Part shown: one piece after another, positions 1 to 64,000 of the stretch
Numbering within the stretch: the first letter of the stretch is position 1
Layout of the letters: each line of letters starts with the position of its first letter
Assembly (NCBI RefSeq): GCF_035994185.1
Contig: NZ_CP108538.1
Location: 1,364,001 to 1,428,000 of the forward strand
Source: Streptomyces sp. NBC_01217
GTDB lineage: Bacteria > Actinomycetota > Actinomycetes > Streptomycetales > Streptomycetaceae
Direction of reading: 5' to 3'
DNA: 64,000 nucleotides
Position numbers and translations under genes: made by a program
The notes under the pieces: generated by a model
Seen by the model: only the letters and a program-made list of their open reading frames with translations
Told to the model about the DNA's origin: nothing
Databases searched by the model: none

Positions 1-2
1 AG

Positions 3-1922
3 CGCATCAAGGACCTGCCCGGCCTCGATCCCGGCACGGTGGAGCTGCTGACCTCGGGCCGCGCGGCCACGGACGAGGTGCACCTTGCGGGGGACCGCCT
101 GCTCGCGGTCAACCAGCGGACCACCGATCGTCACGGCGGCCCGAAGGGGACGGTCGCGACGTTGCGTGACTCCACGGAGCTGCGGGCACTGTCGGGCAGG
201 GCGGACCGCGCCCGCGAGCGGCTGCAACTGCTGCACGACGCCGGGCTGGGCATCGGCACCACCCTCGATGTGGTGAGCACGGCCGAGGAGCTGGCGAAGG
301 TCGCGGTCCCCCGGCTCGCCGACTTCGTCACCGTCGACCTTGCCGATCCGGTCCTGCACGGCGACGAGCCGACGACCACGGGCGCGGACATGCGCCGCAC
401 CGCCGTCCGGGGCATCCGGGACGACCATCCGCTCTACGAACGCGGCACCCTGATCGACTTCCTGCCCTCCACGCCGCAGGCGAAGGCCTTCGGCAGTGGC
501 CGCTCGGAGCTGGTGCCCGACCTGTCCGCCGCACCCGGCTGGCTCGCCCAGGAACCGGAGCGGACACACAGGGTCGTCGAGTACGGCATCCACTCGCTGA
601 TCACCGTGCCCCTCCAGGCCCGGGGCGTCATCCTCGGCATGGCCAACTTCTGGCGCTCGGAGAAACCCCAGCCGTTCGAGGAGGACGACCTGTCCCTGGC
701 CGAGGAACTGGTCGCCCGGGCGGCGGTCAGCATCGACAACGCCCGCCGCTACACCCGGGAGCACGCACTGGCCGTGACACTGCAGCGCAGCCTGCTCCCG
801 CGCGCCCTGCCCGAGCAGAGCGCACTCGATGTCGCCCATCGCTACCTGCCCGCGTTCTCCGGGGTGAGCGGCGACTGGTTCGATGTGATCCCGCTGCCGG
901 GCAGCCGGGTGGCGCTGGTCGTCGGGGACGTCGTCGGCCACGGCCTGCACGCGGCCGCCACGATGGGACGGCTGCGTACCGCCGTGCACAACTTCTCCAC
1001 ACTCGACCTGCCGCCCGACGAGATCCTCAACCACCTCGACGACCTGGTCCAGCGCATCGACCAGGAGGAGGTGGAAACGACCGCCGGTGCCGGGATCACG
1101 GGCGCCACCTGCCTGTATGCGATCTACGATCCCGTCTCCCGCCGCTGTGCAATGGCGCGGGCGGGGCATCCCCCGCCCGCAGTCGTACGGCCCGACGGCA
1201 ACGTGACGTTCCCCGATCTGCCGGCCGGGCCGCCGTTGGGCCTGGGCGGCATGCCGTTCGAGACCGAGGAACTGGAGCTGGCGGAGGGCACACAGCTCGT
1301 CCTGTACACCGACGGGCTCATCGAGGACCGCACCCGGGACATCGACGTGGGGATCGAGCTGCTGCGCGAAGCCCTGGCGTACCACCCCGACCGGTCGCCG
1401 GACGAGAGCTGCCAGGCGGTGCTCGACGACCTCCTGCCCAGCCGGCCCAAGGACGATGTGGCGCTGCTGATCGCCCGCACACGGGCGATCCCGCCCGACC
1501 ACGTCGCCGACTGGGACGTGCCGTTCGACCCCGCCGCAGTGGCGGGGATGCGCGCCGCCGTGGCCGGGAAGCTCGACGACTGGGGCCTGTCCGAGCTGGC
1601 ATTCGCCGTGGAACTGGTGCTCAGCGAGCTGATCACCAACGCCATCCGCTACGGCTCCGCACCGGTCACGATACGGCTGCTGCTCGACCGCACCCTGACC
1701 TGCGAGGTCGCCGACGGCAGCAGCACCTCGCCCCATCTGCGCTATGCCGCCGCACTGGACGAGGGAGGCCGCGGGCTGTTCCTCGTCGCCCAGCTGACCG
1801 AACGCTGGGGCACCCGCTACACCCCCCAGGGCAAGGTCATCTGGGCAGAACTGTCCCTGCCCCGCCCCGACGGGAGCGTGAACGCCGCGGCGTTCCTGGA
1901 CATCCTCGACGCGGAACTCTGA
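3..1922 (+). CDS. PAS-GAF-SpoIIE phosphatase with C-terminal anti-sigma kinase domain (5' end outside window)
   Basis: This reading frame is open from the first bases of the window (in frame from position 3), so only the 3' part of the gene is present; the GTG at 39 is probably internal. The visible part begins with the end of a PAS domain, followed by a GAF domain (about 60-230 residues in), a PP2C/SpoIIE phosphatase domain (about 250-460) with the metal-binding GDVVGHG segment, and an HATPase_c domain of the RsbW type, with an N box (LSELITNAIRYG) and a G box (GGRGLF). Proteins of this architecture dephosphorylate anti-sigma-factor antagonists and may also phosphorylate them. Streptomyces encode dozens. 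The signal sensed and the partner cannot be read from the sequence. Confidence 0.9.
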   Translation, partial: RIKDLPGLDPGTVELLTSGRAATDEVHLAGDRLLAVNQRTTDRHGGPKGTVATLRDSTELRALSGRADRARERLQLLHDAGLGIGTTLDVVSTAEELAKVAVPRLADFVTVDLADPVLHGDEPTTTGADMRRTAVRGIRDDHPLYERGTLIDFLPSTPQAKAFGSGRSELVPDLSAAPGWLAQEPERTHRVVEYGIHSLITVPLQARGVILGMANFWRSEKPQPFEEDDLSLAEELVARAAVSIDNARRYTREHALAVTLQRSLLPRALPEQSALDVAHRYLPAFSGVSGDWFDVIPLPGSRVALVVGDVVGHGLHAAATMGRLRTAVHNFSTLDLPPDEILNHLDDLVQRIDQEEVETTAGAGITGATCLYAIYDPVSRRCAMARAGHPPPAVVRPDGNVTFPDLPAGPPLGLGGMPFETEELELAEGTQLVLYTDGLIEDRTRDIDVGIELLREALAYHPDRSPDESCQAVLDDLLPSRPKDDVALLIARTRAIPPDHVADWDVPFDPAAVAGMRAAVAGKLDDWGLSELAFAVELVLSELITNAIRYGSAPVTIRLLLDRTLTCEVADGSSTSPHLRYAAALDEGGRGLFLVAQLTERWGTRYTPQGKVIWAELSLPRPDGSVNAAAFLDILDAEL

Positions 1923-1995
1923 CCGCCGAGCGCAGAGAGGTCCGAGGAGCGGAAATCGTTCGCCGAGCGGGTCCGCGCTCTGCTTGGCTCGCCGG

Positions 1996-2421
1996 ATGAG
2001 TGATCTCCACGTCCGTTGCGCCACCCTCACCGATATCGACGCCGTCCTGCGGTTCTGGCGCGAAGCCGCAGAAGGGACGAGTATCAGCGACGACCACGAC
2101 GGAGTGTCCCGGCTCATCTCGCGAGACCCCGGGGCCCTGCTTCTCGCAGAGCGCGACGGGCTGCTCGTGGGAAGTGTCATAGCCGGTTTCGACGGCTGGC
2201 GATGCTCCGCGTACCGGCTGGCCGTACACCCGGACCGGCGCAGGCAGGGCATCGCCACCGCCCTGCTGGAAGCGGCGGAACAGCGGTTCATCGCCCTGGG
2301 CGGGCGACGGGTGGACGCCATGGTCCTGGAGGCCAATGAGCGGGCGCACCACACCTGGGCCGCGGGCGGCTACCACCGCGAGGACCACTGGCGGCGCTGG
2401 GTGAAGCCCCTCACGGACTGA
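1996..2421 (+). CDS. GNAT family N-acetyltransferase
   Basis: A 141-residue single-domain GNAT protein that would transfer an acetyl group from acetyl-CoA to an unknown amine. The acetyl-CoA binding motif A is clear (LAVHPDRRRQGIATALLEAA), followed by motif B (VLEANERAHHTWAAGGY). I chose the ATG at 1996 because the product MSDLHVRCAT begins directly with the first GNAT strand; an in-frame TTG at 1984 would add four residues. No strong ribosome binding site is visible. It lies 73 bp after the SpoIIE-type gene and could be read through from it. The substrate is unknown. Confidence 0.82.
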   Translation: MSDLHVRCATLTDIDAVLRFWREAAEGTSISDDHDGVSRLISRDPGALLLAERDGLLVGSVIAGFDGWRCSAYRLAVHPDRRRQGIATALLEAAEQRFIALGGRRVDAMVLEANERAHHTWAAGGYHREDHWRRWVKPLTD

Positions 2422-2619
2422 GACGATCACCCGAGAGGGCGGACGACTTTGCCGATCCTTTACGATGGATGATCTCCCTACCGATCCTTCCGAAAGGTGT
2501 GAGCGTCCGCCCATGGGCGAGCCTCCCAGTAGTCACCATCGCCTCAGTCGACATCCTCGACATCTCCGACACCGAGCGATTCTCCTGCCCCTGCCCGATC
2601 ATGGGACGGAGGTGAACCG

Positions 2620-3957
2620 ATGACGGAAGTGCTTCTGCTGCTCGTGGCGGTGCTGCTCTCGCTCGCCTGTGGCGCCTTCGTCGCGGCCGAGTTCTCACTG
2701 ACGACCGTCGAGCGCGGCCAGCTCGAACGGGCCGTCGAACAGGGCGAGCGCGGCGCCGCGAGCGCCATGAAGGCCGTACGGAGCCTCACCTTCCAGCTCT
2801 CCGGCGCACAGCTCGGCATCACCGTCACCAACCTGGTGGTCGGCATGCTCTCCGAACCGTCCATCGCGAAGCTGATCCGCGGACCGGTGGAGGCCGTCGG
2901 CCTGTCCCCCGGGGTGGCGTCCTCCCTGGCCCTCGTCCTGGGAACCGCGCTGTCCACCGTGTTCCTGATGGTCGTCGGTGAACTCGTACCGAAGAACTGG
3001 GCGATCTCCTCCCCGCTCGCCGTGGCGAAGTCCGTGGCGACCCCGCAGCGGGCCTTCACCTCGGTCTTCCGGCCGTTCATCAGCCACCTCAACAACACCG
3101 CGAACCGGATCGTGCGCCGCTTCGGCCTGGAACCGGCCGAGGAACTGGCCTCTGCCCGCAGCCCGCAGGAGCTGGTGGCGCTGGCCCGGCACTCCGCGAA
3201 GGCGGGCGCGCTGGAGGCGGACACCGCGGAGCTGTTCGTCCGCACCCTCAACCTGGCGGAGCTCACGGCGGAGAACGTCATGACCCCGCGGGTCCAGGTC
3301 ACCGCGCTCGAAATACAGGCGACCGCCGAGGACGTGGCGAACGCCACCCGGGCGACCGGACTGTCCCGCTTCCCGGTGTACCGCGGCAACCTCGACACCG
3401 TCGTCGGCGTGGCACACATCAAGGACGTGCTGGCCGTCCCGGCCGAGCAGCGGCCCCGTACACGCGTCTCGGAGCTGCTGCGCGAGCCCCTGCTCGTACC
3501 GGAGACCCTCACCGTGGACCGGCTTCTGGACCGGCTGTCCAGCAGGCTCGCCATGGCCGTCGTCATCGACGAGTACGGCGGGACAGCCGGCGTCGTGACC
3601 CTGGAGGACATCGTCGAGGAGGTGGTCGGCGAGGTGCGCGACGAGCACGACCCGCACGAGACGCCGGACCTGGCAGCGGCGGGCGAGGACGCCGACGGAC
3701 GGACCCTGTGGTCGGCCGACGGCGCCGCCCGCATCGACCAGCTGAAGAGGATAGGACTGCGGGTGCCGGAGGGACCGTACGAGACACTCGCCGGAATCAT
3801 CGCCACCGAGGTCGGCCGCATCCCCGCCGTGGGTGATTCGATCGAACTGGCCGGCTGGCGGGTCGACGTGGTGGACGCCTCCGGGCGCCGTGCCGCGCGG
3901 GCGCTGCTGCATGCGCCGCTGCCCGGCGACGACGAGCAGGCAAAGGACGCACGATGA
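2620..3957 (+). CDS. CNNM/HlyC-CorC family membrane protein, long form
   Basis: A 445-residue protein with an N-terminal CNNM (DUF21) membrane domain (about 1-190), tandem CBS domains (about 210-335, including VAHIKDVLAV and VVIDEYGGTAGVVTLEDI) and a C-terminal CorC/HlyC domain (about 360-435). The family is tied to magnesium/cobalt homeostasis or efflux; the old name hemolysin C is misleading. The ATG at 2620 has a strong ribosome binding site (GGAGGTGA). The stop overlaps the next gene's start by 4 bp (ATGA), so the two are translationally coupled. The second gene is a shorter paralogue, which suggests a heteromeric complex. Confidence 0.92.
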   Translation: MTEVLLLLVAVLLSLACGAFVAAEFSLTTVERGQLERAVEQGERGAASAMKAVRSLTFQLSGAQLGITVTNLVVGMLSEPSIAKLIRGPVEAVGLSPGVASSLALVLGTALSTVFLMVVGELVPKNWAISSPLAVAKSVATPQRAFTSVFRPFISHLNNTANRIVRRFGLEPAEELASARSPQELVALARHSAKAGALEADTAELFVRTLNLAELTAENVMTPRVQVTALEIQATAEDVANATRATGLSRFPVYRGNLDTVVGVAHIKDVLAVPAEQRPRTRVSELLREPLLVPETLTVDRLLDRLSSRLAMAVVIDEYGGTAGVVTLEDIVEEVVGEVRDEHDPHETPDLAAAGEDADGRTLWSADGAARIDQLKRIGLRVPEGPYETLAGIIATEVGRIPAVGDSIELAGWRVDVVDASGRRAARALLHAPLPGDDEQAKDAR

Positions 3958-4973
3958 TCGCCGTCCAGCTCTTCATCGGACTGATGACCCTGGTCTTCAA
4001 CGCCTTCTTCGTCGGCGCGGAGTTCGCGCTGATCTCCGTACGCCGCAGCCAGATAGAACCGGAGGCGGAGAACGGAAACCGGCGGGCGCGCAGCGTCATC
4101 TGGGGCCTCGAACACGTCTCGGCGCTGCTCGCGGCGGCGCAGTTGGGCATCACCCTGTGCACCCTGGTCCTCGGCATCGTCGCCGAACCGGCCATCGCGC
4201 ATCTGCTGGAGCCCGTCTTCGACGCGGTGGGCGTGCCGCACGGACTGGTCCATCCGATCTCGTTCGTGATCGCGCTGTCCGTGGCGACGTATCTGCACAT
4301 GCTCCTCGGCGAAATGGTGCCGAAGAACATCGCCCTGGCCGAGCCCGTACGGACCGCACTGCTGCTCGGACCACCGCTGGTGACCCTCGCCCGGGCGCTG
4401 CGCCCGGTGATCTTCGCCATCAACGCCTTCGCCAACGCGCTGCTGAAACTCCTGCGGGTCGAGACGAAGGACGAGGTGTCCGCCACGTTCTCCGACGACG
4501 AACTGGCCCGGCTGGTGAAGGATGCCGGGGCTGCCGGGCTGGTCGACGACCGCGCGGCCGAACGGCTGCACCACGCCCTTGAGCTGGGCCGTCGCCCGGT
4601 GCGGGATGTGGTCATGCCGGTCGAGCGAGTGGTCTACGCCAGGATCGGGACGACGCCGGAACAGCTGGAACAGCTCTCGTACGAGACCGGTTTCTCGCGC
4701 TTCCCGGTGATGGACAGCGAGGAGCGGATCCTGGGCTACCTCCATGTGAAGGACGCCCTGGACGCCACACCGCGCGATGTGCCGTTCCCCGTGACGGCGA
4801 TGCGCCCGATCGCCCGGGTACGGGCCGCCACACCGCTCGACGACGTACTGACCGCGCTGCGGCGCAGCCGTACACATCTGGCGGCGGTTCTGGACGAGGA
4901 CGAGCGACTGGCCGGAATGGTCACGATGGAGGACGTGCTGCGCGAACTGGTGGGACGGCCGAAGGCGCGCTGA
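3954..4973 (+). CDS. CNNM family membrane protein, short form lacking the CorC domain
   Basis: A 339-residue paralogue of the preceding gene. It has the CNNM membrane domain (about 1-180; NAFFVGAEFALISVRR and GEMVPKNIAL are typical) and a CBS pair (about 205-335), but stops at the end of the second CBS domain, so the C-terminal CorC/HlyC domain of its partner is missing. Pairs of one long and one short CNNM protein in an ATGA-overlapping operon are common in actinobacteria. It probably acts with the upstream protein in divalent-cation handling. A G+C-rich hairpin follows. Confidence 0.9.
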   Translation: MIAVQLFIGLMTLVFNAFFVGAEFALISVRRSQIEPEAENGNRRARSVIWGLEHVSALLAAAQLGITLCTLVLGIVAEPAIAHLLEPVFDAVGVPHGLVHPISFVIALSVATYLHMLLGEMVPKNIALAEPVRTALLLGPPLVTLARALRPVIFAINAFANALLKLLRVETKDEVSATFSDDELARLVKDAGAAGLVDDRAAERLHHALELGRRPVRDVVMPVERVVYARIGTTPEQLEQLSYETGFSRFPVMDSEERILGYLHVKDALDATPRDVPFPVTAMRPIARVRAATPLDDVLTALRRSRTHLAAVLDEDERLAGMVTMEDVLRELVGRPKAR

Positions 4974-4994
4974 CCGTTCGGTGGGCGCTGTGAG

Positions 4995-5041
4995 GCGGGA
5001 TGGGGTGGGGCGTGGTGCGCGTTCGGCCGCGCCCCATCCGC
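4995..5041 (+). terminator. Candidate terminator after the CNNM operon
   Basis: An inverted repeat with arms GCGGGATGGGG and CCCCATCCGC separates the CNNM pair from the SGNH hydrolase gene. There is no T-run, which is usual for streptomycete terminators. Confidence 0.4.
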
Positions 5042-5090
5042 GACCGTCGCGGGAGGAGGCCGGAGCCCACCGCGATACGATCGCAGCGCC

Positions 5091-5939
5091 ATGGAAATGA
5101 ATGCCTCCTACACCAGCCTTGTCGCGGTCGGCGACTCGTTCACCGAGGGCATGTCGGACCTGCTGCCCGACGGCTCCTACCGGGGCTGGGCCGATGTCCT
5201 CGCCGGACGGCTCGCGGTCCGCACGCCGGGATTCCGATACGCGAATCTCGCCGTACGAGGCAAGCTGATCAGCCAGATCGTCGACGAGCAGGTCGATGTG
5301 GCCGCCGCCATGCAGGCGGACGTCATCACGCTCGTCGGCGGTCTCAACGACACGCTGCGGCCCAAGTGCGACATGGGCATGGTCCGCGGACGGCTCGAAG
5401 AAGCCGTGGAGCGGCTCGCGCCCTCGTGCAAGAAGCTCGTGCTCATGCGCAGCCCCGGTCGCAACGGCCCGGTGATGGAACGTTTCCGTCCGCGGATGGA
5501 GGAGCTGTTCACACTCGTCGACGACCTGGCGGCCCGCCACGGAGCATCGGTCGTCGATCTGTACGGAGCACCGGCCCTGGGCGATCCCCGCTTGTGGGAC
5601 GTCGACCGGCTGCATCTGACGGCCGACGGGCACCGCAGGGTGGCGGAGGCGGTCTGGCAGGCGCTGGGGCTGCCGCCGGAGAACGACTGGCAGACGCCAC
5701 TGCCGGCCGCCGCGCCCCCGAAATGGGCGATACGACGCGTCGATGACCTCCGTTTCGCCCGCCGGCACTTGCTGCCGTGGATCGGTCGCCGCCTGACCGG
5801 CCGCTCGTCCGGTGACGGGCGGACGGGCGCCCAGTACAGCGCCGAACTGGGGAGGGCGTTCTGGGTCACCCCCGAGGACTCCCGTGACCCCGGCCCGGTG
5901 GCGACGTGGCGCCAGGTGGATGCGGCTCCGCTCTCGTGA
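5091..5939 (+). CDS. SGNH/GDSL-family hydrolase
   Basis: A 282-residue cytoplasmic SGNH hydrolase without a signal peptide. The block I serine motif is VAVGDSFTEGMSD (about 12-24), block III is GGLNDTLRP (about 82-90), and the catalytic Asp-His pair is in DVDRLHLTADGH (about 165-176). The family hydrolyses esters or acyl groups of lipids or carbohydrates; the substrate cannot be told. ATGs at 5091 and 5097 are both possible starts, and neither has a strong Shine-Dalgarno sequence. The gene converges on the alcohol dehydrogenase gene. Confidence 0.86.
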   Translation: MEMNASYTSLVAVGDSFTEGMSDLLPDGSYRGWADVLAGRLAVRTPGFRYANLAVRGKLISQIVDEQVDVAAAMQADVITLVGGLNDTLRPKCDMGMVRGRLEEAVERLAPSCKKLVLMRSPGRNGPVMERFRPRMEELFTLVDDLAARHGASVVDLYGAPALGDPRLWDVDRLHLTADGHRRVAEAVWQALGLPPENDWQTPLPAAAPPKWAIRRVDDLRFARRHLLPWIGRRLTGRSSGDGRTGAQYSAELGRAFWVTPEDSRDPGPVATWRQVDAAPLS

Positions 5940-6251
5940 GGCCGGTCGCGTCTCCCCGCTGCTCTCGTAGCGGGAGTCGAGTGACCCCGGTCTCGTAGCA
6001 GCCCACGAACCGGACCGCGGCGCCGGGCCGCGGTCGGCTCTGCCCCGGGGCGTCGCACGAGGCACGAGTGCCCACGTAGTAGGCGTGCTCGCAGGCCCGC
6101 GGCGTTGCTGGGCAGCGGCGGGACGCGTATCGACCGTCAACACCCGCACCACACATGACGCGCACGCACAAAACCACGGGTCGGGCGACCTCGGCGATCG
6201 GTGTCGGCCAGGCCCTGCTGCCGGGTCGCGGCAAGGGCTGCGGCGTCGTTC
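5940..6251. other. Non-coding gap between convergent genes, with a strong hairpin at 6014-6034
   Basis: No convincing gene is visible in these 312 bases. The inverted repeat ACCGCGGC / GCCGCGGT (8-bp arms, 5-nt loop) at 6014-6034 lies between two convergent stop codons and could terminate transcription in both directions. Confidence 0.45.
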
Positions 6252-7274
6252 TCAGCCTTCCGCGCCGAGGTCGAAGACGATGCGGGCCTTGATCCGACCG
6301 CGCAGGACCTCGTCGACGGATTCGTTGACGGCGGCGAGCGGGCGGGTCTCCTGGATGACCCTGGTCCGGCCCGCCGCGTGGAGTTGAAAGACCTCGGCAA
6401 GGTCCTGGCGAGTGCCGACGATGGAACCGATCACCGAGGTGCCGTTGAGGACGGTGTCGAAAATCGGCACCTGGATGGTGCCGTGCGCGGGCAGGGCCAC
6501 CATCACGAGCTTTCCGCCGCGCCGCAAGCCGGAGTTGACCGCTTCGAAGGCGGCCGGATTCACGGCGAGGGCGAGAGCGGCGTGGGCCCCGCCGTGCCGC
6601 TTCAGCTCGGCGCCGACGTCCTGGGTGCGGGCGTCGATGACGATGTCGGCGCCGAGTTCGCGGGCTAGTTCGAGCTTGTCGTCGGTGACGTCGATCGCGG
6701 CGACGGTGGCCCCGGCGATCTTCGCGTACTGCACCGCCAGGTGGCCGAGCCCGCCCACGCCCGAGATGGCGACCAGCTGGGCGGGCCGGACGGCGGCGAC
6801 CTTCAGGGCCTTGTAGGTGGTGACGCCCGCGCAGGTCAGCGGCGCGGCGTCGAGGGCACTGACACCCTCGGGCACGACCTGGGCGAAGTCGGCCCAGGCC
6901 AGCATCTTCTCGGCGTACCCGCCGTCGCAGCCGTATCCCGTGTTGACCTGGCTCTCGCAAAGCGTCTCCCAGCCGGACAGGCAGTGCTCGCACCGCCCGC
7001 ACGCCCTGCCCAGCCACGGCACGGCGACCCGCTGTCCGACGGACAAGTGCGTGACGCCGTTGCCGAGTTCCTCGACGAGGCCGACGCCCTCGTGGCCGGG
7101 CACGAACGGCGGTGTCGGCCTGACCGGCCAGTCACCGTTTGCGGCGTGGATATCGGTGTGGCACAGCCCGGACGCCTCGACACGGACGCGGACCTGGCCG
7201 AAGCCGGGTTCGGGGTCGGGGCGCTCCTCGATGACCAGGGGTTCACCGAACTCCCGCACGACTGCTGCCTTCAT
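6252..7274 (-). CDS. adhP: Zinc-dependent alcohol dehydrogenase
   Basis: A 340-residue medium-chain zinc alcohol dehydrogenase of the AdhP type, reducing aldehydes with NADH or oxidising alcohols. The catalytic zinc ligands are Cys38 (GLCHTD) and His61-Glu62 (PGHEGVG); the four structural-zinc cysteines are Cys92, 95, 98 and 106; the nucleotide-binding motif SGVGGLGHLAV is near residue 170. The ribosome binding site AAGGAG precedes the ATG. It lies 42 bp downstream of the Usp gene at 7317-8222 on the same strand, so the two are probably one transcript under the paired boxes at 8286-8321. In this context it could dispose of reducing equivalents when oxygen is short. Confidence 0.92.
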   Translation of the reverse strand: MKAAVVREFGEPLVIEERPDPEPGFGQVRVRVEASGLCHTDIHAANGDWPVRPTPPFVPGHEGVGLVEELGNGVTHLSVGQRVAVPWLGRACGRCEHCLSGWETLCESQVNTGYGCDGGYAEKMLAWADFAQVVPEGVSALDAAPLTCAGVTTYKALKVAAVRPAQLVAISGVGGLGHLAVQYAKIAGATVAAIDVTDDKLELARELGADIVIDARTQDVGAELKRHGGAHAALALAVNPAAFEAVNSGLRRGGKLVMVALPAHGTIQVPIFDTVLNGTSVIGSIVGTRQDLAEVFQLHAAGRTRVIQETRPLAAVNESVDEVLRGRIKARIVFDLGAEG

Positions 7275-7316
7275 GGTGCCTGCTCCTTCAATGATCGTCT
7301 CGTGGGGTCGGACGCG

Positions 7317-8222
7317 TCAGTGGTGGGCGACGACGGCGACGGGTGCGGTGGCGTGGTGCAGCACCGCGTGGGTGACGGCACCGATGTGGGCGCCGAAGGG
7401 GTTGCGGCGCACGCGTCGGCCGACGACGACGAGAGAGGCGTCGCGGGAGGCGTCGATCAGTTGCCTGGCGGGGCTGTCGAGCCGGGACACCTCGACGACC
7501 TCGATATCCGGGTACTTCTGCTGCCAGGGGCGCAGGGCGTCGGTGAGTTCGGCGGCCTGCTGCCGGGCGATGTCGTCGCTCAAATCGACAGCGGCGGCCA
7601 TGCTGTACGCGTAGTAGGGCGGCAGGCTCCAGCCGTGGACGGCGTACAGACCCGTGTGGCGGCGCCGGGCCTCCTCGAAGGCGAAGGCGATCACGGCGTC
7701 GTCGGCGCCGGCGGTGTCGAGGCCGAGGACGACGGGCCGGAAGGCGGTGTCCGCGGACGGGACACCCGCGGGATCCGCGAGGTGTTCGTCGGCGGCCTGT
7801 TCCCCGGCCCGTACGAGGACCACGGGCGTTTCGGTGCGGGCGACCACGGCCTGTCCGACAGATCCGACCAGGAAGCCTCCGAGCCCGCTCAGCGCGCGGG
7901 AGCCGAGGACCAGCAACTCGGCGTCGCGGGCGGCCTCCACAAGGGCGTCGGCCGCGGCTCCGGCCCGCTGTTCGGTGGACACCTCGACCCCGGGGTGGCG
8001 CGATATCAGGGTCTCGGCGATCTCGCGGGGGAGCCGCTCGGTCCAGTGCTGGTAGGTCTCGGCGTCGAACAACGGGGTCTGGGGCATCGGTTCGGGTACC
8101 GGCGGCCACACGTGGACGAGCTTGACCGGCAGGTCGCGCAGCGCCGCTTCGCGGGCCGCCCAGTCCGCGGCGGCGCGGCTCTCGGGCGATCCATCGAGTC
8201 CTACCGTGATCGTGCGGGACAT
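7317..8222 (-). CDS. Universal stress protein, tandem Usp domains
   Basis: A 301-residue protein with two UspA domains. The first nucleotide-binding loop is VLGSRALSGLGGFLVGS followed by VVARTETPVVLVR, and the second is VVGRRVRRNPFGAHIG. The reading frame extends further upstream, but the ATG at 8222 has an excellent ribosome binding site (AGGAGGAGG) and gives the family-typical beginning MSRTITVGLDGS. Tandem Usp proteins bind ATP, and many in mycobacteria belong to the DosR regulon. Two 16-bp boxes exactly 20 bp apart lie 64-99 bp upstream of the start. It is probably co-transcribed with adhP. Confidence 0.93.
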   Translation of the reverse strand: MSRTITVGLDGSPESRAAADWAAREAALRDLPVKLVHVWPPVPEPMPQTPLFDAETYQHWTERLPREIAETLISRHPGVEVSTEQRAGAAADALVEAARDAELLVLGSRALSGLGGFLVGSVGQAVVARTETPVVLVRAGEQAADEHLADPAGVPSADTAFRPVVLGLDTAGADDAVIAFAFEEARRRHTGLYAVHGWSLPPYYAYSMAAAVDLSDDIARQQAAELTDALRPWQQKYPDIEVVEVSRLDSPARQLIDASRDASLVVVGRRVRRNPFGAHIGAVTHAVLHHATAPVAVVAHH

Positions 8223-8285
8223 GGTGTCCTCCTCCTGTGGCGGGTGGTGCTGTTTCAGCTTCTCGTTCACCGGGGTTCCGGGGCA

Positions 8286-8321
8286 GGGGCCGCTGGTCCC
8301 CGGCGGGGGCCGACCGACCCC
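8286..8321 (-). promoter_or_regulatory. Tandem OsdR/DevR-like boxes upstream of usp-adhP
   Basis: Two imperfect palindromes, GGGGCCGCTGGTCCCC (8286-8301) and GGGGCCGACCGACCCC (8306-8321), start exactly 20 bp (two helical turns) apart, upstream of the Usp start at 8222. This is the clearest tandem example of the motif family in the island. Assignment to an OsdR-like regulator is inferred. Confidence 0.65.
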
Positions 8322-8330
8322 ATCGGCGCA

Positions 8331-8368
8331 CTGGTGCGGTGGGCCCGCCGGCAGGCCCACCGCACCAG
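8331..8368 (-). terminator. Strong terminator after the first doxX-like gene
   Basis: A perfect 15-bp stem (CTGGTGCGGTGGGCC against GGCCCACCGCACCAG) with an 8-nt loop lies just after the doxX-like stop and just upstream of the boxes driving usp-adhP, insulating the two transcripts. Confidence 0.8.
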
Positions 8369-8374
8369 CGGTGT

Positions 8375-9004
8375 TCAGCGCAGCCATCCGTTACCGCGGA
8401 CGAACGGGAGCCGGGCCCAGAGCCGTCCGAGTCCGAGGGTGTCGCCGGCGGAGGTGACGGCGAGGGCGATGAGCACCACGGCGTAGACGAGGTGGTAGTC
8501 GACGAACGGGTTCGTCGACATGCTCATCGAGCCGTCCGACAGGTGCTGGGCCGGTGGCCATTCGGCCACCCACATCAGCGCCATCATCGCGGTGCCCGCG
8601 AATGCCGTCAGGCGCAGGGCCACCCCTGCGGCCAGCGCGAGGCCGATGCCGAGCATGCCCAGCATGAACAGCCAGTCCGCCCAGGCGGCGCCGGCCCATG
8701 CGTGGAAGGTGGACTCCATCGGTCCGACGGCGACGTGGCCCAAGAACCCCTCGGCGGGCGAGCCGCCATCGATCCAGCCCTTGCCGGAAGCGGTGGCGTA
8801 GCCGAGTCCGAAGGTCTTGTCGAGAAAGGCCCACAGGAAGACGAAGCCCATCAGCAGGCGCGCCGAGGCGAGGACGTAGGCCCGTGCGGTGTGCGTGTCG
8901 CTGTGTGCCGACACGGCGGACTCGGGTGCGGCGGTGGTCCGGTTCCTGCGCAAGGACGGCAGGTGGAAACCCGCACTGCGGTGAGAGTGCTCGTGCACGG
9001 CCAT
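8375..9004 (-). CDS. DoxX-like membrane protein, copy 1
   Basis: A 209-residue integral membrane protein with about four hydrophobic segments and a soluble N-terminal tail of about 45 residues. It resembles the DoxX/thiosulfate-quinone oxidoreductase family (LLMGFVFLWAFLDKTFG, GYATASGKGWIDGGSP, FMLGMLGIGLALAAG, STNPFVDYHLVYAVVLIAL). I chose the ATG at 9004 (GAAGGGAT upstream) because the sister gene at 23918-24541 begins the same way (MAVHEHSH against MAVHDQPH). The two copies flank the island. Function is not established; a redox or respiratory role is inferred from family and context. Confidence 0.82.
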   Translation of the reverse strand: MAVHEHSHRSAGFHLPSLRRNRTTAAPESAVSAHSDTHTARAYVLASARLLMGFVFLWAFLDKTFGLGYATASGKGWIDGGSPAEGFLGHVAVGPMESTFHAWAGAAWADWLFMLGMLGIGLALAAGVALRLTAFAGTAMMALMWVAEWPPAQHLSDGSMSMSTNPFVDYHLVYAVVLIALAVTSAGDTLGLGRLWARLPFVRGNGWLR

Positions 9005-9321
9005 GGTGGTGATCCCTTCGGGACTGTCCGGGGTGGTTCCTGACACCACTCACTCTGGTGCAGAAGCCGGTCGCGCGCCGGGTGCCGATGGGCCGTGATC
9101 GCGGGGCTGAACGGGCCCTCCATGGAGGGACGTTCGGCCACGCCGGAGCCAGGGGCCGGGCGGATCCCCGCCCGGCTGTGAGCGAGCACTGCGACGGACG
9201 AGTTCTCTCCCACGTGCTCCGCGGTGTTCCCCGCCAGGGACACGTGACGTGAACGGCCGTCAGAAGTGAGCGGCGTTCAGCTCCCGTCCGCCTCGCCGCG
9301 ACCGGCGGCGGGTCGCCCGGT
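9005..9321. promoter_or_regulatory. Intergenic promoter region of doxX-like copy 1 with one good OsdR-type box
   Basis: These 317 bases hold no gene that I can support. A box GGGGCTGAACGGGCCC lies at 9103-9118 and a weaker one (AGGGACGTTCGGCCAC) at 9126-9141, 23 bp further on. They are about 100-135 bp upstream of the doxX-like start. Confidence 0.5.
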
Positions 9322-11067
9322 TCACGCGTCCGACGCGTCCGTGCCCTGTCCCACCGGTGCGTGCCACACGATGCGCGTACCCCTGCCTTCCGGACTGCTC
9401 AACTCCATGTCCCCGCCGAGTTCGCGCGCCCGTTCCGCCATGTTGCCCAGTCCGCTGCGTCGGCCTCCGGGCGCTATGCCCACGCCGTTGTCCGTGACCG
9501 TGAGCCGCACTTCTTTGCCATCGGTCTCCAGGGCCAAGTCGGCGCGGTCCGCCCGGGCGTGCCGGGCGATGTTGGTCAGGGACTCGGACAGAACAGCCAG
9601 GACGTGGTCCGCGGTCTCCCTCGGGACGTGTGTGTCGAGCAGGCCCTCCATGCGGACGCTCGGCGCGAAGCCCAGGACCGGTGCGGCGTCACCGGCCGTC
9701 CGCACCACCCGGGCGCGCAGCCCGGAGGACACGGTGTCGTCCCGGTAACGCAGGCCGAAGATCGTCGACCTGATGATCTTGATGGTCTCGTCGAGGTCGT
9801 CCACCGCCCGCAGGACCCGCTCGGAGGCCCTCTCGTCCTGGATACGCCGGCCGGCACTCTGGAGTGTCATGCCGGTGGCGAACAGCCGCTGGATCGCCAG
9901 GTCGTGCAGATCGCGTGCGATCCGGTCGCGGTCCTCCAGCAGCGCGATCTGTTCGGCGTCCTGGCGGCGCTCCGCCAGTTCCATGGCGACGGCGGCCTGC
10001 GCGGCGAAGACCTGCAGCGGTTGCGTCTCCTTCTCGGAGAACTCGGGTCGGCCCGCTTCCCGGACCAGAAGAACCACACCGCGCACCCTGTCGTCCCCGG
10101 AACCGACGGGGACGGCCACGGCCGGTCCCAGACCACCGGAACGCGGAAGGCCGACCGACATCCGCTCGTCCTGGGAGACGTCCGGGCTGCTCACCCACGT
10201 CCCCTGCCGGAAAGCCTGCCCCACGAGGGTTCCCTCCACGGGCAGCACCATCCCGCGCAGTGCCTCGGCCTCCTGGCCGATCGCGAGTTCCACGGCGAGC
10301 GTGTCCGTCCCGCTCACCGGCATGGCCACCACGCTCAGGGCGGAGCCGGTGATCTCTCTGGCCCGTTCGGCGATCAGCCGCAGCACCCCGCCCTGATCGG
10401 TGCCGGACATCAGGGTGTGGGTGATCTCCGCGTTCACCTGGAGCCAGCGCTCGCGCAGCCGGGACTCCTCGTAGAGGCGGGCGTTGTCGATCGCCACGCC
10501 GGCCGCCACGGCGAGGGTGGCCAGCACCGCCTCGTCATCTTCGTCGAACTGCTGCCCGCCCCGCTTCTCGGTCAGGTACAGGTTCCCGAAGACGTGATCC
10601 CGTACCCGGATGGGGACGCCCAGGAAGGTGTTCATCGGCGGGTGGTGGGCCGGGAATCCGTAGGAGGCGGAGTTCTCGGAGAGCTTGGTCAGCCGCAGCG
10701 GCTCGGGGTGGCGGATCAGCTCACCGAGGATGCCATGGCCTTCCGGGTAGGGGCCGATGCGGGCGATCTGCTCGTCGCTGACACCCACCGTGTGGAAGGC
10801 CGAGAGCCGCTTGCCGTCCGGGCCGATCACTCCCAGTGCGGCGTACTCCGCGTCGACCAGGGCCGCCGCGGCCTCGACGATGCTGTGCAGTGCCTGTTCG
10901 AGGTCCAGTTCCCGGCCGACCGACAGCACCGCCTCCAGCAGGCTGTGCACCCGGTCACGGGTGCCACGTGCCGCGTCCAGACGGGCCTGCAGCTCATCCA
11001 GCAACTCATCCAGCCGCAACTGCGGCAGCCCCCCACGGGCCTCCCGAACCTCTCTGGCACTTCCCAC
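9322..11067 (-). CDS. osdK: GAF-domain sensor histidine kinase, OsdK/DevS-like
   Basis: A 581-residue soluble kinase. The order is a coiled N-terminal segment with an LDELLDEL repeat (about 10-35), GAF 1 (about 50-200), GAF 2 (about 230-370), a HisKA_3 dimerisation domain with the phospho-acceptor His388 (DRIARDLHDLAIQRLF), and HATPase_c (about 480-575, with TDNGVGIAPGG and GLGNMAERARELGG). The architecture matches mycobacterial DevS/DosT and Streptomyces coelicolor OsdK (SCO0203). The frame is open far upstream, but the GTG at 11067 is preceded by GGAGG at ideal spacing and starts the conserved part. Whether GAF 1 binds haem cannot be decided by eye. Its probable partner regulator is encoded 11.5 kb away at 22580-23272, unlike the usual adjacency. 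Confidence 0.88.
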   Translation of the reverse strand: MGSAREVREARGGLPQLRLDELLDELQARLDAARGTRDRVHSLLEAVLSVGRELDLEQALHSIVEAAAALVDAEYAALGVIGPDGKRLSAFHTVGVSDEQIARIGPYPEGHGILGELIRHPEPLRLTKLSENSASYGFPAHHPPMNTFLGVPIRVRDHVFGNLYLTEKRGGQQFDEDDEAVLATLAVAAGVAIDNARLYEESRLRERWLQVNAEITHTLMSGTDQGGVLRLIAERAREITGSALSVVAMPVSGTDTLAVELAIGQEAEALRGMVLPVEGTLVGQAFRQGTWVSSPDVSQDERMSVGLPRSGGLGPAVAVPVGSGDDRVRGVVLLVREAGRPEFSEKETQPLQVFAAQAAVAMELAERRQDAEQIALLEDRDRIARDLHDLAIQRLFATGMTLQSAGRRIQDERASERVLRAVDDLDETIKIIRSTIFGLRYRDDTVSSGLRARVVRTAGDAAPVLGFAPSVRMEGLLDTHVPRETADHVLAVLSESLTNIARHARADRADLALETDGKEVRLTVTDNGVGIAPGGRRSGLGNMAERARELGGDMELSSPEGRGTRIVWHAPVGQGTDASDA

Positions 11068-11189
11068 CGATGACCCTCCACACCCCACCGAACTGCGACA
11101 ACCGTGCGCTCCCCCGCCACGGTAGCGGCTCGGCTCCGAGGGCGGTACGGGAACACTGTCACAGCAAGGGCGTGGGCCGGCCGGGGTGT

Positions 11190-12218
11190 TCAGTTCCCCG
11201 GCAGCCGGGTCGCGACATACTCGGTGAGGTCCAGCAGGCGGTTGGTGTAGCCCCACTCGTTGTCGTACCAGCCGAAGACCTTCACCAGTTCCCCGTGCGC
11301 CTGGGTCAGCGGTGCGTCCAGGACGCACGAAGCGGTGTCGCCGACGACGTCGCGCGAGACGATCGGGGCGTCGGACACCCTCAGCACGCCCTTCAGCGGG
11401 CCTTCCGCGGCCTCCCGGTAGGCGGCGTTCACCTCTTCCGCGCTCACCGGCCGGCCGAGTACCACCGTCAGATCGGTCAGCGAGCCGTCCTCGACGGGGA
11501 CGCGCACGGCACTGCCGTCCAGTGTGCCGGCCAGCTCCGGCAGGACCAGGCCCACGGCGCGGGCGGCACCGGTGGTGGTGGGGATGATGTTCACCGCCGC
11601 CGAGCGGCCGCGACGCAGGTCCTTGTGCAGGCCGTCGAGGACGACCTGGTCGTTGGTGTAACCGTGGATGGTGGTCATCAGCCCCTTGACGAGCCCGAAG
11701 TGGTCGTCGAGCACCTTCACCATGGGAGCCACGCAGTTGGTGGTGCAGGAGGCGTTGGAGATCACGTGATGCTGTTCCGCGTCGTACGTGCCCTCGTTGA
11801 CACCCATCACGATCGTGGCGTCGACGCCCTTGCCAGGCACGGACAGCAGCACTTTGCGTGCCCCGGCCGCCAGGTGCAGGCCGGCCTGCTCGCGCGTGCG
11901 GAAGCGGCCGGTCGACTCGATCACCAGATCCACTCCGAGGTCGCCCCACCCCAGGGCGGCGGGGTCGCGCTCGGCAGTCACCTCCATCCGGTGTCCGTCC
12001 ACGGACAGCGAGGTCTCATCGTGCTCGACGGTGCGGTGCAGCCGCCCGTACGTCGAGTCGTACGTCAGCAGATGCGCCAGCGCCTCGGGCGAGGTGGTGT
12101 CGTTCACCGCCACCACCTCCAGCGGCACACCGGTGCCGGTGTCGGCTCGTTCCAGAGCGCAGCGCAGATAGTTGCGGCCGATGCGGCCGAAGCCGTTGAT
12201 GCCCACACGCACTGTCAT
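11190..12218 (-). CDS. gap: Glyceraldehyde-3-phosphate dehydrogenase
   Basis: A 342-residue GAPDH converting glyceraldehyde 3-phosphate, phosphate and NAD(P)+ to 1,3-bisphosphoglycerate. The N-terminal Rossmann motif is GINGFGRIGR and the catalytic cysteine is Cys158 in SNASCTTNC; the C-terminal WYDNEWGYTNR is typical. The ATG at 12218 follows a strong GGGGAGGA ribosome binding site. A box lies about 105 bp upstream (12325-12340). Placed beside PFL and PPDK in a dormancy-type island, it is likely a conditional second isozyme rather than the housekeeping GAPDH; that is an inference. Confidence 0.93.
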   Translation of the reverse strand: MTVRVGINGFGRIGRNYLRCALERADTGTGVPLEVVAVNDTTSPEALAHLLTYDSTYGRLHRTVEHDETSLSVDGHRMEVTAERDPAALGWGDLGVDLVIESTGRFRTREQAGLHLAAGARKVLLSVPGKGVDATIVMGVNEGTYDAEQHHVISNASCTTNCVAPMVKVLDDHFGLVKGLMTTIHGYTNDQVVLDGLHKDLRRGRSAAVNIIPTTTGAARAVGLVLPELAGTLDGSAVRVPVEDGSLTDLTVVLGRPVSAEEVNAAYREAAEGPLKGVLRVSDAPIVSRDVVGDTASCVLDAPLTQAHGELVKVFGWYDNEWGYTNRLLDLTEYVATRLPGN

Positions 12219-12324
12219 GTCGGTTGTCCTCCCCTGAAGTTCGGCGATCCCGGTCTGTTCCGGGACCGCTTTCAGCTTTGCGGTGGTGCACCCGTCGGGT
12301 CATGGGCCGTGCGGGGACGGTCCG

Positions 12325-12340
12325 GGGGACCTTCGGCCCC
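12325..12340 (-). promoter_or_regulatory. OsdR/DevR-like box upstream of gap
   Basis: GGGGACCTTCGGCCCC lies about 105 bp before the gap start. It has the same CTTC centre as the pfl box at 15501-15516. Confidence 0.55.
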
Positions 12341-12384
12341 TCGGCGGCGGGACCGCGGCGCTCGGGCCGAAGACGCGGCTGCGG

Positions 12385-13134
12385 TCAGTGGGCCACCAGA
12401 CCGTGTGCGCGGAACTGGCCGCGGACCCGGTCCACCAGTGCCGCGTCGGGGGTCGGCGTGTCTCGCAGGGGAAAGGGGACGTCCAGGGCGTCGTACTTGG
12501 CGGCGCCGAGCTTGTGGAACGGCAGGACATCGATCCGCTCGGCGCTGCCGAGCCCCGCAAGGAAGCCACCGAGCCCGTCGACCGCCTCCGGATCGTCGGT
12601 CCAGCCGGGCACCAGCACGTATCTGATCCACATGCGCTTGCCCAGTCGGTCGAGACGGGTGGCGAAGTTCAGTGTGGGGTCGAGTCCGCCGCCGGTCAGC
12701 TTCCGGTAGGTGGGGATGTCGAAGGACTTGATGTCCAGCAGCACAAGGTCGGTGTCGGCAAGGAGTTCGTCCGTGGCACGGAGGCCGAGGAAGCCGGAGG
12801 TGTCGAGCGCGGTGTGCAGACCGGCCTCCTTGCAACGGCGCAGCACGGCGCCGGCGAACGCGGACTGAAGCAGAGGCTCACCGCCCGTGAGAGTCACTCC
12901 GCCACCCGCCGTGGTGATGAACGCCCGATACTTGTCGATCTCCCCCATCACCTCGTCGACGGTGACCGCCCGCCCGTCGCGCATGTGCCAGGTGTCGGGG
13001 TTGGCGCAGTACAGGCAGCGCAGGGGGCAGCCACTGACGAACAGCACGAACCGGGTCCCGGGACCGTCCACGCCGGTGGACAGGTCCCAGGAGTGGATCC
13101 GGCCGATGGCCGCGCCGTGCACGATGCCGGTCAC
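12385..13134 (-). CDS. pflA: Pyruvate formate-lyase activating enzyme (radical SAM)
   Basis: A 249-residue radical SAM enzyme that installs the glycyl radical on pyruvate formate-lyase. The [4Fe-4S] cluster cysteines are Cys36, Cys40 and Cys43 (GCPLRCLYC), followed by the family's [14 protein letters not shown] segment and the SAM-binding TGGEPLLQ motif (about 101-108). The length matches PflA. It overlaps pflB by 4 bp at 13131-13134, so the two are translationally coupled. The enzyme needs strictly reducing conditions, which points to a low-oxygen role. Confidence 0.95.
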
Positions 13135-15389
13135 AGCGATCCGTGGAAGGTGCGGCTGATCACGTCGAGCTGCTGCTCGCGGGTCAGGCGGACGAAGTTG
13201 ACGGCGTATCCGGAGACCCGGATCGTGAGCTCCGGGTACTTCTCCGGGTGCTCCATCGCGTCCTCCAGCACGGCCCGGTCCAGGACGTTGACGTTCATGT
13301 GGAAACCGCCCGCGGACATGTAGGCGTCGAGGATGCCGACCAGGTTGCCCGCGCGCTCCTCGGGTACGTGCCCGAGTCCCTCCGGAGTGATCGTGGTGGT
13401 CAGGGAGATGCCGTCGCGCGCCTGCTCGTACGGCAGCTTGGCCACCGACAGCGCCGAGGCCGCCACCCCGTGCCGGTCCCGGCCGTTCATCGGGTTGGCG
13501 CCCGGAGCGAAGGGCCGGCCGGCGCGGCGGCCGTCGGGGGTGTTGCCGGTGTGCTTGCCGTACACGACGTTGGAGGTGATGGTCAGCACCGACTGCGTGT
13601 GCTCGGCATCCCGGTAGGTGGGGTGCTTGCGCACCTTGGCCATGAACGACTCCACCAGTTCGACGGCGAGGGAGTCGGCCCGGTCGTCGTTGTTGCCGTA
13701 CGCCGGGAACTCGCCCTCGGTCTCGAAGTCCACGGCCAGTCCCGTCGCGTCCCGGAACACCCTCACCCGTGCGTGCCTGACAGCGGACAGACTGTCCACG
13801 GCGACGGACAGGCCGGCGATGCCGCAGGCCATGAAGCGGTGGACGGGATAGTCGTGCAGCGCCATCTCGATGCGCTCGTAGGCGTACTTGTCGTGCATGT
13901 AGTGGATGACGTTGAGCGCGTCGACGTACGTCTGCGCGAGCCAGTCCAGCACGCGGTCGTAGGCCGCCGACAGTTCGTCGTAGTCCAGGTACTCGCCGCT
14001 CAGCGCCGGCATCTCGGGAGTGATCTGCTCACCGTTCATCTCGTCCCGGCCACCGTTGACGGCATACAGCAGGGCCTTGGCGAGGTTGACCCGGGCGCCG
14101 AAGAACTGCATCTGCCTGCCCACCGCCATCGCGGAGACGCAGCAGGCGATCGCGGTGTCGTCACCGGTGCGCGGGCGCATCAGCTCGTCCGACTCGTACT
14201 GGACGGCGCTGGTGTCGATGGAGACCTGGGCACAGAACTCCTTGAACCCGGCCGGCAGCCCCGGCGACCACAGCACGGTCAGGTTGGGTTCCGGGGCCGG
14301 TCCGAGGTTGTAGAGCGTCTGCAGGAACCGGAAGGATGTGCGGGTCACCAGCGGACGGCCGTCCACGCCTATACCGCCGATGGACTCGGTCACCCACGTC
14401 GGGTCACCGGAGAACAGGGCGTCGTACTCGGGGGTGCGCAGGAAGCGCACGATCCGCAGCTTGATCACGAAGTCGTCGATCAGCTCCTGGGCACGGGACT
14501 CGTCGAGGACGCCCTCCTCCAGGTCCCGCTGGAGGTAGACGTCCAGGAAGGTGGAGGTGCGGCCCAGCGACATCGCCGCGCCGTTCTGTTCCTTCACCGC
14601 CGCCAGGTAGCCGAGGTAGAGCCACTGGACGGCCTCGTGCGCAGTGTCGGCCGGGCGGGAGACGTCACAGCCGTAGGTCGCCGCCATCCGGGTCAGCTCA
14701 CCCAACGCCCGTAGCTGCTCGGCCAGTTCCTCACGGTCGCGGATGACGTCCGCGGTGGACGGCCGGGCGTCCAGCAGAGCCCGTTCGGCGCGCTTCGCCT
14801 CGACCAGCCGGTCGGTTCCGTAGAGGGCGACGCGGCGGTAGTCGCCGATGATCCGCCCGCGGCCGTAGGCGTCCGGCAGCCCTGTGATGATGCCGACCCT
14901 GCGGGCCGCCCGCATCGTGGGGGTATAGGCGTCGAAGACGCCGTCGTTGTGAGTCTTGCGGTAGGTACTGAAGACCTTCGTCACGAACGGGTCGGGCTGG
15001 TAGCCGTACGCCTTCAGGCTGTTCTCCACCATGCGCAGACCGCCGTTGGGCATGATCGCGCGCTTCAGCGGGGCGTCGGTCTGCAGGCCGACGATCAGCT
15101 CGCGGTCCCGGTCGATCCAGCCGGGGGCGTGCGAGGTGATCGTGGACGGGGTGGCGGTGTCCACGTCGTGGACGCCCCGGCGCCGCTCCTCGGGGAAGAG
15201 CGCGCCGACCTTCTCCCACACCGTGCGGGTGCGGTTCGTCGGTCCGGTCAGGAACGAGGCGTCGCCGTCGTAGCACGTGTAGTTGGCCTGGATGAAGTCG
15301 CGCACGTCGATGCGCTCACGCCATCCCGTTCCGGCGAACTGCCGCCAGGCGTCGGCGGTCCGGGGGCCGGCTGTCACCGTCGCGGTCAT
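13131..15389 (-). CDS. pflB: Pyruvate formate-lyase (formate C-acetyltransferase)
   Basis: A 752-residue glycyl-radical enzyme converting pyruvate and CoA to acetyl-CoA and formate. Everything needed for catalysis is present: the adjacent cysteines Cys416-Cys417 (AIACCVSAM), the following [13 protein letters not shown] segment, and the glycyl-radical loop near the C-terminus (RVSGYAVNF, Gly727). Length and order match the E. coli enzyme. The ATG at 15389 follows AAAGGA. It is the first gene of a pflB-pflA operon with a perfect GGGACC/GGTCCC palindrome upstream. PFL is oxygen-inactivated and unexpected in an aerobic mycelial actinomycete. I see no frameshift. Confidence 0.96.
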
Positions 15390-15500
15390 CGCAGGTCCTT
15401 TCGTCGGGGCATCCGTTCACTGTCGATGCTGGTCGTCCGAGGTGCCGACGAGGAGTGCCGGACAGGGCACCGCACCGGTCCCCATCCGGCCCCGGCCCGC

Positions 15501-15516
15501 CGGGACCTTCGGTCCC
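15501..15516 (-). promoter_or_regulatory. OsdR/DevR-like box upstream of pflBA
   Basis: Contains the perfect inverted repeat GGGACC-TTC-GGTCCC (15502-15516), about 112 bp before pflB. It could also act as a small hairpin, but recurrence of the motif upstream of other island genes favours an operator. Confidence 0.6.
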
Positions 15517-15570
15517 ACCCGTGCACCGAGCCGGAAAGCCCTGGCCGAAGGCGAGTTCGGCGCGGATGAG

Positions 15571-15586
15571 CGGGCCGACCGGCCAT
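15571..15586 (-). promoter_or_regulatory. Second OsdR/DevR-like box upstream of pflBA
   Basis: CGGGCCGACCGGCCAT lies 70 bp further upstream of the first pfl box, in the gap before the Usp gene. Inner half-sites match and the outer bases do not. Confidence 0.4.
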
Positions 15587-15669
15587 ACACGATCGCGTGG
15601 GATACAGCGAGGTCTCCGACAGCCGTCGGCCCCCGTGCTCTCCACGACGCGGGTGGCCGGTGAGCAGGC

Positions 15670-16614
15670 TCAGTCATGCGGGACCACGGCGACGGGGCAG
15701 CCGCCATGGTGCAGCGCGGCATGGGCGACGGAGCCTGTGCGGGCACCGCTCCTGCGCCCGTTCGTGCGACGGCCCACCACGAGGAGCCCGGCGTCCCGCG
15801 CCGCGTGCACCAGCGTGACGGCGGCCCGGCCCCCGGTGACCGTCTCGGTCACCGGGACGGTCGGGAACTTTTCCCGCCAGGGGCGCAGCACCGCTGTCAG
15901 GGTGCGTTCCACGTCGGCCGGCGTCTGCGCCTGTGGCTGCGGGTCGAGTGACGGGCCGTCGGGCGTCGCGAACCGGAGGGGCACCGACGGGCCGGGCGCA
16001 GGCCGGAGCGGTATCCGGAAGGCATGGATCACCCGCAGGCCGGTGCCGCGCCGCCGGGCGGCGTCGAAGGCGAACTCGATCAGTTCGTCACAGGGATGCC
16101 CGATGTGCAGTCCCAGAACGACCTCGCGGCAGGGTGTTTGGGGGATCTCGTCCGGAGCAATGCCGTCCGCGGCCGGCAGGTGGTCGTCGGCAGCGCTCCG
16201 CCCTGCCCGCACCAGTACGACGGGGCAAGCGGGCCGGGCGACGACGCGCTGGGACACCGACCCCGTCACGAACCCGCCCACCCGCCCCGGTCCGCGTGTG
16301 CCGAGGACCAGCATGTCGGCATCGGCCGCGGTGGCGACCAGTGCGCCGACCGTCGCGTCGCACACGAGGCGCTCGGTGATCCGCAGACCGGGATGGGCCG
16401 TGCGGACGCTGCGTACGGCCTCCTCAAGGGTCTGCTCGGCCCAGCCGTGCTCGGTGCTGTCCTGAGGAACGTACGGCGCCGGGCGCGCATGGGGGTGCCA
16501 GGCGTGCACCACGCTGAGCCCGGTTCCCCGCCGCTGAGCCTCCTGGGCCGCCCAGTGCGCGGCCGCGAGGCTCGCGGGCGACCCGTCGACCCCCACCGCG
16601 ATGTCGTGAAGCAT
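15670..16614 (-). CDS. Universal stress protein, tandem Usp domains
   Basis: A 314-residue protein with two Usp domains; the nucleotide-binding loops are VLGTRGPGRVGGFVTGSVS and VVGRRTNGRRSGARTGSVA. The ATG at 16614 has a GGGAGGGA ribosome binding site and gives MLHDIAVGVDGSPASL. It is divergent from the PPDK gene, and three boxes lie in the shared 233-bp promoter region. It resembles the Usp at 7317-8222 in domain order and hallmark loops. Confidence 0.92.
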   Translation of the reverse strand: MLHDIAVGVDGSPASLAAAHWAAQEAQRRGTGLSVVHAWHPHARPAPYVPQDSTEHGWAEQTLEEAVRSVRTAHPGLRITERLVCDATVGALVATAADADMLVLGTRGPGRVGGFVTGSVSQRVVARPACPVVLVRAGRSAADDHLPAADGIAPDEIPQTPCREVVLGLHIGHPCDELIEFAFDAARRRGTGLRVIHAFRIPLRPAPGPSVPLRFATPDGPSLDPQPQAQTPADVERTLTAVLRPWREKFPTVPVTETVTGGRAAVTLVHAARDAGLLVVGRRTNGRRSGARTGSVAHAALHHGGCPVAVVPHD

Positions 16615-16684
16615 GGCGTGTCCCTCCCGAGTCCGTGAACCTCCCGATGTCTTCGAGCCTTCCTGCGGCGTGGGGGAACCGCCA

Positions 16685-16759
16685 GGGGTCGGCCGGCTCA
16701 GGCAAAGGGCCCTTGGGCCCTGCGGGGACGGACGGCGCGCACCGGGGCCGACCGGTCCC
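16685..16759. promoter_or_regulatory. Three OsdR/DevR-like boxes in the usp/ppdK divergent promoter
   Basis: GGGGTCGGCCGGCTCA (16685-16700), AGGGCCCTTGGGCCCT (16706-16721, a perfect repeat around its centre) and GGGGCCGACCGGTCCC (16744-16759). The first two are 21 bp apart and lie 71-107 bp upstream of the Usp start; the third is 89 bp upstream of the ppdK start. The layout suggests one pair for usp and one site for ppdK. Confidence 0.62.
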
Positions 16760-16847
16760 CCGGGGAGGGACTGCCAGCACCTCGCGCGGCACACGCTCCG
16801 GTCCGACGCTGGAACCACCACGCCCCACAGCTGAGGAGAGCGGCGTC

Positions 16848-19637
16848 ATGGCTCGTTTTGTGTACGACTTCACCGAGGGCGGCCGTGACATGGCCGGCCT
16901 GCTCGGCGGCAAGGGCGCGAACCTGGCCGAGATGACCCGGCTCGGGCTGCCGGTGCCACCGGGATTCACCATCACCACCGAGGCGTGCAGGGCTTTCCTG
17001 GACACCGGCGGCGAGCCCGCGGGCCTGTGGGAGCAGATGTCCCAACGTCTGACGGGCATGGAGGCCGCCGCGGGCCGACTGCTCGGGCAGCCGGACGACC
17101 CGCTGCTGCTGTCCGTCCGTTCCGGCGCCCGGTTCTCCATGCCCGGCATGATGGAGACGATCCTCGACATCGGGCTCAACGACGAGTCCGTCCTCGGGCT
17201 GGCCAAGGTCTCCGGCAGCACCCGCTTCGCCTGGGACTCCTACCGCCGCCTCATACAGATGTTCGGCAGCACGGTCATGGGCGTCGACCCCGCACACTTC
17301 GAGCGGGCCATCGCCCTGCTCAAGGATCTGCGCGACGTCCCGGACGACATGCACCTGGATGCCGATGACCTGGCCCAACTGGTGGAGACGTACAAGAACC
17401 TGATCCATCTGGAGACCGGCGAGTACTTCCCGCTGTCCCCCGCCGAGCAACTGCGCCGGGCTGTCCTGGCCGTCTTCGAGTCCTGGAACGGCGAGCGCGC
17501 CCGCCTGTACCGGCGCCGCGAGCACATCCCCGACGACCTCGGCACCGCCGTCAACGTGCAGCGCATGGTCTTCGGCAATCTCGGTCCCGACTCCGGCAGC
17601 GGCGTCGCCTTCACCCGCGACCCGGCCACCGGACGCCCCGGCCTCTACGGCGACTACCTGGCCGACGCGCAGGGCGAGGACGTCGTCGCCGGCATCCGCA
17701 ACACCGTGCCCCTGACCGAGCTGGGGCGCCTGGATCCCCGCTCGTACGCCCGGCTGCGCGAGCACATGCGGACCTTGGAGCGGCACTACCGGGACCTGTG
17801 CGACATCGAGTTCACCATCGAGCGCGGCACGCTGTGGATCCTGCAGACCCGGGTCGGCAAGCGCACCGCAGAGGCCGCCTTCACCATCGCCGCCGAACTC
17901 GCCGACGAGGGGCTCATCACCCCCGACGAGAGCCTCGCCCGGGTGAGCGGCGAGGGACTGGCCCGGCTGATGTTCCCGCGCTTCGACTCCTCCGCGACGA
18001 GCGAGCCCCTCGCCCACGGCCTGCCGGCCTCGCCGGGCGCCGCGGTGGGCGCGGTGGTCTTCCACTCCGCCGAGGCGGTACGGCGTGCCGCGGCCGGCGA
18101 GAAGGTGGTCCTGGTCCGCCAGGAGACGGCCCCCGACGACCTGCCCGGCATGATCGCCGCGCAGGCGGTGCTCACCAGCCGCGGCGGCAGGACCAGCCAC
18201 GCGGCCGTCGTCGCCCGCGGCATGGGCAGGGTCTGCGTCTGCGGCGCCGAGGAGCTGGCCGTGGACGTCGAGGCCAGGCACTTCACCGCCCCGGACGGCA
18301 CCGTCGTCGAAGAGGGCACGGTCGTCTCCGTGGACGGCTCCACCGGAGCCGTGTACGAGGGGTCGGTACCGCTGGCGGACTCGGAGGTCATGCGGTTCCT
18401 GGAGAGCGGTACCGATGACGAAACGGCCGGTGACACCCACGACGCCTTGGTCGGTGACACTCGCGACGCCTTGGCCGATGACACCTGCGGGAAGTCGGCC
18501 GGTGACGGACACGCGGAGGCGATCGGGCCGGTCGGCGCCGTGGCCCGCGCGCTGACGCGGGCCGACGCCGTCCGGCGGCTGAAGGTGCGTGCCAATGCCG
18601 ATACCCCCGAGGACGCCGCCCGCGCGCGCCGGTTCGGGGCGCAGGGCATCGGACTGTGCCGGACCGAACACATGTTCCTCGGCGAGCGCCGCGAGCTGGT
18701 CGAGGAGATGATCCTGGCCCGCACGGACACCGAGCGCGAGCGGACGCTGGCGGCTCTGCTGCCTCTGCAACGGCAGGATTTCGTAGGCATCCTGGAGGCG
18801 ATGGACGGCCTGCCGGTCACCATCCGCCTGCTGGACCCGCCGCTGCACGAGTTCCTGCCCGACCGCACCGAGCTCGCGGTGCGCATCGCAGCCGCCGAGG
18901 CCCGCGGTGACCTGCCGGCCGCGCACGACGTCGAGCTGCTGGCCGCGGTGAGCCGTATGCACGAGGAGAATCCGATGCTGGGCCTGCGCGGCGTGCGTCT
19001 GGGCCTAATGATCCCCGGTCTGGTCGCCATGCAGGTACGGGCGATCGGCGAGGCCGTCGCGGAGCGCACGCTGGCCGGCGGCACTCCGAGGGCGGAGATC
19101 ATGGTGCCGCTCGTCGGGGACGTCCGCGAACTGCGGATCGTCCGTGCGGAGGTGGAGCGGGTTCTGGGTGAGGTGTCCGCCGCGGCCGGCGTCCCTGTCA
19201 CCTGCCCCGTCGGGACCATGGTCGAACTGCCGCGGGCAGCGCTGACGGCGGGTCGGATCGCCCAGGAGGCCGAGTTCTTCTCCTTCGGCACCAACGACCT
19301 GACCCAGACCACCTGGGGTTTCTCCCGCGACGACGTCGAGGCCGAGTTCTTCTCCGCCTACCTCGACAAGGGCGTCTTCCCCGCCTCTCCGTTCGAGACG
19401 CTCGACCGCGACGGAGTGGGGCGTCTGGTGGAGATGGCGGTCGCCGAGGGCCGCGCCACCCGGCCGGACCTGAAGATCGGCGTGTGCGGCGAGCACGGCG
19501 GCGACCCCGACTCGGTGCACTTCTTCCACACCGCCGGACTGGACTACGTCTCATGCTCGCCGTTCCGCGTCCCGGTCGCCCGCCTGGAGGCCGGACGGGC
19601 CGCGCTCGCCGGGACCGACGTGAGCGACAGCCGGTGA
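16848..19637 (+). CDS. ppdK: Pyruvate, phosphate dikinase with an octapeptide-repeat linker
   Basis: A 929-residue enzyme interconverting pyruvate, ATP and phosphate with PEP, AMP and pyrophosphate. It has the N-terminal nucleotide-binding domain (GGKGANLAEM), the phosphohistidine domain with the catalytic His in GGRTSHAAVVARGMG (about 445-460) and the C-terminal PEP/pyruvate barrel (GLCRTEHMF and GVCGEHGGD with the catalytic Cys). The ATG at 16848 follows GAGGAGA. Between the phosphohistidine domain and the barrel is an unusual linker made of four 8-residue repeats (18429-18524). A PPDK gene also belongs to the S. coelicolor OsdR-region set. It could make ATP from PEP plus PPi, or PEP from pyruvate. 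Confidence 0.94.
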   Translation: MARFVYDFTEGGRDMAGLLGGKGANLAEMTRLGLPVPPGFTITTEACRAFLDTGGEPAGLWEQMSQRLTGMEAAAGRLLGQPDDPLLLSVRSGARFSMPGMMETILDIGLNDESVLGLAKVSGSTRFAWDSYRRLIQMFGSTVMGVDPAHFERAIALLKDLRDVPDDMHLDADDLAQLVETYKNLIHLETGEYFPLSPAEQLRRAVLAVFESWNGERARLYRRREHIPDDLGTAVNVQRMVFGNLGPDSGSGVAFTRDPATGRPGLYGDYLADAQGEDVVAGIRNTVPLTELGRLDPRSYARLREHMRTLERHYRDLCDIEFTIERGTLWILQTRVGKRTAEAAFTIAAELADEGLITPDESLARVSGEGLARLMFPRFDSSATSEPLAHGLPASPGAAVGAVVFHSAEAVRRAAAGEKVVLVRQETAPDDLPGMIAAQAVLTSRGGRTSHAAVVARGMGRVCVCGAEELAVDVEARHFTAPDGTVVEEGTVVSVDGSTGAVYEGSVPLADSEVMRFLESGTDDETAGDTHDALVGDTRDALADDTCGKSAGDGHAEAIGPVGAVARALTRADAVRRLKVRANADTPEDAARARRFGAQGIGLCRTEHMFLGERRELVEEMILARTDTERERTLAALLPLQRQDFVGILEAMDGLPVTIRLLDPPLHEFLPDRTELAVRIAAAEARGDLPAAHDVELLAAVSRMHEENPMLGLRGVRLGLMIPGLVAMQVRAIGEAVAERTLAGGTPRAEIMVPLVGDVRELRIVRAEVERVLGEVSAAAGVPVTCPVGTMVELPRAALTAGRIAQEAEFFSFGTNDLTQTTWGFSRDDVEAEFFSAYLDKGVFPASPFETLDRDGVGRLVEMAVAEGRATRPDLKIGVCGEHGGDPDSVHFFHTAGLDYVSCSPFRVPVARLEAGRAALAGTDVSDSR
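18429..18500 (+). repeat. Three tandem 24-bp repeats inside ppdK
   Basis: Units at 18429-18452, 18453-18476 and 18477-18500 encode GDTHDALV, GDTRDALA and DDTCGKSA; a degenerate fourth (GDGHAEAI) follows. The repeats are in frame and expand the linker between the swivelling phosphohistidine domain and the C-terminal barrel. Confidence 0.85.
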
Positions 19638-19639
19638 CC

Positions 19640-19677
19640 GGGCCCCGTGGCCCCTGCTTCCGGGCCCGACCGGTCCT
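19640..19677 (+). promoter_or_regulatory. Tandem OsdR/DevR-like boxes between ppdK and the HPF-like gene
   Basis: GGGCCCCGTGGCCCCT (19640-19655) and GGGCCCGACCGGTCCT (19662-19677) start 22 bp apart, immediately after the ppdK stop and 62 bp before the next start codon. Confidence 0.55.
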
Positions 19678-19738
19678 GGGAGCAGAAGCGCGCAGCAGTC
19701 TTGAGGCATCGCCGGAACGATCACAAGGAGTTGAGCAC

Positions 19739-20122
19739 ATGACCGCCAAGGACATCGGCACCGATGGTGTCACCGCAGCCGTGCGGGTGCGGGTCGAGGG
19801 CGACGTGGACGAGGAGTCGCTCGTGTACCTGCGGGCGAAGATCGGAGCCGTGCTCGACCGTCCCGGGCTTCCGCCCGTCAGTGGTGAGGTGCGCGTCACC
19901 AGGGCGGCGGCCCACCACGTCGAGTTCCCCTGGGCCGCCGGCGCCGAGATCCAGGTGGGCGCCCACCTCGTCGTCGTGCACGTCCGCGAGGCGAGTGCCC
20001 GGGAACTGGCCGACCGGCTGCACGACCGGCTGCGCAGCCGCACGGAACGCGCCGCGCACCGCTGGGACGCGGCCCGCAGGACGGCCACGCCGCCCCCGTG
20101 GCGCGGCGGCCCGCAGCAGTAG
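19739..20122 (+). CDS. HPF/sigma-54-modulation-like small protein
   Basis: A 127-residue protein whose central part (about 14-110) reads like a ribosome hibernation-promoting (HPF/S30AE) fold: alternating strands (VRVRVEGDVD, SGEVRVTRA, HLVVVHVREA) and two helices. The match is moderate, not textbook. The ATG at 19739 follows AAGGAG. It sits between ppdK and the CBS-BON gene. The mycobacterial DosR regulon also contains an HPF-like protein (Rv0079), which supports a role in stabilising idle ribosomes. A strong hairpin follows at 20137-20159. Confidence 0.62.
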   Translation: MTAKDIGTDGVTAAVRVRVEGDVDEESLVYLRAKIGAVLDRPGLPPVSGEVRVTRAAAHHVEFPWAAGAEIQVGAHLVVVHVREASARELADRLHDRLRSRTERAAHRWDAARRTATPPPWRGGPQQ

Positions 20123-20136
20123 TTTCCTCCAGCGTC

Positions 20137-20159
20137 CGCTCCCCGCCCGGCGGGGAGCG
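20137..20159 (+). terminator. Terminator or attenuator hairpin before the CBS-BON gene
   Basis: Perfect 10-bp stem CGCTCCCCGC / GCGGGGAGCG with a 3-nt loop, 14 bp after the HPF-like stop. There is no T-run, so partial read-through to the next gene is possible. Confidence 0.6.
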
Positions 20160-20209
20160 GGCCCGATCCGATTCCCGCTCTCCGCCGTGCTGGCGAAGGA
20201 GAAACCGCC

Positions 20210-20857
20210 ATGACACCTCACACCGTCGGCCAGGTGATGACCAGCGAAGTCGTCCGGGCCCGCCGGACAACACCGTTCAAGGAGGTCGTCCGGCTGCTCG
20301 ACCACCACCGCGTCAGCGGGCTGCCTGTGGTCGATGAGGACGACAAGGTTCTCGGCGTGGTCTCCGGGACCGACCTGGTGCGCGCGCAGGCGAACCGGGC
20401 GGGCCGGAGCCCTGTCCGAGCCGTCGTGGCACAGGACTTGATGTCGACGCCCGCTGTCACCGTCCATCCCGAACAGTCCGTCCCGGATGCCGCCCGGCTG
20501 ATGGAACGCCGCGGTGTCGAACGGCTGCCCGTGGTCGACGAGGAGGACCGCCTCATCGGCATCGCGACCCGCCGGGACCTGCTCCGGGTCTTCCTGCGCA
20601 CGGATGACGACATCCGCCGTCAGGTGACCGAGGAAGTACTCGTCACAGGCTTGGGACTGCCTCCCGAAGCCGTCCTCGCTTCCGTCCGCGACGGTGTCGT
20701 CACCCTCGACGGCAGCGTGGAACTGCGCAGCCAGGTCCCGGAGGCCGTCCACTCGGTGTGGCGGCTGGAAGGGGTGGTCGGTGTGGTGAACGGTCTGGCG
20801 TTCCACGTCGACGACTGCGCACCGCCCGAGACGTCCGGCCACACCGGGATCACGTGA
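20210..20857 (+). CDS. CBS-pair protein with C-terminal BON domain
   Basis: A 215-residue cytoplasmic protein with CBS 1 (about 1-58, VGQVMTSEVVRARRTTPF and VSGLPVVDEDDKVLGVVS), CBS 2 (about 70-132, VERLPVVDEEDRLIGIATR) and a BON domain (about 140-210, VTLDGSVELRSQVPEAV). The ATG at 20210 is preceded by GAAGGAG. CBS pairs bind adenosyl ligands such as AMP or ATP and could report energy charge. Hypoxic response protein 1 (Rv2626c) of the DosR regulon is a CBS-pair protein, so the gene fits the island. Its target is unknown. Confidence 0.9.
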   Translation: MTPHTVGQVMTSEVVRARRTTPFKEVVRLLDHHRVSGLPVVDEDDKVLGVVSGTDLVRAQANRAGRSPVRAVVAQDLMSTPAVTVHPEQSVPDAARLMERRGVERLPVVDEEDRLIGIATRRDLLRVFLRTDDDIRRQVTEEVLVTGLGLPPEAVLASVRDGVVTLDGSVELRSQVPEAVHSVWRLEGVVGVVNGLAFHVDDCAPPETSGHTGIT

Positions 20858-20859
20858 CC

Positions 20860-21093
20860 GGCCCGACCGCGGGGCGCGGGGAGGACAAGGCCGCCAAGAA
20901 CATGTTCGCGCGGGAGCACGTCACACACAGCATGGGCCCGATGAAGACGGTCGGGGTCATGGCCCGCGACGACATCGAGGACGTGATCGAGGTCGCGGAG
21001 CCGGTGGGCGCGGTGTGCGCCATCACGCCCGTCACCAACCCGACGTCCACCACCGTCTTCGGAGACGGAGTCCAAAGCATGCGCCCAAGGTGA
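20860..21093 (+). pseudogene. Remnant of adhE (acetaldehyde/alcohol dehydrogenase), N-terminal piece
   Basis: About 65 codons read like the N-terminal acetaldehyde-dehydrogenase region of AdhE: GRGEDKAAKNMFAREH, then a KTVGVMARDDIED-like stretch, then VAEPVGAVCAITPVTNPTST. Similarity stops near 21060 and the frame ends at 21093, so more than 90 percent of the roughly 870-residue protein is missing. AdhE would complete a PFL-dependent ethanol fermentation branch. The piece directly follows the CBS-BON gene and has no clear start of its own. Confidence 0.78.
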
Positions 21094-21149
21094 GCCCTCG
21101 TCGTTCAGCGCCGGCCGCAGCGGCTCCGGGCCGGCACGGTGTTCGGTGA

Positions 21150-21505
21150 GCGGGCGCATTCCCGTGGCCGGGTCGGTGGCGGCGAACCCGGGGCGTCACG
21201 CAGCAGCAGAGCGGTGACGAAGAGGGGCCCGGCCGGCCGGAGGTAGAGCAGAGCACCGGCGTGATCGTGGCCGCCGACACGATCGGGAACATCACCCGTC
21301 CACCGAGCCGGTCGCTCGGCGCCCCGACCGGGATCCGGCCCAGCGAGCCGATAACGACCGGCACCGCCACCGGCAGCGACTGCTCGAACGACGACAGGTC
21401 GAGACCGTCCTTGAAGCGAGGGCCGAGAGGGCCGAGCAGCGCCCACGCCCAGAAGTTCACGGCGAAACCGACCGTGGCCAGGGCCGGCATCAGCCCCTGC
21501 GGACG
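21150..21505 (-). pseudogene. Remnant of narK-type nitrate/nitrite transporter
   Basis: On the minus strand about 80 codons (21245-21505) read like the first helices of a NarK-family MFS transporter: LATVGFAVNFWAWALLGP, then GPRFKDGLDLSSFEQSL, then GSLGRIPVGAPSDRLGGR. After VSAATITPVL the similarity continues in another frame (LLYLRPAGPLFVTALLL) and then stops. It is a frameshifted, truncated gene; about three quarters of the roughly 430-residue transporter is missing. narK2 (Rv1737c) is a DosR-regulon gene in Mycobacterium tuberculosis. Confidence 0.72.
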
Positions 21506-21628
21506 GACAGACGACCCCGGGTTCGGATCCGGCCGTCCCTGCGAACAGTCCCCTGTACTGCCCTGCTCGCGCGGCTCCCGCGCAACAACGGCTGCAATCG
21601 GCCGTCTCCACGGGCGCATTGAGGGATT

Positions 21629-21644
21629 GGGGCCGGTCGGCCCT
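21629..21644 (+). promoter_or_regulatory. OsdR/DevR-like box upstream of the PPOX-fold gene
   Basis: GGGGCCGGTCGGCCCT lies 35 bp upstream of the PPOX start. The same site could once have served the divergent narK remnant. Confidence 0.58.
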
Positions 21645-21678
21645 ACCTCCTCGCGGCGACCGCGGGAACGATGAGCTG

Positions 21679-22101
21679 ATGTTCCAGAACGACACCTCTC
21701 GCTCACTCGACCGGCAGGAGTGCCTGCGGCTGCTCGCCAAGGCGCCGGTCGGCCGCGTGGTCTACACCCGGCAGGCGCTGCCCGCGGTCCTTCCCGTCAA
21801 CTTCTCCCTGCACACGGACGCCTCAGTCCTGCTGTGCACCTCGTCGGACTCGGACCTCGTACGCGCCATCGACGGCGTCGTCGTCGCCTTCGAGGCGGAC
21901 GAGTTCGACGCGACGGCCCGGTCCGGCTGGAGCGTGGTCGTCACCGGCCGGGCGGCCGTTGTGACCGACCCCGCCGAGCAGGAGCGGCTCTCGCAGGCCG
22001 GGCTCATCTCCTGGATGCCCCTACGGGACGCAGTGTTCGTACGGATCGAGTCCGAAATGGTCACCGGACGCGAACTCAGAGGACGACGCGGCACCCAGTG
22101 A
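21679..22101 (+). CDS. PPOX-fold flavin-type protein (pyridoxamine 5'-phosphate oxidase family)
   Basis: A 140-residue split beta-barrel protein of the actinobacterial group that begins with LDRQECLRLLAKAPVGRVVYTRQALPAV-like sequence (about 10-37) and ends VTGRELRG. Such proteins bind FMN or F420, but their substrates are mostly unknown. The ATG at 21679 gives MFQNDTSRSLD; the ribosome binding site is weak (GGGAAC). A second, internally deleted copy lies at 26523-26735. Confidence 0.8.
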   Translation: MFQNDTSRSLDRQECLRLLAKAPVGRVVYTRQALPAVLPVNFSLHTDASVLLCTSSDSDLVRAIDGVVVAFEADEFDATARSGWSVVVTGRAAVVTDPAEQERLSQAGLISWMPLRDAVFVRIESEMVTGRELRGRRGTQ

Positions 22102-22579
22102 TGCGCGGCCTGCCGCGGTCCACAAGGCCAGGCTGCTGGTGCTGCGTCAGTTCGTCGGCTCGGGCCTCGTATCGGGCCTCGTGCGAGGAGTCTCCCTCAC
22201 CGGCCCTATGGCGGGTACCAGGTACGGGTTGTGCGGACGCACGGGGTGCAAGGACGCCATCGGGGCCGTAGCCGAAATGGATCAGCAGCTGCGGGAAGCA
22301 GCGCCGCCTCGATCACGGAGAAGGTCTGTGGCAGGCACAGCGGAACGTCGATCGTGGGGTGCCTCAGGACTTCGACGTCGACAAAGCCCGGCCGGTGCTC
22401 CGGCTCACCTGCCGGCTTCCCGACCCCGCACGGTCGGAACGCATGGTGGAGCATGCGGGCCGAGCGTGGTTGCGCGCGCGGCCGCCACCGACTCCGCCAC
22501 AGCCGGATCAATCACCGGGCCGGTGAACGGCATCCGGCTCATGTGCCAGACGTCCTGCCCCACGGCTCGCCGCGCGGCG
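22102..22579. other. Gap with an unrecognised coding-like remnant (22306-22510, + strand)
   Basis: No intact gene. A frame at about 22306-22510 (+) has streptomycete-like GC3 and an unbroken stretch containing QDFDVDKARPVLRLTCRLP, ending at a TGA near 22510, but no plausible start. I do not recognise the family. Given the other remnants nearby it is probably another decayed island gene. Confidence 0.35.
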
Positions 22580-23272
22580 TCAGTGTCCTTCTTGCCTGCG
22601 CCGATCCTGCGCCTGGGTGGCGATGACGGCGGCCTGTATACGTCGCTCCACACCGAGCTTGGCCAGCAGACGGGAGATGTGGTTCTTCACCGTCTTCTCC
22701 GCGAGGTAGAGCCGCTGGCCGATCTGGCGGTTGGTCAGCCCTTCGCCGATCAGCGCCAGAATCTCCCGCTCGCGCTCGGTCAGGCCCGGCAGGGCATCGG
22801 GCTCGGGCTCCGGCTCCTGGCCCTTGCGGAGGCGGGCCATCAGCTTGGCGGTGGCGCTGGGGTCGAGCAGGGACTGCCCGCGGGCCACCGCGCGCACGGC
22901 CGACACCAGGTCCGCGCCCTGGATCTGCTTCAGGACATACCCCGAGGCACCCGCCATGATCGAATCCAGCAGGGCCTCCTCGTCGTCGAAGGAGGTGAGC
23001 ATCAGGCAAGCCAGTTCCGGCAATTGCGAGCGCAGCTCGCGGCACACGGTCACACCGTCGCCGTCGGGCAGACGCACGTCGAGCACAGCCACCTGCGGAC
23101 GCAGCGCGGGGACGCGGACCAGTGCCTGCTCCACGTTTGCGGCCTCGCCGATCACGGTGATGTCCGGCTCGTCGTTCAGCAGGTCGTGCACTCCGCGACG
23201 TACCACCTCGTGGTCGTCCAGCAGGAAGACCCGGATCGGGTTGTCGGGTCCGGGTCGCTCTCTGTCCGCCAT
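22580..23272 (-). CDS. osdR: LuxR/NarL-family response regulator, OsdR/DevR-like
   Basis: A 230-residue two-domain response regulator. The receiver domain (about 12-130) has the acidic pair Asp19-Asp20, the phospho-acceptor Asp65 ([13 protein letters not shown]) and the Lys in [13 protein letters not shown]. The C-terminal LuxR-type HTH (about 155-215) reads [20 protein letters not shown]. It resembles mycobacterial DevR/DosR and S. coelicolor OsdR (SCO0204). The ATG at 23272 follows AGGAG. It is the likely partner of the kinase at 9322-11067 although not adjacent to it. A box at 23379-23394 suggests autoregulation. Confidence 0.88.
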
Positions 23273-23378
23273 CTACGGCTCCTGTCCTGTGTCGGCCCTC
23301 TCGGGCACCGGAAACCGCCAGATGGGCGAGACCGGTCGTTCCTGTCACAGATCTTGCGCGATTCCGCGCCGAACGGCC

Positions 23379-23394
23379 AGGCCCGGTCGGCCCT
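23379..23394 (-). promoter_or_regulatory. OsdR/DevR-like box upstream of osdR
   Basis: AGGCCCGGTCGGCCCT lies 107 bp upstream of osdR. A weaker version (GAGACCGGTCGTTCCT) is at 23328-23343. Confidence 0.52.
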
Positions 23395-23446
23395 TTCGCC
23401 CTGGTGTTCCCTTCCTCCCGAGCGCATCGATCGCCGCGGTCCACCC

Positions 23447-23462
23447 GGTGCCGACCGGTCCT
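23447..23462 (+). promoter_or_regulatory. OsdR/DevR-like box upstream of the usp remnant
   Basis: GGTGCCGACCGGTCCT lies 32 bp upstream of the usp remnant and divergent from osdR. Confidence 0.45.
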
Positions 23463-23493
23463 GAACACCCGAACAGCCCGGGCGGGCCTTCAC

Positions 23494-23583
23494 CGTTGGG
23501 CCGTCGGCCTGGACGGCTCCCCCGAAAGCCTTGCCGCCGTCGACCGGGTCGCCCGCGATGCGCAGCACCGTGCCGTGCCACCT
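23494..23583 (+). pseudogene. Remnant of a universal stress protein gene (N-terminal 30 codons)
   Basis: About 30 codons encode AVGLDGSPESLAAVDRVARD, matching the N-terminus of the intact Usp proteins here (TVGLDGSPESRAAADWAARE). The frame then loses all similarity and no second nucleotide-binding loop is found. It keeps an upstream box. Confidence 0.68.
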
Positions 23584-23804
23584 CGGCCCGAAGCGCGCCG
23601 GCCGGAACCTCTGACGCCTGGGTGGCGCCTCCCGTCTGCGAGACAGTGGCGGCGGGAGGGGTACCGATCCCCTGAGGCACCCACTCCTCGGGGAACAGAC
23701 GAGTGCCCATGCCCCGGACGGCGGCGTGCGTTCCGGCGGACCAGCCCGGAATGCGGAATCGCCCTCTTACGGGGTGCAGTTGGCCTGGGTGCTGCCGCGC
23801 CCGT

Positions 23805-23820
23805 CGGGCCGTTGGGCCCG
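23805..23820. promoter_or_regulatory. OsdR/DevR-like box between the usp remnant and doxX-like copy 2
   Basis: CGGGCCGTTGGGCCCG has identical inverted 6-bp arms. It does not precede any intact gene: on its minus side is the osdR/usp-remnant region and on its plus side the 3' end of the doxX-like gene. It may be an orphan left by gene loss. Confidence 0.4.
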
Positions 23821-23862
23821 GTCGGGTGAGCCGGCGTTGTCCGGCCGCCGATGCACGAGCGA

Positions 23863-23898
23863 CCGGGGCACCTCCGCCGACGAGCGGGGGTGCCCTGG
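23863..23898 (-). terminator. Terminator after doxX-like copy 2
   Basis: Inverted repeat with core arms GGGCACC / GGTGCCC, extended to 10 bp with one G-U pair, beginning 20 bp after the stop codon. Confidence 0.55.
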
Positions 23899-23917
23899 TC
23901 CGACGAGCGCGCGGCCC

Positions 23918-24541
23918 TCAGAGCAGCCAGCGGTTGCGGCTGACGAACGGCAGCCGCGCCCACACACTGCCCAGTCCCCACGTGGCGCCGGCACCCGCGA
24001 CCGCCAGGGCTATCAGGACGATGGCGTAGATGAGGTGGTAATCGACGAAGGGGTTGGTCGACATGCTCGCCGAACCGTCGGAGAGGTGCTTGGCCGGCGG
24101 CCACTCGGCGATCCACATCAGCGCCATTATTGCGGTTCCGGCGGCTGCGGCGAGCCGCAGGCCGATGCCCGCGATCAGGGCGACACCGACGCCGAGCATG
24201 CCGAGCATGAACAGCCAGTCCGCCCAGGCGGCTCCGGCCCACTCGTGGAAGGTGGACTCCATCGGGCCGACGGCGACACCACCGAGGAAGCCCTTGGTGG
24301 GCGAGCCGCCGTCGATCCAGCCCTTCCCGGAGCCGGTCGCGTAGCCGAAGCCGAAGGACTTGTCCAGGAACGCCCACAGGAAGACGAACCCGGTCAGGAG
24401 ACGGAGCCCCGCGAACACGTACGCACGGGTCGCCGTCGCGGCGGTGTTCGTCTCGTCGGCGCAAGTGGGGGCCGCCTTGAACCTGCGCGGGGACGGGAAG
24501 CGGAGTCCCCGGTACCGGTGGGGCTGGTCGTGCACTGCCAT
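23918..24541 (-). CDS. DoxX-like membrane protein, copy 2
   Basis: A 207-residue membrane protein closely similar to the product of 8375-9004 over its whole length (LLTGFVFLWAFLDKSFGFG, SGKGWIDGGSP, AWADWLFMLGMLG, SMSTNPFVDYHLIYA), with about four hydrophobic segments and a soluble N-terminal tail. The start at 24541 was set by alignment with copy 1 (MAVHDQPH against MAVHEHSH) and by GAAAGGGAT upstream. Tandem boxes lie 92-128 bp upstream. Retention of two such similar copies at opposite ends of the island suggests dosage or subunit pairing. Biochemical role unknown. Confidence 0.82.
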   Translation of the reverse strand: MAVHDQPHRYRGLRFPSPRRFKAAPTCADETNTAATATRAYVFAGLRLLTGFVFLWAFLDKSFGFGYATGSGKGWIDGGSPTKGFLGGVAVGPMESTFHEWAGAAWADWLFMLGMLGVGVALIAGIGLRLAAAAGTAIMALMWIAEWPPAKHLSDGSASMSTNPFVDYHLIYAIVLIALAVAGAGATWGLGSVWARLPFVSRNRWLL

Positions 24542-24632
24542 GATGTTCATCCCTTTCGAGGAATGTGACGCGCAGGATGTCGGACGGCTTTCGTTGCGCC
24601 TTCAATGTCCCGCGTCGTCGACGCCCGTCGGA

Positions 24633-24669
24633 GGGGCTGCAAGACCCGGATCGTGGGCCGAAGGGCCCC
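24633..24669 (-). promoter_or_regulatory. Tandem OsdR/DevR-like boxes upstream of doxX-like copy 2
   Basis: GGGGCTGCAAGACCCG (24633-24648) and TGGGCCGAAGGGCCCC (24654-24669) start 21 bp apart. Confidence 0.58.
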
Positions 24670-24704
24670 CTGTCCAGGCCCCGTTGGGCGTCGGCTCAGC
24701 CGCC

Positions 24705-25290
24705 CCAGGTCCGGTCGTGGTGGCGCGGGCGGGCGTCCTCCATCCGCCGGCGTACGGTCGCGGCGCGCACGGCGAGACCGGGGACGGGGTCAATGACGTC
24801 CATGACCAGGCGGTAGCGGTAACGGTCGAGGTCATTGCGGACGACCATGTCGAAGGGCGTAGTTGTGGTGCCGATCTCCTTGCAGCCGCGTACGTGCAGG
24901 TTTCTGTGTACGGTGCGGCGGTAGGCCAGGGGGTGGATCAGCCCCGGGTATCCGTGGCAGGCGAAGACGACCGGCTTGTCGGTGGTGAACAGACCGTCGT
25001 ACTCGAAGTCGCCTGCTTGCCGTTCTCCGTGCCCGCCCACTCCCGGATCCCGGCGCCCGCACACAGCGGACCTTCGCCTGCCCCATCGTCAGCCAGTCCA
25101 AGCAGGGCTGCTTGCTCGCCACCATTGACGAAGCCGGGGTGCGACGTGGCTCGGTACGCCGCCGGGAAGGGGGAACTACCGGAACAGTCTGCCCTGTTCG
25201 CCACGAGGTAGATCTGGCCGACGGACAGGTGGTTCGCGGCGCGCCAGTGGATGTGCAGCGTTCTCAGCTGGGCGTCGGTGAGCGGGCAGA
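24705..25290 (-). pseudogene. Remnant of xylulose-5-phosphate/fructose-6-phosphate phosphoketolase
   Basis: Three separated pieces on the minus strand match successive parts of phosphoketolase. The N-terminus (about 25193-25288) has PLTDAQLRTLHIHWRAANHL. A middle piece (about 25015-25125) has [14 protein letters not shown] in one frame and [14 protein letters not shown] in another, showing a frameshift. The C-terminus (about 24711-25007) has [20 protein letters not shown], then [20 protein letters not shown]. Around 600 of about 790 residues are missing. Phosphoketolase yields acetyl phosphate without oxygen or NAD+, which fits the island. The tandem boxes at 25380-25415 are probably its old promoter. 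Confidence 0.85.
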
Positions 25291-25379
25291 TGCCTGCTGC
25301 GTGTCGAGGACGTCTGAGTTCCCACGCGGAACGGGGTTCGATCGGCGATGCGTGCGGGTCCGTACGTCCTCGCCCGGCC

Positions 25380-25415
25380 CTGTCCGCCGGGCCCCCGACA
25401 GGACCGGTCGGACCA
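25380..25415 (-). promoter_or_regulatory. Tandem OsdR/DevR-like boxes upstream of the phosphoketolase remnant
   Basis: CTGTCCGCCGGGCCCC (25380-25395) and AGGACCGGTCGGACCA (25400-25415) start 20 bp apart, 92-127 bp before the first recognisable phosphoketolase codons. Confidence 0.5.
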
Positions 25416-25439
25416 TCCGCGTCGCCGCCGTGCTCGTCC

Positions 25440-26270
25440 TCAGGTCGTCGGCACGAGCACCACTGGGCAGTGGGAGCGGTGCAACAGGACATGCGCGACC
25501 GGGCCGAGCGGCGGACCGGGCCAACCCGCGCGCCGATGCGTGCCGATGACCACGACGTCGGCCTCGCGGGTACCCGCCAGCAGGCCGTGGGCCGGTCCGG
25601 TGCGGACCGTACGGCTGTCGACCTCGACCTCGGGATACTTTTCCCGCAGTCGGGCGATGCTGAACCGGGGAACGGATTCGCCTCCCCGGTCGTTCCGGGC
25701 CTGGCGCTCCTGGCCGCGGCTCATCGCGGCTACCGGCGAAGGCAGTTCGGGCGTGATGTGCCGGTGCGGCGCACAGTGCACGACACGTAGCCCGGCCCCG
25801 CGCCGGGACGCCTCCTGGAAGGCATAGGCGGCTGCGGCGTCATCGGCGCCGCTCCCCAGGCCGAGCAGCACGTCACGTCCCTCGTCGCGAGGGTGCTCCC
25901 CACGGACGACCAGCAGGGGACCGTGCACGTGCGCGGCAAGGCGCCAACTCACCGAGCCGGCCAGCAGGCCGGAGACACTGCCGAACCCCCGGGTGCCCAC
26001 AACGGTGAGAACCGCGCCCTCGCTCTCCCCTGCCAGTACCCGCACAGCGCCGCCCTCCACGGCCCTGGTCTCCACCGGCAGACCGGGATGACGCTCGTGG
26101 ACCCGCGAGGCGGCCGAGGCCAGAATCGGCCCCGCCTCGTCTCGATCGGCCACGGCGTAGACGACGCGCAACGGCGCGCCGCTGCGCACCGCCTCCTCTG
26201 CGGCCCGGTCCAGAGCCCGTACAGCGACCAGTGAACCGTCCACTCCAACAACCACATGACGGCCAGTCAT
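25440..26270 (-). CDS. Universal stress protein, tandem Usp domains
   Basis: A 276-residue protein with two Usp domains; the nucleotide-binding loops are VVGTRGFGSVSGLLAGSVS and VIGTHRRAGWPGPPLGPVA. The ATG at 26270 gives MTGRHVVVGVDGS; AAGGGAACAGGA precedes it. It is shorter and more divergent than the two other intact Usp proteins, and its second loop has Pro in place of the usual Ser (GPV for GSV), which may weaken ATP binding. Its promoter region carries two boxes. Confidence 0.9.
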   Translation of the reverse strand: MTGRHVVVGVDGSLVAVRALDRAAEEAVRSGAPLRVVYAVADRDEAGPILASAASRVHERHPGLPVETRAVEGGAVRVLAGESEGAVLTVVGTRGFGSVSGLLAGSVSWRLAAHVHGPLLVVRGEHPRDEGRDVLLGLGSGADDAAAAYAFQEASRRGAGLRVVHCAPHRHITPELPSPVAAMSRGQERQARNDRGGESVPRFSIARLREKYPEVEVDSRTVRTGPAHGLLAGTREADVVVIGTHRRAGWPGPPLGPVAHVLLHRSHCPVVLVPTT

Positions 26271-26415
26271 TGTCCTGTTCCCTTCTGTTTCGTGCGCAGG
26301 GGCGCTCGTTTCCTGGGAGTGCCGAGGGCGGCGACAGGATCGATGCATGTCGGCTGGATGTCGATGCTCTCTGCGGCTCCCCGGCAATGCTCGTCGTCCG
26401 CGGACGCCGCGGGCA

Positions 26416-26475
26416 GGGGCCGACGGAACCCATCCGCACGCCGTACGGCCCCGTTCCGTCGGGCCGTACAGCCCC
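26416..26475 (-). promoter_or_regulatory. OsdR/DevR-like boxes upstream of the third usp gene
   Basis: GGGGCCGACGGAACCC (26416-26431) and CGGGCCGTACAGCCCC (26460-26475), 44 bp apart. The first is followed by CATC as in the box at 8306-8321, which also precedes a usp gene. Confidence 0.5.
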
Positions 26476-26522
26476 GGACCCGGCCGGAGGAGAAGGAAGT
26501 GGGGGCAGGGGGGACGAGACGT

Positions 26523-26735
26523 TCAGGCGGTGAAGTCCACCCCATAGAGCGTGCGTCCGCCGACGAGCCCACGCACGGTGACCAGTTGGGGCCGGGCCCC
26601 GTCGACCTGATCCGCCTCGAAGGCGGGCAGGGCACGACGCCTGTTGCCGATGCGGCCGACGGGCACCTTGGCCAACAGCCGCAAACACTCCTGCCGCCCG
26701 AGTTCGCGAGACCCGCCCGGAGATTCGACAGACAC
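26523..26735 (-). pseudogene. PPOX-fold gene with large internal deletions
   Basis: A 70-codon frame with a GTG start. Its first part (LGRQECLRLLAKVPVGRIGN) matches the N-terminus of the intact PPOX gene at 21679-22101, FEADQVD matches the middle, and PQLVTVRGLVGGRTLYGV matches the C-terminus. About 75 internal residues are missing across two joints, including the barrel strands that hold the flavin. The frame stays open, so a short protein could be made, but it cannot form the usual fold. A box lies 68 bp upstream. Confidence 0.72.
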
Positions 26736-26802
26736 GCACCGACCGGAACGTGCGGGACGGGCTGCTGTCCTGGGTGTCTGGGTGCCGGGCCACGGTCCGG
26801 TG

Positions 26803-26818
26803 AGGGCCCGATGGTTCC
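26803..26818 (-). promoter_or_regulatory. OsdR/DevR-like box upstream of the deleted PPOX gene
   Basis: AGGGCCCGATGGTTCC, 68 bp upstream of the GTG start of the remnant. Confidence 0.42.
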
Positions 26819-26939
26819 GCTACCGGGCCCGGACGGCCACACCTCACCGCCTGAGCGGCGTACGAGAACGCAGCCGTGACGTCCTGTCCTCCAGCCCCCG
26901 GCGGGGCTGAGCCGAACGACCCGACCCCATCTGTGAGTT

Positions 26940-26977
26940 GACCCCGGTCGGCCCTCCCGCGCTGCCTGGTCGGCCCC
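26940..26977 (+). promoter_or_regulatory. Tandem OsdR/DevR-like boxes upstream of the Rv1733c-like gene
   Basis: GACCCCGGTCGGCCCT (26940-26955) and CTGCCTGGTCGGCCCC (26962-26977) start 22 bp apart and share the GGTCGGCCC half; the left halves are weaker. Confidence 0.5.
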
Positions 26978-27040
26978 TGTCAGAGCTCGCCTGCGGCTGT
27001 CACCTTCGTGAACGTGACGACGCGGACGAGAGGCAGACCG

Positions 27041-27622
27041 ATGGACGGCAGCGGGCGTATGAAGCGGCGGTTCTGGCGATGGCACAACAACCCGCTCCGG
27101 CGGCGCTACGACATCCTCGAAGCCTGGACCATGCTGGCCGTGTGGGCGCTCATCGCTGTGGGCGGTACCGCCGCCGGCCTGGTGACGGCCCATGCTGCCG
27201 ACGAGGTGTTCGCCAAGCAGCGCGCCGATCGGCATCCCGTGCGCGCTGTTCTCCTCGACGACGTCCCACGAAGCGTGACCGGGGACGGAAGGAACGGCGA
27301 CAAGATAGTCGCGCCAGTCCGATGGACAGACCCTGACGGCTTTGCCCACACCGACAAGGCCCTGGTGAACACCGGTCTGAAGGCCGGATCCAGAATCGTC
27401 GTCTGGATGGACGGCCGGGGCGAGATCACTACCGAACCACCGACTTCCACGGAAGCAGCCGTCGAAGCCGGCGTCCTGGCCATCGCGGCCGCGCTCGCCT
27501 TCGCCGGCCTCGCCTTCGGCGCCGGAACTCTCGCACGGTGGAGTCTCGACCAGCGGCGCATCGACCAATGGGACAAGGAGTGGGACCTGGTGGGCCCACA
27601 GTGGGGCCACAAGACCAGGTGA
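27041..27622 (+). CDS. Rv1733c-like two-helix membrane protein
   Basis: A 193-residue protein (204 if the in-frame GTG at 27008 is used). A basic N-terminus (MKRRFWRWHNNPLRRRYD) is followed by a transmembrane segment (WTMLAVWALIAVGGTAAGLV), an extracytoplasmic domain of about 85 residues with the TDPDGFAHTDKALVNTGLKA stretch, and a second transmembrane segment (AGVLAIAAALAFAGLAFGAG) with a basic tail. This is the layout of the Rv1733c family, a DosR-regulon antigen of M. tuberculosis of unknown function. The start is uncertain: the ATG at 27041 has GAGAGG upstream. Confidence 0.8.
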   Translation: MDGSGRMKRRFWRWHNNPLRRRYDILEAWTMLAVWALIAVGGTAAGLVTAHAADEVFAKQRADRHPVRAVLLDDVPRSVTGDGRNGDKIVAPVRWTDPDGFAHTDKALVNTGLKAGSRIVVWMDGRGEITTEPPTSTEAAVEAGVLAIAAALAFAGLAFGAGTLARWSLDQRRIDQWDKEWDLVGPQWGHKTR

Positions 27623-28335
27623 TCTCACGCCTTGCTAAGAGAGGCACAACCAGCCGTACCAGCACACGGGCGGAGTGAGGTGGGCGCCGGGTGGGTTCGC
27701 GTGAGTTCGGGTGGGACATGGTGCGGGGCTGTCCGCAGATGCGCAGGCCCGTGTTCGCCCGTGAGCAAGACGGTGCGGGCTCGCCTCAGACCGACAACAA
27801 CACGCGAATCACGACCACAGCAACCTCATGACCGGCTTCACGGAAATCGCGACTGAGCCGCTTTCAGCGGTAGCCGACACACCCGGTGGACACTCTCGGG
27901 CGCTCGGGTGTGAGCCGCCCCTCCATGACCACATCGGCCGAGACGAAATCTCGGATCAGCGCGTGCCGTGATGTCCGACGCGCGGGTCGACCGGCCGCCT
28001 CGCTGGACGCGCGGGAGGCACAAGTGGATGCATATACCGTCCGAGGTCCGGCCAGGGCGTCGATCTCGCCGCAGAGCGCGGTGGGTGAGCCGCCCCAGGG
28101 CCAGGGCCTGTCCGCCATGCGGGAGCGCACCGACGGGACATCAATTCGCAGGTCATGGCAGACGCTCGCGGTCACCACAGCAACAGGCCGAACAAGGTAC
28201 AGCCAGCGTTCACCAAAGGATCGTGGCGGCGTCGTTCGCACGTATTGGTCGGCCTTTGTGATCGGGTGTGCGCCTAAGAACAAAATGGGCGCAGCGGGGG
28301 ATTTTCCCCGCTTCCTCTCTTGACCCGAGGTACCC
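27623..28335. other. Long gap without a recognisable gene; hairpin at 28293-28312
   Basis: 713 bases. A minus-strand frame of about 90 codons (roughly 27864-28136) has moderate GC3 but no recognisable family or ribosome binding site, so I do not call it. Just upstream of the next gene, AGCGGGG / CCCCGCT with a 6-nt AT-rich loop forms a hairpin (28293-28312) ending 23 bp before the start codon; it may be a leader structure or an upstream terminator. Confidence 0.4.
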
Positions 28336-31300
28336 ATGAGATTGATGGTCTTGAACCATCGGCGTACGAGACCATGGCTGGTCGTGCTCGCCACGGCGAC
28401 CGCACTGGCCGCCGCACCTGCCATCGCGTACGCGGACAGCGGCCCCGTCGCACCAATCGTCGTTGCTCCGGCCAACGTTGATCCGGTCACCGGTGTGCCC
28501 GTCAACGGGGACCGGATCAACGGTGCGCCGGTCACCGGTGCGCCCGTCGGCGGTGCGCCCGTCGGCGGTGCGCCCGTCACCGGCGGAATCCCCTTGACCA
28601 ACACGTCCGAGAAGATCGGCCCGGGGATCAACCTCCAGCACGTGAAGGCGCTCGACCAGAAGGGCTGGTACGACGCGCAGTTCCTGACCGTGGACCTGTC
28701 CAACCGCGCGGTCGGCACGGACCTGCTGACCTCCGGACCAGTCGCGTCCGGCGGGCCGCTGAGCGAGGCCGCCAACAAGGCCGGTGCCGTCGCGGGCGTC
28801 AACGGCGAGTTCTTCGACATCGGCAACTCCAACGCGGCGCTCGGGGGCGAGGTCCAGAACGGAGAGCTGATCAAGTCCGCCGACATCAGCGGCCGTCAGC
28901 ACGTGGGTGTCACCAAGGGCGGCATCGCCCAGCTCGTGGACCTCGCGGTCAACGCGAACGCGTACTTCGCGGGTGCGGACCACAAGGTGCTGTCGCTCAA
29001 CGCCGCGAACGGCGGCGGGGTCCCCGCGGACGGTCTGATCGCGTTCACGTCGGCGTGGGGCGACTACAACCGCAACCGCGGCATGACAGGCGTGGCCAAC
29101 GACCAGATCGCCGAGGTGCTGGTCAAGAACGGCTCGGTCGTGTCGGTCACGCCGAACGGTCCCGCGGGCTCGGGGACCATCGCGGACAACGGCTTCGTGC
29201 TCGTCGGGCGCGGTGCCTCAGCGACCGCGCTCCGCGCGCTGCAGCCCGGCGACCCGGTGAAACTCGACTACGATCTCGCCGACAGCGCTGCCAAGACGAT
29301 GAAGTTCGCGCTCGGCCACGGCGGCACCATCGTTTCCGGCGGCAAGGTCGTCAGTGGCCTCGACACCTCGATCGCCCCGCGTACCGCGCTCGGCTTCAAG
29401 AACGGCGGCAAGACGCTCGTTCTCGCCACCTGGGACGGCCCGGGCGGCACCGGCAAGGGCGGCGTCGGGATCGACAAGGAGGCGCGTGACCTCGCCGCGA
29501 TGGGCGTGGAGACCGCGGTCAACCTCGACGGCGGCGGCTCCACCACGATGGTCGCCCGCGCGCTCGGCGAGGACGCCGCGACCGTCCGCAACGTCCCGTC
29601 CGACGGCCAGGAGCGCAACGACCCGAACGGCGTGGGAGTGTTCGTCGCGAAGGGCGACGGCAGGCTGGACCAGCTCCTCGTCAGGCCCGCGCCAGGTGCG
29701 GCGTCGGCCGACGGTGGCGTGAAGGTCTTCCCGGGACTGCACCGCAGCCTCGTCGCGGAGGGCGTCGACAACCACGCGACGCCTGTGACGGTCGACCCGA
29801 AGTCCGTGCAGTGGAACGCGAACGGAGCACCCGTCAAGCGCGGCATGCTCACGGCCCCGGCCCATGCGGATCGCACGATCACGGTCCGTGCGCATGTGCG
29901 TAACAACAAGGCGGAGGAGAAGGTCTCCGTCCTCGGCACGCTCAACAGCGTGGAGATGTCGTCCCAGCGCTTGTCGATCGCCGACGCGACGCCTGACAAC
30001 GCTGTCACCGTCTCTGTGACCGGCCGTGACGCCCAGGGCTACACGGCTCCGATCGACCCGCAGGACCTCTCGCTCGACTACGATCACAGCGTCGTCGACA
30101 TCAAGTCCGTGGACGGCAAGCTGAGCATCACCCCGCTCACCAACGCGGGGACGGTCCTCAAGGCCTCGGTCGGCGGCAAGTCGGTCCAGCTCCCGATCAC
30201 GGTCGGCGTGCAGACCAAGACGGTCTACGACTTCGACGACGATGTGCTCGCCCACTGGGTCAACAACAGCACCGCGGCCACGACGTTCTCTGCGGCCCCC
30301 GACGGCCTGCGGATCGACTTCAACGCGATGCGCAACGTGGGCATCGCGGTGAAGTCGGCGGCCGGGCGCATCCCGGTGCCCGGGCAGCCGCTTCGCCTGC
30401 GGGTGCGGCTCAAGTCGAGCATCAGCGTACCGAACGGTCTGACCTACATCGGCTACGTCGATGCGGACGGCAAGAGCAACGGCTCCTACGGCACCGGCCT
30501 GATCGCGAGCGACGACTGGCAGAACGCGTCGTTCACGCTGCCGGCGAACACGAAGTTCCCGATCGCGGTGTCGGGCTTCCAGGGCATCAACACGAGCGCC
30601 GCGCAGCAGAAGGCAGGCACGTTCGTCCTGGACCGCGTCGAGGCCGATGTCCCGACGTCGATCGACCAGCCCACCCAGCCCGCCCAGCCCGACCTGCAGC
30701 CCGACCCGCTCGTCTCCTACGACGGCTCGCTGCTCCGGGGCCACGACACGTGGAAGTTCGCCACGCTGTCGGACGTGCAGTTCACCGCCGACAACCCGGC
30801 GTTGACCGAGGTCGCGACGGCCGCCATCCAGCGGATCCGCAAGACCGATCCGGACCTGATCGTCCTCAACGGTGACGTCACCGACCGCGGCCTGCCGCAG
30901 GACCTCTCCCTTGCCCGCAAGGTACTCACCGACGCCGGGTGCGACCTCATACCGGTCGGCCAGGAGCCGGCGGCGAACAGCACGCCGAACCCGAAGTCCG
31001 GCTCGGTCCCGTGCTACTACGTGCCGGGCAACCACGAGTCCTACGGCCTCAACAACGTCCAGCAGGACCTGACGAACTTCACCAAGGAGTTCGGCCGGCC
31101 GTACCGGACGTTCGACCACAAGGGCACGCGATTCATCCTGCTCGCCAGCTCCGTCGGATCACTGCGCGGGACGGCGTGGGACCAGCTCCCGATGCTCCAG
31201 AAGGCACTCGCCGACGCAAAGAACGACGGCTCGGTCCACAACGTCATGGTGTTCGCCCACCACCCGGTGGACGACCCTGCCGAGACGAAGTCCAGCCAGC

Positions 31301-31944
31301 TCGGCGACCGCGACGAGGCCGCGCTCATCGAGCAGATGCTCACGGACTTCCGTGGCTCCACGGACAAGGGCGCCGCGATGGTCGGATCCCACGCCCAGAT
31401 CGCCAATGTCCACCGCCTTGAGGGCGTCCCGTACACGGTGCTGCCGTCGTCGGGCAAGGACCCGTACGGCACGCCGGACCGCGGTGGCTTCACCGGGTGG
31501 GTCAACTGGTCGGTCGACGCGGACCGGAGCGCGAACGAGCAGTGGCTCCAGACCGATGTCCGCGCCTTCGCGCAGTCCATCACGCTCAACACCCCGGCCT
31601 CGGTCGAGGCCGGCGAGACCGCGCAGCTCTCGGGCAGCATCGTGCAGCCGCAGGGCGTGGGGACGGGCACCCGTGTGGTGCCGCTGCGGTACCCGATGTC
31701 CGTCCACTGGAGCGGCTCGTCCAACCTGGCGATCGGCAGCGGGAAGCACGCCATCGACCAGGCCCGCGACAAGGGCAAGGTCGCGATCCTCGACCCGCGG
31801 ACCCGGACGCTCACCGCGCTGCGCAGTGGCTCGGTGACCGTGTCGGTGACGAACGACTCGATGCGCGCCTACACCGACGACAGCTCGCTCGCGCCGATCA
31901 CGACCTCGAAGACCATCGAGGTCCGGCGGGCCGCGTCCAAGTGA
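28336..31944 (+). CDS. Secreted phosphodiester-glycosidase / metallophosphoesterase fusion protein
   Basis: A 1202-residue exported protein. A signal peptide (about 1-34, cleavage near AIAYADS) is followed by a GAPV-type repeat linker (about 50-85), a phosphodiester glycosidase/NAGPA-like (DUF2233) domain (about 90-440, with NGEFFD near 155 and NLDGGGSTTMVA near 396), Ig-like modules (about 440-630), a jelly-roll-like carbohydrate-binding region (about 635-785), and a calcineurin-like metallophosphoesterase domain (about 805-1070: LSDVQF, NGDVTD near 844, GNHES near 897, FAHHPVDD near 973, GSHAQ near 1016), then a C-terminal Ig-like module. The first metal motif reads DVQ rather than D-x-H. 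It probably removes phosphodiester-linked sugars or lipids from wall polymers and then the phosphate. Confidence 0.85.
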   Translation: MRLMVLNHRRTRPWLVVLATATALAAAPAIAYADSGPVAPIVVAPANVDPVTGVPVNGDRINGAPVTGAPVGGAPVGGAPVTGGIPLTNTSEKIGPGINLQHVKALDQKGWYDAQFLTVDLSNRAVGTDLLTSGPVASGGPLSEAANKAGAVAGVNGEFFDIGNSNAALGGEVQNGELIKSADISGRQHVGVTKGGIAQLVDLAVNANAYFAGADHKVLSLNAANGGGVPADGLIAFTSAWGDYNRNRGMTGVANDQIAEVLVKNGSVVSVTPNGPAGSGTIADNGFVLVGRGASATALRALQPGDPVKLDYDLADSAAKTMKFALGHGGTIVSGGKVVSGLDTSIAPRTALGFKNGGKTLVLATWDGPGGTGKGGVGIDKEARDLAAMGVETAVNLDGGGSTTMVARALGEDAATVRNVPSDGQERNDPNGVGVFVAKGDGRLDQLLVRPAPGAASADGGVKVFPGLHRSLVAEGVDNHATPVTVDPKSVQWNANGAPVKRGMLTAPAHADRTITVRAHVRNNKAEEKVSVLGTLNSVEMSSQRLSIADATPDNAVTVSVTGRDAQGYTAPIDPQDLSLDYDHSVVDIKSVDGKLSITPLTNAGTVLKASVGGKSVQLPITVGVQTKTVYDFDDDVLAHWVNNSTAATTFSAAPDGLRIDFNAMRNVGIAVKSAAGRIPVPGQPLRLRVRLKSSISVPNGLTYIGYVDADGKSNGSYGTGLIASDDWQNASFTLPANTKFPIAVSGFQGINTSAAQQKAGTFVLDRVEADVPTSIDQPTQPAQPDLQPDPLVSYDGSLLRGHDTWKFATLSDVQFTADNPALTEVATAAIQRIRKTDPDLIVLNGDVTDRGLPQDLSLARKVLTDAGCDLIPVGQEPAANSTPNPKSGSVPCYYVPGNHESYGLNNVQQDLTNFTKEFGRPYRTFDHKGTRFILLASSVGSLRGTAWDQLPMLQKALADAKNDGSVHNVMVFAHHPVDDPAETKSSQLGDRDEAALIEQMLTDFRGSTDKGAAMVGSHAQIANVHRLEGVPYTVLPSSGKDPYGTPDRGGFTGWVNWSVDADRSANEQWLQTDVRAFAQSITLNTPASVEAGETAQLSGSIVQPQGVGTGTRVVPLRYPMSVHWSGSSNLAIGSGKHAIDQARDKGKVAILDPRTRTLTALRSGSVTVSVTNDSMRAYTDDSSLAPITTSKTIEVRRAASK
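28522..28581 (+). repeat. Four tandem 15-bp repeats encoding GAPVT/GAPVG
   Basis: Units at 28522, 28537, 28552 and 28567 (GGTGCGCCSGTCRSC type) encode four GAPV[T/G] pentapeptides just after the signal peptide; looser copies precede them. A flexible spacer between wall and catalytic domains is likely. Confidence 0.85.
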
Positions 31945-32018
31945 CCGTAACCACCATGGGCACGCAGCCGTTGCGGATCGGCTCCTGAGCGGTCCGGTCC
32001 GCCGCGCGCAGCGGCCTG

Positions 32019-32052
32019 GCCGGGGGCGAGCACGCATGTGTTCGCCCCCGGC
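32019..32052 (+). terminator. Terminator after the secreted fusion protein
   Basis: Perfect 11-bp stem GCCGGGGGCGA / TCGCCCCCGGC with a 12-nt loop, 75 bp after the stop codon. Confidence 0.75.
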
Positions 32053-32084
32053 GCCCGTTTCCCGGCCGTGGCGCGTCTCGGGAT

Positions 32085-32335
32085 CCTTCCGCCTACCGCT
32101 GGAGCCTGGGCTGGTTCTACGCGGCCGGCCGGCTCGTCGATGCGGGACTCGTCCTGCACCGGCCGCTGCCGAGACTCGGGCGGTATCTCGCCTACCTTCC
32201 CGAGGACCCGGTCGTCGACCGGTATGCACCCGATTTGGAGAAGGCGTGGCTGCGGCCGATGCTCGCGCACCTGAAGGACCAGGGCGCGTTCTCGGTGAAG
32301 ATGGGCCCGCCGGTGGTGGTGCGCCGCTGGTGTGG
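32085..32335 (+). pseudogene. Fragment of a FemX/FemAB-type peptidoglycan aminoacyltransferase
   Basis: About 80 codons read like the N-terminal part of lipid II aminoacyltransferases: YLAYLPEDPVVD, then WLRPMLAHLKDQGAFSVKMG, then PPVVVRRW. The frame is broken on both sides and runs into transposase sequence at about 32400. The functional gene (normally about 370 residues, adding amino acids to the peptidoglycan bridge) is not here. Confidence 0.75.
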
Positions 32336-32404
32336 GTCGGGAGTGAGGTGCTCGTCCGCGCGCCCCGCGCCTGGACCGCGCCCTGAAGAAGGTCGCCCGC
32401 AAGG

Positions 32405-33019
32405 ATGGCGCGTCGTCTGCTGGACGGCATTCTCGTGCGCACCCGTCGCCGTACCGGAACCACGAACCGTAAGAACTGCAGCGGCAGACACACGGCCCAC
32501 GGCCTGCTGTTCCTCGCGCTCACCGACACCCGCGGCCACCTGATCCGGATCTCCGCGGCCAACCCCGGACGCTCCAGCGAGATCACCACAGCGCGGCACA
32601 ACAAGCTCACCGCGCACCTGCGCGAGGCCGGACTCGGAGCTCTGGCCGAACTCGGCTTCGTCGGCCCGGACGAGGACCCCGACGACAACCCGGTGATCAT
32701 CACCGGCTGCAATGCCACCCGCAACCACCAGCTCACCTACGCCGAGAAGGAGGCAAACGGCCTGCTCAGCCGCGAACGCGCTCCCGTCGAACATGGCTTC
32801 GCGAACCTCGAGACCCAGCGATTCCTGGCCACGGTCCGGATGAACGCCCGGCACGCGACGACCCGCCTGCGGACCCTCCTCGTCCTGGCGAACACCGAGG
32901 GTCCAGAGGTGACAGACGATCTCCGCCACGCGATCATGCCCACCACCGGCACGAGTACGCCACTCCCGACCCACACCAGCCCCATGACCTGCGAAATCAG
33001 GTGGGAACGACCTCATTGA
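32405..33019 (+). pseudogene. IS5-type transposase fragment (C-terminal half)
   Basis: About 200 codons match the C-terminal DDE part of a streptomycete IS5-family transposase: LLDGILVRTRRRTGTTNRKN, HGLLFLALTDTRGHLIRIS, GLGALAELGFVG, and the late RERAPVEHGFANLET with its catalytic Glu. The N-terminal half and the helix-turn-helix are absent, and I see no terminal inverted repeats or target-site duplication. It is an inactive remnant directly joined to a FemX fragment. Confidence 0.82.
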
Positions 33020-33171
33020 GTCACCACGTATCCAGCGCGCATGTCGTCGCCGATAGGTTTCTTCGCCGGCAATGCGTTGTGCAGCTGGACTCGACCCGCC
33101 CACTCACATGAGGTAACCGCTCTGGCCATGGGGGCGCGCCCAGTACCGCGGGAAGATCCGAGCGCGACCCG

Positions 33172-34368
33172 TCAGCGACAACGGCGGGCGTTGAGCCGGG
33201 CGGCCTGGCGCGTCAGGTGGTCGCGCTCGGCGAGGTTGGGTGCCTTGTGGGCCGCCTCGGCGTACAGCCGTGCCGCCGTCCCCAGGTCGCCGTCGCGCTC
33301 GTGGAGGTACGCCGCCACCGCGGTGTGGCGGGGCAGTGAGGCGTCCAGCGCCGCGAGCGCCGCCAGGCCGGAGCGCGGTCCGTCGGCCTCCCCGACGGCG
33401 ACCGCGCGGTTGAGCCGGACGACAGGGCTGTCGGTCAGGCGCGTGAGCTCGTCGTACCACTCGACGATCTGCACCCAGTCGGTCTCCTCGGCGGTGGGCG
33501 CGTCGGCGTGGAGGGCCGCGATGGCGGCCTGGGCCTGGAACTCGCCCAGCCTGTCGCGGGCGAGGGCCGCCTGGAGGATCCCGATGCCCTCGGCGATCAA
33601 CGCAGTGTCCCACCTGCCGCGGTCCTGCTCGGCGAGCGGCACCAGGCTGCCGTCGGACGCGGTCCGGGCGGCACGCCGGGCATGGTGGAGCAGCATGAGG
33701 GCGAGCAGCCCGGCCACCTCGGGGTGGTCGATGCGGGCCGCGAGCTGCCGGGTGAGCCGGATGGCCTCGGCGGCGAGGTCGACGTCACCGGAGTAGCCCT
33801 CGTTGAAGACGAGGTAGAGGACGCGCAGCACGGTGGCGACGTCGCCGGGACGGTCGAAGCGCGCGCCGGAGACGGTGCGCTTGGCCCGGCTGATGCGCTG
33901 CGCCATGGTCGCCTCGGGCACCAGGTAGGCCTCAGCGATCTGGCGGGTGGTCAGCCCGCCGACGGCGCGCAGCGTGAGTGCGACCGCCGATGCCGGGGTC
34001 AGCGACGGGTGGGCGCACAGGAAGTAGAGCTGGAGCGTGTCGTCCACTGCAGGCGTCGGCCCGGGCGCCGGCTCCTCCTCGACGCGGTCCTCACGCCGTC
34101 GGCGGGCGGCGTCGGCGCGGGTCGCGTCGAGGAACTTGCGCCAGGCCACGGTGACCAGCCAGCCCTTGGCATCGCGAATGGGGTCTCCCCTGCCCGAGCG
34201 AAGCCGAGAGCTTGGGGAAGGGTCGGCGGCCCAGACCCGGAGCGCCTCGACCAGAGCGTCCTGCACGGCGTCCTCGGCCGCCGCGAAGTCGGCTCCGCGG
34301 CGGACGAGGACGGTGAGCACGCTCGGCGTGAGGCTCCTGAGCAGGGCCTCGTCCATCGGTGACGTCAC
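33172..34368 (-). CDS. ECF42-type RNA polymerase sigma factor with C-terminal TPR-like extension
   Basis: A 398-residue ECF sigma factor. Region 2 (about 5-90) and region 4 (about 120-185, TLRAVGGLTTRQIAEAYLVP) are followed by a long C-terminal DUF6596/TPR-like part (about 185-395) ending with ARLYAEAAHKAPNLAERDHL. This layout plus a neighbouring YCII/DGPF gene defines group ECF42. The start is the GTG at 34368, which overlaps the upstream stop (GTGA). An insertion of about 15 residues (DPSPSSRLRSGRGDP) in the region-2 to region-4 linker is encoded by a Streptomyces palindromic repeat at 34180-34221. The signal sensed by ECF42 members is not well defined. Confidence 0.9.
   Translation of the reverse strand: MTSPMDEALLRSLTPSVLTVLVRRGADFAAAEDAVQDALVEALRVWAADPSPSSRLRSGRGDPIRDAKGWLVTVAWRKFLDATRADAARRRREDRVEEEPAPGPTPAVDDTLQLYFLCAHPSLTPASAVALTLRAVGGLTTRQIAEAYLVPEATMAQRISRAKRTVSGARFDRPGDVATVLRVLYLVFNEGYSGDVDLAAEAIRLTRQLAARIDHPEVAGLLALMLLHHARRAARTASDGSLVPLAEQDRGRWDTALIAEGIGILQAALARDRLGEFQAQAAIAALHADAPTAEETDWVQIVEWYDELTRLTDSPVVRLNRAVAVGEADGPRSGLAALAALDASLPRHTAVAAYLHERDGDLGTAARLYAEAAHKAPNLAERDHLTRQAARLNARRCR
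34180..34221. repeat. Streptomyces-type short palindromic repeat inserted in the sigma gene
   Basis: The stretch holds GGGGTCTCCCC, GAGCGAAGCCGAGAGC and CTTGGGGAAG. On the minus strand it reads like the well-known intergenic element with a CTCTCGGCTTCGCTC core. Here it lies in frame within coding sequence. Confidence 0.75.
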
Positions 34369-34772
34369 TCCGTGATGGTGGGCGGCGCGGCCAGGAACGG
34401 GCGCACCTCCAGCCACTCGTGGATCGGCTTGCCGCCCGCCCCAGGGGCGGCCGACAGCTCCCCGGCCAGCTCGACGGCGCGCTCGTAGCTGTCGACGTCA
34501 ATGATCATCCAGCCGGCGATGAGGTCCTTGGTCTCCGCGAACGGTCCGTCGGTGACCGGCGGCCGCCCCTCACCGTCGTAGCGGACCCACGCTCCCTCGG
34601 GGGCGAGCGCCTGACCGTCGACGAACTCTCCAGTCTTCTCCAGCCGGGCCGCGAAGTCGTTCATGTACTGCACATGCGCCGAGATCTCCTCCGGGCTCCA
34701 CTGGTCCATCGGCACGTCGTTGACCGAAGCCGGGGCGCCTCGGTAGTGCTTCAGCAGCAGGTACTTGGCCAT
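34365..34772 (-). CDS. YCII/DGPF-domain protein, ECF42 partner
   Basis: A 135-residue YCII-related (DGPF) protein with the eponymous motif in VTDGPFAETKDLIAGWMII (about 73-91). It is the first gene of a two-gene operon with the ECF42 sigma factor and overlaps it by 4 bp. In other bacteria ECF42 sigma factors activate DGPF genes; the biochemical role of DGPF proteins is not known. The ATG at 34772 has AGGAGAACC upstream. Confidence 0.9.
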   Translation of the reverse strand: MAKYLLLKHYRGAPASVNDVPMDQWSPEEISAHVQYMNDFAARLEKTGEFVDGQALAPEGAWVRYDGEGRPPVTDGPFAETKDLIAGWMIIDVDSYERAVELAGELSAAPGAGGKPIHEWLEVRPFLAAPPTITE

Positions 34773-34902
34773 CGTGGTTCTCCTCGGTGCTCGTACGACC
34801 CATTGTGGTCGCGTTCACCCCTGGGACGGAGCCGGACGCGGGTTCTCGACATCGCCGTCCGATTTTTTTTGGGCTTTCGTGGATGAGCCTGGGTGAGCCG
34901 TC

Positions 34903-35211
34903 TCACGGTGTCCGGTCCCGGAAGGGACGCAGGTCCCGGCCGGGGCCGCCGGCCTGGATGTTGAACCGGTAGCGGCCCAGGAAGTTGATACGCCGGTCCT
35001 TGAGCGGATAGAGCCGGGCGCCGTCCTCGTCCTTGATCTCGTGGTCTTCGGCGTGCAGCTGAGCGACGGCGGCGTCGAGGTGGCGGGTGTTCCACAGAAC
35101 CACGGCGTTGAGCACGAGGCCCAGGCTGGCCGGCCGGTCGTCCTGGCCCTCGCGATACGCCTGCCGGATCCGGCCCCGGCGGCAGTACCCCAGAGAAGGG
35201 GTGCTCGGCAA
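34903..35211 (-). pseudogene. Tn3-family transposase, C-terminal fragment
   Basis: About 100 codons match the extreme C-terminus of Tn3-type transposases: RRGRIRQAYREGQDDRPASL, LVLNAVVLWNTRHLDAAVAQ, and the LYPLKDRRINFLGRY tail. More than 850 residues are missing and no terminal repeat is apparent. With the IS5 and FemX fragments it marks an old integration and deletion zone beside purB. Confidence 0.82.
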
Positions 35212-35414
35212 AACGGGCCCGCTCTGCGCTCGGGCTACGGTCCTGCATGGGCTCGGCTCCCTGGATCAGGAGGCTTTCGTCTCACACGTGTCTCACACGC
35301 TGTGTGTGGGACGGTGAGTCCAGGAGCCTGGGGCCTGGAGCCTGGACCTTATAGACCTTATGGACTTTGTGGGCGCTAACGGGCCGCTGAAGACGACAGG
35401 TAAGCTCTGGACAC
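35212..35414 (+). promoter_or_regulatory. purB upstream region with short tandem repeats
   Basis: Three tandem 7-mers (AGCCTGG, GGCCTGG, AGCCTGG; 35325-35345) are followed by a direct repeat GACCTTAT (35345-35352, 35354-35361). The promoter of purB should lie here, but I cannot assign a -10/-35 with confidence. No gene is visible. Confidence 0.4.
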
Positions 35415-36857
35415 GTGACTGCTGTGTCTGCGAAGCCTCGCATCCCCAATGTCCTGGCCGGCCGCTACGCCTCTACGGAGCTGGCCGTCCTCTGGTCCCC
35501 CGAGCAGAAGGTGAAGCTGGAACGCCAGCTGTGGCTGGCGGTGCTGCGCGCTCAGAAGGATCTCGGGATCGAGGTGCCGGATGCCGCCCTCGCCGATTAC
35601 GAACGCGTCGTCGACCAGGTCGACCTGGCCTCCATCGCCGAGCGCGAGAAGGTCACCCGCCACGACGTCAAGGCCCGGATCGAGGAGTTCAACGCCCTCG
35701 CCGGCCATGAGCAGGTCCACAAGGGCATGACCTCCCGGGACCTCACCGAGAACGTCGAGCAGCTGCAGATCCGGCTCTCCCTGGAGCTCATGCGCGACCG
35801 TACGGTGGCAGTCCTGGCCCGGCTGGGCAAGCTGGCGGGCGAGTACCGCGAGCTGGTCATGGCCGGCCGGTCCCACAACGTCGCCGCGCAGGCGACCACG
35901 CTCGGCAAGCGTTTCGCGACCGCGGCGGACGAGCTCCTGGTGGCGTACGGACGTCTTGAGGACCTGCTGGGCCGCTACCCGCTGCGGGGCATCAAGGGGC
36001 CCGTGGGTACCGCCCAGGACATGCTCGACCTGCTGGGCGGCGACGCCGGAAAGCTGGCCGACCTCGAGCAGCGCATCGCCGGGCACCTCGGTTTCGCACA
36101 CGCCTTCACGTCCGTCGGCCAGGTCTACCCTCGCTCGCTCGACTACGACGTGGTGACGGCACTGGTACAGCTGGCCGCGGCGCCTTCGTCGGTCGCGAAG
36201 ACGATCCGGCTGATGGCCGGGCACGAGCTGGTGACCGAGGGCTTCAAGCCGGGCCAGGTCGGCTCGTCCGCGATGCCGCACAAGATGAACACCCGCTCCT
36301 GCGAGCGCGTCAACGGCCTGATGGTGATCCTGCGCGGCTACGCGTCGATGACCGGCGAACTGGCGGGCGACCAATGGAACGAGGGCGACGTCTCCTGCTC
36401 CGTGGTCCGCCGCGTGGCGCTCCCCGACGCGTTCTTCGCATTCGACGGTCTGATGGAGACCTTCCTGACGGTGCTCGACGAGTTCGGGGCGTTCCCGGCC
36501 GTCGTCGCCCGTGAGCTGGACCGCTACCTGCCGTTCCTCGCCACGACCAAGGTCCTGATGGGTGCTGTGCGTGCCGGGGTCGGCCGTGAGGTCGCCCACG
36601 AGGCGATCAAGGAGAACGCCGTCGCCTCGGCCCTGGCCATGCGCGAACAGGGCGCCGAGCGCAACGAACTGCTCGACAAGCTGGCCGCCGACGAGCGCAT
36701 CCCGCTGGACCGCGCGCAGCTGGACGCCCTGATGGCCGACAAGCTCTCCTTCACGGGAGCGGCCGGCGACCAGGTCACCGCGCTGATCTCCCGTATCGAG
36801 GAGATCAGCAAGCAGCACCCCGACGCCGCCGGATACACGCCCGGCTCCATCCTCTGA
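35415..36857 (+). CDS. purB: Adenylosuccinate lyase
   Basis: A 480-residue fumarase/aspartase-superfamily enzyme that releases fumarate from SAICAR and from adenylosuccinate in purine synthesis. The signature loop GSSAMPHKMN with its catalytic Ser is at about residues 285-294, and HKGMTSRDLTENVEQ (about 100-114) is the family's second conserved region. The start is a GTG at 35415 with only a weak upstream AGGTAAG. The mug gene follows after 19 bp and is probably in the same transcript. Confidence 0.95.
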   Translation: MTAVSAKPRIPNVLAGRYASTELAVLWSPEQKVKLERQLWLAVLRAQKDLGIEVPDAALADYERVVDQVDLASIAEREKVTRHDVKARIEEFNALAGHEQVHKGMTSRDLTENVEQLQIRLSLELMRDRTVAVLARLGKLAGEYRELVMAGRSHNVAAQATTLGKRFATAADELLVAYGRLEDLLGRYPLRGIKGPVGTAQDMLDLLGGDAGKLADLEQRIAGHLGFAHAFTSVGQVYPRSLDYDVVTALVQLAAAPSSVAKTIRLMAGHELVTEGFKPGQVGSSAMPHKMNTRSCERVNGLMVILRGYASMTGELAGDQWNEGDVSCSVVRRVALPDAFFAFDGLMETFLTVLDEFGAFPAVVARELDRYLPFLATTKVLMGAVRAGVGREVAHEAIKENAVASALAMREQGAERNELLDKLAADERIPLDRAQLDALMADKLSFTGAAGDQVTALISRIEEISKQHPDAAGYTPGSIL

Positions 36858-36876
36858 CGGCCACCACCACAACCCG

Positions 36877-37440
36877 ATGACACCCGAAGAGCTCCAGGCC
36901 GCCCGCGACCGCACCGTTCCCGATGTGGTCGCGGGCGGCCTGCGTGTGCTGTTCTGCGGAATCAACCCGAGCCTGATGACAGGGGCGACGGGTCATCACT
37001 TCGCCCACCCCGGCAACCGCTTCTGGCCGGTACTCCACCGGTCCGGATTCACTCCTCGGCAGCTGAAGCCGGCAGACCAGACCGAACTGCTGCGATACGG
37101 CCTGGGCATCACCAACGTGGTCGCCCGGGCCACCGCACGTGCGGACGAACTCTCCGCCGAGGAGTTCCGCGAGGGCGGACAGATCCTGGCAGCCAAGGTC
37201 GAGGAGCTGCGACCGCGATGGCTGGCCGTCGTCTGGGTCACCGCGTACCGCACGGCCTTCGGTAGACGAACTGCCCGGATCGGTCCTCAGGACCACACCA
37301 TCGGCAGCACCCGCGTCTGGGCCCTGCCCAACCCCAGCGGCCTGAACGCCCACTGGACCGCCCAGACAATGGCGGAGGAGTACGGCCGCCTCCGCGCCTC
37401 CGCCGAATGCGACGACTTCAGCCTCTCCGAGTGCCTCTGA
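36877..37440 (+). CDS. mug: G/U mismatch-specific DNA glycosylase
   Basis: A 187-residue Mug/TDG-family uracil-DNA glycosylase that excises U or T, and ethenocytosine, opposite G. The catalytic-site motif is LFCGINPSLMTGATGHHFAH (about 25-44; the Asn of GINP positions the attacking water), and the DNA-intercalation motif appears as NPSGLNAHWT (about 150-159). The ATG at 36877 lies 19 bp after purB on the same strand. Confidence 0.9.
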   Translation: MTPEELQAARDRTVPDVVAGGLRVLFCGINPSLMTGATGHHFAHPGNRFWPVLHRSGFTPRQLKPADQTELLRYGLGITNVVARATARADELSAEEFREGGQILAAKVEELRPRWLAVVWVTAYRTAFGRRTARIGPQDHTIGSTRVWALPNPSGLNAHWTAQTMAEEYGRLRASAECDDFSLSECL

Positions 37441-37590
37441 CGCTTCGGCGCTTTCACCTCAACTCGACGCCGATGGGCGGCGGTCGCCTGCCCCATCGCA
37501 ACCAGCTGGTGTCCGGGCCAGCCGCTGCAGACGGCTGGTGGATCCTGCCTTCGTCACGGATATCCCGTCGCATCGCAGCAACCCGCAGCC

Positions 37591-37611
37591 CTCGCCCCTC
37601 GCCCCTCGCCC
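37591..37611 (+). repeat. Three tandem CTCGCCC heptamers
   Basis: CTCGCCC is repeated three times in the gap between the convergent mug and hypothetical genes. No function is apparent. Confidence 0.6.
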
Positions 37612-37618
37612 CTGCACG

Positions 37619-38056
37619 TTATGGCGGATCAATCTCCGTCACCACAACGCTCAGCTCACAACCGGGACCTTCCTCCTCCAGGTAGAGCCCCATGGCGACC
37701 CACCGGCCCCCGATCCGCCAGAGCTGGAGATACTCGCAGCCCGCAATCGTCTCGGCCCACGCCTCCGGAATCTCCTCACCGGCCATCATCCGCTCCTGCA
37801 CACTCCACAGACTGATCGTCTGCGGCTCGCCCCAGCGGCCGGTGAGCAGCGTCAGCAACGTGTCATGCTCCGCGAGGCACTGGGCCCGGTGTTCCAGTCG
37901 CGCCGCCTCGTCGTCGTCCCAGTGGTCGATGTCCGCATGCAAGGACGCTGTGTGATAGCCGGGCCCGCTGACTCCCGAGCCTGACCGGATGCGCTCCGCG
38001 GGGAAGTCCCGGGTGCGCATCCCGTCGATGAGGCGGAGGTGATGTGCGGTGGTCAT
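37619..38056 (-). CDS. Hypothetical protein, 145 residues
   Basis: A soluble, acidic protein that I do not recognise. It starts with TTAHHLRLIDGMRTRDFPAE and has a conserved-looking middle (SLWSVQERMMAGEEIPEAW) and a predicted C-terminal beta hairpin (RWVAMGLYLEEEG, ELSVVVTEID). There is no signal peptide or transmembrane segment. Codon usage is typical of the chromosome, which supports a real gene. It lies between mug (convergent) and the ABC exporter genes (same strand, 101 bp downstream). Confidence 0.72.
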   Translation of the reverse strand: MTTAHHLRLIDGMRTRDFPAERIRSGSGVSGPGYHTASLHADIDHWDDDEAARLEHRAQCLAEHDTLLTLLTGRWGEPQTISLWSVQERMMAGEEIPEAWAETIAGCEYLQLWRIGGRWVAMGLYLEEEGPGCELSVVVTEIDPP

Positions 38057-38157
38057 GCCGCTAGTAAACCGTCCAGCACTGACAAGCCGCCCTGCGTCAT
38101 GAGGTTTGAGGGGCTTTCAGCCAGCTTGCCCCGTCCTTGAGGACGTCGCATCCGGGG

Positions 38158-38895
38158 CTATGCGTCCCGGTGCCGGATCGCCCACCAGCCGGCCAGCAGG
38201 GCGGCTACTGCCCAGGCCGCTGTCACCGCGAGTCCGCCCCACGGTCCGAGACTGCCTTCGGGGTTCTGGTGGAGCACCAACTGTCCCGCCCGGTCGGGCA
38301 GATACTGTGCGGCACCACCTGCGACATCGCCGACCACGAAGGAGACGATGAGTACGAACGGAAGGAGCAGGCTGAGCACGGCCACGGCGCTTCGGAGCAG
38401 TACCGTCAATCCGGCCGCGAACAGGGCCATCAAGGCCAGATATAGCCCTCCGCCGAAGGCCGCCCGCAGGGCCCCCGGCTCCCCCAGGTCCATGGCGTAC
38501 TTCCCCATGAACATCTGCCCCATCAGGAAGGCGCCGAAGCTGGCGGCGAGGCCGACGACGAGAGCCAACGCACCGACGAGCGTCAGCTTGGCCACGTAGA
38601 AGCGATTGCGGCGCGGCACGGCGGCGATCGATATCCGCTGGGCGCCGTTGAGGTATTCGGAGGAGATCGCGGTCGCCCCGAAGCCGATGGCCGCGATCTG
38701 GCCGAAGTTCAATGCGTAGAAGGCATTGAAGAGCAGCTCGGCGTCCGCGTTGTCCGCCTCGGCCTGGCCGACGGTAGCGGATGTGAGCACCGTGACGGCA
38801 AGCGTCACAAGAAGGACGGCTATCAGGGATCCGATGACGGACCGCACCGATCTGATCTTGATCCACTCGGAGTGCAGCAGTGCTGTGGTCGACAT
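38158..38895 (-). CDS. ABC-2 type transporter permease
   Basis: A 245-residue membrane protein with six predicted helices (for example SLIAVLLVTLAVTVL near the N-terminus and LSLLLPFVLIVSFVVG in the fourth-fifth region). It lacks a nucleotide-binding domain and is the partner of the ATPase encoded immediately upstream, with a 2-bp gap. Substrate unknown; a drug- or peptide-export role is likely because a two-component system is divergently encoded. Confidence 0.87.
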   Translation of the reverse strand: MSTTALLHSEWIKIRSVRSVIGSLIAVLLVTLAVTVLTSATVGQAEADNADAELLFNAFYALNFGQIAAIGFGATAISSEYLNGAQRISIAAVPRRNRFYVAKLTLVGALALVVGLAASFGAFLMGQMFMGKYAMDLGEPGALRAAFGGGLYLALMALFAAGLTVLLRSAVAVLSLLLPFVLIVSFVVGDVAGGAAQYLPDRAGQLVLHQNPEGSLGPWGGLAVTAAWAVAALLAGWWAIRHRDA

Positions 38896-38897
38896 GG

Positions 38898-39836
38898 TCA
38901 GGCCTCCTGACGCTTGGTGGACGAGGTCGCTGCCGACGCGAATTCCGTGGAGTCGGCGGTGAGGTCGAGATACGCCTGTTCCAACGTCGTCTGTTCGTCG
39001 ATGAGTTCAAGGACGGAAATGCCTTCGGCGGCTGCTATGGCACCGACCTCCCCCGCTTTCGCGCCGTCGATCGACCAGCGCCCGTCGTCGCCCTGCACGG
39101 GCTCAAATCCCTTACGGACCAGAGCACCGCGCAGCCGAGCGGGGTCGGTTGAGCGGACTCTTGCCCGGGGTCGACTGCGGGAGTCCAGGAATTCCTGCAT
39201 GGACATGTCGGCGAGGAGCCGGCCCCGGCCGAGGACCACCAGGTGGTCCGCGAAAGACGATGTCTCGTTCATCAGATGGCTGGAGACCAGGACCGTGCGG
39301 CCCTCTCGGGCGAGCCTCTTCATCAGCTCCCGGATCCAGATGATGCCCTCCGGATCCAGCCCGTTCGACGGTTCGTCCAGCATGACGACCGCCGGGTCGC
39401 CGAGCAGGGCGGCCGCTATGCCCAGCCTCTGTCGCATGCCGAGTGAGAACGTCTTGATGCGCGTTCCACCGACCTCGCCGAGGCCTGCGTCCTCAAGGAC
39501 TTTCTCCACTCTGCTTGCACCCATGCCGTTGCTGACCGCGAGGGCCAGCAAGTGGTCGCGCGCGGTACGCGAGCCGTGGGCGGCCTGGGCGTCGAGCAGG
39601 GCGCCCACCCGGCGCAGCGGTTCGTCGAGCGCGGCATAGGACTGCCCGCCGATCGTGGCTGTCCCGCCGGTGGGCCGGTCCAGGCCGAGAACGAGGCGCA
39701 TGGTGGTGGACTTGCCCGCGCCGTTGGGGCCGAGGAAGCCGGTGACGCGGCCGGGTCTCACGCTGAACGTAAGGCTGTCCACGGCGCGGGTCGTGCCGTA
39801 ATCCTTGGTCAGCTCTTGGACATCGATGCTGGTCAT
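38898..39836 (-). CDS. ABC transporter ATP-binding protein (DrrA/CcmA-like)
   Basis: A 312-residue ATPase. Walker A is GPNGAGKST, the signature motif is SLGMRQRLGIAAAL and Walker B is VVMLDEPSNGLDPEG; the C-terminal region of about 90 residues is typical of DrrA-like exporters. The frame is open further upstream, but the ATG at 39836 gives the family start MTSIDVQELTKDYG. It forms an operon with the permease and is divergent from a histidine kinase over a 108-bp region with two palindromes, so the neighbouring response regulator probably controls it. Confidence 0.92.
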   Translation of the reverse strand: MTSIDVQELTKDYGTTRAVDSLTFSVRPGRVTGFLGPNGAGKSTTMRLVLGLDRPTGGTATIGGQSYAALDEPLRRVGALLDAQAAHGSRTARDHLLALAVSNGMGASRVEKVLEDAGLGEVGGTRIKTFSLGMRQRLGIAAALLGDPAVVMLDEPSNGLDPEGIIWIRELMKRLAREGRTVLVSSHLMNETSSFADHLVVLGRGRLLADMSMQEFLDSRSRPRARVRSTDPARLRGALVRKGFEPVQGDDGRWSIDGAKAGEVGAIAAAEGISVLELIDEQTTLEQAYLDLTADSTEFASAATSSTKRQEA

Positions 39837-39870
39837 GTCCCCAGCCTCGCGGTCGCACCCGGTGCCTGGC

Positions 39871-39910
39871 CTCCCCCGGAGGTGGGGATCATCTCCCCCG
39901 GTCGGGGGAG
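39871..39910. promoter_or_regulatory. Two tandem palindromes in the ABC / two-component divergent promoter
   Basis: CTCCCCCGGTCGGGGGAG (39893-39910) is a perfect 18-bp palindrome, and CTCCCCCGGAGGTGGGGA (39871-39888) is an imperfect copy whose centre is 22 bp away. The location between the divergent starts at 39836 and 39945 makes them likely operators for the NarL-type regulator. Confidence 0.65.
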
Positions 39911-39944
39911 CCGCTGGGCACACGTGGGCTGACACGATGGCGGC

Positions 39945-41117
39945 ATGTTCCGCTATCTCCGCCGATTGGCCACCTCTGCCACCTACACCCGATGGCTGCA
40001 TCTCCTCATCCCCGGAGCGGTCTGCAGCGTGTGGCTGTTCATCTCCATGGACACGCCGTGGTTGCTCGCGCTCTTCGCCGTGCCGGTGGGGTTGTTGCCC
40101 GGTATGCGACTGGCTGAGGGTGTTCAGGCACAGCTCCTGCTCACGCCCGCGGAGCGGGGCAGGTCCGGCGCTGCGATCTCCACAACAGCCGCCGCCACCT
40201 GGGCGGATCGCTGGCGAACGGTGTTGTGGCTGGAGATACGGCTGCTGCTCGCCCTCGTCATATGGTTCGCGACGGTGTGGCTGCCCGCGACGGCGGTTGG
40301 CCTCGTCCTCGCCGCAACGGACGTTGGTCCAAGCAATGAATGGCTGGTCCGCGGGGTGGAGCCGCACTGGTGGTACGCACTCCTCGCGCCTTTGCCCATC
40401 CTCGTGCTGCTGGCCGTTGTCGTCGCGAGCGGCGAGCTGATCACAGCGGCCGCCCGTGGGCTTCTCGGCCCTTCACCGGTGCAGCGGTTGACCGTTCTGG
40501 AGGAGAGGACCGAGCAGTTGCTGGAACGCAATCGCATAGCGCGGGAGCTGCATGACTCCATCGGGCACGCGTTGACGGTCGCGGTCGTGCAGGCAGGTGC
40601 GGCCCGGGCGGCCCACGATCCGGAGTTCACCGAGCGGGCACTCGCAGCGATCGAGGAGACCGGCCGGGACGCGCTCGATGATCTGGAGCGGGTGCTCCGT
40701 GTGCTGCGCGAGTCGGGAACGCCAGTGGGGCAGCAGCCGACGCTCGCGGAGGCGGACCGGCTCCTGGATTCCGCGCGTGGTTCGGGGGCGAGGATCGACG
40801 CGGACGTGTCCGGTCCGCTGGAGCAGGTTCCCGGGGCGGTCTCCCGCGAGGGGTATCGCATCCTTCAGGAGTCACTCACCAATGTGCTCCGTCACTCAGG
40901 GGCGGTTCCCGTCCGGGTACGAATCAGCGTCGCGAAGGGTCGCCTGGAGTTGGAGGTGGCCAACCCGCTCACCGATTCGATGGGCACGCGGGGTGGTGGG
41001 AGCGGTCTGCGAGGCATCCGTGAGCGGGCCGCGCTGCTGGGTGGAAAGGCCAAGACGGGTCCGGACGACGGCGAATGGAGGGTGCACGCCAGCCTTCCAT
41101 TGAACGGCCTAGGCTGA
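39945..41117 (+). CDS. Sensor histidine kinase, HisKA_3/DesK-like
   Basis: A 390-residue membrane histidine kinase. Four hydrophobic segments occupy about 1-170, followed by a HisKA_3 domain with the phospho-His in ERNIRARELHD-like sequence (IARELHDSIGHALTVAVVQA) and a HATPase_c domain (about 285-385, GSGLRGIRERAALLGGKA). With no large sensor domain it belongs to the intramembrane-sensing type often coupled to ABC exporters. The response regulator gene follows 4 bp after its stop. Confidence 0.9.
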   Translation: MFRYLRRLATSATYTRWLHLLIPGAVCSVWLFISMDTPWLLALFAVPVGLLPGMRLAEGVQAQLLLTPAERGRSGAAISTTAAATWADRWRTVLWLEIRLLLALVIWFATVWLPATAVGLVLAATDVGPSNEWLVRGVEPHWWYALLAPLPILVLLAVVVASGELITAAARGLLGPSPVQRLTVLEERTEQLLERNRIARELHDSIGHALTVAVVQAGAARAAHDPEFTERALAAIEETGRDALDDLERVLRVLRESGTPVGQQPTLAEADRLLDSARGSGARIDADVSGPLEQVPGAVSREGYRILQESLTNVLRHSGAVPVRVRISVAKGRLELEVANPLTDSMGTRGGGSGLRGIRERAALLGGKAKTGPDDGEWRVHASLPLNGLG

Positions 41118-41121
41118 CCCG

Positions 41122-41772
41122 ATGCCGGTTACCGTGCTTCTGGTCGATGACGAACCTCTCGTCCGCGCGGGGCTGCGCGCGGTTCTTGAGGCGCAGCCCG
41201 ATATCGAGGTGGTGGGTGAGGCGGGTGACGGCGCCGCGGTGATTCCATTGCTGCGTCAGTTGCGCCCCGATGTGGTGGCCATGGATGTCAGGATGCCACT
41301 GATGGACGGCATCGAGGCGACACGGGTGGTGCTGCGGACCGTGCCGGAGCCACCGAAGATCCTGGTGGTCACCACGTTCGAGAACGACGAGTACGTGTAC
41401 GAGGCGTTGCGCGCCGGAGCGGACGGTTTTCTCCTCAAGCGTGCTCGGCCCGCCGAGATCGTGCATGCGGTGCGCCTGGTCGCAGAGGGCGAGTCGCTGC
41501 TGTTCCCGGCGGCGGTCCGGCAGCTCGCTGCCGAGTACGGCACGAGCAAGGCGCGGGCGGCGATGGAGCGGGCATCACTGACGGAGCGGGAGGCCGCGGT
41601 CCTCCGGCTGATGGCCCGTGGCCTGTCGAACGCGGAGATCGCCGCCAAGCTCGTGGTCGGCGTCGAGACGGTGAAGACCCATGTCAGCGCCGTATTGGCC
41701 AAGTTGGGTGCGAGGGACCGTACCCAGGCGGTGATCGCAGCGTACGAGTCCGGATTCGTCTCGCCGAGCTGA
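41122..41772 (+). CDS. NarL/LuxR-family response regulator
   Basis: A 216-residue regulator: receiver domain with Asp54-type acceptor (VVAMDVRMPLMDGIEA) and the late Lys in GFLLKRARPAEIV, and a C-terminal LuxR HTH (LTEREAAVLRLMARGLSNAE, then VGVETVKTHVSAVLAKLGA). It is co-transcribed with the kinase and is probably the regulator of the divergent ABC exporter. Confidence 0.93.
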   Translation: MPVTVLLVDDEPLVRAGLRAVLEAQPDIEVVGEAGDGAAVIPLLRQLRPDVVAMDVRMPLMDGIEATRVVLRTVPEPPKILVVTTFENDEYVYEALRAGADGFLLKRARPAEIVHAVRLVAEGESLLFPAAVRQLAAEYGTSKARAAMERASLTEREAAVLRLMARGLSNAEIAAKLVVGVETVKTHVSAVLAKLGARDRTQAVIAAYESGFVSPS

Positions 41773-41872
41773 TGGCCCAGACCGCCGGTTGCCCTTTTCG
41801 ACACCTGGTCGCCCTGTACCCGGGCAACGAGTACCATCCGCCTGACATGCGCACGAGCTGGGAGGACACACC

Positions 41873-43030
41873 GTGGGCCGGCTGACCGGTGGGGATCCGT
41901 CGCTGCTGCGACGGATCAATTCCGCGGTGGTACTGCACGCCCTCCGGGGCGCCGGCTCTCCCACCCTCACGGACCTGACCCGGATCACAGGTCTGTCCCG
42001 GCCTACGGTCGAGGGCGTCATGGAGGGGCTCTTCGAGGCCGGGCTGGTCGTGGAGTCGGTGCCCGACGGCGGGGAGACCCGACGCCAGGGGCGGCCGGCC
42101 CGCCGGTTCCGGTTCCGGGCCGAGGCCGGGCATCTGCTGGGCATCGAGATCGGCCCGCACCGGATCTCCGCACTGCTGTCGGGCCTGGACGGCCGGATCA
42201 TCGGGGCGGGCTCGCGCGAGGTGTCGGAGACGGCCTGCGCCGACGAGCGGCTCGACAAGGTCAGGGCCGTGGTCGCCGACGTCCTGCGGCGCACCGGCGT
42301 GGCCCGGAGCAGTCTGCGCGCGGTGGGGGTCGGCAGCCCTGGCATCGTGGAGGCCGACGGGACCGTACGGCTGGGTACCGCGCTGCCGGACTGGACGGGT
42401 CTGGCGCTGGGTGAGCGGCTGAGGCGCTCCTTCCGCTGCCCCGTCCTCGTGGAAAACGACGCCAATACCGCGGCAGTCGCTGAGCACTGGAAGGGTGCGG
42501 CGACCGAGTCCGACGACATCGTGTTCGTCCTGGCAGGGCTGAGTCCGGGTGCCGGTTCGCTGATCGGCGGGCGGCTGCACCGCGGTTTCGGCGGTGCGGC
42601 GGGGGAGATCGGCGCGCTGCATCTCCTCGGCCGCGAGGCGACGCCGGAGAAGCTTCTGTCGACGACGGACACGCCGCTGGATCCGTTGGACGAGCCTGCC
42701 GTCGCCGCCGTGTTCGCCGAGGCACGGCATGGCGACGTCCGGGCGCAGGCGGCGGTCGAGCGGTTCATCCAGCGCCTGGTGCACGATGTCGCGGCGCTGG
42801 TGCTGGCGCTGGATCCGGAGCTGGTGGTGATCGGTGGCTGGGCGGCCGGGCTGGACGGTGTGCTGGACCCGCTCCGCCGCGAGCTGGCCCGCTACTGCCT
42901 CCGGCCGCCTCGGGTCGCGCTGTCGCTGCTCGGGGAGGCGGCGGTGGCCACGGGTGCCCTGCGGCTGGCTCTCGATCATGTCGAGGAGCAGCTCTTCGCG
43001 GTGGAGGGAACGGTGACGGCCCGCCGCTGA
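41873..43030 (+). CDS. ROK-family transcriptional regulator
   Basis: A 385-residue ROK protein with an N-terminal winged helix (about 15-70, LTDLTRITGLSRPTVEGVME) and a sugar-kinase-like ROK domain (about 80-375, ENDANTAAVAEHW and GAGSLIGGRLHRGFGGAAGE). The GTG at 41873 has GGGAGGAC upstream. The zinc-binding C-x-C-G-x-x-G-C motif of ROK kinases is missing, so it is a regulator rather than a kinase. It converges on a GntR/UTRA regulator gene with a shared terminator. The sugar ligand is unknown, and no sugar transporter is adjacent. Confidence 0.9.
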   Translation: MGRLTGGDPSLLRRINSAVVLHALRGAGSPTLTDLTRITGLSRPTVEGVMEGLFEAGLVVESVPDGGETRRQGRPARRFRFRAEAGHLLGIEIGPHRISALLSGLDGRIIGAGSREVSETACADERLDKVRAVVADVLRRTGVARSSLRAVGVGSPGIVEADGTVRLGTALPDWTGLALGERLRRSFRCPVLVENDANTAAVAEHWKGAATESDDIVFVLAGLSPGAGSLIGGRLHRGFGGAAGEIGALHLLGREATPEKLLSTTDTPLDPLDEPAVAAVFAEARHGDVRAQAAVERFIQRLVHDVAALVLALDPELVVIGGWAAGLDGVLDPLRRELARYCLRPPRVALSLLGEAAVATGALRLALDHVEEQLFAVEGTVTARR

Positions 43031-43054
43031 GTGCGACGGGCCGTACGGAGACTT

Positions 43055-43078
43055 CACAGGCCGGTGGAGCCGGCCGTG
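43055..43078. terminator. Bidirectional terminator between the ROK and GntR genes
   Basis: Arms GGCCGG / CCGGCC with a 5-nt loop, extended by CAC/GTG across a one-base bulge, fill the 49-bp gap between the convergent stops. Confidence 0.55.
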
Positions 43079-43079
43079 T

Positions 43080-43847
43080 TCAGGAGGCCTGGCGCTCCTC
43101 GCTGTGATGGCTGATCTCCAGGTCGCCCGAGTCACCGAAGGTGAGGCGGCAGGTGTCGGCCCGGTAGGTGGCGACGGAGAGCGCCGCGGTGCCGCCCGAC
43201 ACGAGGTAGCGGGTGGTGACGACGAGGACGGGGGCGCCGGGAAGCCGGTCGAGCTCCTTGGCGTCGTCCACGCGCGCCGAGCCGAGTTCCACCGAACGGT
43301 CCTGGCCGTCGAGGCCGAGGCGGTGCAGTTCGCGCAGGACACTGCGGGCCCGTGCGGGCCCGGACGGGGCGTCGATCGCGGAGAGTTCGGGCACGGACGA
43401 CGACGGGACGTACAGGAGTTCCGCCGCGACCGCCTGCCCGTGGGTGACCCGGATGCGACGGACGATGTGCACCGGCTCGTCGCTGTCCACGTCAAGAACG
43501 GCCGCCACGGACGCAGGTGCGACCGCCGTCGTGCAGTCCACGGGCTGCCATGCCTCGCCGGTACCCCCGCCTGACCAGTCGCGCTGTGCCGTGGAGACGG
43601 CGACGCCGACGCGCGGCGGGGCGACGGTGGTCCCGACGCCGCGGCGGCGCTGCAGCCTGCCTTCGAGTTCGAGCTGTTCCAGAGCCTGTCGTAGCGTGGC
43701 CCGTGCGACTCCGAACCGGGCGGCGAGCTCGCGCTCGTTGGGCAGGATCTCGCCCACCGCAAAGTCTGAGTCGAGTGCCTCACTGAGCACGGTCTTCAGG
43801 TGCCAGTACTTCGGCTCCTGCACCGTTTCCAGCTGCGTGGTCCCCAC
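43080..43847 (-). CDS. GntR/UTRA-family transcriptional regulator (HutC/DasR type)
   Basis: A 255-residue regulator with an N-terminal GntR winged helix (about 12-75, FAVGEILPNERELAARFGVA) and a C-terminal UTRA effector domain (about 95-240, WQPVDCTTAVAPASVAAVLD and PVLVVTTRYLVSGG). It belongs to the HutC/DasR subfamily, which binds sugar phosphates or related effectors. Its upstream region carries a perfect TTGGTC-AA-GACCAA palindrome and an AT-rich TTTATTAAA stretch. Confidence 0.9.
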   Translation of the reverse strand: MGTTQLETVQEPKYWHLKTVLSEALDSDFAVGEILPNERELAARFGVARATLRQALEQLELEGRLQRRRGVGTTVAPPRVGVAVSTAQRDWSGGGTGEAWQPVDCTTAVAPASVAAVLDVDSDEPVHIVRRIRVTHGQAVAAELLYVPSSSVPELSAIDAPSGPARARSVLRELHRLGLDGQDRSVELGSARVDDAKELDRLPGAPVLVVTTRYLVSGGTAALSVATYRADTCRLTFGDSGDLEISHHSEERQAS

Positions 43848-43887
43848 CCTGTCCTCCGCAATCGCCCAGCGGCTATTCCGCGACGTT

Positions 43888-43953
43888 ATTTATTAAAGGT
43901 TCCTGTCTTAACGTTCAGACCATAGGACGGGACACCCCCTTGGTCAAGACCAA
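43888..43953 (-). promoter_or_regulatory. GntR-type operator cluster upstream of the UTRA regulator
   Basis: TTGGTCAAGACCAA (43940-43953) resembles the DasR-type operator (core TGGTCTAGACCA). GTCTTAACGTTCAGAC (43905-43920) is a second inverted repeat, and TTTATTAAA (43888-43896) is a short AT palindrome of the kind ROK repressors bind. Likely autoregulation or sugar control, by inference. Confidence 0.5.
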
Positions 43954-44154
43954 TCCTCCTTCGGTCACGCAGCGAAACGGGGCTCTGCCGCAGAGCGTTC
44001 ACAGGACGTTCGTGGTGCCGTGAGGCGCCCGCAGCACAAGACCCCGCGGCCGACCTCGGTCCAGGGGGCTTCGAACAGGGACAACGAAGGGACTGCTGCG
44101 CAGCCGGAGGCGCTTGCGACGGCTGAGAACGCGCCCGGCCGCTGTGAGGTCCTG

Positions 44155-45039
44155 CTACTCAGCGATCAGGTTGGTGAGCTTGTCAGGATTACGGACGATA
44201 TATACGCACTGAATGAGCCCACCCCTGATCTCCACCTGGAAGACGGAATCGGGTTTTCCGCCCGCGAGCACCAGCACGCCCGGTCGACCGTTGAGTTCCA
44301 GGAACCGGAAACCGAGGTCCGGGATCTGGTCGTGGGCGACGGCGAAGAGGAAGCGGCCGACCTTGTCGGCGCTTTCGATGATCCGCAGCGGCGCCTTGGA
44401 CTTTCCGCCGCTGTCGCCCACGAGCCGGACATCTGGCGCGAGCAGGGACAGCAGCTCATCGATGTCGCCCCCGGCCGCCGCGGCGAGGAATCGCTCCGTG
44501 AGGTCACGGCGCTGGGCCGGGTCGACGTCGTAGCGCGGTTTGCGCTCCTCGACATGGCGTCGCGCACGTCCCGCGAGCTGCCGCACCGCGGCCTCGGCGC
44601 GATCCAGGGTGGCGGCGATCTCGGCGTACGGGAATCCGAACGCCTCGCGCAGGACGAAGACGGCCCGTTCCAGCGGTGACAGCGATTCGAGGACGACAAG
44701 CACGGCGACCGATACGGAGTCGGCGAGCATGGCCTGTTCCGCGGTGTCGGGCGCGGCCGGTCCGAAGTCGGTGACGAGGGGCTCCGGCAGCCACGGCCCG
44801 ACGTACGCCTCGCGCCGCGACTGCACCTGCCGCAATCGGTCGATGGCGAGCCTGGTGGTGATCCTGACGAGAAAGGCGCGCGGCTCCCGTACATCATCAC
44901 GCGGTGCGGACGACCAGCGCAGCCAAGCCTCCTGCACCACGTCCTCGGCATCGGCGATCCTGCCCAGCATGCGGTAGGCGACCCCGGTGAGCACGGGGCG
45001 GTTGTCCTCGAAGACGTCGGTCGCGGTGTCGGCTGTCAC
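44155..45039 (-). CDS. ECF41-type RNA polymerase sigma factor with SnoaL-like domain
   Basis: A 294-residue ECF sigma factor. Region 2 (about 10-75, VAYRMLGRIADAEDVVQEAW), region 4 (about 115-170, FGFPYAEIAATLDRAEAAVR) and a C-terminal SnoaL-like domain (about 175-290) are present. The two group markers are intact: WLPEP in the inter-region linker and NPDKL at the C-terminus. I used the GTG at 45039 (MTADTATDVFEDNRP); a GTG at 45075 is possible. ECF41 factors need no anti-sigma factor and normally sit next to a carboxymuconolactone decarboxylase-type gene. None is adjacent here; the divergent neighbour is an alpha/beta hydrolase. Confidence 0.92.
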   Translation of the reverse strand: MTADTATDVFEDNRPVLTGVAYRMLGRIADAEDVVQEAWLRWSSAPRDDVREPRAFLVRITTRLAIDRLRQVQSRREAYVGPWLPEPLVTDFGPAAPDTAEQAMLADSVSVAVLVVLESLSPLERAVFVLREAFGFPYAEIAATLDRAEAAVRQLAGRARRHVEERKPRYDVDPAQRRDLTERFLAAAAGGDIDELLSLLAPDVRLVGDSGGKSKAPLRIIESADKVGRFLFAVAHDQIPDLGFRFLELNGRPGVLVLAGGKPDSVFQVEIRGGLIQCVYIVRNPDKLTNLIAE

Positions 45040-45190
45040 CTCTCCATCCCAGCCGACACTCCACACACTGTCCACCTCGGACTGCCCGGCCCCTTGAACT
45101 ACAAGCTACCGAGCGGTAATTATTGTTGACGAGACGTCTGAGTCACCCCAGGCATGGTCCGTTCATGCCGGATCGCCCGGGAGCACCAGC

Positions 45191-46021
45191 ATGGCCGCCA
45201 CGGTCTCGTTCGACGTCGACTCACCGAATGGGCCTCGGACCGTGTCCGTGGCGTATGAACGGACTGGTTCCGGTGAGCCGTTGCTCCTGCTCCACGGTAT
45301 CGGCCACCACCGTCAGGCCTGGGATCCGGTGATGCCCGTCCTGGCCGCGGAACGGGATGTGATCGCGGTCGACCTGCCCGGTTTCGGTGCCTCGTCGGCG
45401 CTGCCCGACGGTGTTCCGTACGACCTGGCGAGCGTGGTCCCGGTGCTCGGTGCGTTCTGCGAGAAGATCGGCCTGGACCGGCCGCATGTGGCGGGCAACT
45501 CACTCGGCGGTCTGCTGGCGCTGGAGCTGGGCAGGACGAAGCTCGTGCGGTCGGTGACCGCGCTGTCGCCCGCCGGTTTCTGGACGGAGAGCGAGCGTCG
45601 CTATGCCTTCGGAACGCTGCGGGCGATGTGGCAGGGCGCGTTGTCGATACCGGTGCCGATGATCGAACGGCTCTCGCGCAGCGCGGCCGGACGCGCCGCG
45701 CTGACCAGCACCATCTACGCCCGGCCCGGGCGCCGTTCACCCGGTGCCGTTGTCGCCGAGACCGTCGCCCTGCGCGAGGCGACCGGTTTCCACCAGACGC
45801 TCGCCGTCGGGCGGGGTGTCACGTTCACCGACGATGTGCCCGGACTGCCCGTGACCATCGCCTGGGGCAGCCACGACCGGCTGCTGCTGCGCCGGCAGGG
45901 AGTCAGGGCCAAGCACGCCATTCCCGGTGCCCGGCTGGTGCGGCTGCCCGGTTGTGGACACGTGCCGATGAACGACGATCCGGCGCTCGTGGCACGCGTC
46001 GTCCTCGACACCAGTAGCTGA
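45191..46021 (+). CDS. Alpha/beta hydrolase
   Basis: A 276-residue alpha/beta hydrolase with the oxyanion region LLLLHGIGHHRQAW (about 34-47), the nucleophile elbow GNSLGG (Ser about residue 103) and the catalytic His in GCGHVPMNDDP near the C-terminus. There is no signal peptide. It is divergent from the ECF41 sigma gene and could be its target in place of the usual partner. The substrate cannot be inferred. Its 3' 285 bp are overlapped by the open frame of the convergent EamA gene. Confidence 0.88.
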   Translation: MAATVSFDVDSPNGPRTVSVAYERTGSGEPLLLLHGIGHHRQAWDPVMPVLAAERDVIAVDLPGFGASSALPDGVPYDLASVVPVLGAFCEKIGLDRPHVAGNSLGGLLALELGRTKLVRSVTALSPAGFWTESERRYAFGTLRAMWQGALSIPVPMIERLSRSAAGRAALTSTIYARPGRRSPGAVVAETVALREATGFHQTLAVGRGVTFTDDVPGLPVTIAWGSHDRLLLRRQGVRAKHAIPGARLVRLPGCGHVPMNDDPALVARVVLDTSS

Positions 46022-46921
46022 ATCGGCACCCTGCGCGGTGCCGCCCCGGGGCAGCACGCCCGAGCCGAGCGCCACCCCCAGTCCGACCAGCAGACTGCCA
46101 CCGGCCTGCGGAATCCCGTACGAGCCGGTGCCGACGAGCGGTGCGGTGAGCGCCGCGGATACCGGGATCAGGCCGGAGAAAAGTGTGGCCCGTTCGGCGC
46201 CGATGCGCTGCATGCCCATGTACCAGCAGACGAATCCGACGACGGTGACCACGGCCGCCTGCCAGAGCAGCGCCATGGCCTCGCCGGGTGTGGGCATGCG
46301 CAGTACGGCCCCGCCGTCGAGCAGCACACCGAGCAGCGCGGACTCCGCGGCGGCGATACCGCACACGGTGGCGGACAGCAGCCTCGGTCCCAGCGGGCGC
46401 AGCACCGGTACGGCGAGGACGGCGAAACCGACCTCGCCGGCGAGCGCGCCGGCCGACCAGAGGGCACCCGCCGTGTCCGTGCGGCCCCATCCCTGGACGG
46501 TGAGGGCCCCGGCTGCGACCAGCACGGCCGCGTACAGAACCGGGCGCATCGGCCGCCGGCCGTCCAGCAGCGGTACGAGGACGGCGACGAGGATCGGGGC
46601 GCAACCGACGAACACCCCTGGAACGGCGGGTTCCGCGGAGCGTTCGGCGCCGAGTACGGCCAGGTTTAAGCCGACCATGCCGACGGCTGCGAGGAGCACG
46701 AGCCGTCCCCACGCCCGCAGGGTCAGGACGCGCAGTGTGGCGGCCGGGCGGGCGTCGTGGGAAAGGAAGGGCAGGAGCAGGAGCGCCGCCAGGCCGTAGC
46801 GCAGTGCCTGGCCGCCCGCGTAGGGGTAGTCGCCGAGGACGCTGTTGGCGGTGAAGGAGGCGCCCACGAGGATGCAGGCAATGGCCGCGAGGAGCGCCCC
46901 GCGCAGGGAAGTGACTTTCAT
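45737..46921 (-). CDS. EamA/DMT-family transporter with an antisense-overlapping C-terminal tail
   Basis: Residues 1-295 form a normal ten-helix EamA permease (two EamA repeats; LGDYPYAGGQALRYGLAALL near the start and GVALGSGVLPRGG at the end). The frame does not stop there but continues for about 95 hydrophilic residues antisense to the alpha/beta hydrolase gene, to a stop at 45737. The tail has no domain and is probably either a genuine but unneeded extension or the result of losing the original stop at about 46020. It is divergent from a MocR regulator. Confidence 0.78.
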   Translation of the reverse strand: MKVTSLRGALLAAIACILVGASFTANSVLGDYPYAGGQALRYGLAALLLLPFLSHDARPAATLRVLTLRAWGRLVLLAAVGMVGLNLAVLGAERSAEPAVPGVFVGCAPILVAVLVPLLDGRRPMRPVLYAAVLVAAGALTVQGWGRTDTAGALWSAGALAGEVGFAVLAVPVLRPLGPRLLSATVCGIAAAESALLGVLLDGGAVLRMPTPGEAMALLWQAAVVTVVGFVCWYMGMQRIGAERATLFSGLIPVSAALTAPLVGTGSYGIPQAGGSLLVGLGVALGSGVLPRGGTAQGADSATGVEDDACHERRIVVHRHVSTTGQPHQPGTGNGVLGPDSLPAQQQPVVAAPGDGHGQSGHIVGERDTPPDGERLVETGRLAQGDGLGDNGTG

Positions 46922-46968
46922 GGGGCCGACGTTAGGAATCCGGGCGGTCCGGTTTAAGGTCCACTTTC
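46922..46968. promoter_or_regulatory. Compact divergent promoter between eamA and mocR
   Basis: Only 47 bp separate the two starts. A GGTCC direct repeat (GGTCCGGTTTAAGGTCC) sits in it, the arrangement expected for a MocR operator. The mocR ATG has no Shine-Dalgarno sequence and may be leaderless. Confidence 0.45.
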
Positions 46969-48456
46969 ATGTCGTCTTCGGGGACCAATCCGCCACCAGA
47001 GCGGGTGGAGTCCGGGGAGTTCGTCTCCGTCGCCTGGGAGTTGCTGCTTCCCGCCGCTTCGGCCCCGGCCCGTCGGCGCGGCCGCGCACTCCAGTCGGCA
47101 CTGCGCGAGGCCGTGCGTTCCGGCAGTCTCGTTCCGGGTACGAGGCTGCCGTCCAGCCGTGCGCTCGCCGCCGATCTGCGGGTGTCGCGGGGACTGGTCA
47201 CCGAAGCGTACGAGCAGCTCACCGCAGAGGGATATCTGCGCAGCGAACAGGGCGCGGGCACCTGGGTGAGCGGGGTTGTCCGACCCGCCATACCCGGGGC
47301 GCGCGATCTCGCACCACGCGCGCTGGGCGCACGTGTCGACTTCCGGTCCGGGACGCCCGATCTGTCATTGTTCCCGCGCAGCGCCTGGGCCGCCACGTAT
47401 CGCTCGGTGCTGCGCCGACTGCCGCACAGCGCGCTCGGCTATCCCGATCCGCGCGGGCTGCCCGAGCTGCGGGAGGCTCTGGCCGCCCTGCTGACGAGGC
47501 GCCGTGGAGTGGTCGCCGATCCGGAGCGCCTGGTGGTGTGCTCCGGCGTGGCGCAGGCAATGACTCTGCTCGGATTCGTGCTGCACGGGCGGGGCATGCG
47601 GACCGTCGGTGTCGAGGATCCCGGCAGCCCCGAGCACACCGCGCTGTTCGCATCCGCCGCCATCGCCACCACCGGGCTGCCGCTGGACGACGAAGGGCTG
47701 GCTGCCGAACCCCTCGAACGCTCGGGCGTGCGCGCCGTCGTGACCACTCCAGCGCACCAGTTCCCTACCGGAATCGCCTACTCCGCCGCCCGTCGCAGCA
47801 GGCTTCTGGACTGGGCACGCGCGACGGACGGGCTGATCGTGGAGGACGACTACGACGGCGACTTCCGCTATGACCGCGCACCCGTCGGCGCGTTGCAGGG
47901 TCTCGACCCGCAACATGTCGCGTACACCGGTTCGGTGAGCAAATCGCTTGCTCCCGGACTGCGGCTGGGCTGGCTGCTGGCACCGGCGACGATGACCGAC
48001 GAAATCGTCGCCCGCAAGCGCACGATGGATCTGGGCAATCCGGCCGTCGACCAGGCGGTCCTTGCCGAATTCATCGGCGGGGGCGGCTACGACCGGCAGC
48101 TGCGCCGCTGCCAGCGCGCCTACCGTGAGCGACGCGACGCGCTGACCGCGACGCTGGCGAAGTACTTCCCCGGCACCGAGGTGAGCGGGATCGCCGCCGG
48201 TCTGCACATCATCGCCAGGCTGCCCGGACGTCACGGCCCCGAACCGGTGTTCATGGCGCGAGCGGCCGCGGCGGGAGTGGCCCTGCGGCCCCTGAGCGAC
48301 TTCGGCACCGTCGCCTCCACGGACCGAAGGGTGAGCCTGGTTCTTGGATACGCGCAGCTGGCTCCCCAGGACATCGTGCAGGGGGTTCGGTTGCTGGCGG
48401 CGGCTCAGCGGGGCACGGCCGGACCGGACATCGGCGGGGGCCGGGTATTCATCTGA
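46969..48456 (+). CDS. MocR-family regulator (GntR wHTH fused to aminotransferase fold)
   Basis: A 495-residue MocR protein with an N-terminal GntR winged helix (about 30-95, RLPSSRALAADLRVSRGLVT) and a PLP-dependent fold-type I aminotransferase-like domain (about 115-480). The PLP lysine is in GSVSKSLAPGLRLGW, preceded by the Asp-containing DDYDGDFRYD. Such proteins sense PLP or PLP adducts and often regulate the divergently transcribed gene, here the EamA exporter. Confidence 0.92.
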   Translation: MSSSGTNPPPERVESGEFVSVAWELLLPAASAPARRRGRALQSALREAVRSGSLVPGTRLPSSRALAADLRVSRGLVTEAYEQLTAEGYLRSEQGAGTWVSGVVRPAIPGARDLAPRALGARVDFRSGTPDLSLFPRSAWAATYRSVLRRLPHSALGYPDPRGLPELREALAALLTRRRGVVADPERLVVCSGVAQAMTLLGFVLHGRGMRTVGVEDPGSPEHTALFASAAIATTGLPLDDEGLAAEPLERSGVRAVVTTPAHQFPTGIAYSAARRSRLLDWARATDGLIVEDDYDGDFRYDRAPVGALQGLDPQHVAYTGSVSKSLAPGLRLGWLLAPATMTDEIVARKRTMDLGNPAVDQAVLAEFIGGGGYDRQLRRCQRAYRERRDALTATLAKYFPGTEVSGIAAGLHIIARLPGRHGPEPVFMARAAAAGVALRPLSDFGTVASTDRRVSLVLGYAQLAPQDIVQGVRLLAAAQRGTAGPDIGGGRVFI

Positions 48457-48546
48457 GGTTGGTGTGCGCGCCGCCGACGGGCACAAGGGTGGGGTCGGTC
48501 GACCGGCCACCCGTCCGTCCGCTCACTCTGCCCCGGAGGCGCCTCG

Positions 48547-50127
48547 ATGTCGTACCGTCCGCGTATTCCGTCCCTCGACCGCCGCGGTGTGCTGCGCGGT
48601 TCGCTCGCCGCTTCGGCGGCGCTCACCCTTCCCGTGGTGGGCGCCGCGGCCCCCGCCTTTGCGCTCTCCGGCAGGCCGCGCGCGGCGTGGGGCGTACAGG
48701 TGGGCGATGTCACCGCTTCGTCCGCGCTGGTCTGGGTCCGGTCGGACCGCCCGGCCCGGATGATCGTGGAGACGTCGGCGACGGAGTCCTTCCGGCGGGC
48801 CCGCACATGGCACGGTCCGCTGGTCGGTGCCGGCACGGACTTCACCGGGACGACGCCGCTGTACGGGCTTCCGCCGGGTGAGCAGGTGCACTACCGGGTG
48901 ACCCTCGCCGCCCCCGAAGACCCCCGGCGCACCGGCGAGCCGGTGTACGGGACCTTCCGGACCGCGCCCGCCCGGCGCCGGGACGGGGTGCGTTTCCTGT
49001 GGTCCGGCGACATCGCGGGCCAGGGCTGGGGCATCAACCCGGACATCGGCGGCTATGTGGTGTACGACGAGATGCGCCGTCTCGACCCGGACTTCTTTCT
49101 CTGCAGCGGCGACAACATCTACGCGGACGGTGTGATCGAGCCGAGTGTGCCCCTGCCCGACGGTCGCGTCTGGCGCAATGTCACCACGGAGGAGAAGTCG
49201 AAGGTCGCCGAGACCCTGGCCGAGTACCGGGGGAACTTCCGGTACAACCTCCTCGACGACAACCTTCGACGGTTCAACGCGCAGGTGCCTTCGATCGTTC
49301 AGTGGGACGACCACGAGGTACGCAACAACTGGTATCCCGGACAGATTCTCGACGACCCCCGCTACACCGAGAAGGACGTGAATGTGCTGGCGGCCCGTTC
49401 GGTGCGGGCGTTCACCGAGTACTTCCCGGTGTCCACGCTGCATGCCTCGTCCGGCGAGGGCCGGATGCACCGGGTGGTGCGGCACGGTCCGCTGCTCGAT
49501 GTGTTCGTCCTCGACATGCGGTCCTTCCGCGACGCCAACTCCCCCGGCCGCCGGCCCGACGACACCATCGGCATCCTCGGTGCCGAGCAGCTCGGCTGGC
49601 TCAAGCGGGAGCTGTCGCGGTCCCGTGCGGTGTGGAAGGTGATTGCCGCGGACATGCCGCTGGGGCTGGTGGTCACCGATGGTGCGACGGACTTCGAAGC
49701 GGTCGCGCAGGGCGATCCGGGCGCCCCGCTCGGCCGTGAGCTGCAGATCGCGGAGCTGCTCCGGTACATCAAGCACCGGCGGATCACCGGCACGGTCTGG
49801 CTGACGGCCGATGTGCACTACACATCGGCGCAGCACTACGAGCCCGGGCGGGCTGCGTTCAAGGACTTCGCGCCCTTCTGGGAGTTCGTGTCCGGGCCAC
49901 TGGCCGCCGGTCAGTTCCCGGCCAACACACTTGACGCGACGTTCGGTCCCGACCGGGTCTTCGTGCGGGCGCCCGACCGCGCGAATGTCTCGCCGATGGA
50001 GTCTCCGCAGCTCTTCGGTGAGGTCGACATCGACGGCGACAGCGGCGAGTTGACCGTGCGGCTGCGGGCGCAGGGCGGCTCCGTGCTGTTCAGCAAGACA
50101 CTGCAGCCGGGGCGCGTAGGGCAGTGA
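48547..50127 (+). CDS. phoD: Tat-exported alkaline phosphatase D
   Basis: A 526-residue PhoD-type phosphodiesterase/alkaline phosphatase. The N-terminus carries a twin-arginine motif (SLDRRGVLRG) and a hydrophobic stretch ending in AFA (about 1-40); a PhoD N-terminal domain (about 45-140) and the metallophosphatase domain (about 150-510) follow. Metal-site motifs include WSGDIAG, CSGDNIYADG, WDDHEVRNNW and TADVHYTS. PhoD enzymes release phosphate from phosphodiesters and are usually under PhoP control in Streptomyces; I could not identify a convincing PHO box in the 90 bp upstream. Confidence 0.93.
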   Translation: MSYRPRIPSLDRRGVLRGSLAASAALTLPVVGAAAPAFALSGRPRAAWGVQVGDVTASSALVWVRSDRPARMIVETSATESFRRARTWHGPLVGAGTDFTGTTPLYGLPPGEQVHYRVTLAAPEDPRRTGEPVYGTFRTAPARRRDGVRFLWSGDIAGQGWGINPDIGGYVVYDEMRRLDPDFFLCSGDNIYADGVIEPSVPLPDGRVWRNVTTEEKSKVAETLAEYRGNFRYNLLDDNLRRFNAQVPSIVQWDDHEVRNNWYPGQILDDPRYTEKDVNVLAARSVRAFTEYFPVSTLHASSGEGRMHRVVRHGPLLDVFVLDMRSFRDANSPGRRPDDTIGILGAEQLGWLKRELSRSRAVWKVIAADMPLGLVVTDGATDFEAVAQGDPGAPLGRELQIAELLRYIKHRRITGTVWLTADVHYTSAQHYEPGRAAFKDFAPFWEFVSGPLAAGQFPANTLDATFGPDRVFVRAPDRANVSPMESPQLFGEVDIDGDSGELTVRLRAQGGSVLFSKTLQPGRVGQ

Positions 50128-50184
50128 CCGGTACGCCGACGATCGGCTCCGGGCAGCGGTCCGGAGCCGATTGTCAGTGGTGGG

Positions 50185-50737
50185 TCATGCGCACACCCCG
50201 CGCCATCGCATCTGCCACCACTGGGGCGACCAGCCGGGGTCCTGGCTCGCCACGCTTCCCGAGGGCGGCGAGACTCTGGCCGCGTGGTTGTTGCCGACCA
50301 TCGCCGCCTGTGCGACCAATGGCCTACGGGACACGGCCCAGCAGCTGACCGGGGCGGGTCGAACTCGGCGGGCCGGCCGCCGAAGCCATCCATCTGGCCG
50401 TGGCCTACGGGTTGGGCGCCCGGCATCCGGAGGACCGCCTGTCGGCGGTGGATGTCCTGTTGATGCTCGCCGCCCAGCACCGGCTGGACGCTCCGTCGCT
50501 CGGCGAGAAGCCGGCGATCCTCCTCGACCACAGCCTGGTGAAGCCCAGCCGCCTCGCGGGCTGAGCGACCCGCTCTCCGTGGCGGCCGAGTGCGCGGAGC
50601 ACCGCGGTGCGGTGGGTGGCGAGCCGTTACCCGGGCGCGCCGAAGCGGCGGCGCGCGGCGGGTCCTCGCAGCTCGTACGTCGGGCGGCGCGCCTGAAGGC
50701 GGCCTGGGAGCGCAAGCGGGGTCCGGCACTGATATGA
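50185..50737 (+). pseudogene. Decayed DUF6493-like gene (C-terminal region, frameshifted)
   Basis: Three frames in turn carry pieces of one protein: GGETLAAWLLPTIAACATNG, then (other frame) AIHLAVAYGLGARHPEDRLS followed by VDVLLMLAAQHRLDAPSL and VKPSRLAG, then (first frame) VAAECAEHRGAVG with GGSSQLVRRAARLK. The order matches the C-terminal part of DUF6493/DUF7825-type streptomycete proteins. Two frameshifts and an internal stop after PSRLAG show it is dead. The rest of the 50.1-51.0 kb gap holds no other gene. Confidence 0.65.
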
Positions 50738-50970
50738 CCGCCCACGGCATCCATGACTGCCACCACGTCCATGACCGCCACGACATCGTGGCGTAACCCG
50801 CAGCGTGCCGTCCGGGCCGGATGCTCGGGGTCCGGGCCCGTACGGGAGCCATCCTGCTTTCGGCTCAAGGCCCGGGCTATGAGGGCCTGCCGGCCGCCGC
50901 GCACCATGTTCAGCCAAGGCATCAATCGACTAAAACCAACGATAAGGGACTAGATCCGCACTTAACCCAT

Positions 50971-51014
50971 CAGTCACAGAGCGTTCGTGATCAGGCAACA
51001 CCACTCAGTCACAG
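50971..51014 (+). repeat. Direct repeat CAGTCACAG in the promoter of the ACT-GNAT gene
   Basis: CAGTCACAG occurs at 50971-50979 and 51006-51014, 35 bp apart. The second copy overlaps the ribosome-binding region of the gene starting at 51022, so binding there could regulate expression. Confidence 0.4.
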
Positions 51015-51021
51015 TGAAGGC

Positions 51022-52455
51022 ATGACTGATGTGACATCCGCCAAGACTGTCCGCCGCGCGCACCACTGGCGGCGGGACGTGACCGAGCTGGCTGCGCTGT
51101 TCACCGCGGTCGCGGTCGCCGACGCGATCGCCAACCTGATCGGGCACCAGCCGGACGGACCGTATCTGCTGATCGCCTCGGCCGTGGCCCTGGCGGTGAC
51201 GGCCGCCTTCCACACCTGGTGGGCACGGCGCCACAGCCACGCCCCGCCGCCGACCGGCTTCGACCTCGCTCTCGGCGACGACAGCGCGGCCCCGTCCCAC
51301 CGCGCCGCCGCGGCCGCGCTCGTGACCACGCCCACGGCCGCGGGCCCGGCCCCGTCCCCCGAGGACACGGTGCTGTGGCGCATGCGTACCACCGTGCGGG
51401 ACATCCCCGGCAGCCTGGCCGCGCTGTGCATCGCGCTCGCCCGGCACCGGGTCGACATCCTCACGCTGCAGACGCACCCGCTGGCAGAGGGCACGGTCGA
51501 CGAGTTCCTGCTGCGTGCCCCCGCCCCGCTCCAGGCCCAGCAGCTGAGCCGGGCGATCTCCGCCGCGGGCGGCGGTTCCACCTGGATCGAGCGGGCCGAC
51601 ACGCACGACCTGGTGGACGCCCCGACACGCATCCTGGGCCTCGCCACGCGTACCGCCCTGGACGCCGCCGAACTCCCTCTCGCCCTGCGCCAGTTGCTCG
51701 GCCGCTGCACCATCCACTCGCTGCCCGCCGTCTCGATCACCGGCCGCGCAACGGGTGAGACCGCGCCCGTCGAAGGTGTGCTGGAGGAGACGGTGATGCG
51801 GCTGCGCGACCCGTCCGGAGGTGCCATCACCGTCGAGCGGCCCTACCTTCCGTTCACTCCCACCGAGTTCGCCCGGGCCCGCGCCCTGGTGGAGCTCGAC
51901 GCCCGGCTCGGCCCCCGCGTGCCGCGCAGCGAGCAGGTGCTCACCCTTCCCGAGGGCAACGAGATCACCGTGCGCCGCGCGGACCGCAGTGACCTCGAAG
52001 CGGCCCGTGCCATGCACGACCGCTGCTCCGAGCAGACGCTGCGGCTGCGGTACCACGGCCCGGTCCGTGACGCCGACCGCTACCTGGACCACCTGCTGAG
52101 CCCACGCTTCGGGCGCACCCTGGCCGTCCAGACGGCCTCCGGCCGACTGGTCGCCCTCGGCCACCTGCTGTGGGACGGCGACGAGACCGAGGTCGCCCTC
52201 CTCGTCGAGGACGACTGGCAGCGCCGCGGTATCGGCTCCGAGCTCCTCGGCCGCCTGGTGACGCTCGCCATCGAGGCGGGCTGCGAGAGCGTCTACGCCG
52301 TCACCCAGGCGTCCAACACCGGCATGGTCGCGGCCATGCGTTCGCTGTCCCTGCCGCTGGACTACCAGATCGAGGAGGGCACGCTGGTCATCACCGCACG
52401 GCTGGACGCGACACCGGTCCGTTCGCTGCCGCCCTACGAGCAGGCCGGCCGCTGA
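51022..52455 (+). CDS. Membrane-anchored ACT-GNAT acetyltransferase
   Basis: A 477-residue protein. Two transmembrane segments (about 20-75, TELAALFTAVAVADAIANL and LLIASAVALAVTAAF) are followed by an ACT-like domain (about 125-195, DIPGSLAALCIALARHRVDI), a linker domain, and a C-terminal GNAT domain (about 315-455, ITVRRADRSDLEAARAMHD and LVEDDWQRRGIGSELLGRLV). The ATG at 51022 follows GAAGG. The ACT domain suggests amino-acid control of acetylation. The target is unknown. Confidence 0.85.
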   Translation: MTDVTSAKTVRRAHHWRRDVTELAALFTAVAVADAIANLIGHQPDGPYLLIASAVALAVTAAFHTWWARRHSHAPPPTGFDLALGDDSAAPSHRAAAAALVTTPTAAGPAPSPEDTVLWRMRTTVRDIPGSLAALCIALARHRVDILTLQTHPLAEGTVDEFLLRAPAPLQAQQLSRAISAAGGGSTWIERADTHDLVDAPTRILGLATRTALDAAELPLALRQLLGRCTIHSLPAVSITGRATGETAPVEGVLEETVMRLRDPSGGAITVERPYLPFTPTEFARARALVELDARLGPRVPRSEQVLTLPEGNEITVRRADRSDLEAARAMHDRCSEQTLRLRYHGPVRDADRYLDHLLSPRFGRTLAVQTASGRLVALGHLLWDGDETEVALLVEDDWQRRGIGSELLGRLVTLAIEAGCESVYAVTQASNTGMVAAMRSLSLPLDYQIEEGTLVITARLDATPVRSLPPYEQAGR

Positions 52456-52489
52456 CACCCCGGTGAGGAAGGCGCGCGGACCGGTCTCC

Positions 52490-53719
52490 TCAAGGCCGTC
52501 CGTCTCCTGAAGGACCGACCGCCTCCTGTGCGCTCAGCGCCTGGCACAGATCGGCCCACAGGTCCTCGACGTCCTCAAGTCCGACCGACATCCGCAGCAG
52601 CCGGTCCCCGACGCCGGACGCCTGCCGGTCTCCCTCATCCACAATGCGGTGGCTGATGGAGGCCGGATGCTGGATCAGCGTGTCCACACTGCCGAGGCTG
52701 ACCGCGGGCGTGATGAGCCGTACGGCCGAGATCACCCGGTGCGGATCCCCGTACACCTCGAAGGAGACCATCGCCCCGCCCAGCTTGGGGTAGTGGACCC
52801 GGGCGACACGCGGATCAGCCATCAGTCTGCGCGACAGTTCGACGGCGCTCGCGGAAGCCGCCCGTACCCGGACGGGGAGCGTGGCGAGGCCGCGCAGCAG
52901 CAGGTACCCCGCCATCGGGTGCAGCACCCCGCCGGTCGCGAAGCGCACCTGCCGCAACCGGGCCGCGAACTCCTCGTCGCAGGCGACGACCCCGCCCATC
53001 ACATCGCCGTGTCCGCCGAGGTACTTCGTGGCACTGTGCAGCACGATCCGTGCCCCGTGCTCGACGGGCCGCTGGAGCACCGGCGTGGCGAAGGTGTTGT
53101 CGACGAGCAGCGGCACGGATCCGCAGGCATGCGCGATCGCACGGATGTCGACCTCGGCGAGCGTCGGGTTGGCGGGCGTCTCCACCATCACCAGACCGGT
53201 GTCCGGACGGATCGCCTCCGCGATACCCGCCGGATCGGTCCAGGTCACCTCGGTGCCCAGCAGGCCGGCACCCAGAAGGTGATCGCTGCAGCCGTAGAGC
53301 GGGCGGACGGCGACCACATGGCGCAGTCCCATGCTCGCCCGGACCAGCAGGACGGCGGTGAGCGCCGCCATACCGCTCGCGAACGACACGGCGCTCGCCG
53401 TCCCTTCCAGCCGGGCGAGGGCGGTCTCGAAGCGGGCCGTCGTCGGGTTGTCCAACCGTGCGTAGACGGGCGGTCCATCCAGCTTGGCCCCGGTGGCGGC
53501 GAAGGCGTCGATCCGCTCGGCCTCGCCCCTGGAGTCGTACGAGGGGTAGGTGGTGGACAGATCGATCGGCGCGGCGTGCAGGCCGAGGGCCGCGAGATCG
53601 TCGCGCCCCGCGTGCACGGCTTCGGTGGCCAGCGCCCTGGAGCGAGGCATCATCGCGGGCGTTGTCGAGGTCGTCATCGAGGGTGCCGTCATGGGCGTCG
53701 TCGAGGTTTCGGTGTCCAT
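52490..53719 (-). CDS. Cys/Met-metabolism PLP enzyme (cystathionine gamma-synthase / methionine gamma-lyase type)
   Basis: A 409-residue fold-type I PLP enzyme. After a Thr/Met-rich start of about 30 residues comes the family core: YARLDNPTTARFETALARLE, the PLP-binding SATKYLGGHGDVMGG (Lys about 215) and SLGSVDTLIQHPAS near the C-terminus. The sequence alone does not separate gamma-synthase, gamma-lyase or beta-lyase activity. The start at 53719 gives MDTETSTT. It is divergent from an Lrp regulator gene 59 bp away that presumably controls it. Confidence 0.88.
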   Translation of the reverse strand: MDTETSTTPMTAPSMTTSTTPAMMPRSRALATEAVHAGRDDLAALGLHAAPIDLSTTYPSYDSRGEAERIDAFAATGAKLDGPPVYARLDNPTTARFETALARLEGTASAVSFASGMAALTAVLLVRASMGLRHVVAVRPLYGCSDHLLGAGLLGTEVTWTDPAGIAEAIRPDTGLVMVETPANPTLAEVDIRAIAHACGSVPLLVDNTFATPVLQRPVEHGARIVLHSATKYLGGHGDVMGGVVACDEEFAARLRQVRFATGGVLHPMAGYLLLRGLATLPVRVRAASASAVELSRRLMADPRVARVHYPKLGGAMVSFEVYGDPHRVISAVRLITPAVSLGSVDTLIQHPASISHRIVDEGDRQASGVGDRLLRMSVGLEDVEDLWADLCQALSAQEAVGPSGDGRP

Positions 53720-53778
53720 GCCATCACTCTGAACAAACACCGGACCTTGATGAGAAACATCCGTGTTACGTTTGGCAG
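53720..53778. promoter_or_regulatory. Divergent promoter between the Cys/Met PLP enzyme and lrp
   Basis: 59 bp separate the starts. It is A+T-richer than its surroundings (CATCCGTGTTACGTTTGG), as expected for an Lrp site. No exact operator is assigned. Confidence 0.4.
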
Positions 53779-54276
53779 ATGACCGATTCAGTCGTTCTCG
53801 ACCCGGTGGACCTGCACATTCTGCGACTCCTGCAGAACGATGCCCGGACTACTTACCGCGAGCTGGCCGCCGAGGTCGGGGTCGCGCCGTCGACCTGTCT
53901 GGACCGAGTGACCAGGCTGCGCCGCTCGGGCATCATTCTCGGCCACCAGCTGCGGCTGGACCCGGCGAAGCTCGGCCGCGGCCTGGAGGCGCTGCTCTCC
54001 GTACAGGTCCGTCCGCACCGCAGGGAGCTCATCGGCCCGTTCGTCGAGCGCATCAGGGCGCTGCCCGAGTCCCGCGCGCTCTTCCATCTGACCGGGCCCG
54101 ACGATTATCTGGTCCATGTCGCGGTCACCGGTACCGCGGATCTGCAGCGCCTCGTGCTGGACGAGTTCACCTCACGCCGCGAGGTGGCCAGGGTCGAGAC
54201 CCGGCTGATCTTCCAGCAGTGGGAGTGCGGACCGCTGCTGCCACCCTCGGCAGGATCGCCTGGGACAGGTGCCTGA
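53779..54276 (+). CDS. Lrp/AsnC-family transcriptional regulator
   Basis: A 165-residue Lrp/AsnC protein with an N-terminal HTH (about 8-65, LLQNDARTTYRELAAEVGVA) and a C-terminal RAM ligand-binding domain (about 75-150, ALLSVQVRPHRRELIGPF and FHLTGPDDYLVHVAV). The ATG at 53779 is the natural start. It is divergent from the Cys/Met PLP enzyme and is probably its amino-acid-responsive regulator. Confidence 0.93.
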   Translation: MTDSVVLDPVDLHILRLLQNDARTTYRELAAEVGVAPSTCLDRVTRLRRSGIILGHQLRLDPAKLGRGLEALLSVQVRPHRRELIGPFVERIRALPESRALFHLTGPDDYLVHVAVTGTADLQRLVLDEFTSRREVARVETRLIFQQWECGPLLPPSAGSPGTGA

Positions 54277-54324
54277 GACCGAATGATGATGACGCGGAGG
54301 CCCCCGCCGTACGAGGATGTCCGC

Positions 54325-56010
54325 ATGTCAGACAATTCCAGCAGCGCGCTGCCCCGTCAGATCGCCGACGCCTACGTCGACGCATACATCGCACTCGACC
54401 CGATCGCCGGCACCTATCTGGGCGATGCGGAGAGCTCGCGCCGCCTTCCCGATTTCTCCCCCGCGGGGCAAGAAGCCCTCGCCGCGCTCGCCCGCGCGAC
54501 CCTGGCGAAGCTCGATGCCGCCGAGCGGCTGCCCGGCGCGGACAGCGATGCCGAGCGCCGCTGCGGTCGCCTGCTGCGCGAGCGCCTCACGGCGGAACTC
54601 GCCGTCCACGAGGCCGATGAGGGGCTGCGCGCGGTCTCCAACCTTTCCTCTCCGGCGCACAGCGTCCGTGAGGTGTTCACGGTGACGCCGACCGAGACCG
54701 ACGAGGACTGGGCGGCGGTCGTGGACCGGCTGCGCGCGGTTCCCGCCGCGCTGGAGGGCTACCGCGAGTCGCTCGCGCTCGGCCTGGAGCGCAAGCTGTA
54801 CGGCGGCCCGCGCGCCACCACCACCTTCATCGGCCAGCTGGACGAGTGGACCGGCGACGGCAGGACGGGCTTCTTCCAGGACTTCGCGGCCGCCGGGCCC
54901 GCGTCCCTGCGTGCCGATCTGGACGACGCCGCCCGTCGCGCCACCGAGTCGGTCGTGGCGCTGCGCGACTGGATGCGCGAGGAGTACGCCCCCGCGGTCG
55001 AGGGCGCGCCGGACACGGTGGGCCGTGAGCGGTACGCGCGCTGGTCGCGCTACTTCAACGGCACCGACCTGGATCTCGACGAGGCGTACGCGTACGGCTG
55101 GTCCGAATACCATCGGCTGCTCGCCGAGATGGAGACGGAGGCCGAGAAGGTCCTGCCCGGCGCAGGTCCCTGGGAGGCACTGGCCCATCTCGATGTGCAC
55201 GGCAAGCACATCGAGGGGGTCGACGAGGTCCAGGCCTGGCTGCAGAGTCTGATGGACGAGGCGATCGAGGCGCTCGACGGTACGCACTTCGAACTCGCCG
55301 AGCGGGTCCGGAAGGTGGAGTCCCGCATCGCCCCGCCCGGCGGCGCCGCGGCCCCGTACTACACGGGTCCGTCCGAGGACTTCTCGCGCCCCGGCCGCAC
55401 CTGGCTGCCCACCATGGGCGAGACCCGTTTCCCCGTGTACGACCTGGTCTCCACCTGGTACCACGAGGGCGTTCCGGGCCACCACCTGCAGATCGCCCAG
55501 TGGACGCATGTCGCCGACAGCCTCTCCCGCTACCAGGCGTCGATCGGCGGTGTCAGCGCCAATGCCGAAGGCTGGGCGCTGTACGCGGAGCGCCTCATGG
55601 ACGAGCTGGGCTTCCTGCCGGACGCCGAGCGCCGCCTCGGCTATCTGGACGCGCAGATGATGCGCGCCTGCCGGGTGATCGTGGACATCGGCATGCACGC
55701 GGAGATGGAGATCCCCGCGGACTCCCCGTTCCACCCCGGTGAGCGCTGGACCCCCGAGCTGGCCCAGGAGTTCTTCGGCAACCACAGCGGCCGTCCGGCC
55801 GACTTCGTGGAGAGCGAACTCATCCGTTATCTCTCGATGCCGGGGCAGGCCATCGGCTACAAGCTGGGCGAACGCGCCTGGCTGCTCGGCCGGGAGAACG
55901 CCCGCAAGGCGCACGGTGACGCGTTCGACGCCAAGGCCTGGCACATGGCCGCCCTGTCGCAGGGGCCGCTCGGACTCGACGATCTCGTGGACGAGCTGTC
56001 CAAGCTCTGA
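54325..56010 (+). CDS. DUF885-family protein, predicted metallopeptidase
   Basis: A 561-residue DUF885 protein. The metal-site-like motif YHEGVPGHHLQIA (about 390-402) resembles a HExxH variant, and GWALYAERLMDELG (about 420-433) is the usual second conserved block. No signal peptide. The start is the ATG at 54325 (MSDNSSSALPRQIADAYVD), preceded by GAGGATG; an ATG at 54283 is less likely. It lies 48 bp after lrp on the same strand. Confidence 0.86.
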   Translation: MSDNSSSALPRQIADAYVDAYIALDPIAGTYLGDAESSRRLPDFSPAGQEALAALARATLAKLDAAERLPGADSDAERRCGRLLRERLTAELAVHEADEGLRAVSNLSSPAHSVREVFTVTPTETDEDWAAVVDRLRAVPAALEGYRESLALGLERKLYGGPRATTTFIGQLDEWTGDGRTGFFQDFAAAGPASLRADLDDAARRATESVVALRDWMREEYAPAVEGAPDTVGRERYARWSRYFNGTDLDLDEAYAYGWSEYHRLLAEMETEAEKVLPGAGPWEALAHLDVHGKHIEGVDEVQAWLQSLMDEAIEALDGTHFELAERVRKVESRIAPPGGAAAPYYTGPSEDFSRPGRTWLPTMGETRFPVYDLVSTWYHEGVPGHHLQIAQWTHVADSLSRYQASIGGVSANAEGWALYAERLMDELGFLPDAERRLGYLDAQMMRACRVIVDIGMHAEMEIPADSPFHPGERWTPELAQEFFGNHSGRPADFVESELIRYLSMPGQAIGYKLGERAWLLGRENARKAHGDAFDAKAWHMAALSQGPLGLDDLVDELSKL

Positions 56011-56107
56011 CGCGCTTCTCTCCCTCTCTGTCCATTCCTTCCATACGGCAAGGAGTACGGGAGGAAAGGACGGGGAGGGGGCCGCTCGCCCGGCCCGTAC
56101 GGTCAGG

Positions 56108-56596
56108 TCAGCAGCCGCAGTCGTCGGAGGCGACAGGTGCCGCGAGCGGGTCGGCGTCGCGCCGCTCGCGCCCCTGCCGGGTCTCGAACGCGAAGCCCTC
56201 ACGCGCCCAGTACTCGAAGCCGCCGAGCATCTCCTTGACCTGGTAGCCGAGTTCGGCCAGTGCGAGCGCGGCGCGCGTGCCGCCGTTGCAGCCGGGGCCC
56301 CAGCAGTACGTGACCACGGGGACGGCCGGGTCGAGCAGCTTCCCGGCCTGTTCGGGGATGAGGGCGGTCGGCAGATGGACGGCGCCGGGCACATGCCCCT
56401 GGTCCCAGGATTCGGTGGAGCGCGAGTCGAGGAGTGCGAAGCCGGGGTCGCCGCCCGCCGCGAGCGCCGCGGCGACATCGGAGACGTCGGCGTGGAAGGC
56501 GAGCGAGGCGCCGAAGTGGGCGGCTGCCGCGGCCGGGGAGGCCGGCGGGACGCGGAGGACGGGGTTGACCGCGGTCGCGGTGAGCTGCGATGTCAT
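56108..56596 (-). CDS. Rhodanese-domain sulfurtransferase
   Basis: A 162-residue single-domain rhodanese-like protein. The active-site loop is YCWGPGCNGGTRAALAL (about 107-123), preceded by the family's ALLDSRSTESWDQGHVPGAV block. The C-terminus ends DDCGC, extra cysteines that might take part in persulfide transfer. The ATG at 56596 is divergent from an Lrp gene over 93 bp, repeating the arrangement seen at 52.5-54.3 kb. Confidence 0.9.
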   Translation of the reverse strand: MTSQLTATAVNPVLRVPPASPAAAAAHFGASLAFHADVSDVAAALAAGGDPGFALLDSRSTESWDQGHVPGAVHLPTALIPEQAGKLLDPAVPVVTYCWGPGCNGGTRAALALAELGYQVKEMLGGFEYWAREGFAFETRQGRERRDADPLAAPVASDDCGC

Positions 56597-56689
56597 GGCC
56601 AGAAATCTACGACCGGTGCCCCTTCCCGGGAAGGCGATGCTCCCGGCACAACTCTTGATCTGCCGGGGATTTCCCTGTTGTCTCCACGC

Positions 56690-57136
56690 ATGACCGACTA
56701 TTCCCCGGACGCCACCGACTGGCGCATCCTCGATGTCCTGCAACGCGACGGACGCGTGACGTTCGCCGAGCTGGCACGGGAGGTGGCGATGTCCCCGAGC
56801 GCCGTGACCGAGCGAGTGCGCAGGCTGGAGGAGGCCGGGGTGATCAGCGGGTACGCCGCGGTGGTCGACCCGGAACGGCTCGGGCTGCCGATTCTCGCTC
56901 TCGTACGGCTGCGCTATCCGAACGGCAACTACAAGCCGTTCCACGATCTGCTCGACACGACGCCCGAGATCGTGGAGGCCCATCACGTCACCGGCGACGA
57001 CTGTTTCGTACTGAAGGTCACCGCCCGGTCGATGCGTCACCTGGAGCAGGTCTCGGGAAAGATCGGCGCCCTTGGCTCCGTGACCACGAGCGTCGTCTAC
57101 TCCTCGCCTCTCCCCCGGCGCGCCGTCAGCCGCTGA
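56690..57136 (+). CDS. Lrp/AsnC-family transcriptional regulator
   Basis: A 148-residue Lrp/AsnC protein: HTH at about 8-60 (VLQRDGRVTFAELAREVAMS), RAM domain at about 70-140 (ILALVRLRYPNGNYKPF and VTGDDCFVLKVTARS). It is divergent from the rhodanese gene and likely controls it. It resembles the regulator at 53779 in layout but not in ligand-domain sequence. Its last 11 bp overlap the convergent sbcC stop region. Confidence 0.92.
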   Translation: MTDYSPDATDWRILDVLQRDGRVTFAELAREVAMSPSAVTERVRRLEEAGVISGYAAVVDPERLGLPILALVRLRYPNGNYKPFHDLLDTTPEIVEAHHVTGDDCFVLKVTARSMRHLEQVSGKIGALGSVTTSVVYSSPLPRRAVSR

Positions 57137-60100
57137 CCCCTCCCGTGGTGCGGTGCCGTACCACCGATCCGTGCCGCTCCTTCACCACTTCGAGCTGGGC
57201 GGGGATGCGGCGGCGCAGATCGGCGACATGGCTGACGATGCCGACGCTGCGGTCCCGCTCGCGCAGCGAGTCCAGGACGTCGAGCACCTCGTCGAGGGTC
57301 TGGTCGTCGAGGCTGCCGAAGCCCTCGTCGATGAAGAGGGTGTCCAGCCGTACGCCGCCCGCCTCGTCGGTGACGACATCGGCGAGGCCGAGCGCGAGGG
57401 CGAGCGAGGCGAAGAACGTCTCGCCGCCCGAGAGCGTGGCCGTGTCGCGCTCGCGACCGGTCCAGGCGTCGACGACGTGCAGGCCGAGTCCGGATCTGCG
57501 GCCTCCGGTGCGGGCATCGGAGTGGACGAGCGTGTATCGGCCGGACGACATGCGCTGCAGCCGTGCGGTGGCTGCCGCGGCGACCTGTTCGAGCCGGGCG
57601 GCGAGCACGTACGACTCCAGCCGCATCTTGCGTTCGTTGTCGGCCGAGGTGCCTGCGGTGAGCCCGGCCAGCCGTGCCACCCTCTCGTACTCCTCGCGCA
57701 GCGGGCCGAGCCTGCGCACCTCGTCCGCGGTGCCGCGCGACAGCCGGCCCAGCTCGGCGCAGCGCTCGCGTGCGGCGGCCAGTGTCGTGGAGGCGTCCCG
57801 CAGCTGCCGGTCGGCCGTGTCGTAAGCGGCCTGTGCGGCGTCGACCGCGGCGCGCGGGCCTTCGGCGGCGGCCCGGGTCGTGGTCTCGGCGAGACGGTCG
57901 GCGACGGCGGCCGCCTCGGACTGCCAGGCGTCGATGTGGCGTTGGAGTTCGCGCTGCTCGGCGTCGGTGAGGAGGGTCGCTGCCGCTGCCTGAGGTGTGT
58001 CGAAACCGGCCCGGAACGCGGCGTCCGCGAGGCGGCCGTCGGCCTCCTTGCGGCGCTGTGCGGCAGTCTCCTCCTCGCGTACCGCACCGGCGGCCGCCGC
58101 GAGCAGCCGCACCCGGCGCTCCAGCAGCTCGGCGTGCTCGGCGACGCTGCCGGACTCGCCACGGGCGGCCGTCAGCTCCGCTTCCAGCGCCGCCTGTTCA
58201 CGGTCCAGGCCTTCCCTCAGGGAGGTGCGGGCCGCTGCCCTGCGCTCGGCCAGCTGCCGGCTCTCAAGACGCCCGGCGTGTTCCCGCTCGGCGGCCGCGA
58301 GGGCCTCACGCGCGGCGTGCATACCGGCGGCGGTCCGGTGCGCTTCGGCATGCGCGCTCGTCAACCGGTCGACGAGCGCGGCAAGTTCGGCGACGGTGGG
58401 ATCGGCGACGGGCTTGGTGTCAACGGCATCGGTGCCGGCCGAATCGGCCACCGGCTTCGACGCAGCAGCGACTCCCTCGGACACCAGCTGCGAGGCTGCC
58501 GACTCGCCGGCGACGCCCGCGGGCACCGATCCGGCAACGACCGACTCGGCAGCGGCGGCGCCGTCCCTCGGTTGCGGCACGGACGATTGCGCGGCGGCAC
58601 GGGCTGCCGTGTGTTTCTCGCGTACGACCCCGAGCTCCCGGTCCGCCTTTGTGCGTGCCTCCTCGGCCCGTCGGTAGGCGTCGAGCGCCCGCTCCTCGGT
58701 GGCCCGGTCCACATGCCCTTCGGCCGCGCGGGCGGGCTTGGGGTGCTCGGCCGAGCCACAGACCTTGCAGTCCTCGCCGTCCACCAGCTCGGCGGCCAGC
58801 TCCGCGGCGATGTCGCACAGTCGCCGTTCGCGCAGCTCCAGCCACGACTCGTGGGCACCCGAGGCCTGTTCGCGGGCCTCGGCCAGCCGCTCGGCTGCCG
58901 CCGATGCCCGGACGGCCAGTTCGTCACGGCGGCGGGCCGCTGCCAGCCGCGCGCGGGCCGGTTCCAGTCGGCCGGCGAGCTGTTCGGCGCGGGTGGCGGC
59001 CTCCTGGGCCTCCTCGATGCGTACCCCCAGCTGGTAGCGGGTGGATTCCCAGCCGGCCAGCCAGCCCTTCGCCTCGTGGATCAGCTCGTCATCGGCGCGG
59101 GCCTGGCGCTCCAGTCCGGCCCGCTCGGCGTCGATGTCCGCGCTGCGCCGCTCGGCACGCCGCGCGGCGTCGAGCCCGCCGAGCTCCTGCCCGAGCCTTC
59201 GCTCCAGTTCCGCCAGTTGCTCGGCACCTGCGTCGGCCAGGGTGTCGGGGAGCAGCGCCATGGCTTGGTCCCGGGCCTCGCGGGCCGTTCGGTACGTGCG
59301 CTCGGCGTCGTCGCGCAGCTCCAGTGCGGGAGCAACGAGGTCCGCCTTGCGGGCCCGTGCGAGCCGTTCGTGGTGCCGGTCGTGGTCGGGGCGGGCGGCT
59401 TCGACCGCGGTGGCGCGGAGCCGCGTCTCCTCGTGCCGCTGCTGGAGCCGGGCGAGTTCGCGCTCGTTGTCGAGGGCCATGCGGGCGGCCGACTGGCGGC
59501 CTTCGGCCATGGCCAGTACGGACTCGGCGATGGTGAGGCGTTCCCGGGCGCTGCTACGGGCCGTCGCGGCCCACTCCAGCACGCCGTCGGCGAGTCCCGG
59601 TTCGCCGGGCTGGATCGCGGGCAGCGGCGATTCCCGCGCGGCCGGACCGGCGGCCTGGGCGATCCGCTGGGCGATCGCGAGGATGCGCTCGTCCCCGGCC
59701 CTGACCTGGGTCTCGGCGGTGCGGCGCAGTTCGGCGAGGCGCTCCTCGACAGCGGCGAAGCGGCGGGTGTCGAAGAGCCTGCCGAGCAGCCTGCCGCGCG
59801 CCTCGGCATCGGCGCGTAGGAAGCGTGCGAAGTCGCCCTGCGGCAGCAGCACCACCTGGCAGAACTGGTCCCGGCTCATCCCGATGAGCTGGGTGATCTC
59901 CTCGCCGATCTCCTGGTGGGAGCGGCTCAGCGGCCGCCAGCCGTCGTCGGGGCCGTACTCCCGCAGCCGGCTCTGGGCCTTCTCCGTCGTGACGCCGTTG
60001 CCCTTCTTCTTGGGGCGGGGCTGTACGGGGCGCCGGGTGATTTCGAGACGCCGGCCGCCGACGGTCAGTTCCAGCGTGACCTCGGTGGGGAGGTCTGCCG

Positions 60101-60317
60101 GGGCGTGGTCGCTGCGCAGCGAGGTGCCGGGGCTCTGGCGGGCGCCGGGCACCGCCCCGTACAGGGCGTAGCAGACGGCGTCCAGGACCGAGGTCTTTCC
60201 GGCGCCGGTCGGCCCGTGCAGCAGGAAGAGCCCGGCCGAGGAAAGTGCGTCGAAGTCGATGTCCTGGGTGGCGCCGAACGGCCCGAAGGCGGTGAGCGTG
60301 AGCCTGTGGAGTCTCAT
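57126..60317 (-). CDS. sbcC: DNA double-strand-break repair ATPase SbcC
   Basis: A 1063-residue SMC-like protein forming the SbcCD nuclease with the next gene. The N-terminal Walker A is GPTGAGKTS (about 34-42), long Ala/Arg/Glu-rich coiled coils occupy about 180-900 with a zinc hook in the middle (CKVCGSAEH, about 515-523), and the C-terminal ABC half has a signature motif (LSGGETF) and Walker B (LFIDEGFGSLD). Start and stop overlap sbcD by 4 bp (ATGA). SbcCD opens hairpins and trims protein-blocked ends. Confidence 0.95.
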   Translation of the reverse strand: MRLHRLTLTAFGPFGATQDIDFDALSSAGLFLLHGPTGAGKTSVLDAVCYALYGAVPGARQSPGTSLRSDHAPADLPTEVTLELTVGGRRLEITRRPVQPRPKKKGNGVTTEKAQSRLREYGPDDGWRPLSRSHQEIGEEITQLIGMSRDQFCQVVLLPQGDFARFLRADAEARGRLLGRLFDTRRFAAVEERLAELRRTAETQVRAGDERILAIAQRIAQAAGPAARESPLPAIQPGEPGLADGVLEWAATARSSARERLTIAESVLAMAEGRQSAARMALDNERELARLQQRHEETRLRATAVEAARPDHDRHHERLARARKADLVAPALELRDDAERTYRTAREARDQAMALLPDTLADAGAEQLAELERRLGQELGGLDAARRAERRSADIDAERAGLERQARADDELIHEAKGWLAGWESTRYQLGVRIEEAQEAATRAEQLAGRLEPARARLAAARRRDELAVRASAAAERLAEAREQASGAHESWLELRERRLCDIAAELAAELVDGEDCKVCGSAEHPKPARAAEGHVDRATEERALDAYRRAEEARTKADRELGVVREKHTAARAAAQSSVPQPRDGAAAAESVVAGSVPAGVAGESAASQLVSEGVAAASKPVADSAGTDAVDTKPVADPTVAELAALVDRLTSAHAEAHRTAAGMHAAREALAAAEREHAGRLESRQLAERRAAARTSLREGLDREQAALEAELTAARGESGSVAEHAELLERRVRLLAAAAGAVREEETAAQRRKEADGRLADAAFRAGFDTPQAAAATLLTDAEQRELQRHIDAWQSEAAAVADRLAETTTRAAAEGPRAAVDAAQAAYDTADRQLRDASTTLAAARERCAELGRLSRGTADEVRRLGPLREEYERVARLAGLTAGTSADNERKMRLESYVLAARLEQVAAAATARLQRMSSGRYTLVHSDARTGGRRSGLGLHVVDAWTGRERDTATLSGGETFFASLALALGLADVVTDEAGGVRLDTLFIDEGFGSLDDQTLDEVLDVLDSLRERDRSVGIVSHVADLRRRIPAQLEVVKERHGSVVRHRTTGGVSG

Positions 60318-61480
60318 CGGTTCACCTCGCGCACGGTGTCGTCCACCCGTACGTGGTCGAAGGCGCCCCGCAGCACCGTTCGCTCCCGCTCGTCCGCCGC
60401 GGACCCGCCCCGCACATGTGCCACGAAGTCCTCCGCGATCTGCTGGTCGTCACGTCCCTTGAGGCGCTGTGCGTACGAGGCGAGCGGGTCGTCGGGGGCC
60501 CGGTCGGGCTCGAATACGAGGCTGAGTGTGTGCGGGAACCGTTCGACGAGACGGGCCATCGGCTCGGCCGGACGCGCCGGGTCGGTGAGCGTGGCCTCCA
60601 CCCAGGACTCCCGGTGCCGTTCCAGCTCGGGGTCGTCGATGAGGGTGTCGAGGCGGCCTCGGAGCCTGGCCAGCGGCCGGGGCGCCGGGCAGTCGATGCG
60701 CTCGGCGGCGATCCTGCCCGAGGCGTCGAGGTCGATCAGCCACATCGTCTTGCGGTGGTCGACCTCGGAGAAGGAGTACGCGAGCGGCGAGCCCGAGTAG
60801 CGGACGCGTTCGGTGACGGCCTGGCAGCCGTGCAGATGCCCGAGCGCGACGTAGTCGACGCCGTGGAAGACGCCTGCGGGTACAGCGGCCACCCCGCCGA
60901 CGGTGATGTCGCGTTCGCTGTCGCTGGGCTCGCCGCCCGCGACGAAGGCGTGGGCGAGCACCACGGACCTGGTGGTGTCCGCGCGGCCCGCGAGGTCGGC
61001 GCGGACCCGGTCCATGGCCGCGGTCAGGACCGCCTCGTGCCCGGCACGCTCCGCCTTGAAGACGTCCCTCACCAGGGCCGGTTCCAGGTAGGGCAGCCCG
61101 TAGAACGCCACGTCGCCGTGTGTGTCGCTCAGGACGACGGGGGTGGCGCAGAGGGCGGGATCGGTGCGCAGATGGATTCCGGCCCGCTCGATCAGGCCCG
61201 CGCCGACACCGAGCCTGCGTGCGGAGTCATGGTTCCCGGAGATCATGACGGTGGGCACACCGGCTGCGGCGAGCCGGTGCAGTGCGTCGTCGAAGAGCTC
61301 GACGGCGGAGAGCGGTGGAACGGCCCTGTCGTACACATCACCCGCGACGAGGACCACGTCCACCTCGTGTGCGTGCACCGTCGCCACCAGGTGGTCCAGA
61401 TAGGCGGCCTGGGCTTCGAGCAGGGAGACCCGGTGGAACGACCGTCCCAGGTGCCAGTCCGATGTGTGCAGAATTCTCAA
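60314..61480 (-). CDS. sbcD: DNA repair exonuclease SbcD
   Basis: A 388-residue Mre11-like metallophosphoesterase. Metal-site motifs are HTSDWHLGR (about 5-13), VAGDVYDR (about 45-52), ISGNHDSARR (about 82-91) and LGHLHG (about 215-220). The start is probably the TTG at 61480 (LRILHTSDWH, with GGAG upstream), which fits the family better than a GTG at 61516. It precedes and overlaps sbcC by 4 bp. Confidence 0.92.
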   Translation of the reverse strand: MRILHTSDWHLGRSFHRVSLLEAQAAYLDHLVATVHAHEVDVVLVAGDVYDRAVPPLSAVELFDDALHRLAAAGVPTVMISGNHDSARRLGVGAGLIERAGIHLRTDPALCATPVVLSDTHGDVAFYGLPYLEPALVRDVFKAERAGHEAVLTAAMDRVRADLAGRADTTRSVVLAHAFVAGGEPSDSERDITVGGVAAVPAGVFHGVDYVALGHLHGCQAVTERVRYSGSPLAYSFSEVDHRKTMWLIDLDASGRIAAERIDCPAPRPLARLRGRLDTLIDDPELERHRESWVEATLTDPARPAEPMARLVERFPHTLSLVFEPDRAPDDPLASYAQRLKGRDDQQIAEDFVAHVRGGSAADERERTVLRGAFDHVRVDDTVREVNR

Positions 61481-61649
61481 GTGCCGGCTCCGACCTGCAT
61501 TGTTCTCTTCCTCCACCCCTGGGGCCCGCTGCGCCGCGTGCCGTGATCACACCGCGCCTCGGCATCCGCACCGGCCACGCCGTCACCGGTGAGCCCCTGT
61601 CTCCTCACCGATCACAGTCTCCCATCACAGCCGACTGCCGCCGGGGCGT

Positions 61650-62597
61650 TCAGCCGAGAAGATCGATCCGCGTTCCGACAGAGAGCCGTTCCGCCTGTTG
61701 GTACGCGGCCCAGGCGACGGCCAGGTCCTGCCAGGGGAGCCCGACGGGCGCGTAGACGGAGCGGGTCGTGCCGGACGTACGACCTGGGTGCTCGCCACCG
61801 AGCAGTTCGCCGAGGGTGGCATCGGCGGCGGTGGCCGGCAGTCCTGCCGCGGCGAGGGCGCCCATCACCGCGGCCTGTTCGCGGTCGTCGACGACGAGGA
61901 GGGCCGCGGTGAGCAGATCGGCGGAGAGTTCCTGCTTGCCGGGTTCGTCGGCGCCGAGCGTGGTGAAGTGCTGTCCGGGGCGGGTGTCGGCCAGGCTCAG
62001 CAGGGGTGCGCGCGACCAGGTGGAGAGCAGCACGACGTCGGCGTCCGCGGCGATCCCGGTTGCGGAGGCGAGGACCCGGCCGTGGTGCCGGGCGGCGAAT
62101 TCCGCGGCGCGCTCCGGGTCCGTGTCCTGCACCACGAGATCCCGGAAGCCGCGCAGGCTCCGCAGTCCGCGGACCATGATCTCGGCCTGGGCGCCCGCGC
62201 CGACGACACCCAGCACTGCTTCGCCCGAGGGGTCGGGAGCGGCCAGGACGTGGGTGCCGAGAGCCGCGGCCAGTCCGGTCCGCCAGGCCGTGACACCGGC
62301 GGAGTCGAGCAGGGCGAGGAGTTCACCGTCCCGGCCGCTGTGCAGACAGATCACACCGCGCAGCGCGGGCCGGGCGCCCGGGAACTTGGCGTTGACCTTG
62401 ACGGTGTACGCGTCGATGCCCGGAAGGAGGCCGGGTATCAGGGCCGTCGCCGTGCCCGGGAACGGCAGATCGGTGCGCACGCGCTGCCCGGTGACCGTCG
62501 AGGAACCGACTTGGACGAACCCCTCTCGCAGGGCCTTCAGCGAGGCTTCCGGATCGAGGACGGCCAGGAGATCACTGCTGGTCAGAAGGAGGGTCAT
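61650..62597 (-). CDS. Ornithine cyclodeaminase / mu-crystallin family protein
   Basis: A 315-residue OCD family protein. The Rossmann motif is VLGVVGAGAQAEIMVRGLRS (about 126-145), and KVNAKFPGARPALRGVICLH (about 66-85) is the usual substrate-side block. The family includes ornithine cyclodeaminase, imine reductases and alanine dehydrogenases, and I cannot tell which it is. No Shine-Dalgarno sequence is visible at the ATG. Confidence 0.87.
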   Translation of the reverse strand: MTLLLTSSDLLAVLDPEASLKALREGFVQVGSSTVTGQRVRTDLPFPGTATALIPGLLPGIDAYTVKVNAKFPGARPALRGVICLHSGRDGELLALLDSAGVTAWRTGLAAALGTHVLAAPDPSGEAVLGVVGAGAQAEIMVRGLRSLRGFRDLVVQDTDPERAAEFAARHHGRVLASATGIAADADVVLLSTWSRAPLLSLADTRPGQHFTTLGADEPGKQELSADLLTAALLVVDDREQAAVMGALAAAGLPATAADATLGELLGGEHPGRTSGTTRSVYAPVGLPWQDLAVAWAAYQQAERLSVGTRIDLLG

Positions 62598-62654
62598 GCG
62601 CTCATTGTGCTGTGTGACACGCGCTCATCGTCCTGTTGCGTCATGCGCGCATCG

Positions 62655-63281
62655 TCAGGCGTCCCCGTACGCCTCGCCGCCCAGCTCCAGCCGGGCCTCA
62701 CCCGCCGTCGCGTCGGCCAGCCAGCCGCGGAACGCCTCGACATCGGCGTCCGGCAGCCCGATCTCGATGGTGACGGCCTCGCCGTAGCGGACCTCGCGGA
62801 CGCTGCGCCCGGTGGCCCTGAGGTCGTTCTCCAGCCTGCCCGCGCGCTGATGGCCGACGGTGACCGTGGCGAGGCGGAACCGCCGGCGGGTGATGGTGCC
62901 CAACTCGTCGAGGGCCTCCCCGACCACTCCCCCGTACGCCCGGATCAGTCCGCCCGCGCCGAGTTTCACACCGCCGTAGTAGCGGGTGACGACGGCGACG
63001 ACGTAGCGCATCTCACGGCGCGTCAGCATCTGCAGCATGGGGACGCCCGCGGTGCCACCGGGCTCTCCGTCGTCGCTCGCCTTCTGCACGGAGGCGTCGG
63101 CGCCGATCACGTACGCGAAGCAGTTGTGGGTGGCGGTCGGGTGTTCCTTGCGGACGCGTGCGACGAAGTCCTGCGCCACCTGTTCGGTGGCGGCGGGGGC
63201 GAGCGCGCAGATGAAGCGCGACCGGTTGATCTCGGTCTCGTGCACGCCCGCTCGGGCGACTGTCCGGTACTGCTCCTGCAT
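62655..63281 (-). CDS. YigZ/IMPACT-family protein
   Basis: A 208-residue protein of the conserved YigZ (UPF0029) family. The N-terminal IMPACT domain has the hallmark blocks SDDGEPGGTAGVPMLQ and VVTRYYGGVKLGAGGLIRAY (about 75-120), and a ferredoxin-like C-terminal domain follows. Function is poorly defined; a role in translation or RNA binding is proposed for the family. It is 57 bp upstream of the OCD gene on the same strand and could be co-transcribed. Confidence 0.92.
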   Translation of the reverse strand: MQEQYRTVARAGVHETEINRSRFICALAPAATEQVAQDFVARVRKEHPTATHNCFAYVIGADASVQKASDDGEPGGTAGVPMLQMLTRREMRYVVAVVTRYYGGVKLGAGGLIRAYGGVVGEALDELGTITRRRFRLATVTVGHQRAGRLENDLRATGRSVREVRYGEAVTIEIGLPDADVEAFRGWLADATAGEARLELGGEAYGDA

Positions 63282-63339
63282 CCGGCCACCCTATGCCCCG
63301 GCCGGGAATGGTCCGGAGCCGCTGTCCGTTGTCCGGATC

Positions 63340-63750
63340 ATGTACGCAGACGCAGAGACGATCCACAGGATCCTCCGGGACACGGGCGAGACCTGGGCGG
63401 TGGTGGGCCTGTCCGACAACCGCTCGCGCGCGGCCTATCGCGTCGCCGAGGTGCTCCAGCACTTCGGCAAGCGGGTGGTGCCGGTGCACCCGAAGGCGGA
63501 GCGTGTTCACGGCGAGGACGGCTACGCCTCACTGGCCGACATACCGTTCCCGGTCGATGTGGTGGACGTCTTCGTCAACAGCGAACTGGCGGGCGCGGTG
63601 GCCGACGAGGCGGTGGCGGTCGGCGCGAAGGCGGTCTGGTTCCAGCTCGGGGTGATCGACACCGAGGCGTACGAGCGCACCCGGGCGGCCGGGCTCGACA
63701 TGGTCATGGACCGCTGCCCCGCCATCGAGATCCCCGCGCTGAGCCGCTAG
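63340..63750 (+). CDS. CoA-binding protein (YccU/YneT type)
   Basis: A 136-residue Rossmann-like CoA-binding domain protein. The N-terminal WAVVGLSDNRSRAAYRVAEV block (about 19-38) and the late VWFQLGVIDTEAYERTRAAG (about 97-116) are typical. The ATG at 63340 is supported by GGATC only weakly. It is divergent from yigZ. Function unknown. Confidence 0.9.
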   Translation: MYADAETIHRILRDTGETWAVVGLSDNRSRAAYRVAEVLQHFGKRVVPVHPKAERVHGEDGYASLADIPFPVDVVDVFVNSELAGAVADEAVAVGAKAVWFQLGVIDTEAYERTRAAGLDMVMDRCPAIEIPALSR

Positions 63751-63822
63751 CCGCAGCGCGCTACCTCTCGTCCGAATGTGCGTGGTGTCACACCCGGCGT
63801 CCGGCTGGGAGAATGGCCCGCT

Positions 63823-64000
63823 GTGAGTACTACGACCGCGCCGACCGTCCGTCACAGCCGGACCGGTCTGGCCGGGCAGCTGTCCGAACTCGGGGTGGAG
63901 CAGAACGGCGTCCTCCTGGTGCATGCGTCGATGCGTGCCGTGGGGCCGGTGAGCGGCGGGGTGCGGGCAGTGGTCTGCGCGTTGCGGGATGCCCTCGGCG
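63823..64000 (+). CDS. AAC(3)-like aminoglycoside N3'-acetyltransferase family (3' end outside window)
   Basis: 59 codons from a GTG at 63823 read like the N-terminus of the AAC(3) family: VRHSRTGLAGQLSELGVEQ, then the conserved LLVHASMRAVGPVSGGVRAV stretch. Family members acetylate the 3-amino group of aminoglycosides, and many chromosomal copies have other substrates. Only the first 59 residues are visible, so activity cannot be judged. Confidence 0.78.
   Translation, partial: MSTTTAPTVRHSRTGLAGQLSELGVEQNGVLLVHASMRAVGPVSGGVRAVVCALRDALG

Follow-up and report, generated by a model that had tools for sequence, protein, structure and literature searches.

Putative OsdR boxes in a Streptomyces gene island and their spacing from predicted promoters

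The window analysed here, a 64,000-nucleotide stretch of the Streptomyces sp. NBC_01217 genome, contains an island in which palindromes precede most of the genes, raising the question of which regulator recognises them and how they are placed relative to promoters. The initial annotation listed ten examples (8286, 8306, 12325, 15501, 16744, 19662, 21629, 24654, 25400 and 26416), and all ten coordinates carry an imperfect 16-bp palindrome. A 16-nt OsdR box, AGGGCCGATCGGCCCT, has already been published for Streptomyces (PMC5069765), and in a matrix comparison the window sites are 16-nt palindromes close to this sequence; the motif itself is not new, and is ordinary. Since scans with a loose consensus gave little signal as a detector, sites were scored on a matrix of 26 published S. 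coelicolor OsdR sites, predicted and partly EMSA-tested (PMC5069765), which as the training set score 11.2–18.2; window sites score up to 18.2. Nine of the ten listed palindromes score at least 8, and the one at 26416 is weak (5.7). The latter is in phase with 26437 and 26460, the three forming a triplet. Strong sites absent from the ten examples are present at 9126 (14.1), 16706 (14.8), 23379 (16.4), 15571 (12.4) and 26460 (12.4).

The claim that nearly every island gene has a box upstream is borne out. With 15 island transcription units set by hand, 13 have an upstream box scoring at least 8, osdR included (box 23379), compared with 23 of 343 gene-upstream regions in a background of 33 stretches of 20 kb drawn at random from this genome; 12 units have one at 10 or above and 11 at 11 or above, and in front of osdK and the CBS-BON gene the matrix scan of the window found no box reaching 7. 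Intergenic matches of at least 11 number 13 in 4,523 island positions and 8 in 115,893 background positions, and those of at least 13 number seven in the island and none in the 33 stretches. The palindromes could merely result from the 70% G+C composition of intergenic sequence, as the excess is scant at low scores (73 vs 63 at 6 or above), the loose consensus GGRCC-N4-GGYCC with at most one mismatch occurs 62 times in the window, mildly above a shuffle mean of 45.87 (2 of 100 shuffles reach 62), and a strict pattern occurs 11 times in the whole genome, with no excess over the 11 of its reversed control. However, matches of 11 or above are about 40 times rarer in intergenic background from the same genome than in the island, and the box spacing and -10 phasing described below have no evident compositional cause, leaving composition with a virtually negligible chance of being the explanation. 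Among high-scoring intergenic sites the excess is clear, and a motif equally common elsewhere is contradicted by the 33 stretches, though not by the strict pattern.

A candidate regulator is encoded within the window. The osdR gene (22580–23272, minus strand) codes for a NarL/DevR-type response regulator with Response_reg and GerE domains, a receiver plus a LuxR-type HTH, and its product aligns to DevR (3c3w) over residues 13–224, most of its length (E 3.5e-77), with LDVRLPDG, presumably holding the phosphorylated Asp, and KTVKN of the recognition helix both kept. The osdK-like sensor kinase gene (9322–11067, minus strand) codes for a GAF-GAF-HisKA_3-HATPase protein, whose first GAF domain aligns to that of DevS (2y8h, E 3.9e-44), including an HPPM stretch that we take to mark the haem-ligand position. 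NCBIfam names neither OsdR nor OsdK above its curated cut-off among the matches listed. The initial reading as OsdR/DevR boxes in cooperative pairs is supported, but the half-sites of most boxes are GGGCC, whereas the mycobacterial consensus is GGGAC, and the published Streptomyces box is the better reference. Given the match to that consensus and the DevR-like regulator in the window, the palindromes are very probably sites of OsdR, the Streptomyces low-oxygen/dormancy regulator related to DevR, as their sequence indicates.

Four OsdR-type proteins (E < 1e-80, including that of the window) are encoded in the genome, and the same box is found in at least three of its islands. The four could share boxes, with K-T-[VI]-K-N of the recognition helix common to all, and OsdK of S. 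coelicolor also has SCO3818 as a cognate regulator, according to PMC5069765, so the boxes could chiefly serve another member of the family, for example the OsdR of island 2 or island 3 or a 64% paralogue, perhaps the counterpart of SCO3818. We consider this rather doubtful, as osdR lies within the island with its own box upstream, and shared binding is compatible with a role for OsdR, which we retain as the principal candidate. The idea that multiple osdR copies are a peculiarity of this strain was rejected, as they also occur elsewhere among 61 genomes of the genus; 56 of the 61 have one to five osdR-type matches (E <= 1e-70) and nine have four or more.

The pairing of boxes 20–23 bp apart described in the initial annotation is an excess in the window and recurs in related loci. 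Among 40 window boxes scoring at least 3 there are 13 pairs at 20–23 bp, six of them at 22 bp, and 20 pairs across the other 41 spacings between 16 and 60 bp. The sample of relatives comprises 80 osdR-like loci plus the genome's own islands; 78 partner boxes (at least 6) occur at 20–23 bp in 2,141 positions, against a baseline rate of 0.0029. All 80 loci have at least one intergenic match of 12 or above, and their matches number 320 in 275,109 intergenic versus 43 in 1,272,347 coding positions. A rule by which the distal box would always outscore the proximal one was rejected, as it did so in 47 of 84 two-box promoters.

The geometry is what is added here, as a testable promoter rule on a known motif. 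Comparison with related loci suggests that boxes lie at fixed distances from a predicted promoter, with the A of a degenerate -10 (SANGMTG) 31 or 32 bp from the box centre (+31/32) or one 22-bp step further on (+53/54). A-NNN-T is present at either distance in 211 of 342 promoters (133 at +31/32, 80 at +53/54), compared with 9, 10, 13, 14 and 24 of the 342 for five control sets of four offsets; in redundant counts there are 136 promoters versus 3–21 at five control offset pairs, and over 55 downstream-gene families the mean share with the geometry is 0.44 versus 0.05. In the window, eight of the 15 units fit +31/32 (four of them through proximal boxes scoring below 6) and ten fit one distance or the other, with other offset pairs averaging 1.25 of 15; the five with A-NNN-T at neither are osdK, pfl, the 19739 gene, CBS-BON and the phosphoketolase remnant. 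Of the 20 families of relatives with at least four promoters, six have the geometry in at most 30% of their promoters, and among these it is absent from the pfl-like (0/7) and osdK-like (0/7) families. The -42 place scores below 4, with no recognisable proximal box, in 60 of 234 fitted promoters, for which start sites are predicted ones. TANNNT was rejected as the -10 sequence, with at most three at any offset in 349 sites where A-NNN-T peaks instead, and T at -12 is found in 3 of the 234 promoters versus 5.8% of 11,039 intergenic A-NNN-T sequences (P 5.6e-4), a modest avoidance. A literature search, which took in passages of PMC5069765, PMC3029386, PMC6302529 and PMC12919924, did not find this box spacing or -10 distance for Streptomyces, which is not proof that they are unpublished.

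In the left part of the island the features up to position 15586 are on the minus strand. Two boxes 20 bp apart, 8286–8301 (8.2) and 8306–8321 (12.2), precede genes for a USP and an alcohol dehydrogenase (the USP start, 8222, was placed by hand), and the A of the predicted -10 GAAGCT (8257–8262) is at +32 from the centre of box 8286. A three-box array (9081–9141) with steps of 22 and 23 bp (9081, 9.4; 9103, 10.8; 9126, 14.1) precedes a 209-aa gene (8375–9004), and in the predicted -10 CAGAGT (9052–9057) the A falls at +32 relative to box 9081 and at +54 relative to box 9103. A TTCG-centred box (12325–12340, 13.4) precedes the GAPDH gene (start 12218), whose predicted -10 AAAGCT (12274–12279) has its A at +54 from this box, a distance that includes one array step. 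The pyruvate formate-lyase gene (start 15389) has two boxes, 15501–15516 (8.7, TTCG-centred) and 15571–15586 (12.4), the first with no phased -10. The divergent USP2/PPDK region contains five boxes (16685–16781, assigned to neither strand) at 16685 (4.6), 16706 (14.8), 16724 (8.8), 16744 (13.1) and 16766 (5.3), and a -10 is predicted on each side: AAGGCT for USP2 (16656–16661, minus strand), where the A falls at +32 from 16685, a weak box, and at +53 from 16706, and GACGCT for PPDK (16805–16810, plus strand), where it falls at +32 from 16766, also weak, and at +54 from 16744.

Further right, plus-strand boxes precede a small gene (19739–20122; box 19662–19677, 11.3, no phased -10) and a pyridoxamine-phosphate-oxidase-like gene (start set at 21679; box 21629–21644, 18.2), the latter with a predicted -10 AACGAT (21667–21672, plus strand) with A at +31, so that its transcript is predicted to start at or near the ATG and to be leaderless. 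On the minus strand, osdR has a box at 23379–23394 (16.4), a further box at 23447–23462 (11.5) and a predicted -10 CAAGAT (23351–23356) with A at +31 from box 23379. Also on the minus strand, a 210-aa gene (23918–24550, start set at 24541) has a TTCG-centred box at 24654–24669 (13.1), and the predicted -10 GACATT (24604–24609) has its A at +53. This gene and the 209-aa gene have no Pfam or NCBIfam match, and a 'DoxX-like' label for the two was dropped with no domain match in its support. Two minus-strand boxes 44 bp apart (25356–25415; 25356, 10.1; 25400, 10.2), with no phased -10, precede a phosphoketolase C-terminal remnant (minus strand, start guessed at 25200). The minus-strand USP3 gene (start set at 26270) follows a three-box array (26416–26475) with steps of 21 and 23 bp (26416, 5.7; 26437, 8.3; 26460, 12.4), and the A of its predicted -10 GAGCAT (26387–26392) falls at +32 relative to 26416, a weak box, and at +53 relative to 26437. 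On the plus strand, two weak boxes 22 bp apart (26940–26977; 7.2 and 3.7) precede an Rv1733c-family gene (27041–27622), where the A of the predicted -10 CACCTT (27001–27006), a weak case, falls at +32 relative to box 26962 and at +54 relative to 26940.

Some or all of the palindromes, the TTCG-centred ones (12325, 15501, 24654) above all, could instead be RNA hairpins that terminate transcription, as several form almost perfect GC-rich inverted repeats with a TTCG-like loop and lie between tandem genes. Intrinsic terminators are common between convergent genes, but boxes of at least 11 are sparse there, at 0.26 per kb (10 boxes) versus 2.12 between divergent (183) and 1.33 between tandem genes (193). 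The TTCG-centred boxes follow the same order (0.05, 0.23 and 0.13 per kb for convergent, divergent and tandem genes), although there are only 41 of them, two convergent, and 20 of 59 TTCG-centred cases have the -10 geometry versus 314 of 725 others. The SCO5978/5979 region, with a TTCG-centred site, is also among the EMSA-bound probes reported in PMC5069765. The hairpin reading is highly improbable, and the boxes are unlikely to be terminators.

The sequence shows the boxes, their enrichment, spacing and conservation, and the phasing of the -10; that OsdR binds them and activates transcription in this strain, that it does so cooperatively and in response to oxygen, and which hexamer acts as the -10 are what we infer. 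The GAF sensor kinase OsdK would sense low oxygen or redox state, the oxygen signal being a presumed one, and lead to phosphorylation of OsdR, dimers of which would occupy between one and three 16-bp boxes, arrayed in 20–23 bp steps. At most promoters the box would replace the -35 element, with its centre near -42.5/-43.5, and phosphorylated OsdR would recruit RNA polymerase to a weak -10 of the form S-A-N-G-M-T-G, with its A 31–32 bp downstream of the box centre; at a minority the recognisable box would lie one step (about 22 bp) further upstream. The USPs, alcohol dehydrogenase, GAPDH, pyruvate formate-lyase, PPDK and osdR would be induced together, and induction of osdR would constitute positive feedback. 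In S. coelicolor, phosphorylated OsdR binds such boxes in EMSA with probe mutation, and promoter fusions revealed osdR-dependent activity of three promoters (PMC5069765).

The S. coelicolor OsdKR regulon (SCO0203/SCO0204) has the same 16-nt palindrome, a box upstream of osdR, and USPs, PPDK, alcohol dehydrogenase and osdR among its gene kinds (PMC5069765). It differs in that osdR and osdK form an operon, whereas here the osdK-like gene is about 11.5 kb from osdR, and here the island includes box-bearing gap and pfl genes and the genome has three osdR islands and a fourth paralogue. In S. lividans, GAPDH, pyruvate formate-lyase with an activase fragment, PPDK, USP and osdR show OsdR-correlated expression (PMC6302529); that study provides expression data, and the present one promoter anatomy. 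For M. tuberculosis DevR/DosR, PMC3029386 describes closely packed boxes, cooperative binding and a proximal box overlapping the -35; close packing is shared here, with the proximal box at the predicted -35 position, but GGGCC replaces GGGAC in most half-sites and the gene content is different. The 20–23 bp step and the +31/32 distance are measurements of the present analysis, made in Streptomyces and close relatives.

An operator known from one model Streptomyces appears from these comparisons to govern the homologous island here and 80 related loci, and a loose palindrome becomes a promoter rule from which start sites, the orientation of activation between divergent genes and a leaderless transcript can be predicted. 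We tentatively propose, at somewhat less than an even chance, that one promoter design (stacked 20–23 bp boxes, a -10 at 31–32 bp or one step more, A-11/T-7 kept, T-12 all but avoided) extends across OsdR islands in Streptomyces and its close relatives, and that several OsdR paralogues in one cell share the operator, such that the scattered islands would form one cross-wired low-oxygen super-regulon with members predictable from sequence and kept silent by their weak -10 elements unless the activator is present. The DevR geometry of mycobacteria is apparently kept in Streptomyces, laboratory strains of which could therefore serve to study RNA polymerase recruitment by dormancy switches. We note that the window island also has an Rv1733c-family gene, and Rv1733c is a member of the DosR regulon.

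A 16-bp palindrome is present at each of the ten places cited in the initial annotation, which had described about 20 imperfect intergenic palindromes between 8286 and 26977. Their interpretation as boxes for OsdR, the Streptomyces relative of mycobacterial DevR/DosR, is supported: nine of the ten score at least 8, with 26416 scoring 5.7, on a symmetric weight matrix built, without using the window, from Table 1 of PMC5069765, whose 26 sequences, two of them identical, are predictions tested in part by EMSA. The motif itself is already published there. Stronger sites lie outside the ten examples, at 23379 in the osdR promoter (16.4), 16706 (14.8) and 9126 (14.1). The claimed spacing of 20–23 bp is seen in 13 of the 33 box pairs in the window that lie within 16–60 bp of each other. 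A box upstream of nearly every island gene was also borne out, with boxes of at least 8 within 330 bp upstream of 13 of 15 island units versus 23 of 343 background upstream regions, where gene calls come from a simple script that set the background starts, and the 15 window units, with several of their starts, were assigned manually (8222, 16848, 24541, 26270 and 27041 depart from the script, and the phosphoketolase remnant start at 25200 is a guess).

High-scoring intergenic boxes exceed chance, and the motif is not equally common elsewhere. At scores of at least 11 there are 13 matches in 4,523 intergenic positions of the island (8200–27000, bounds taken from the original finding) versus 8 in 115,893 across 33 stretches of this genome used as background; at 12 and above the counts are 10 versus 1, and at 13 and above 7 versus 0. 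At low scores there is hardly any excess, with 73 window matches of at least 6 versus 63 expected under a second-order Markov model, and the loose consensus first proposed is mildly enriched (62 matches versus 45.87; 2/100 shuffles). Genome-wide, a strict pattern is no commoner than its reversed control (11 matches each), but six of the 11 pattern matches lie inside three osdR islands; a looser pattern gives 75 and 49 versus 58 and 55.

The island resembles the published OsdR island in gene content. By Pfam, NCBIfam and PDB searches, its genes encode USPs, an alcohol dehydrogenase, GAPDH, pyruvate formate-lyase (pfl), a radical-SAM protein, PPDK, and CBS-BON and PNPOx-like proteins. They also encode a response regulator resembling DevR (3c3w, E 3.5e-77) and an OsdK-like histidine kinase with two GAF domains, the first of which aligns with the GAF of DevS (2y8h, E 3.9e-44) and with DosT (2vzw, E 1.9e-49). 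The genes at 8375–9004 and 23918–24550, encoding 209 and 210 aa, are similar by eye, have OsdR boxes upstream, and have no match in Pfam or NCBIfam; between the end of the first and the USP boxes is a long inverted repeat (8331–8368, by eye) with a terminator-like look. A phosphoketolase C-terminal remnant (24696–25200; XFP_C and NCBIfam phosphoketolase rows) retains boxes at 25356 and 25400 upstream, and an Rv1733c-family gene (27041–27622; NF050032, E 2.6e-56) at the island edge has two weak phased boxes. Expression of GAPDH, pfl, PPDK and osdR is reported as correlated in S. lividans (PMC6302529).

A genome-contig scan yielded at least 478 osdR-like loci, the best 80 of which come from Streptomyces and its kin (Kitasatospora, Streptacidiphilus and others), some strains appearing twice and less similar loci possibly being paralogues. 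Every one of these 80 has an intergenic match of at least 12, and together they have 320 such matches in 275,109 intergenic versus 43 in 1,272,347 coding positions. The osdR promoters of relatives are no independent test, since such promoters were the source of the published motif; the non-osdR promoters are. Among 272 non-redundant anchors of at least 13 from the 80 loci, the window and the stretches holding islands 2 (L005, L006) and 3 (L025), partner boxes of at least 6 lie at 20, 21, 22 and 23 bp in 18, 26, 23 and 11 cases, at each of 24–31 bp in 0–3, at 32 and 33 bp in five each, and at all other printed offsets up to 75 bp in six or fewer.

The boxes are also phased with a candidate -10 element, A-NNN-T. 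Across 342 non-redundant promoters, 324 of them in relatives and 18 in this genome, the distance of its A from the centre of the box that scores at least 11 and lies nearest the gene is +31 and +32 bp 67 times each and +53 and +54 bp 41 and 39 times, the next highest counts between +10 and +104 being 17 at +34 and 15 at +52. One of these four offsets is used in 211 of the 342 promoters, versus 9, 10, 13, 14 and 24 for five control sets of four. The +53/54 peak is one 22-bp step beyond +31/32, with a weaker or no recognisable box between. Across 55 downstream-gene families (blastp linkage) the mean share with this geometry is 0.44 versus 0.05, and 0.37 versus 0.03 in the 35 families with at most three promoters; among the 20 with at least four, 14 have it in at least 46% of promoters and six in at most 30%, including two, labelled pfl-like and osdK-like from N-termini and lengths only, with it in none.

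When the -10 is taken as the starting point, a box of at least 11 occupies either the proximal or the distal position in 234 promoters; of these, 60 have a score below 4 at the proximal position and 84 score at least 4 at both. By redundant counts, a box of at least 11 lies at 31/32 in 136 promoters versus 4, 7, 3, 15 and 21 for five control pairs of offsets. The candidate -10 bases are G/C-A-N-G-A/C-T-G, with T at the first place in 3 of 234 versus 5.8% of other intergenic A-NNN-T. By convention the A and T of a -10 element are A-11 and T-7, and if A-NNN-T is read in this way the box centre would lie at -42.5 or -43.5.

Eight of the 15 window units fit +31/32, four via proximal boxes scoring below 6, and GAPDH and the 23918–24550 gene fit +53/54, for a total of ten; other offset pairs average 1.25 of 15. 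For the PNPOx-like gene, the predicted -10 at 21667–21672 would place the transcript start at the ATG. No phased -10 is found for osdK, pfl, the 19739 gene, CBS-BON and the phosphoketolase remnant.

Palindromes in intergenic DNA could alternatively be terminators, and the density of boxes of at least 11 is 2.12 per kb in divergent, 1.33 in tandem and 0.26 in convergent regions. TTCG-centred boxes (41 of 553 scoring at least 8.5 in the 80 loci, window, L005, L006 and L025) are located like the standard form, and 20 of 59, versus 314 of 725 others, show the -10 geometry. Placement counts and -10 geometry make it unlikely that the boxes are terminators as a class.

For the boxes as OsdR operators, PMC5069765 reports the same consensus in S. 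coelicolor, uses EMSA and mutated probes for uspA, and shows that three promoters depend on osdR for activity; in its main text 'transcription start', 'helical' and 'tandem' are absent, and 'cooperativ' is found a single time, among the references. Promoter geometry is already known in kind in the mycobacterial DevR system, for which PMC3029386 describes closely packed sites, cooperativity and a proximal site overlapping the -35 element. As far as a limited literature search extends, the quantified Streptomyces promoter rule is an addition; this rule and an operator that the paralogues may share are of modest interest.

The genome encodes other OsdR-type proteins with 74, 68 and 64% identity, and the recognition-helix core is kept in all four. 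Island 2 (~751–774 kb of the genome) includes osdR, an OsdK-like kinase, USPs, CBS-BON proteins, PPK2, a PEP-binding PPDK-type fragment and a cation (P-type) ATPase, and in island 3 (~8.633–8.640 Mb) an osdR paralogue lies beside VKOR, a globin/FAD-domain protein and COX1 (cytochrome oxidase subunit I). Both contain high-scoring intergenic boxes, up to 20.0 in island 3. Around the 64% paralogue (L027, L028), which may be the SCO3818 counterpart, there are two intergenic matches of at least 12 in 40 kb. Several OsdR copies are usual in the genus, with matches in 56 of 61 genomes, one to five in each.
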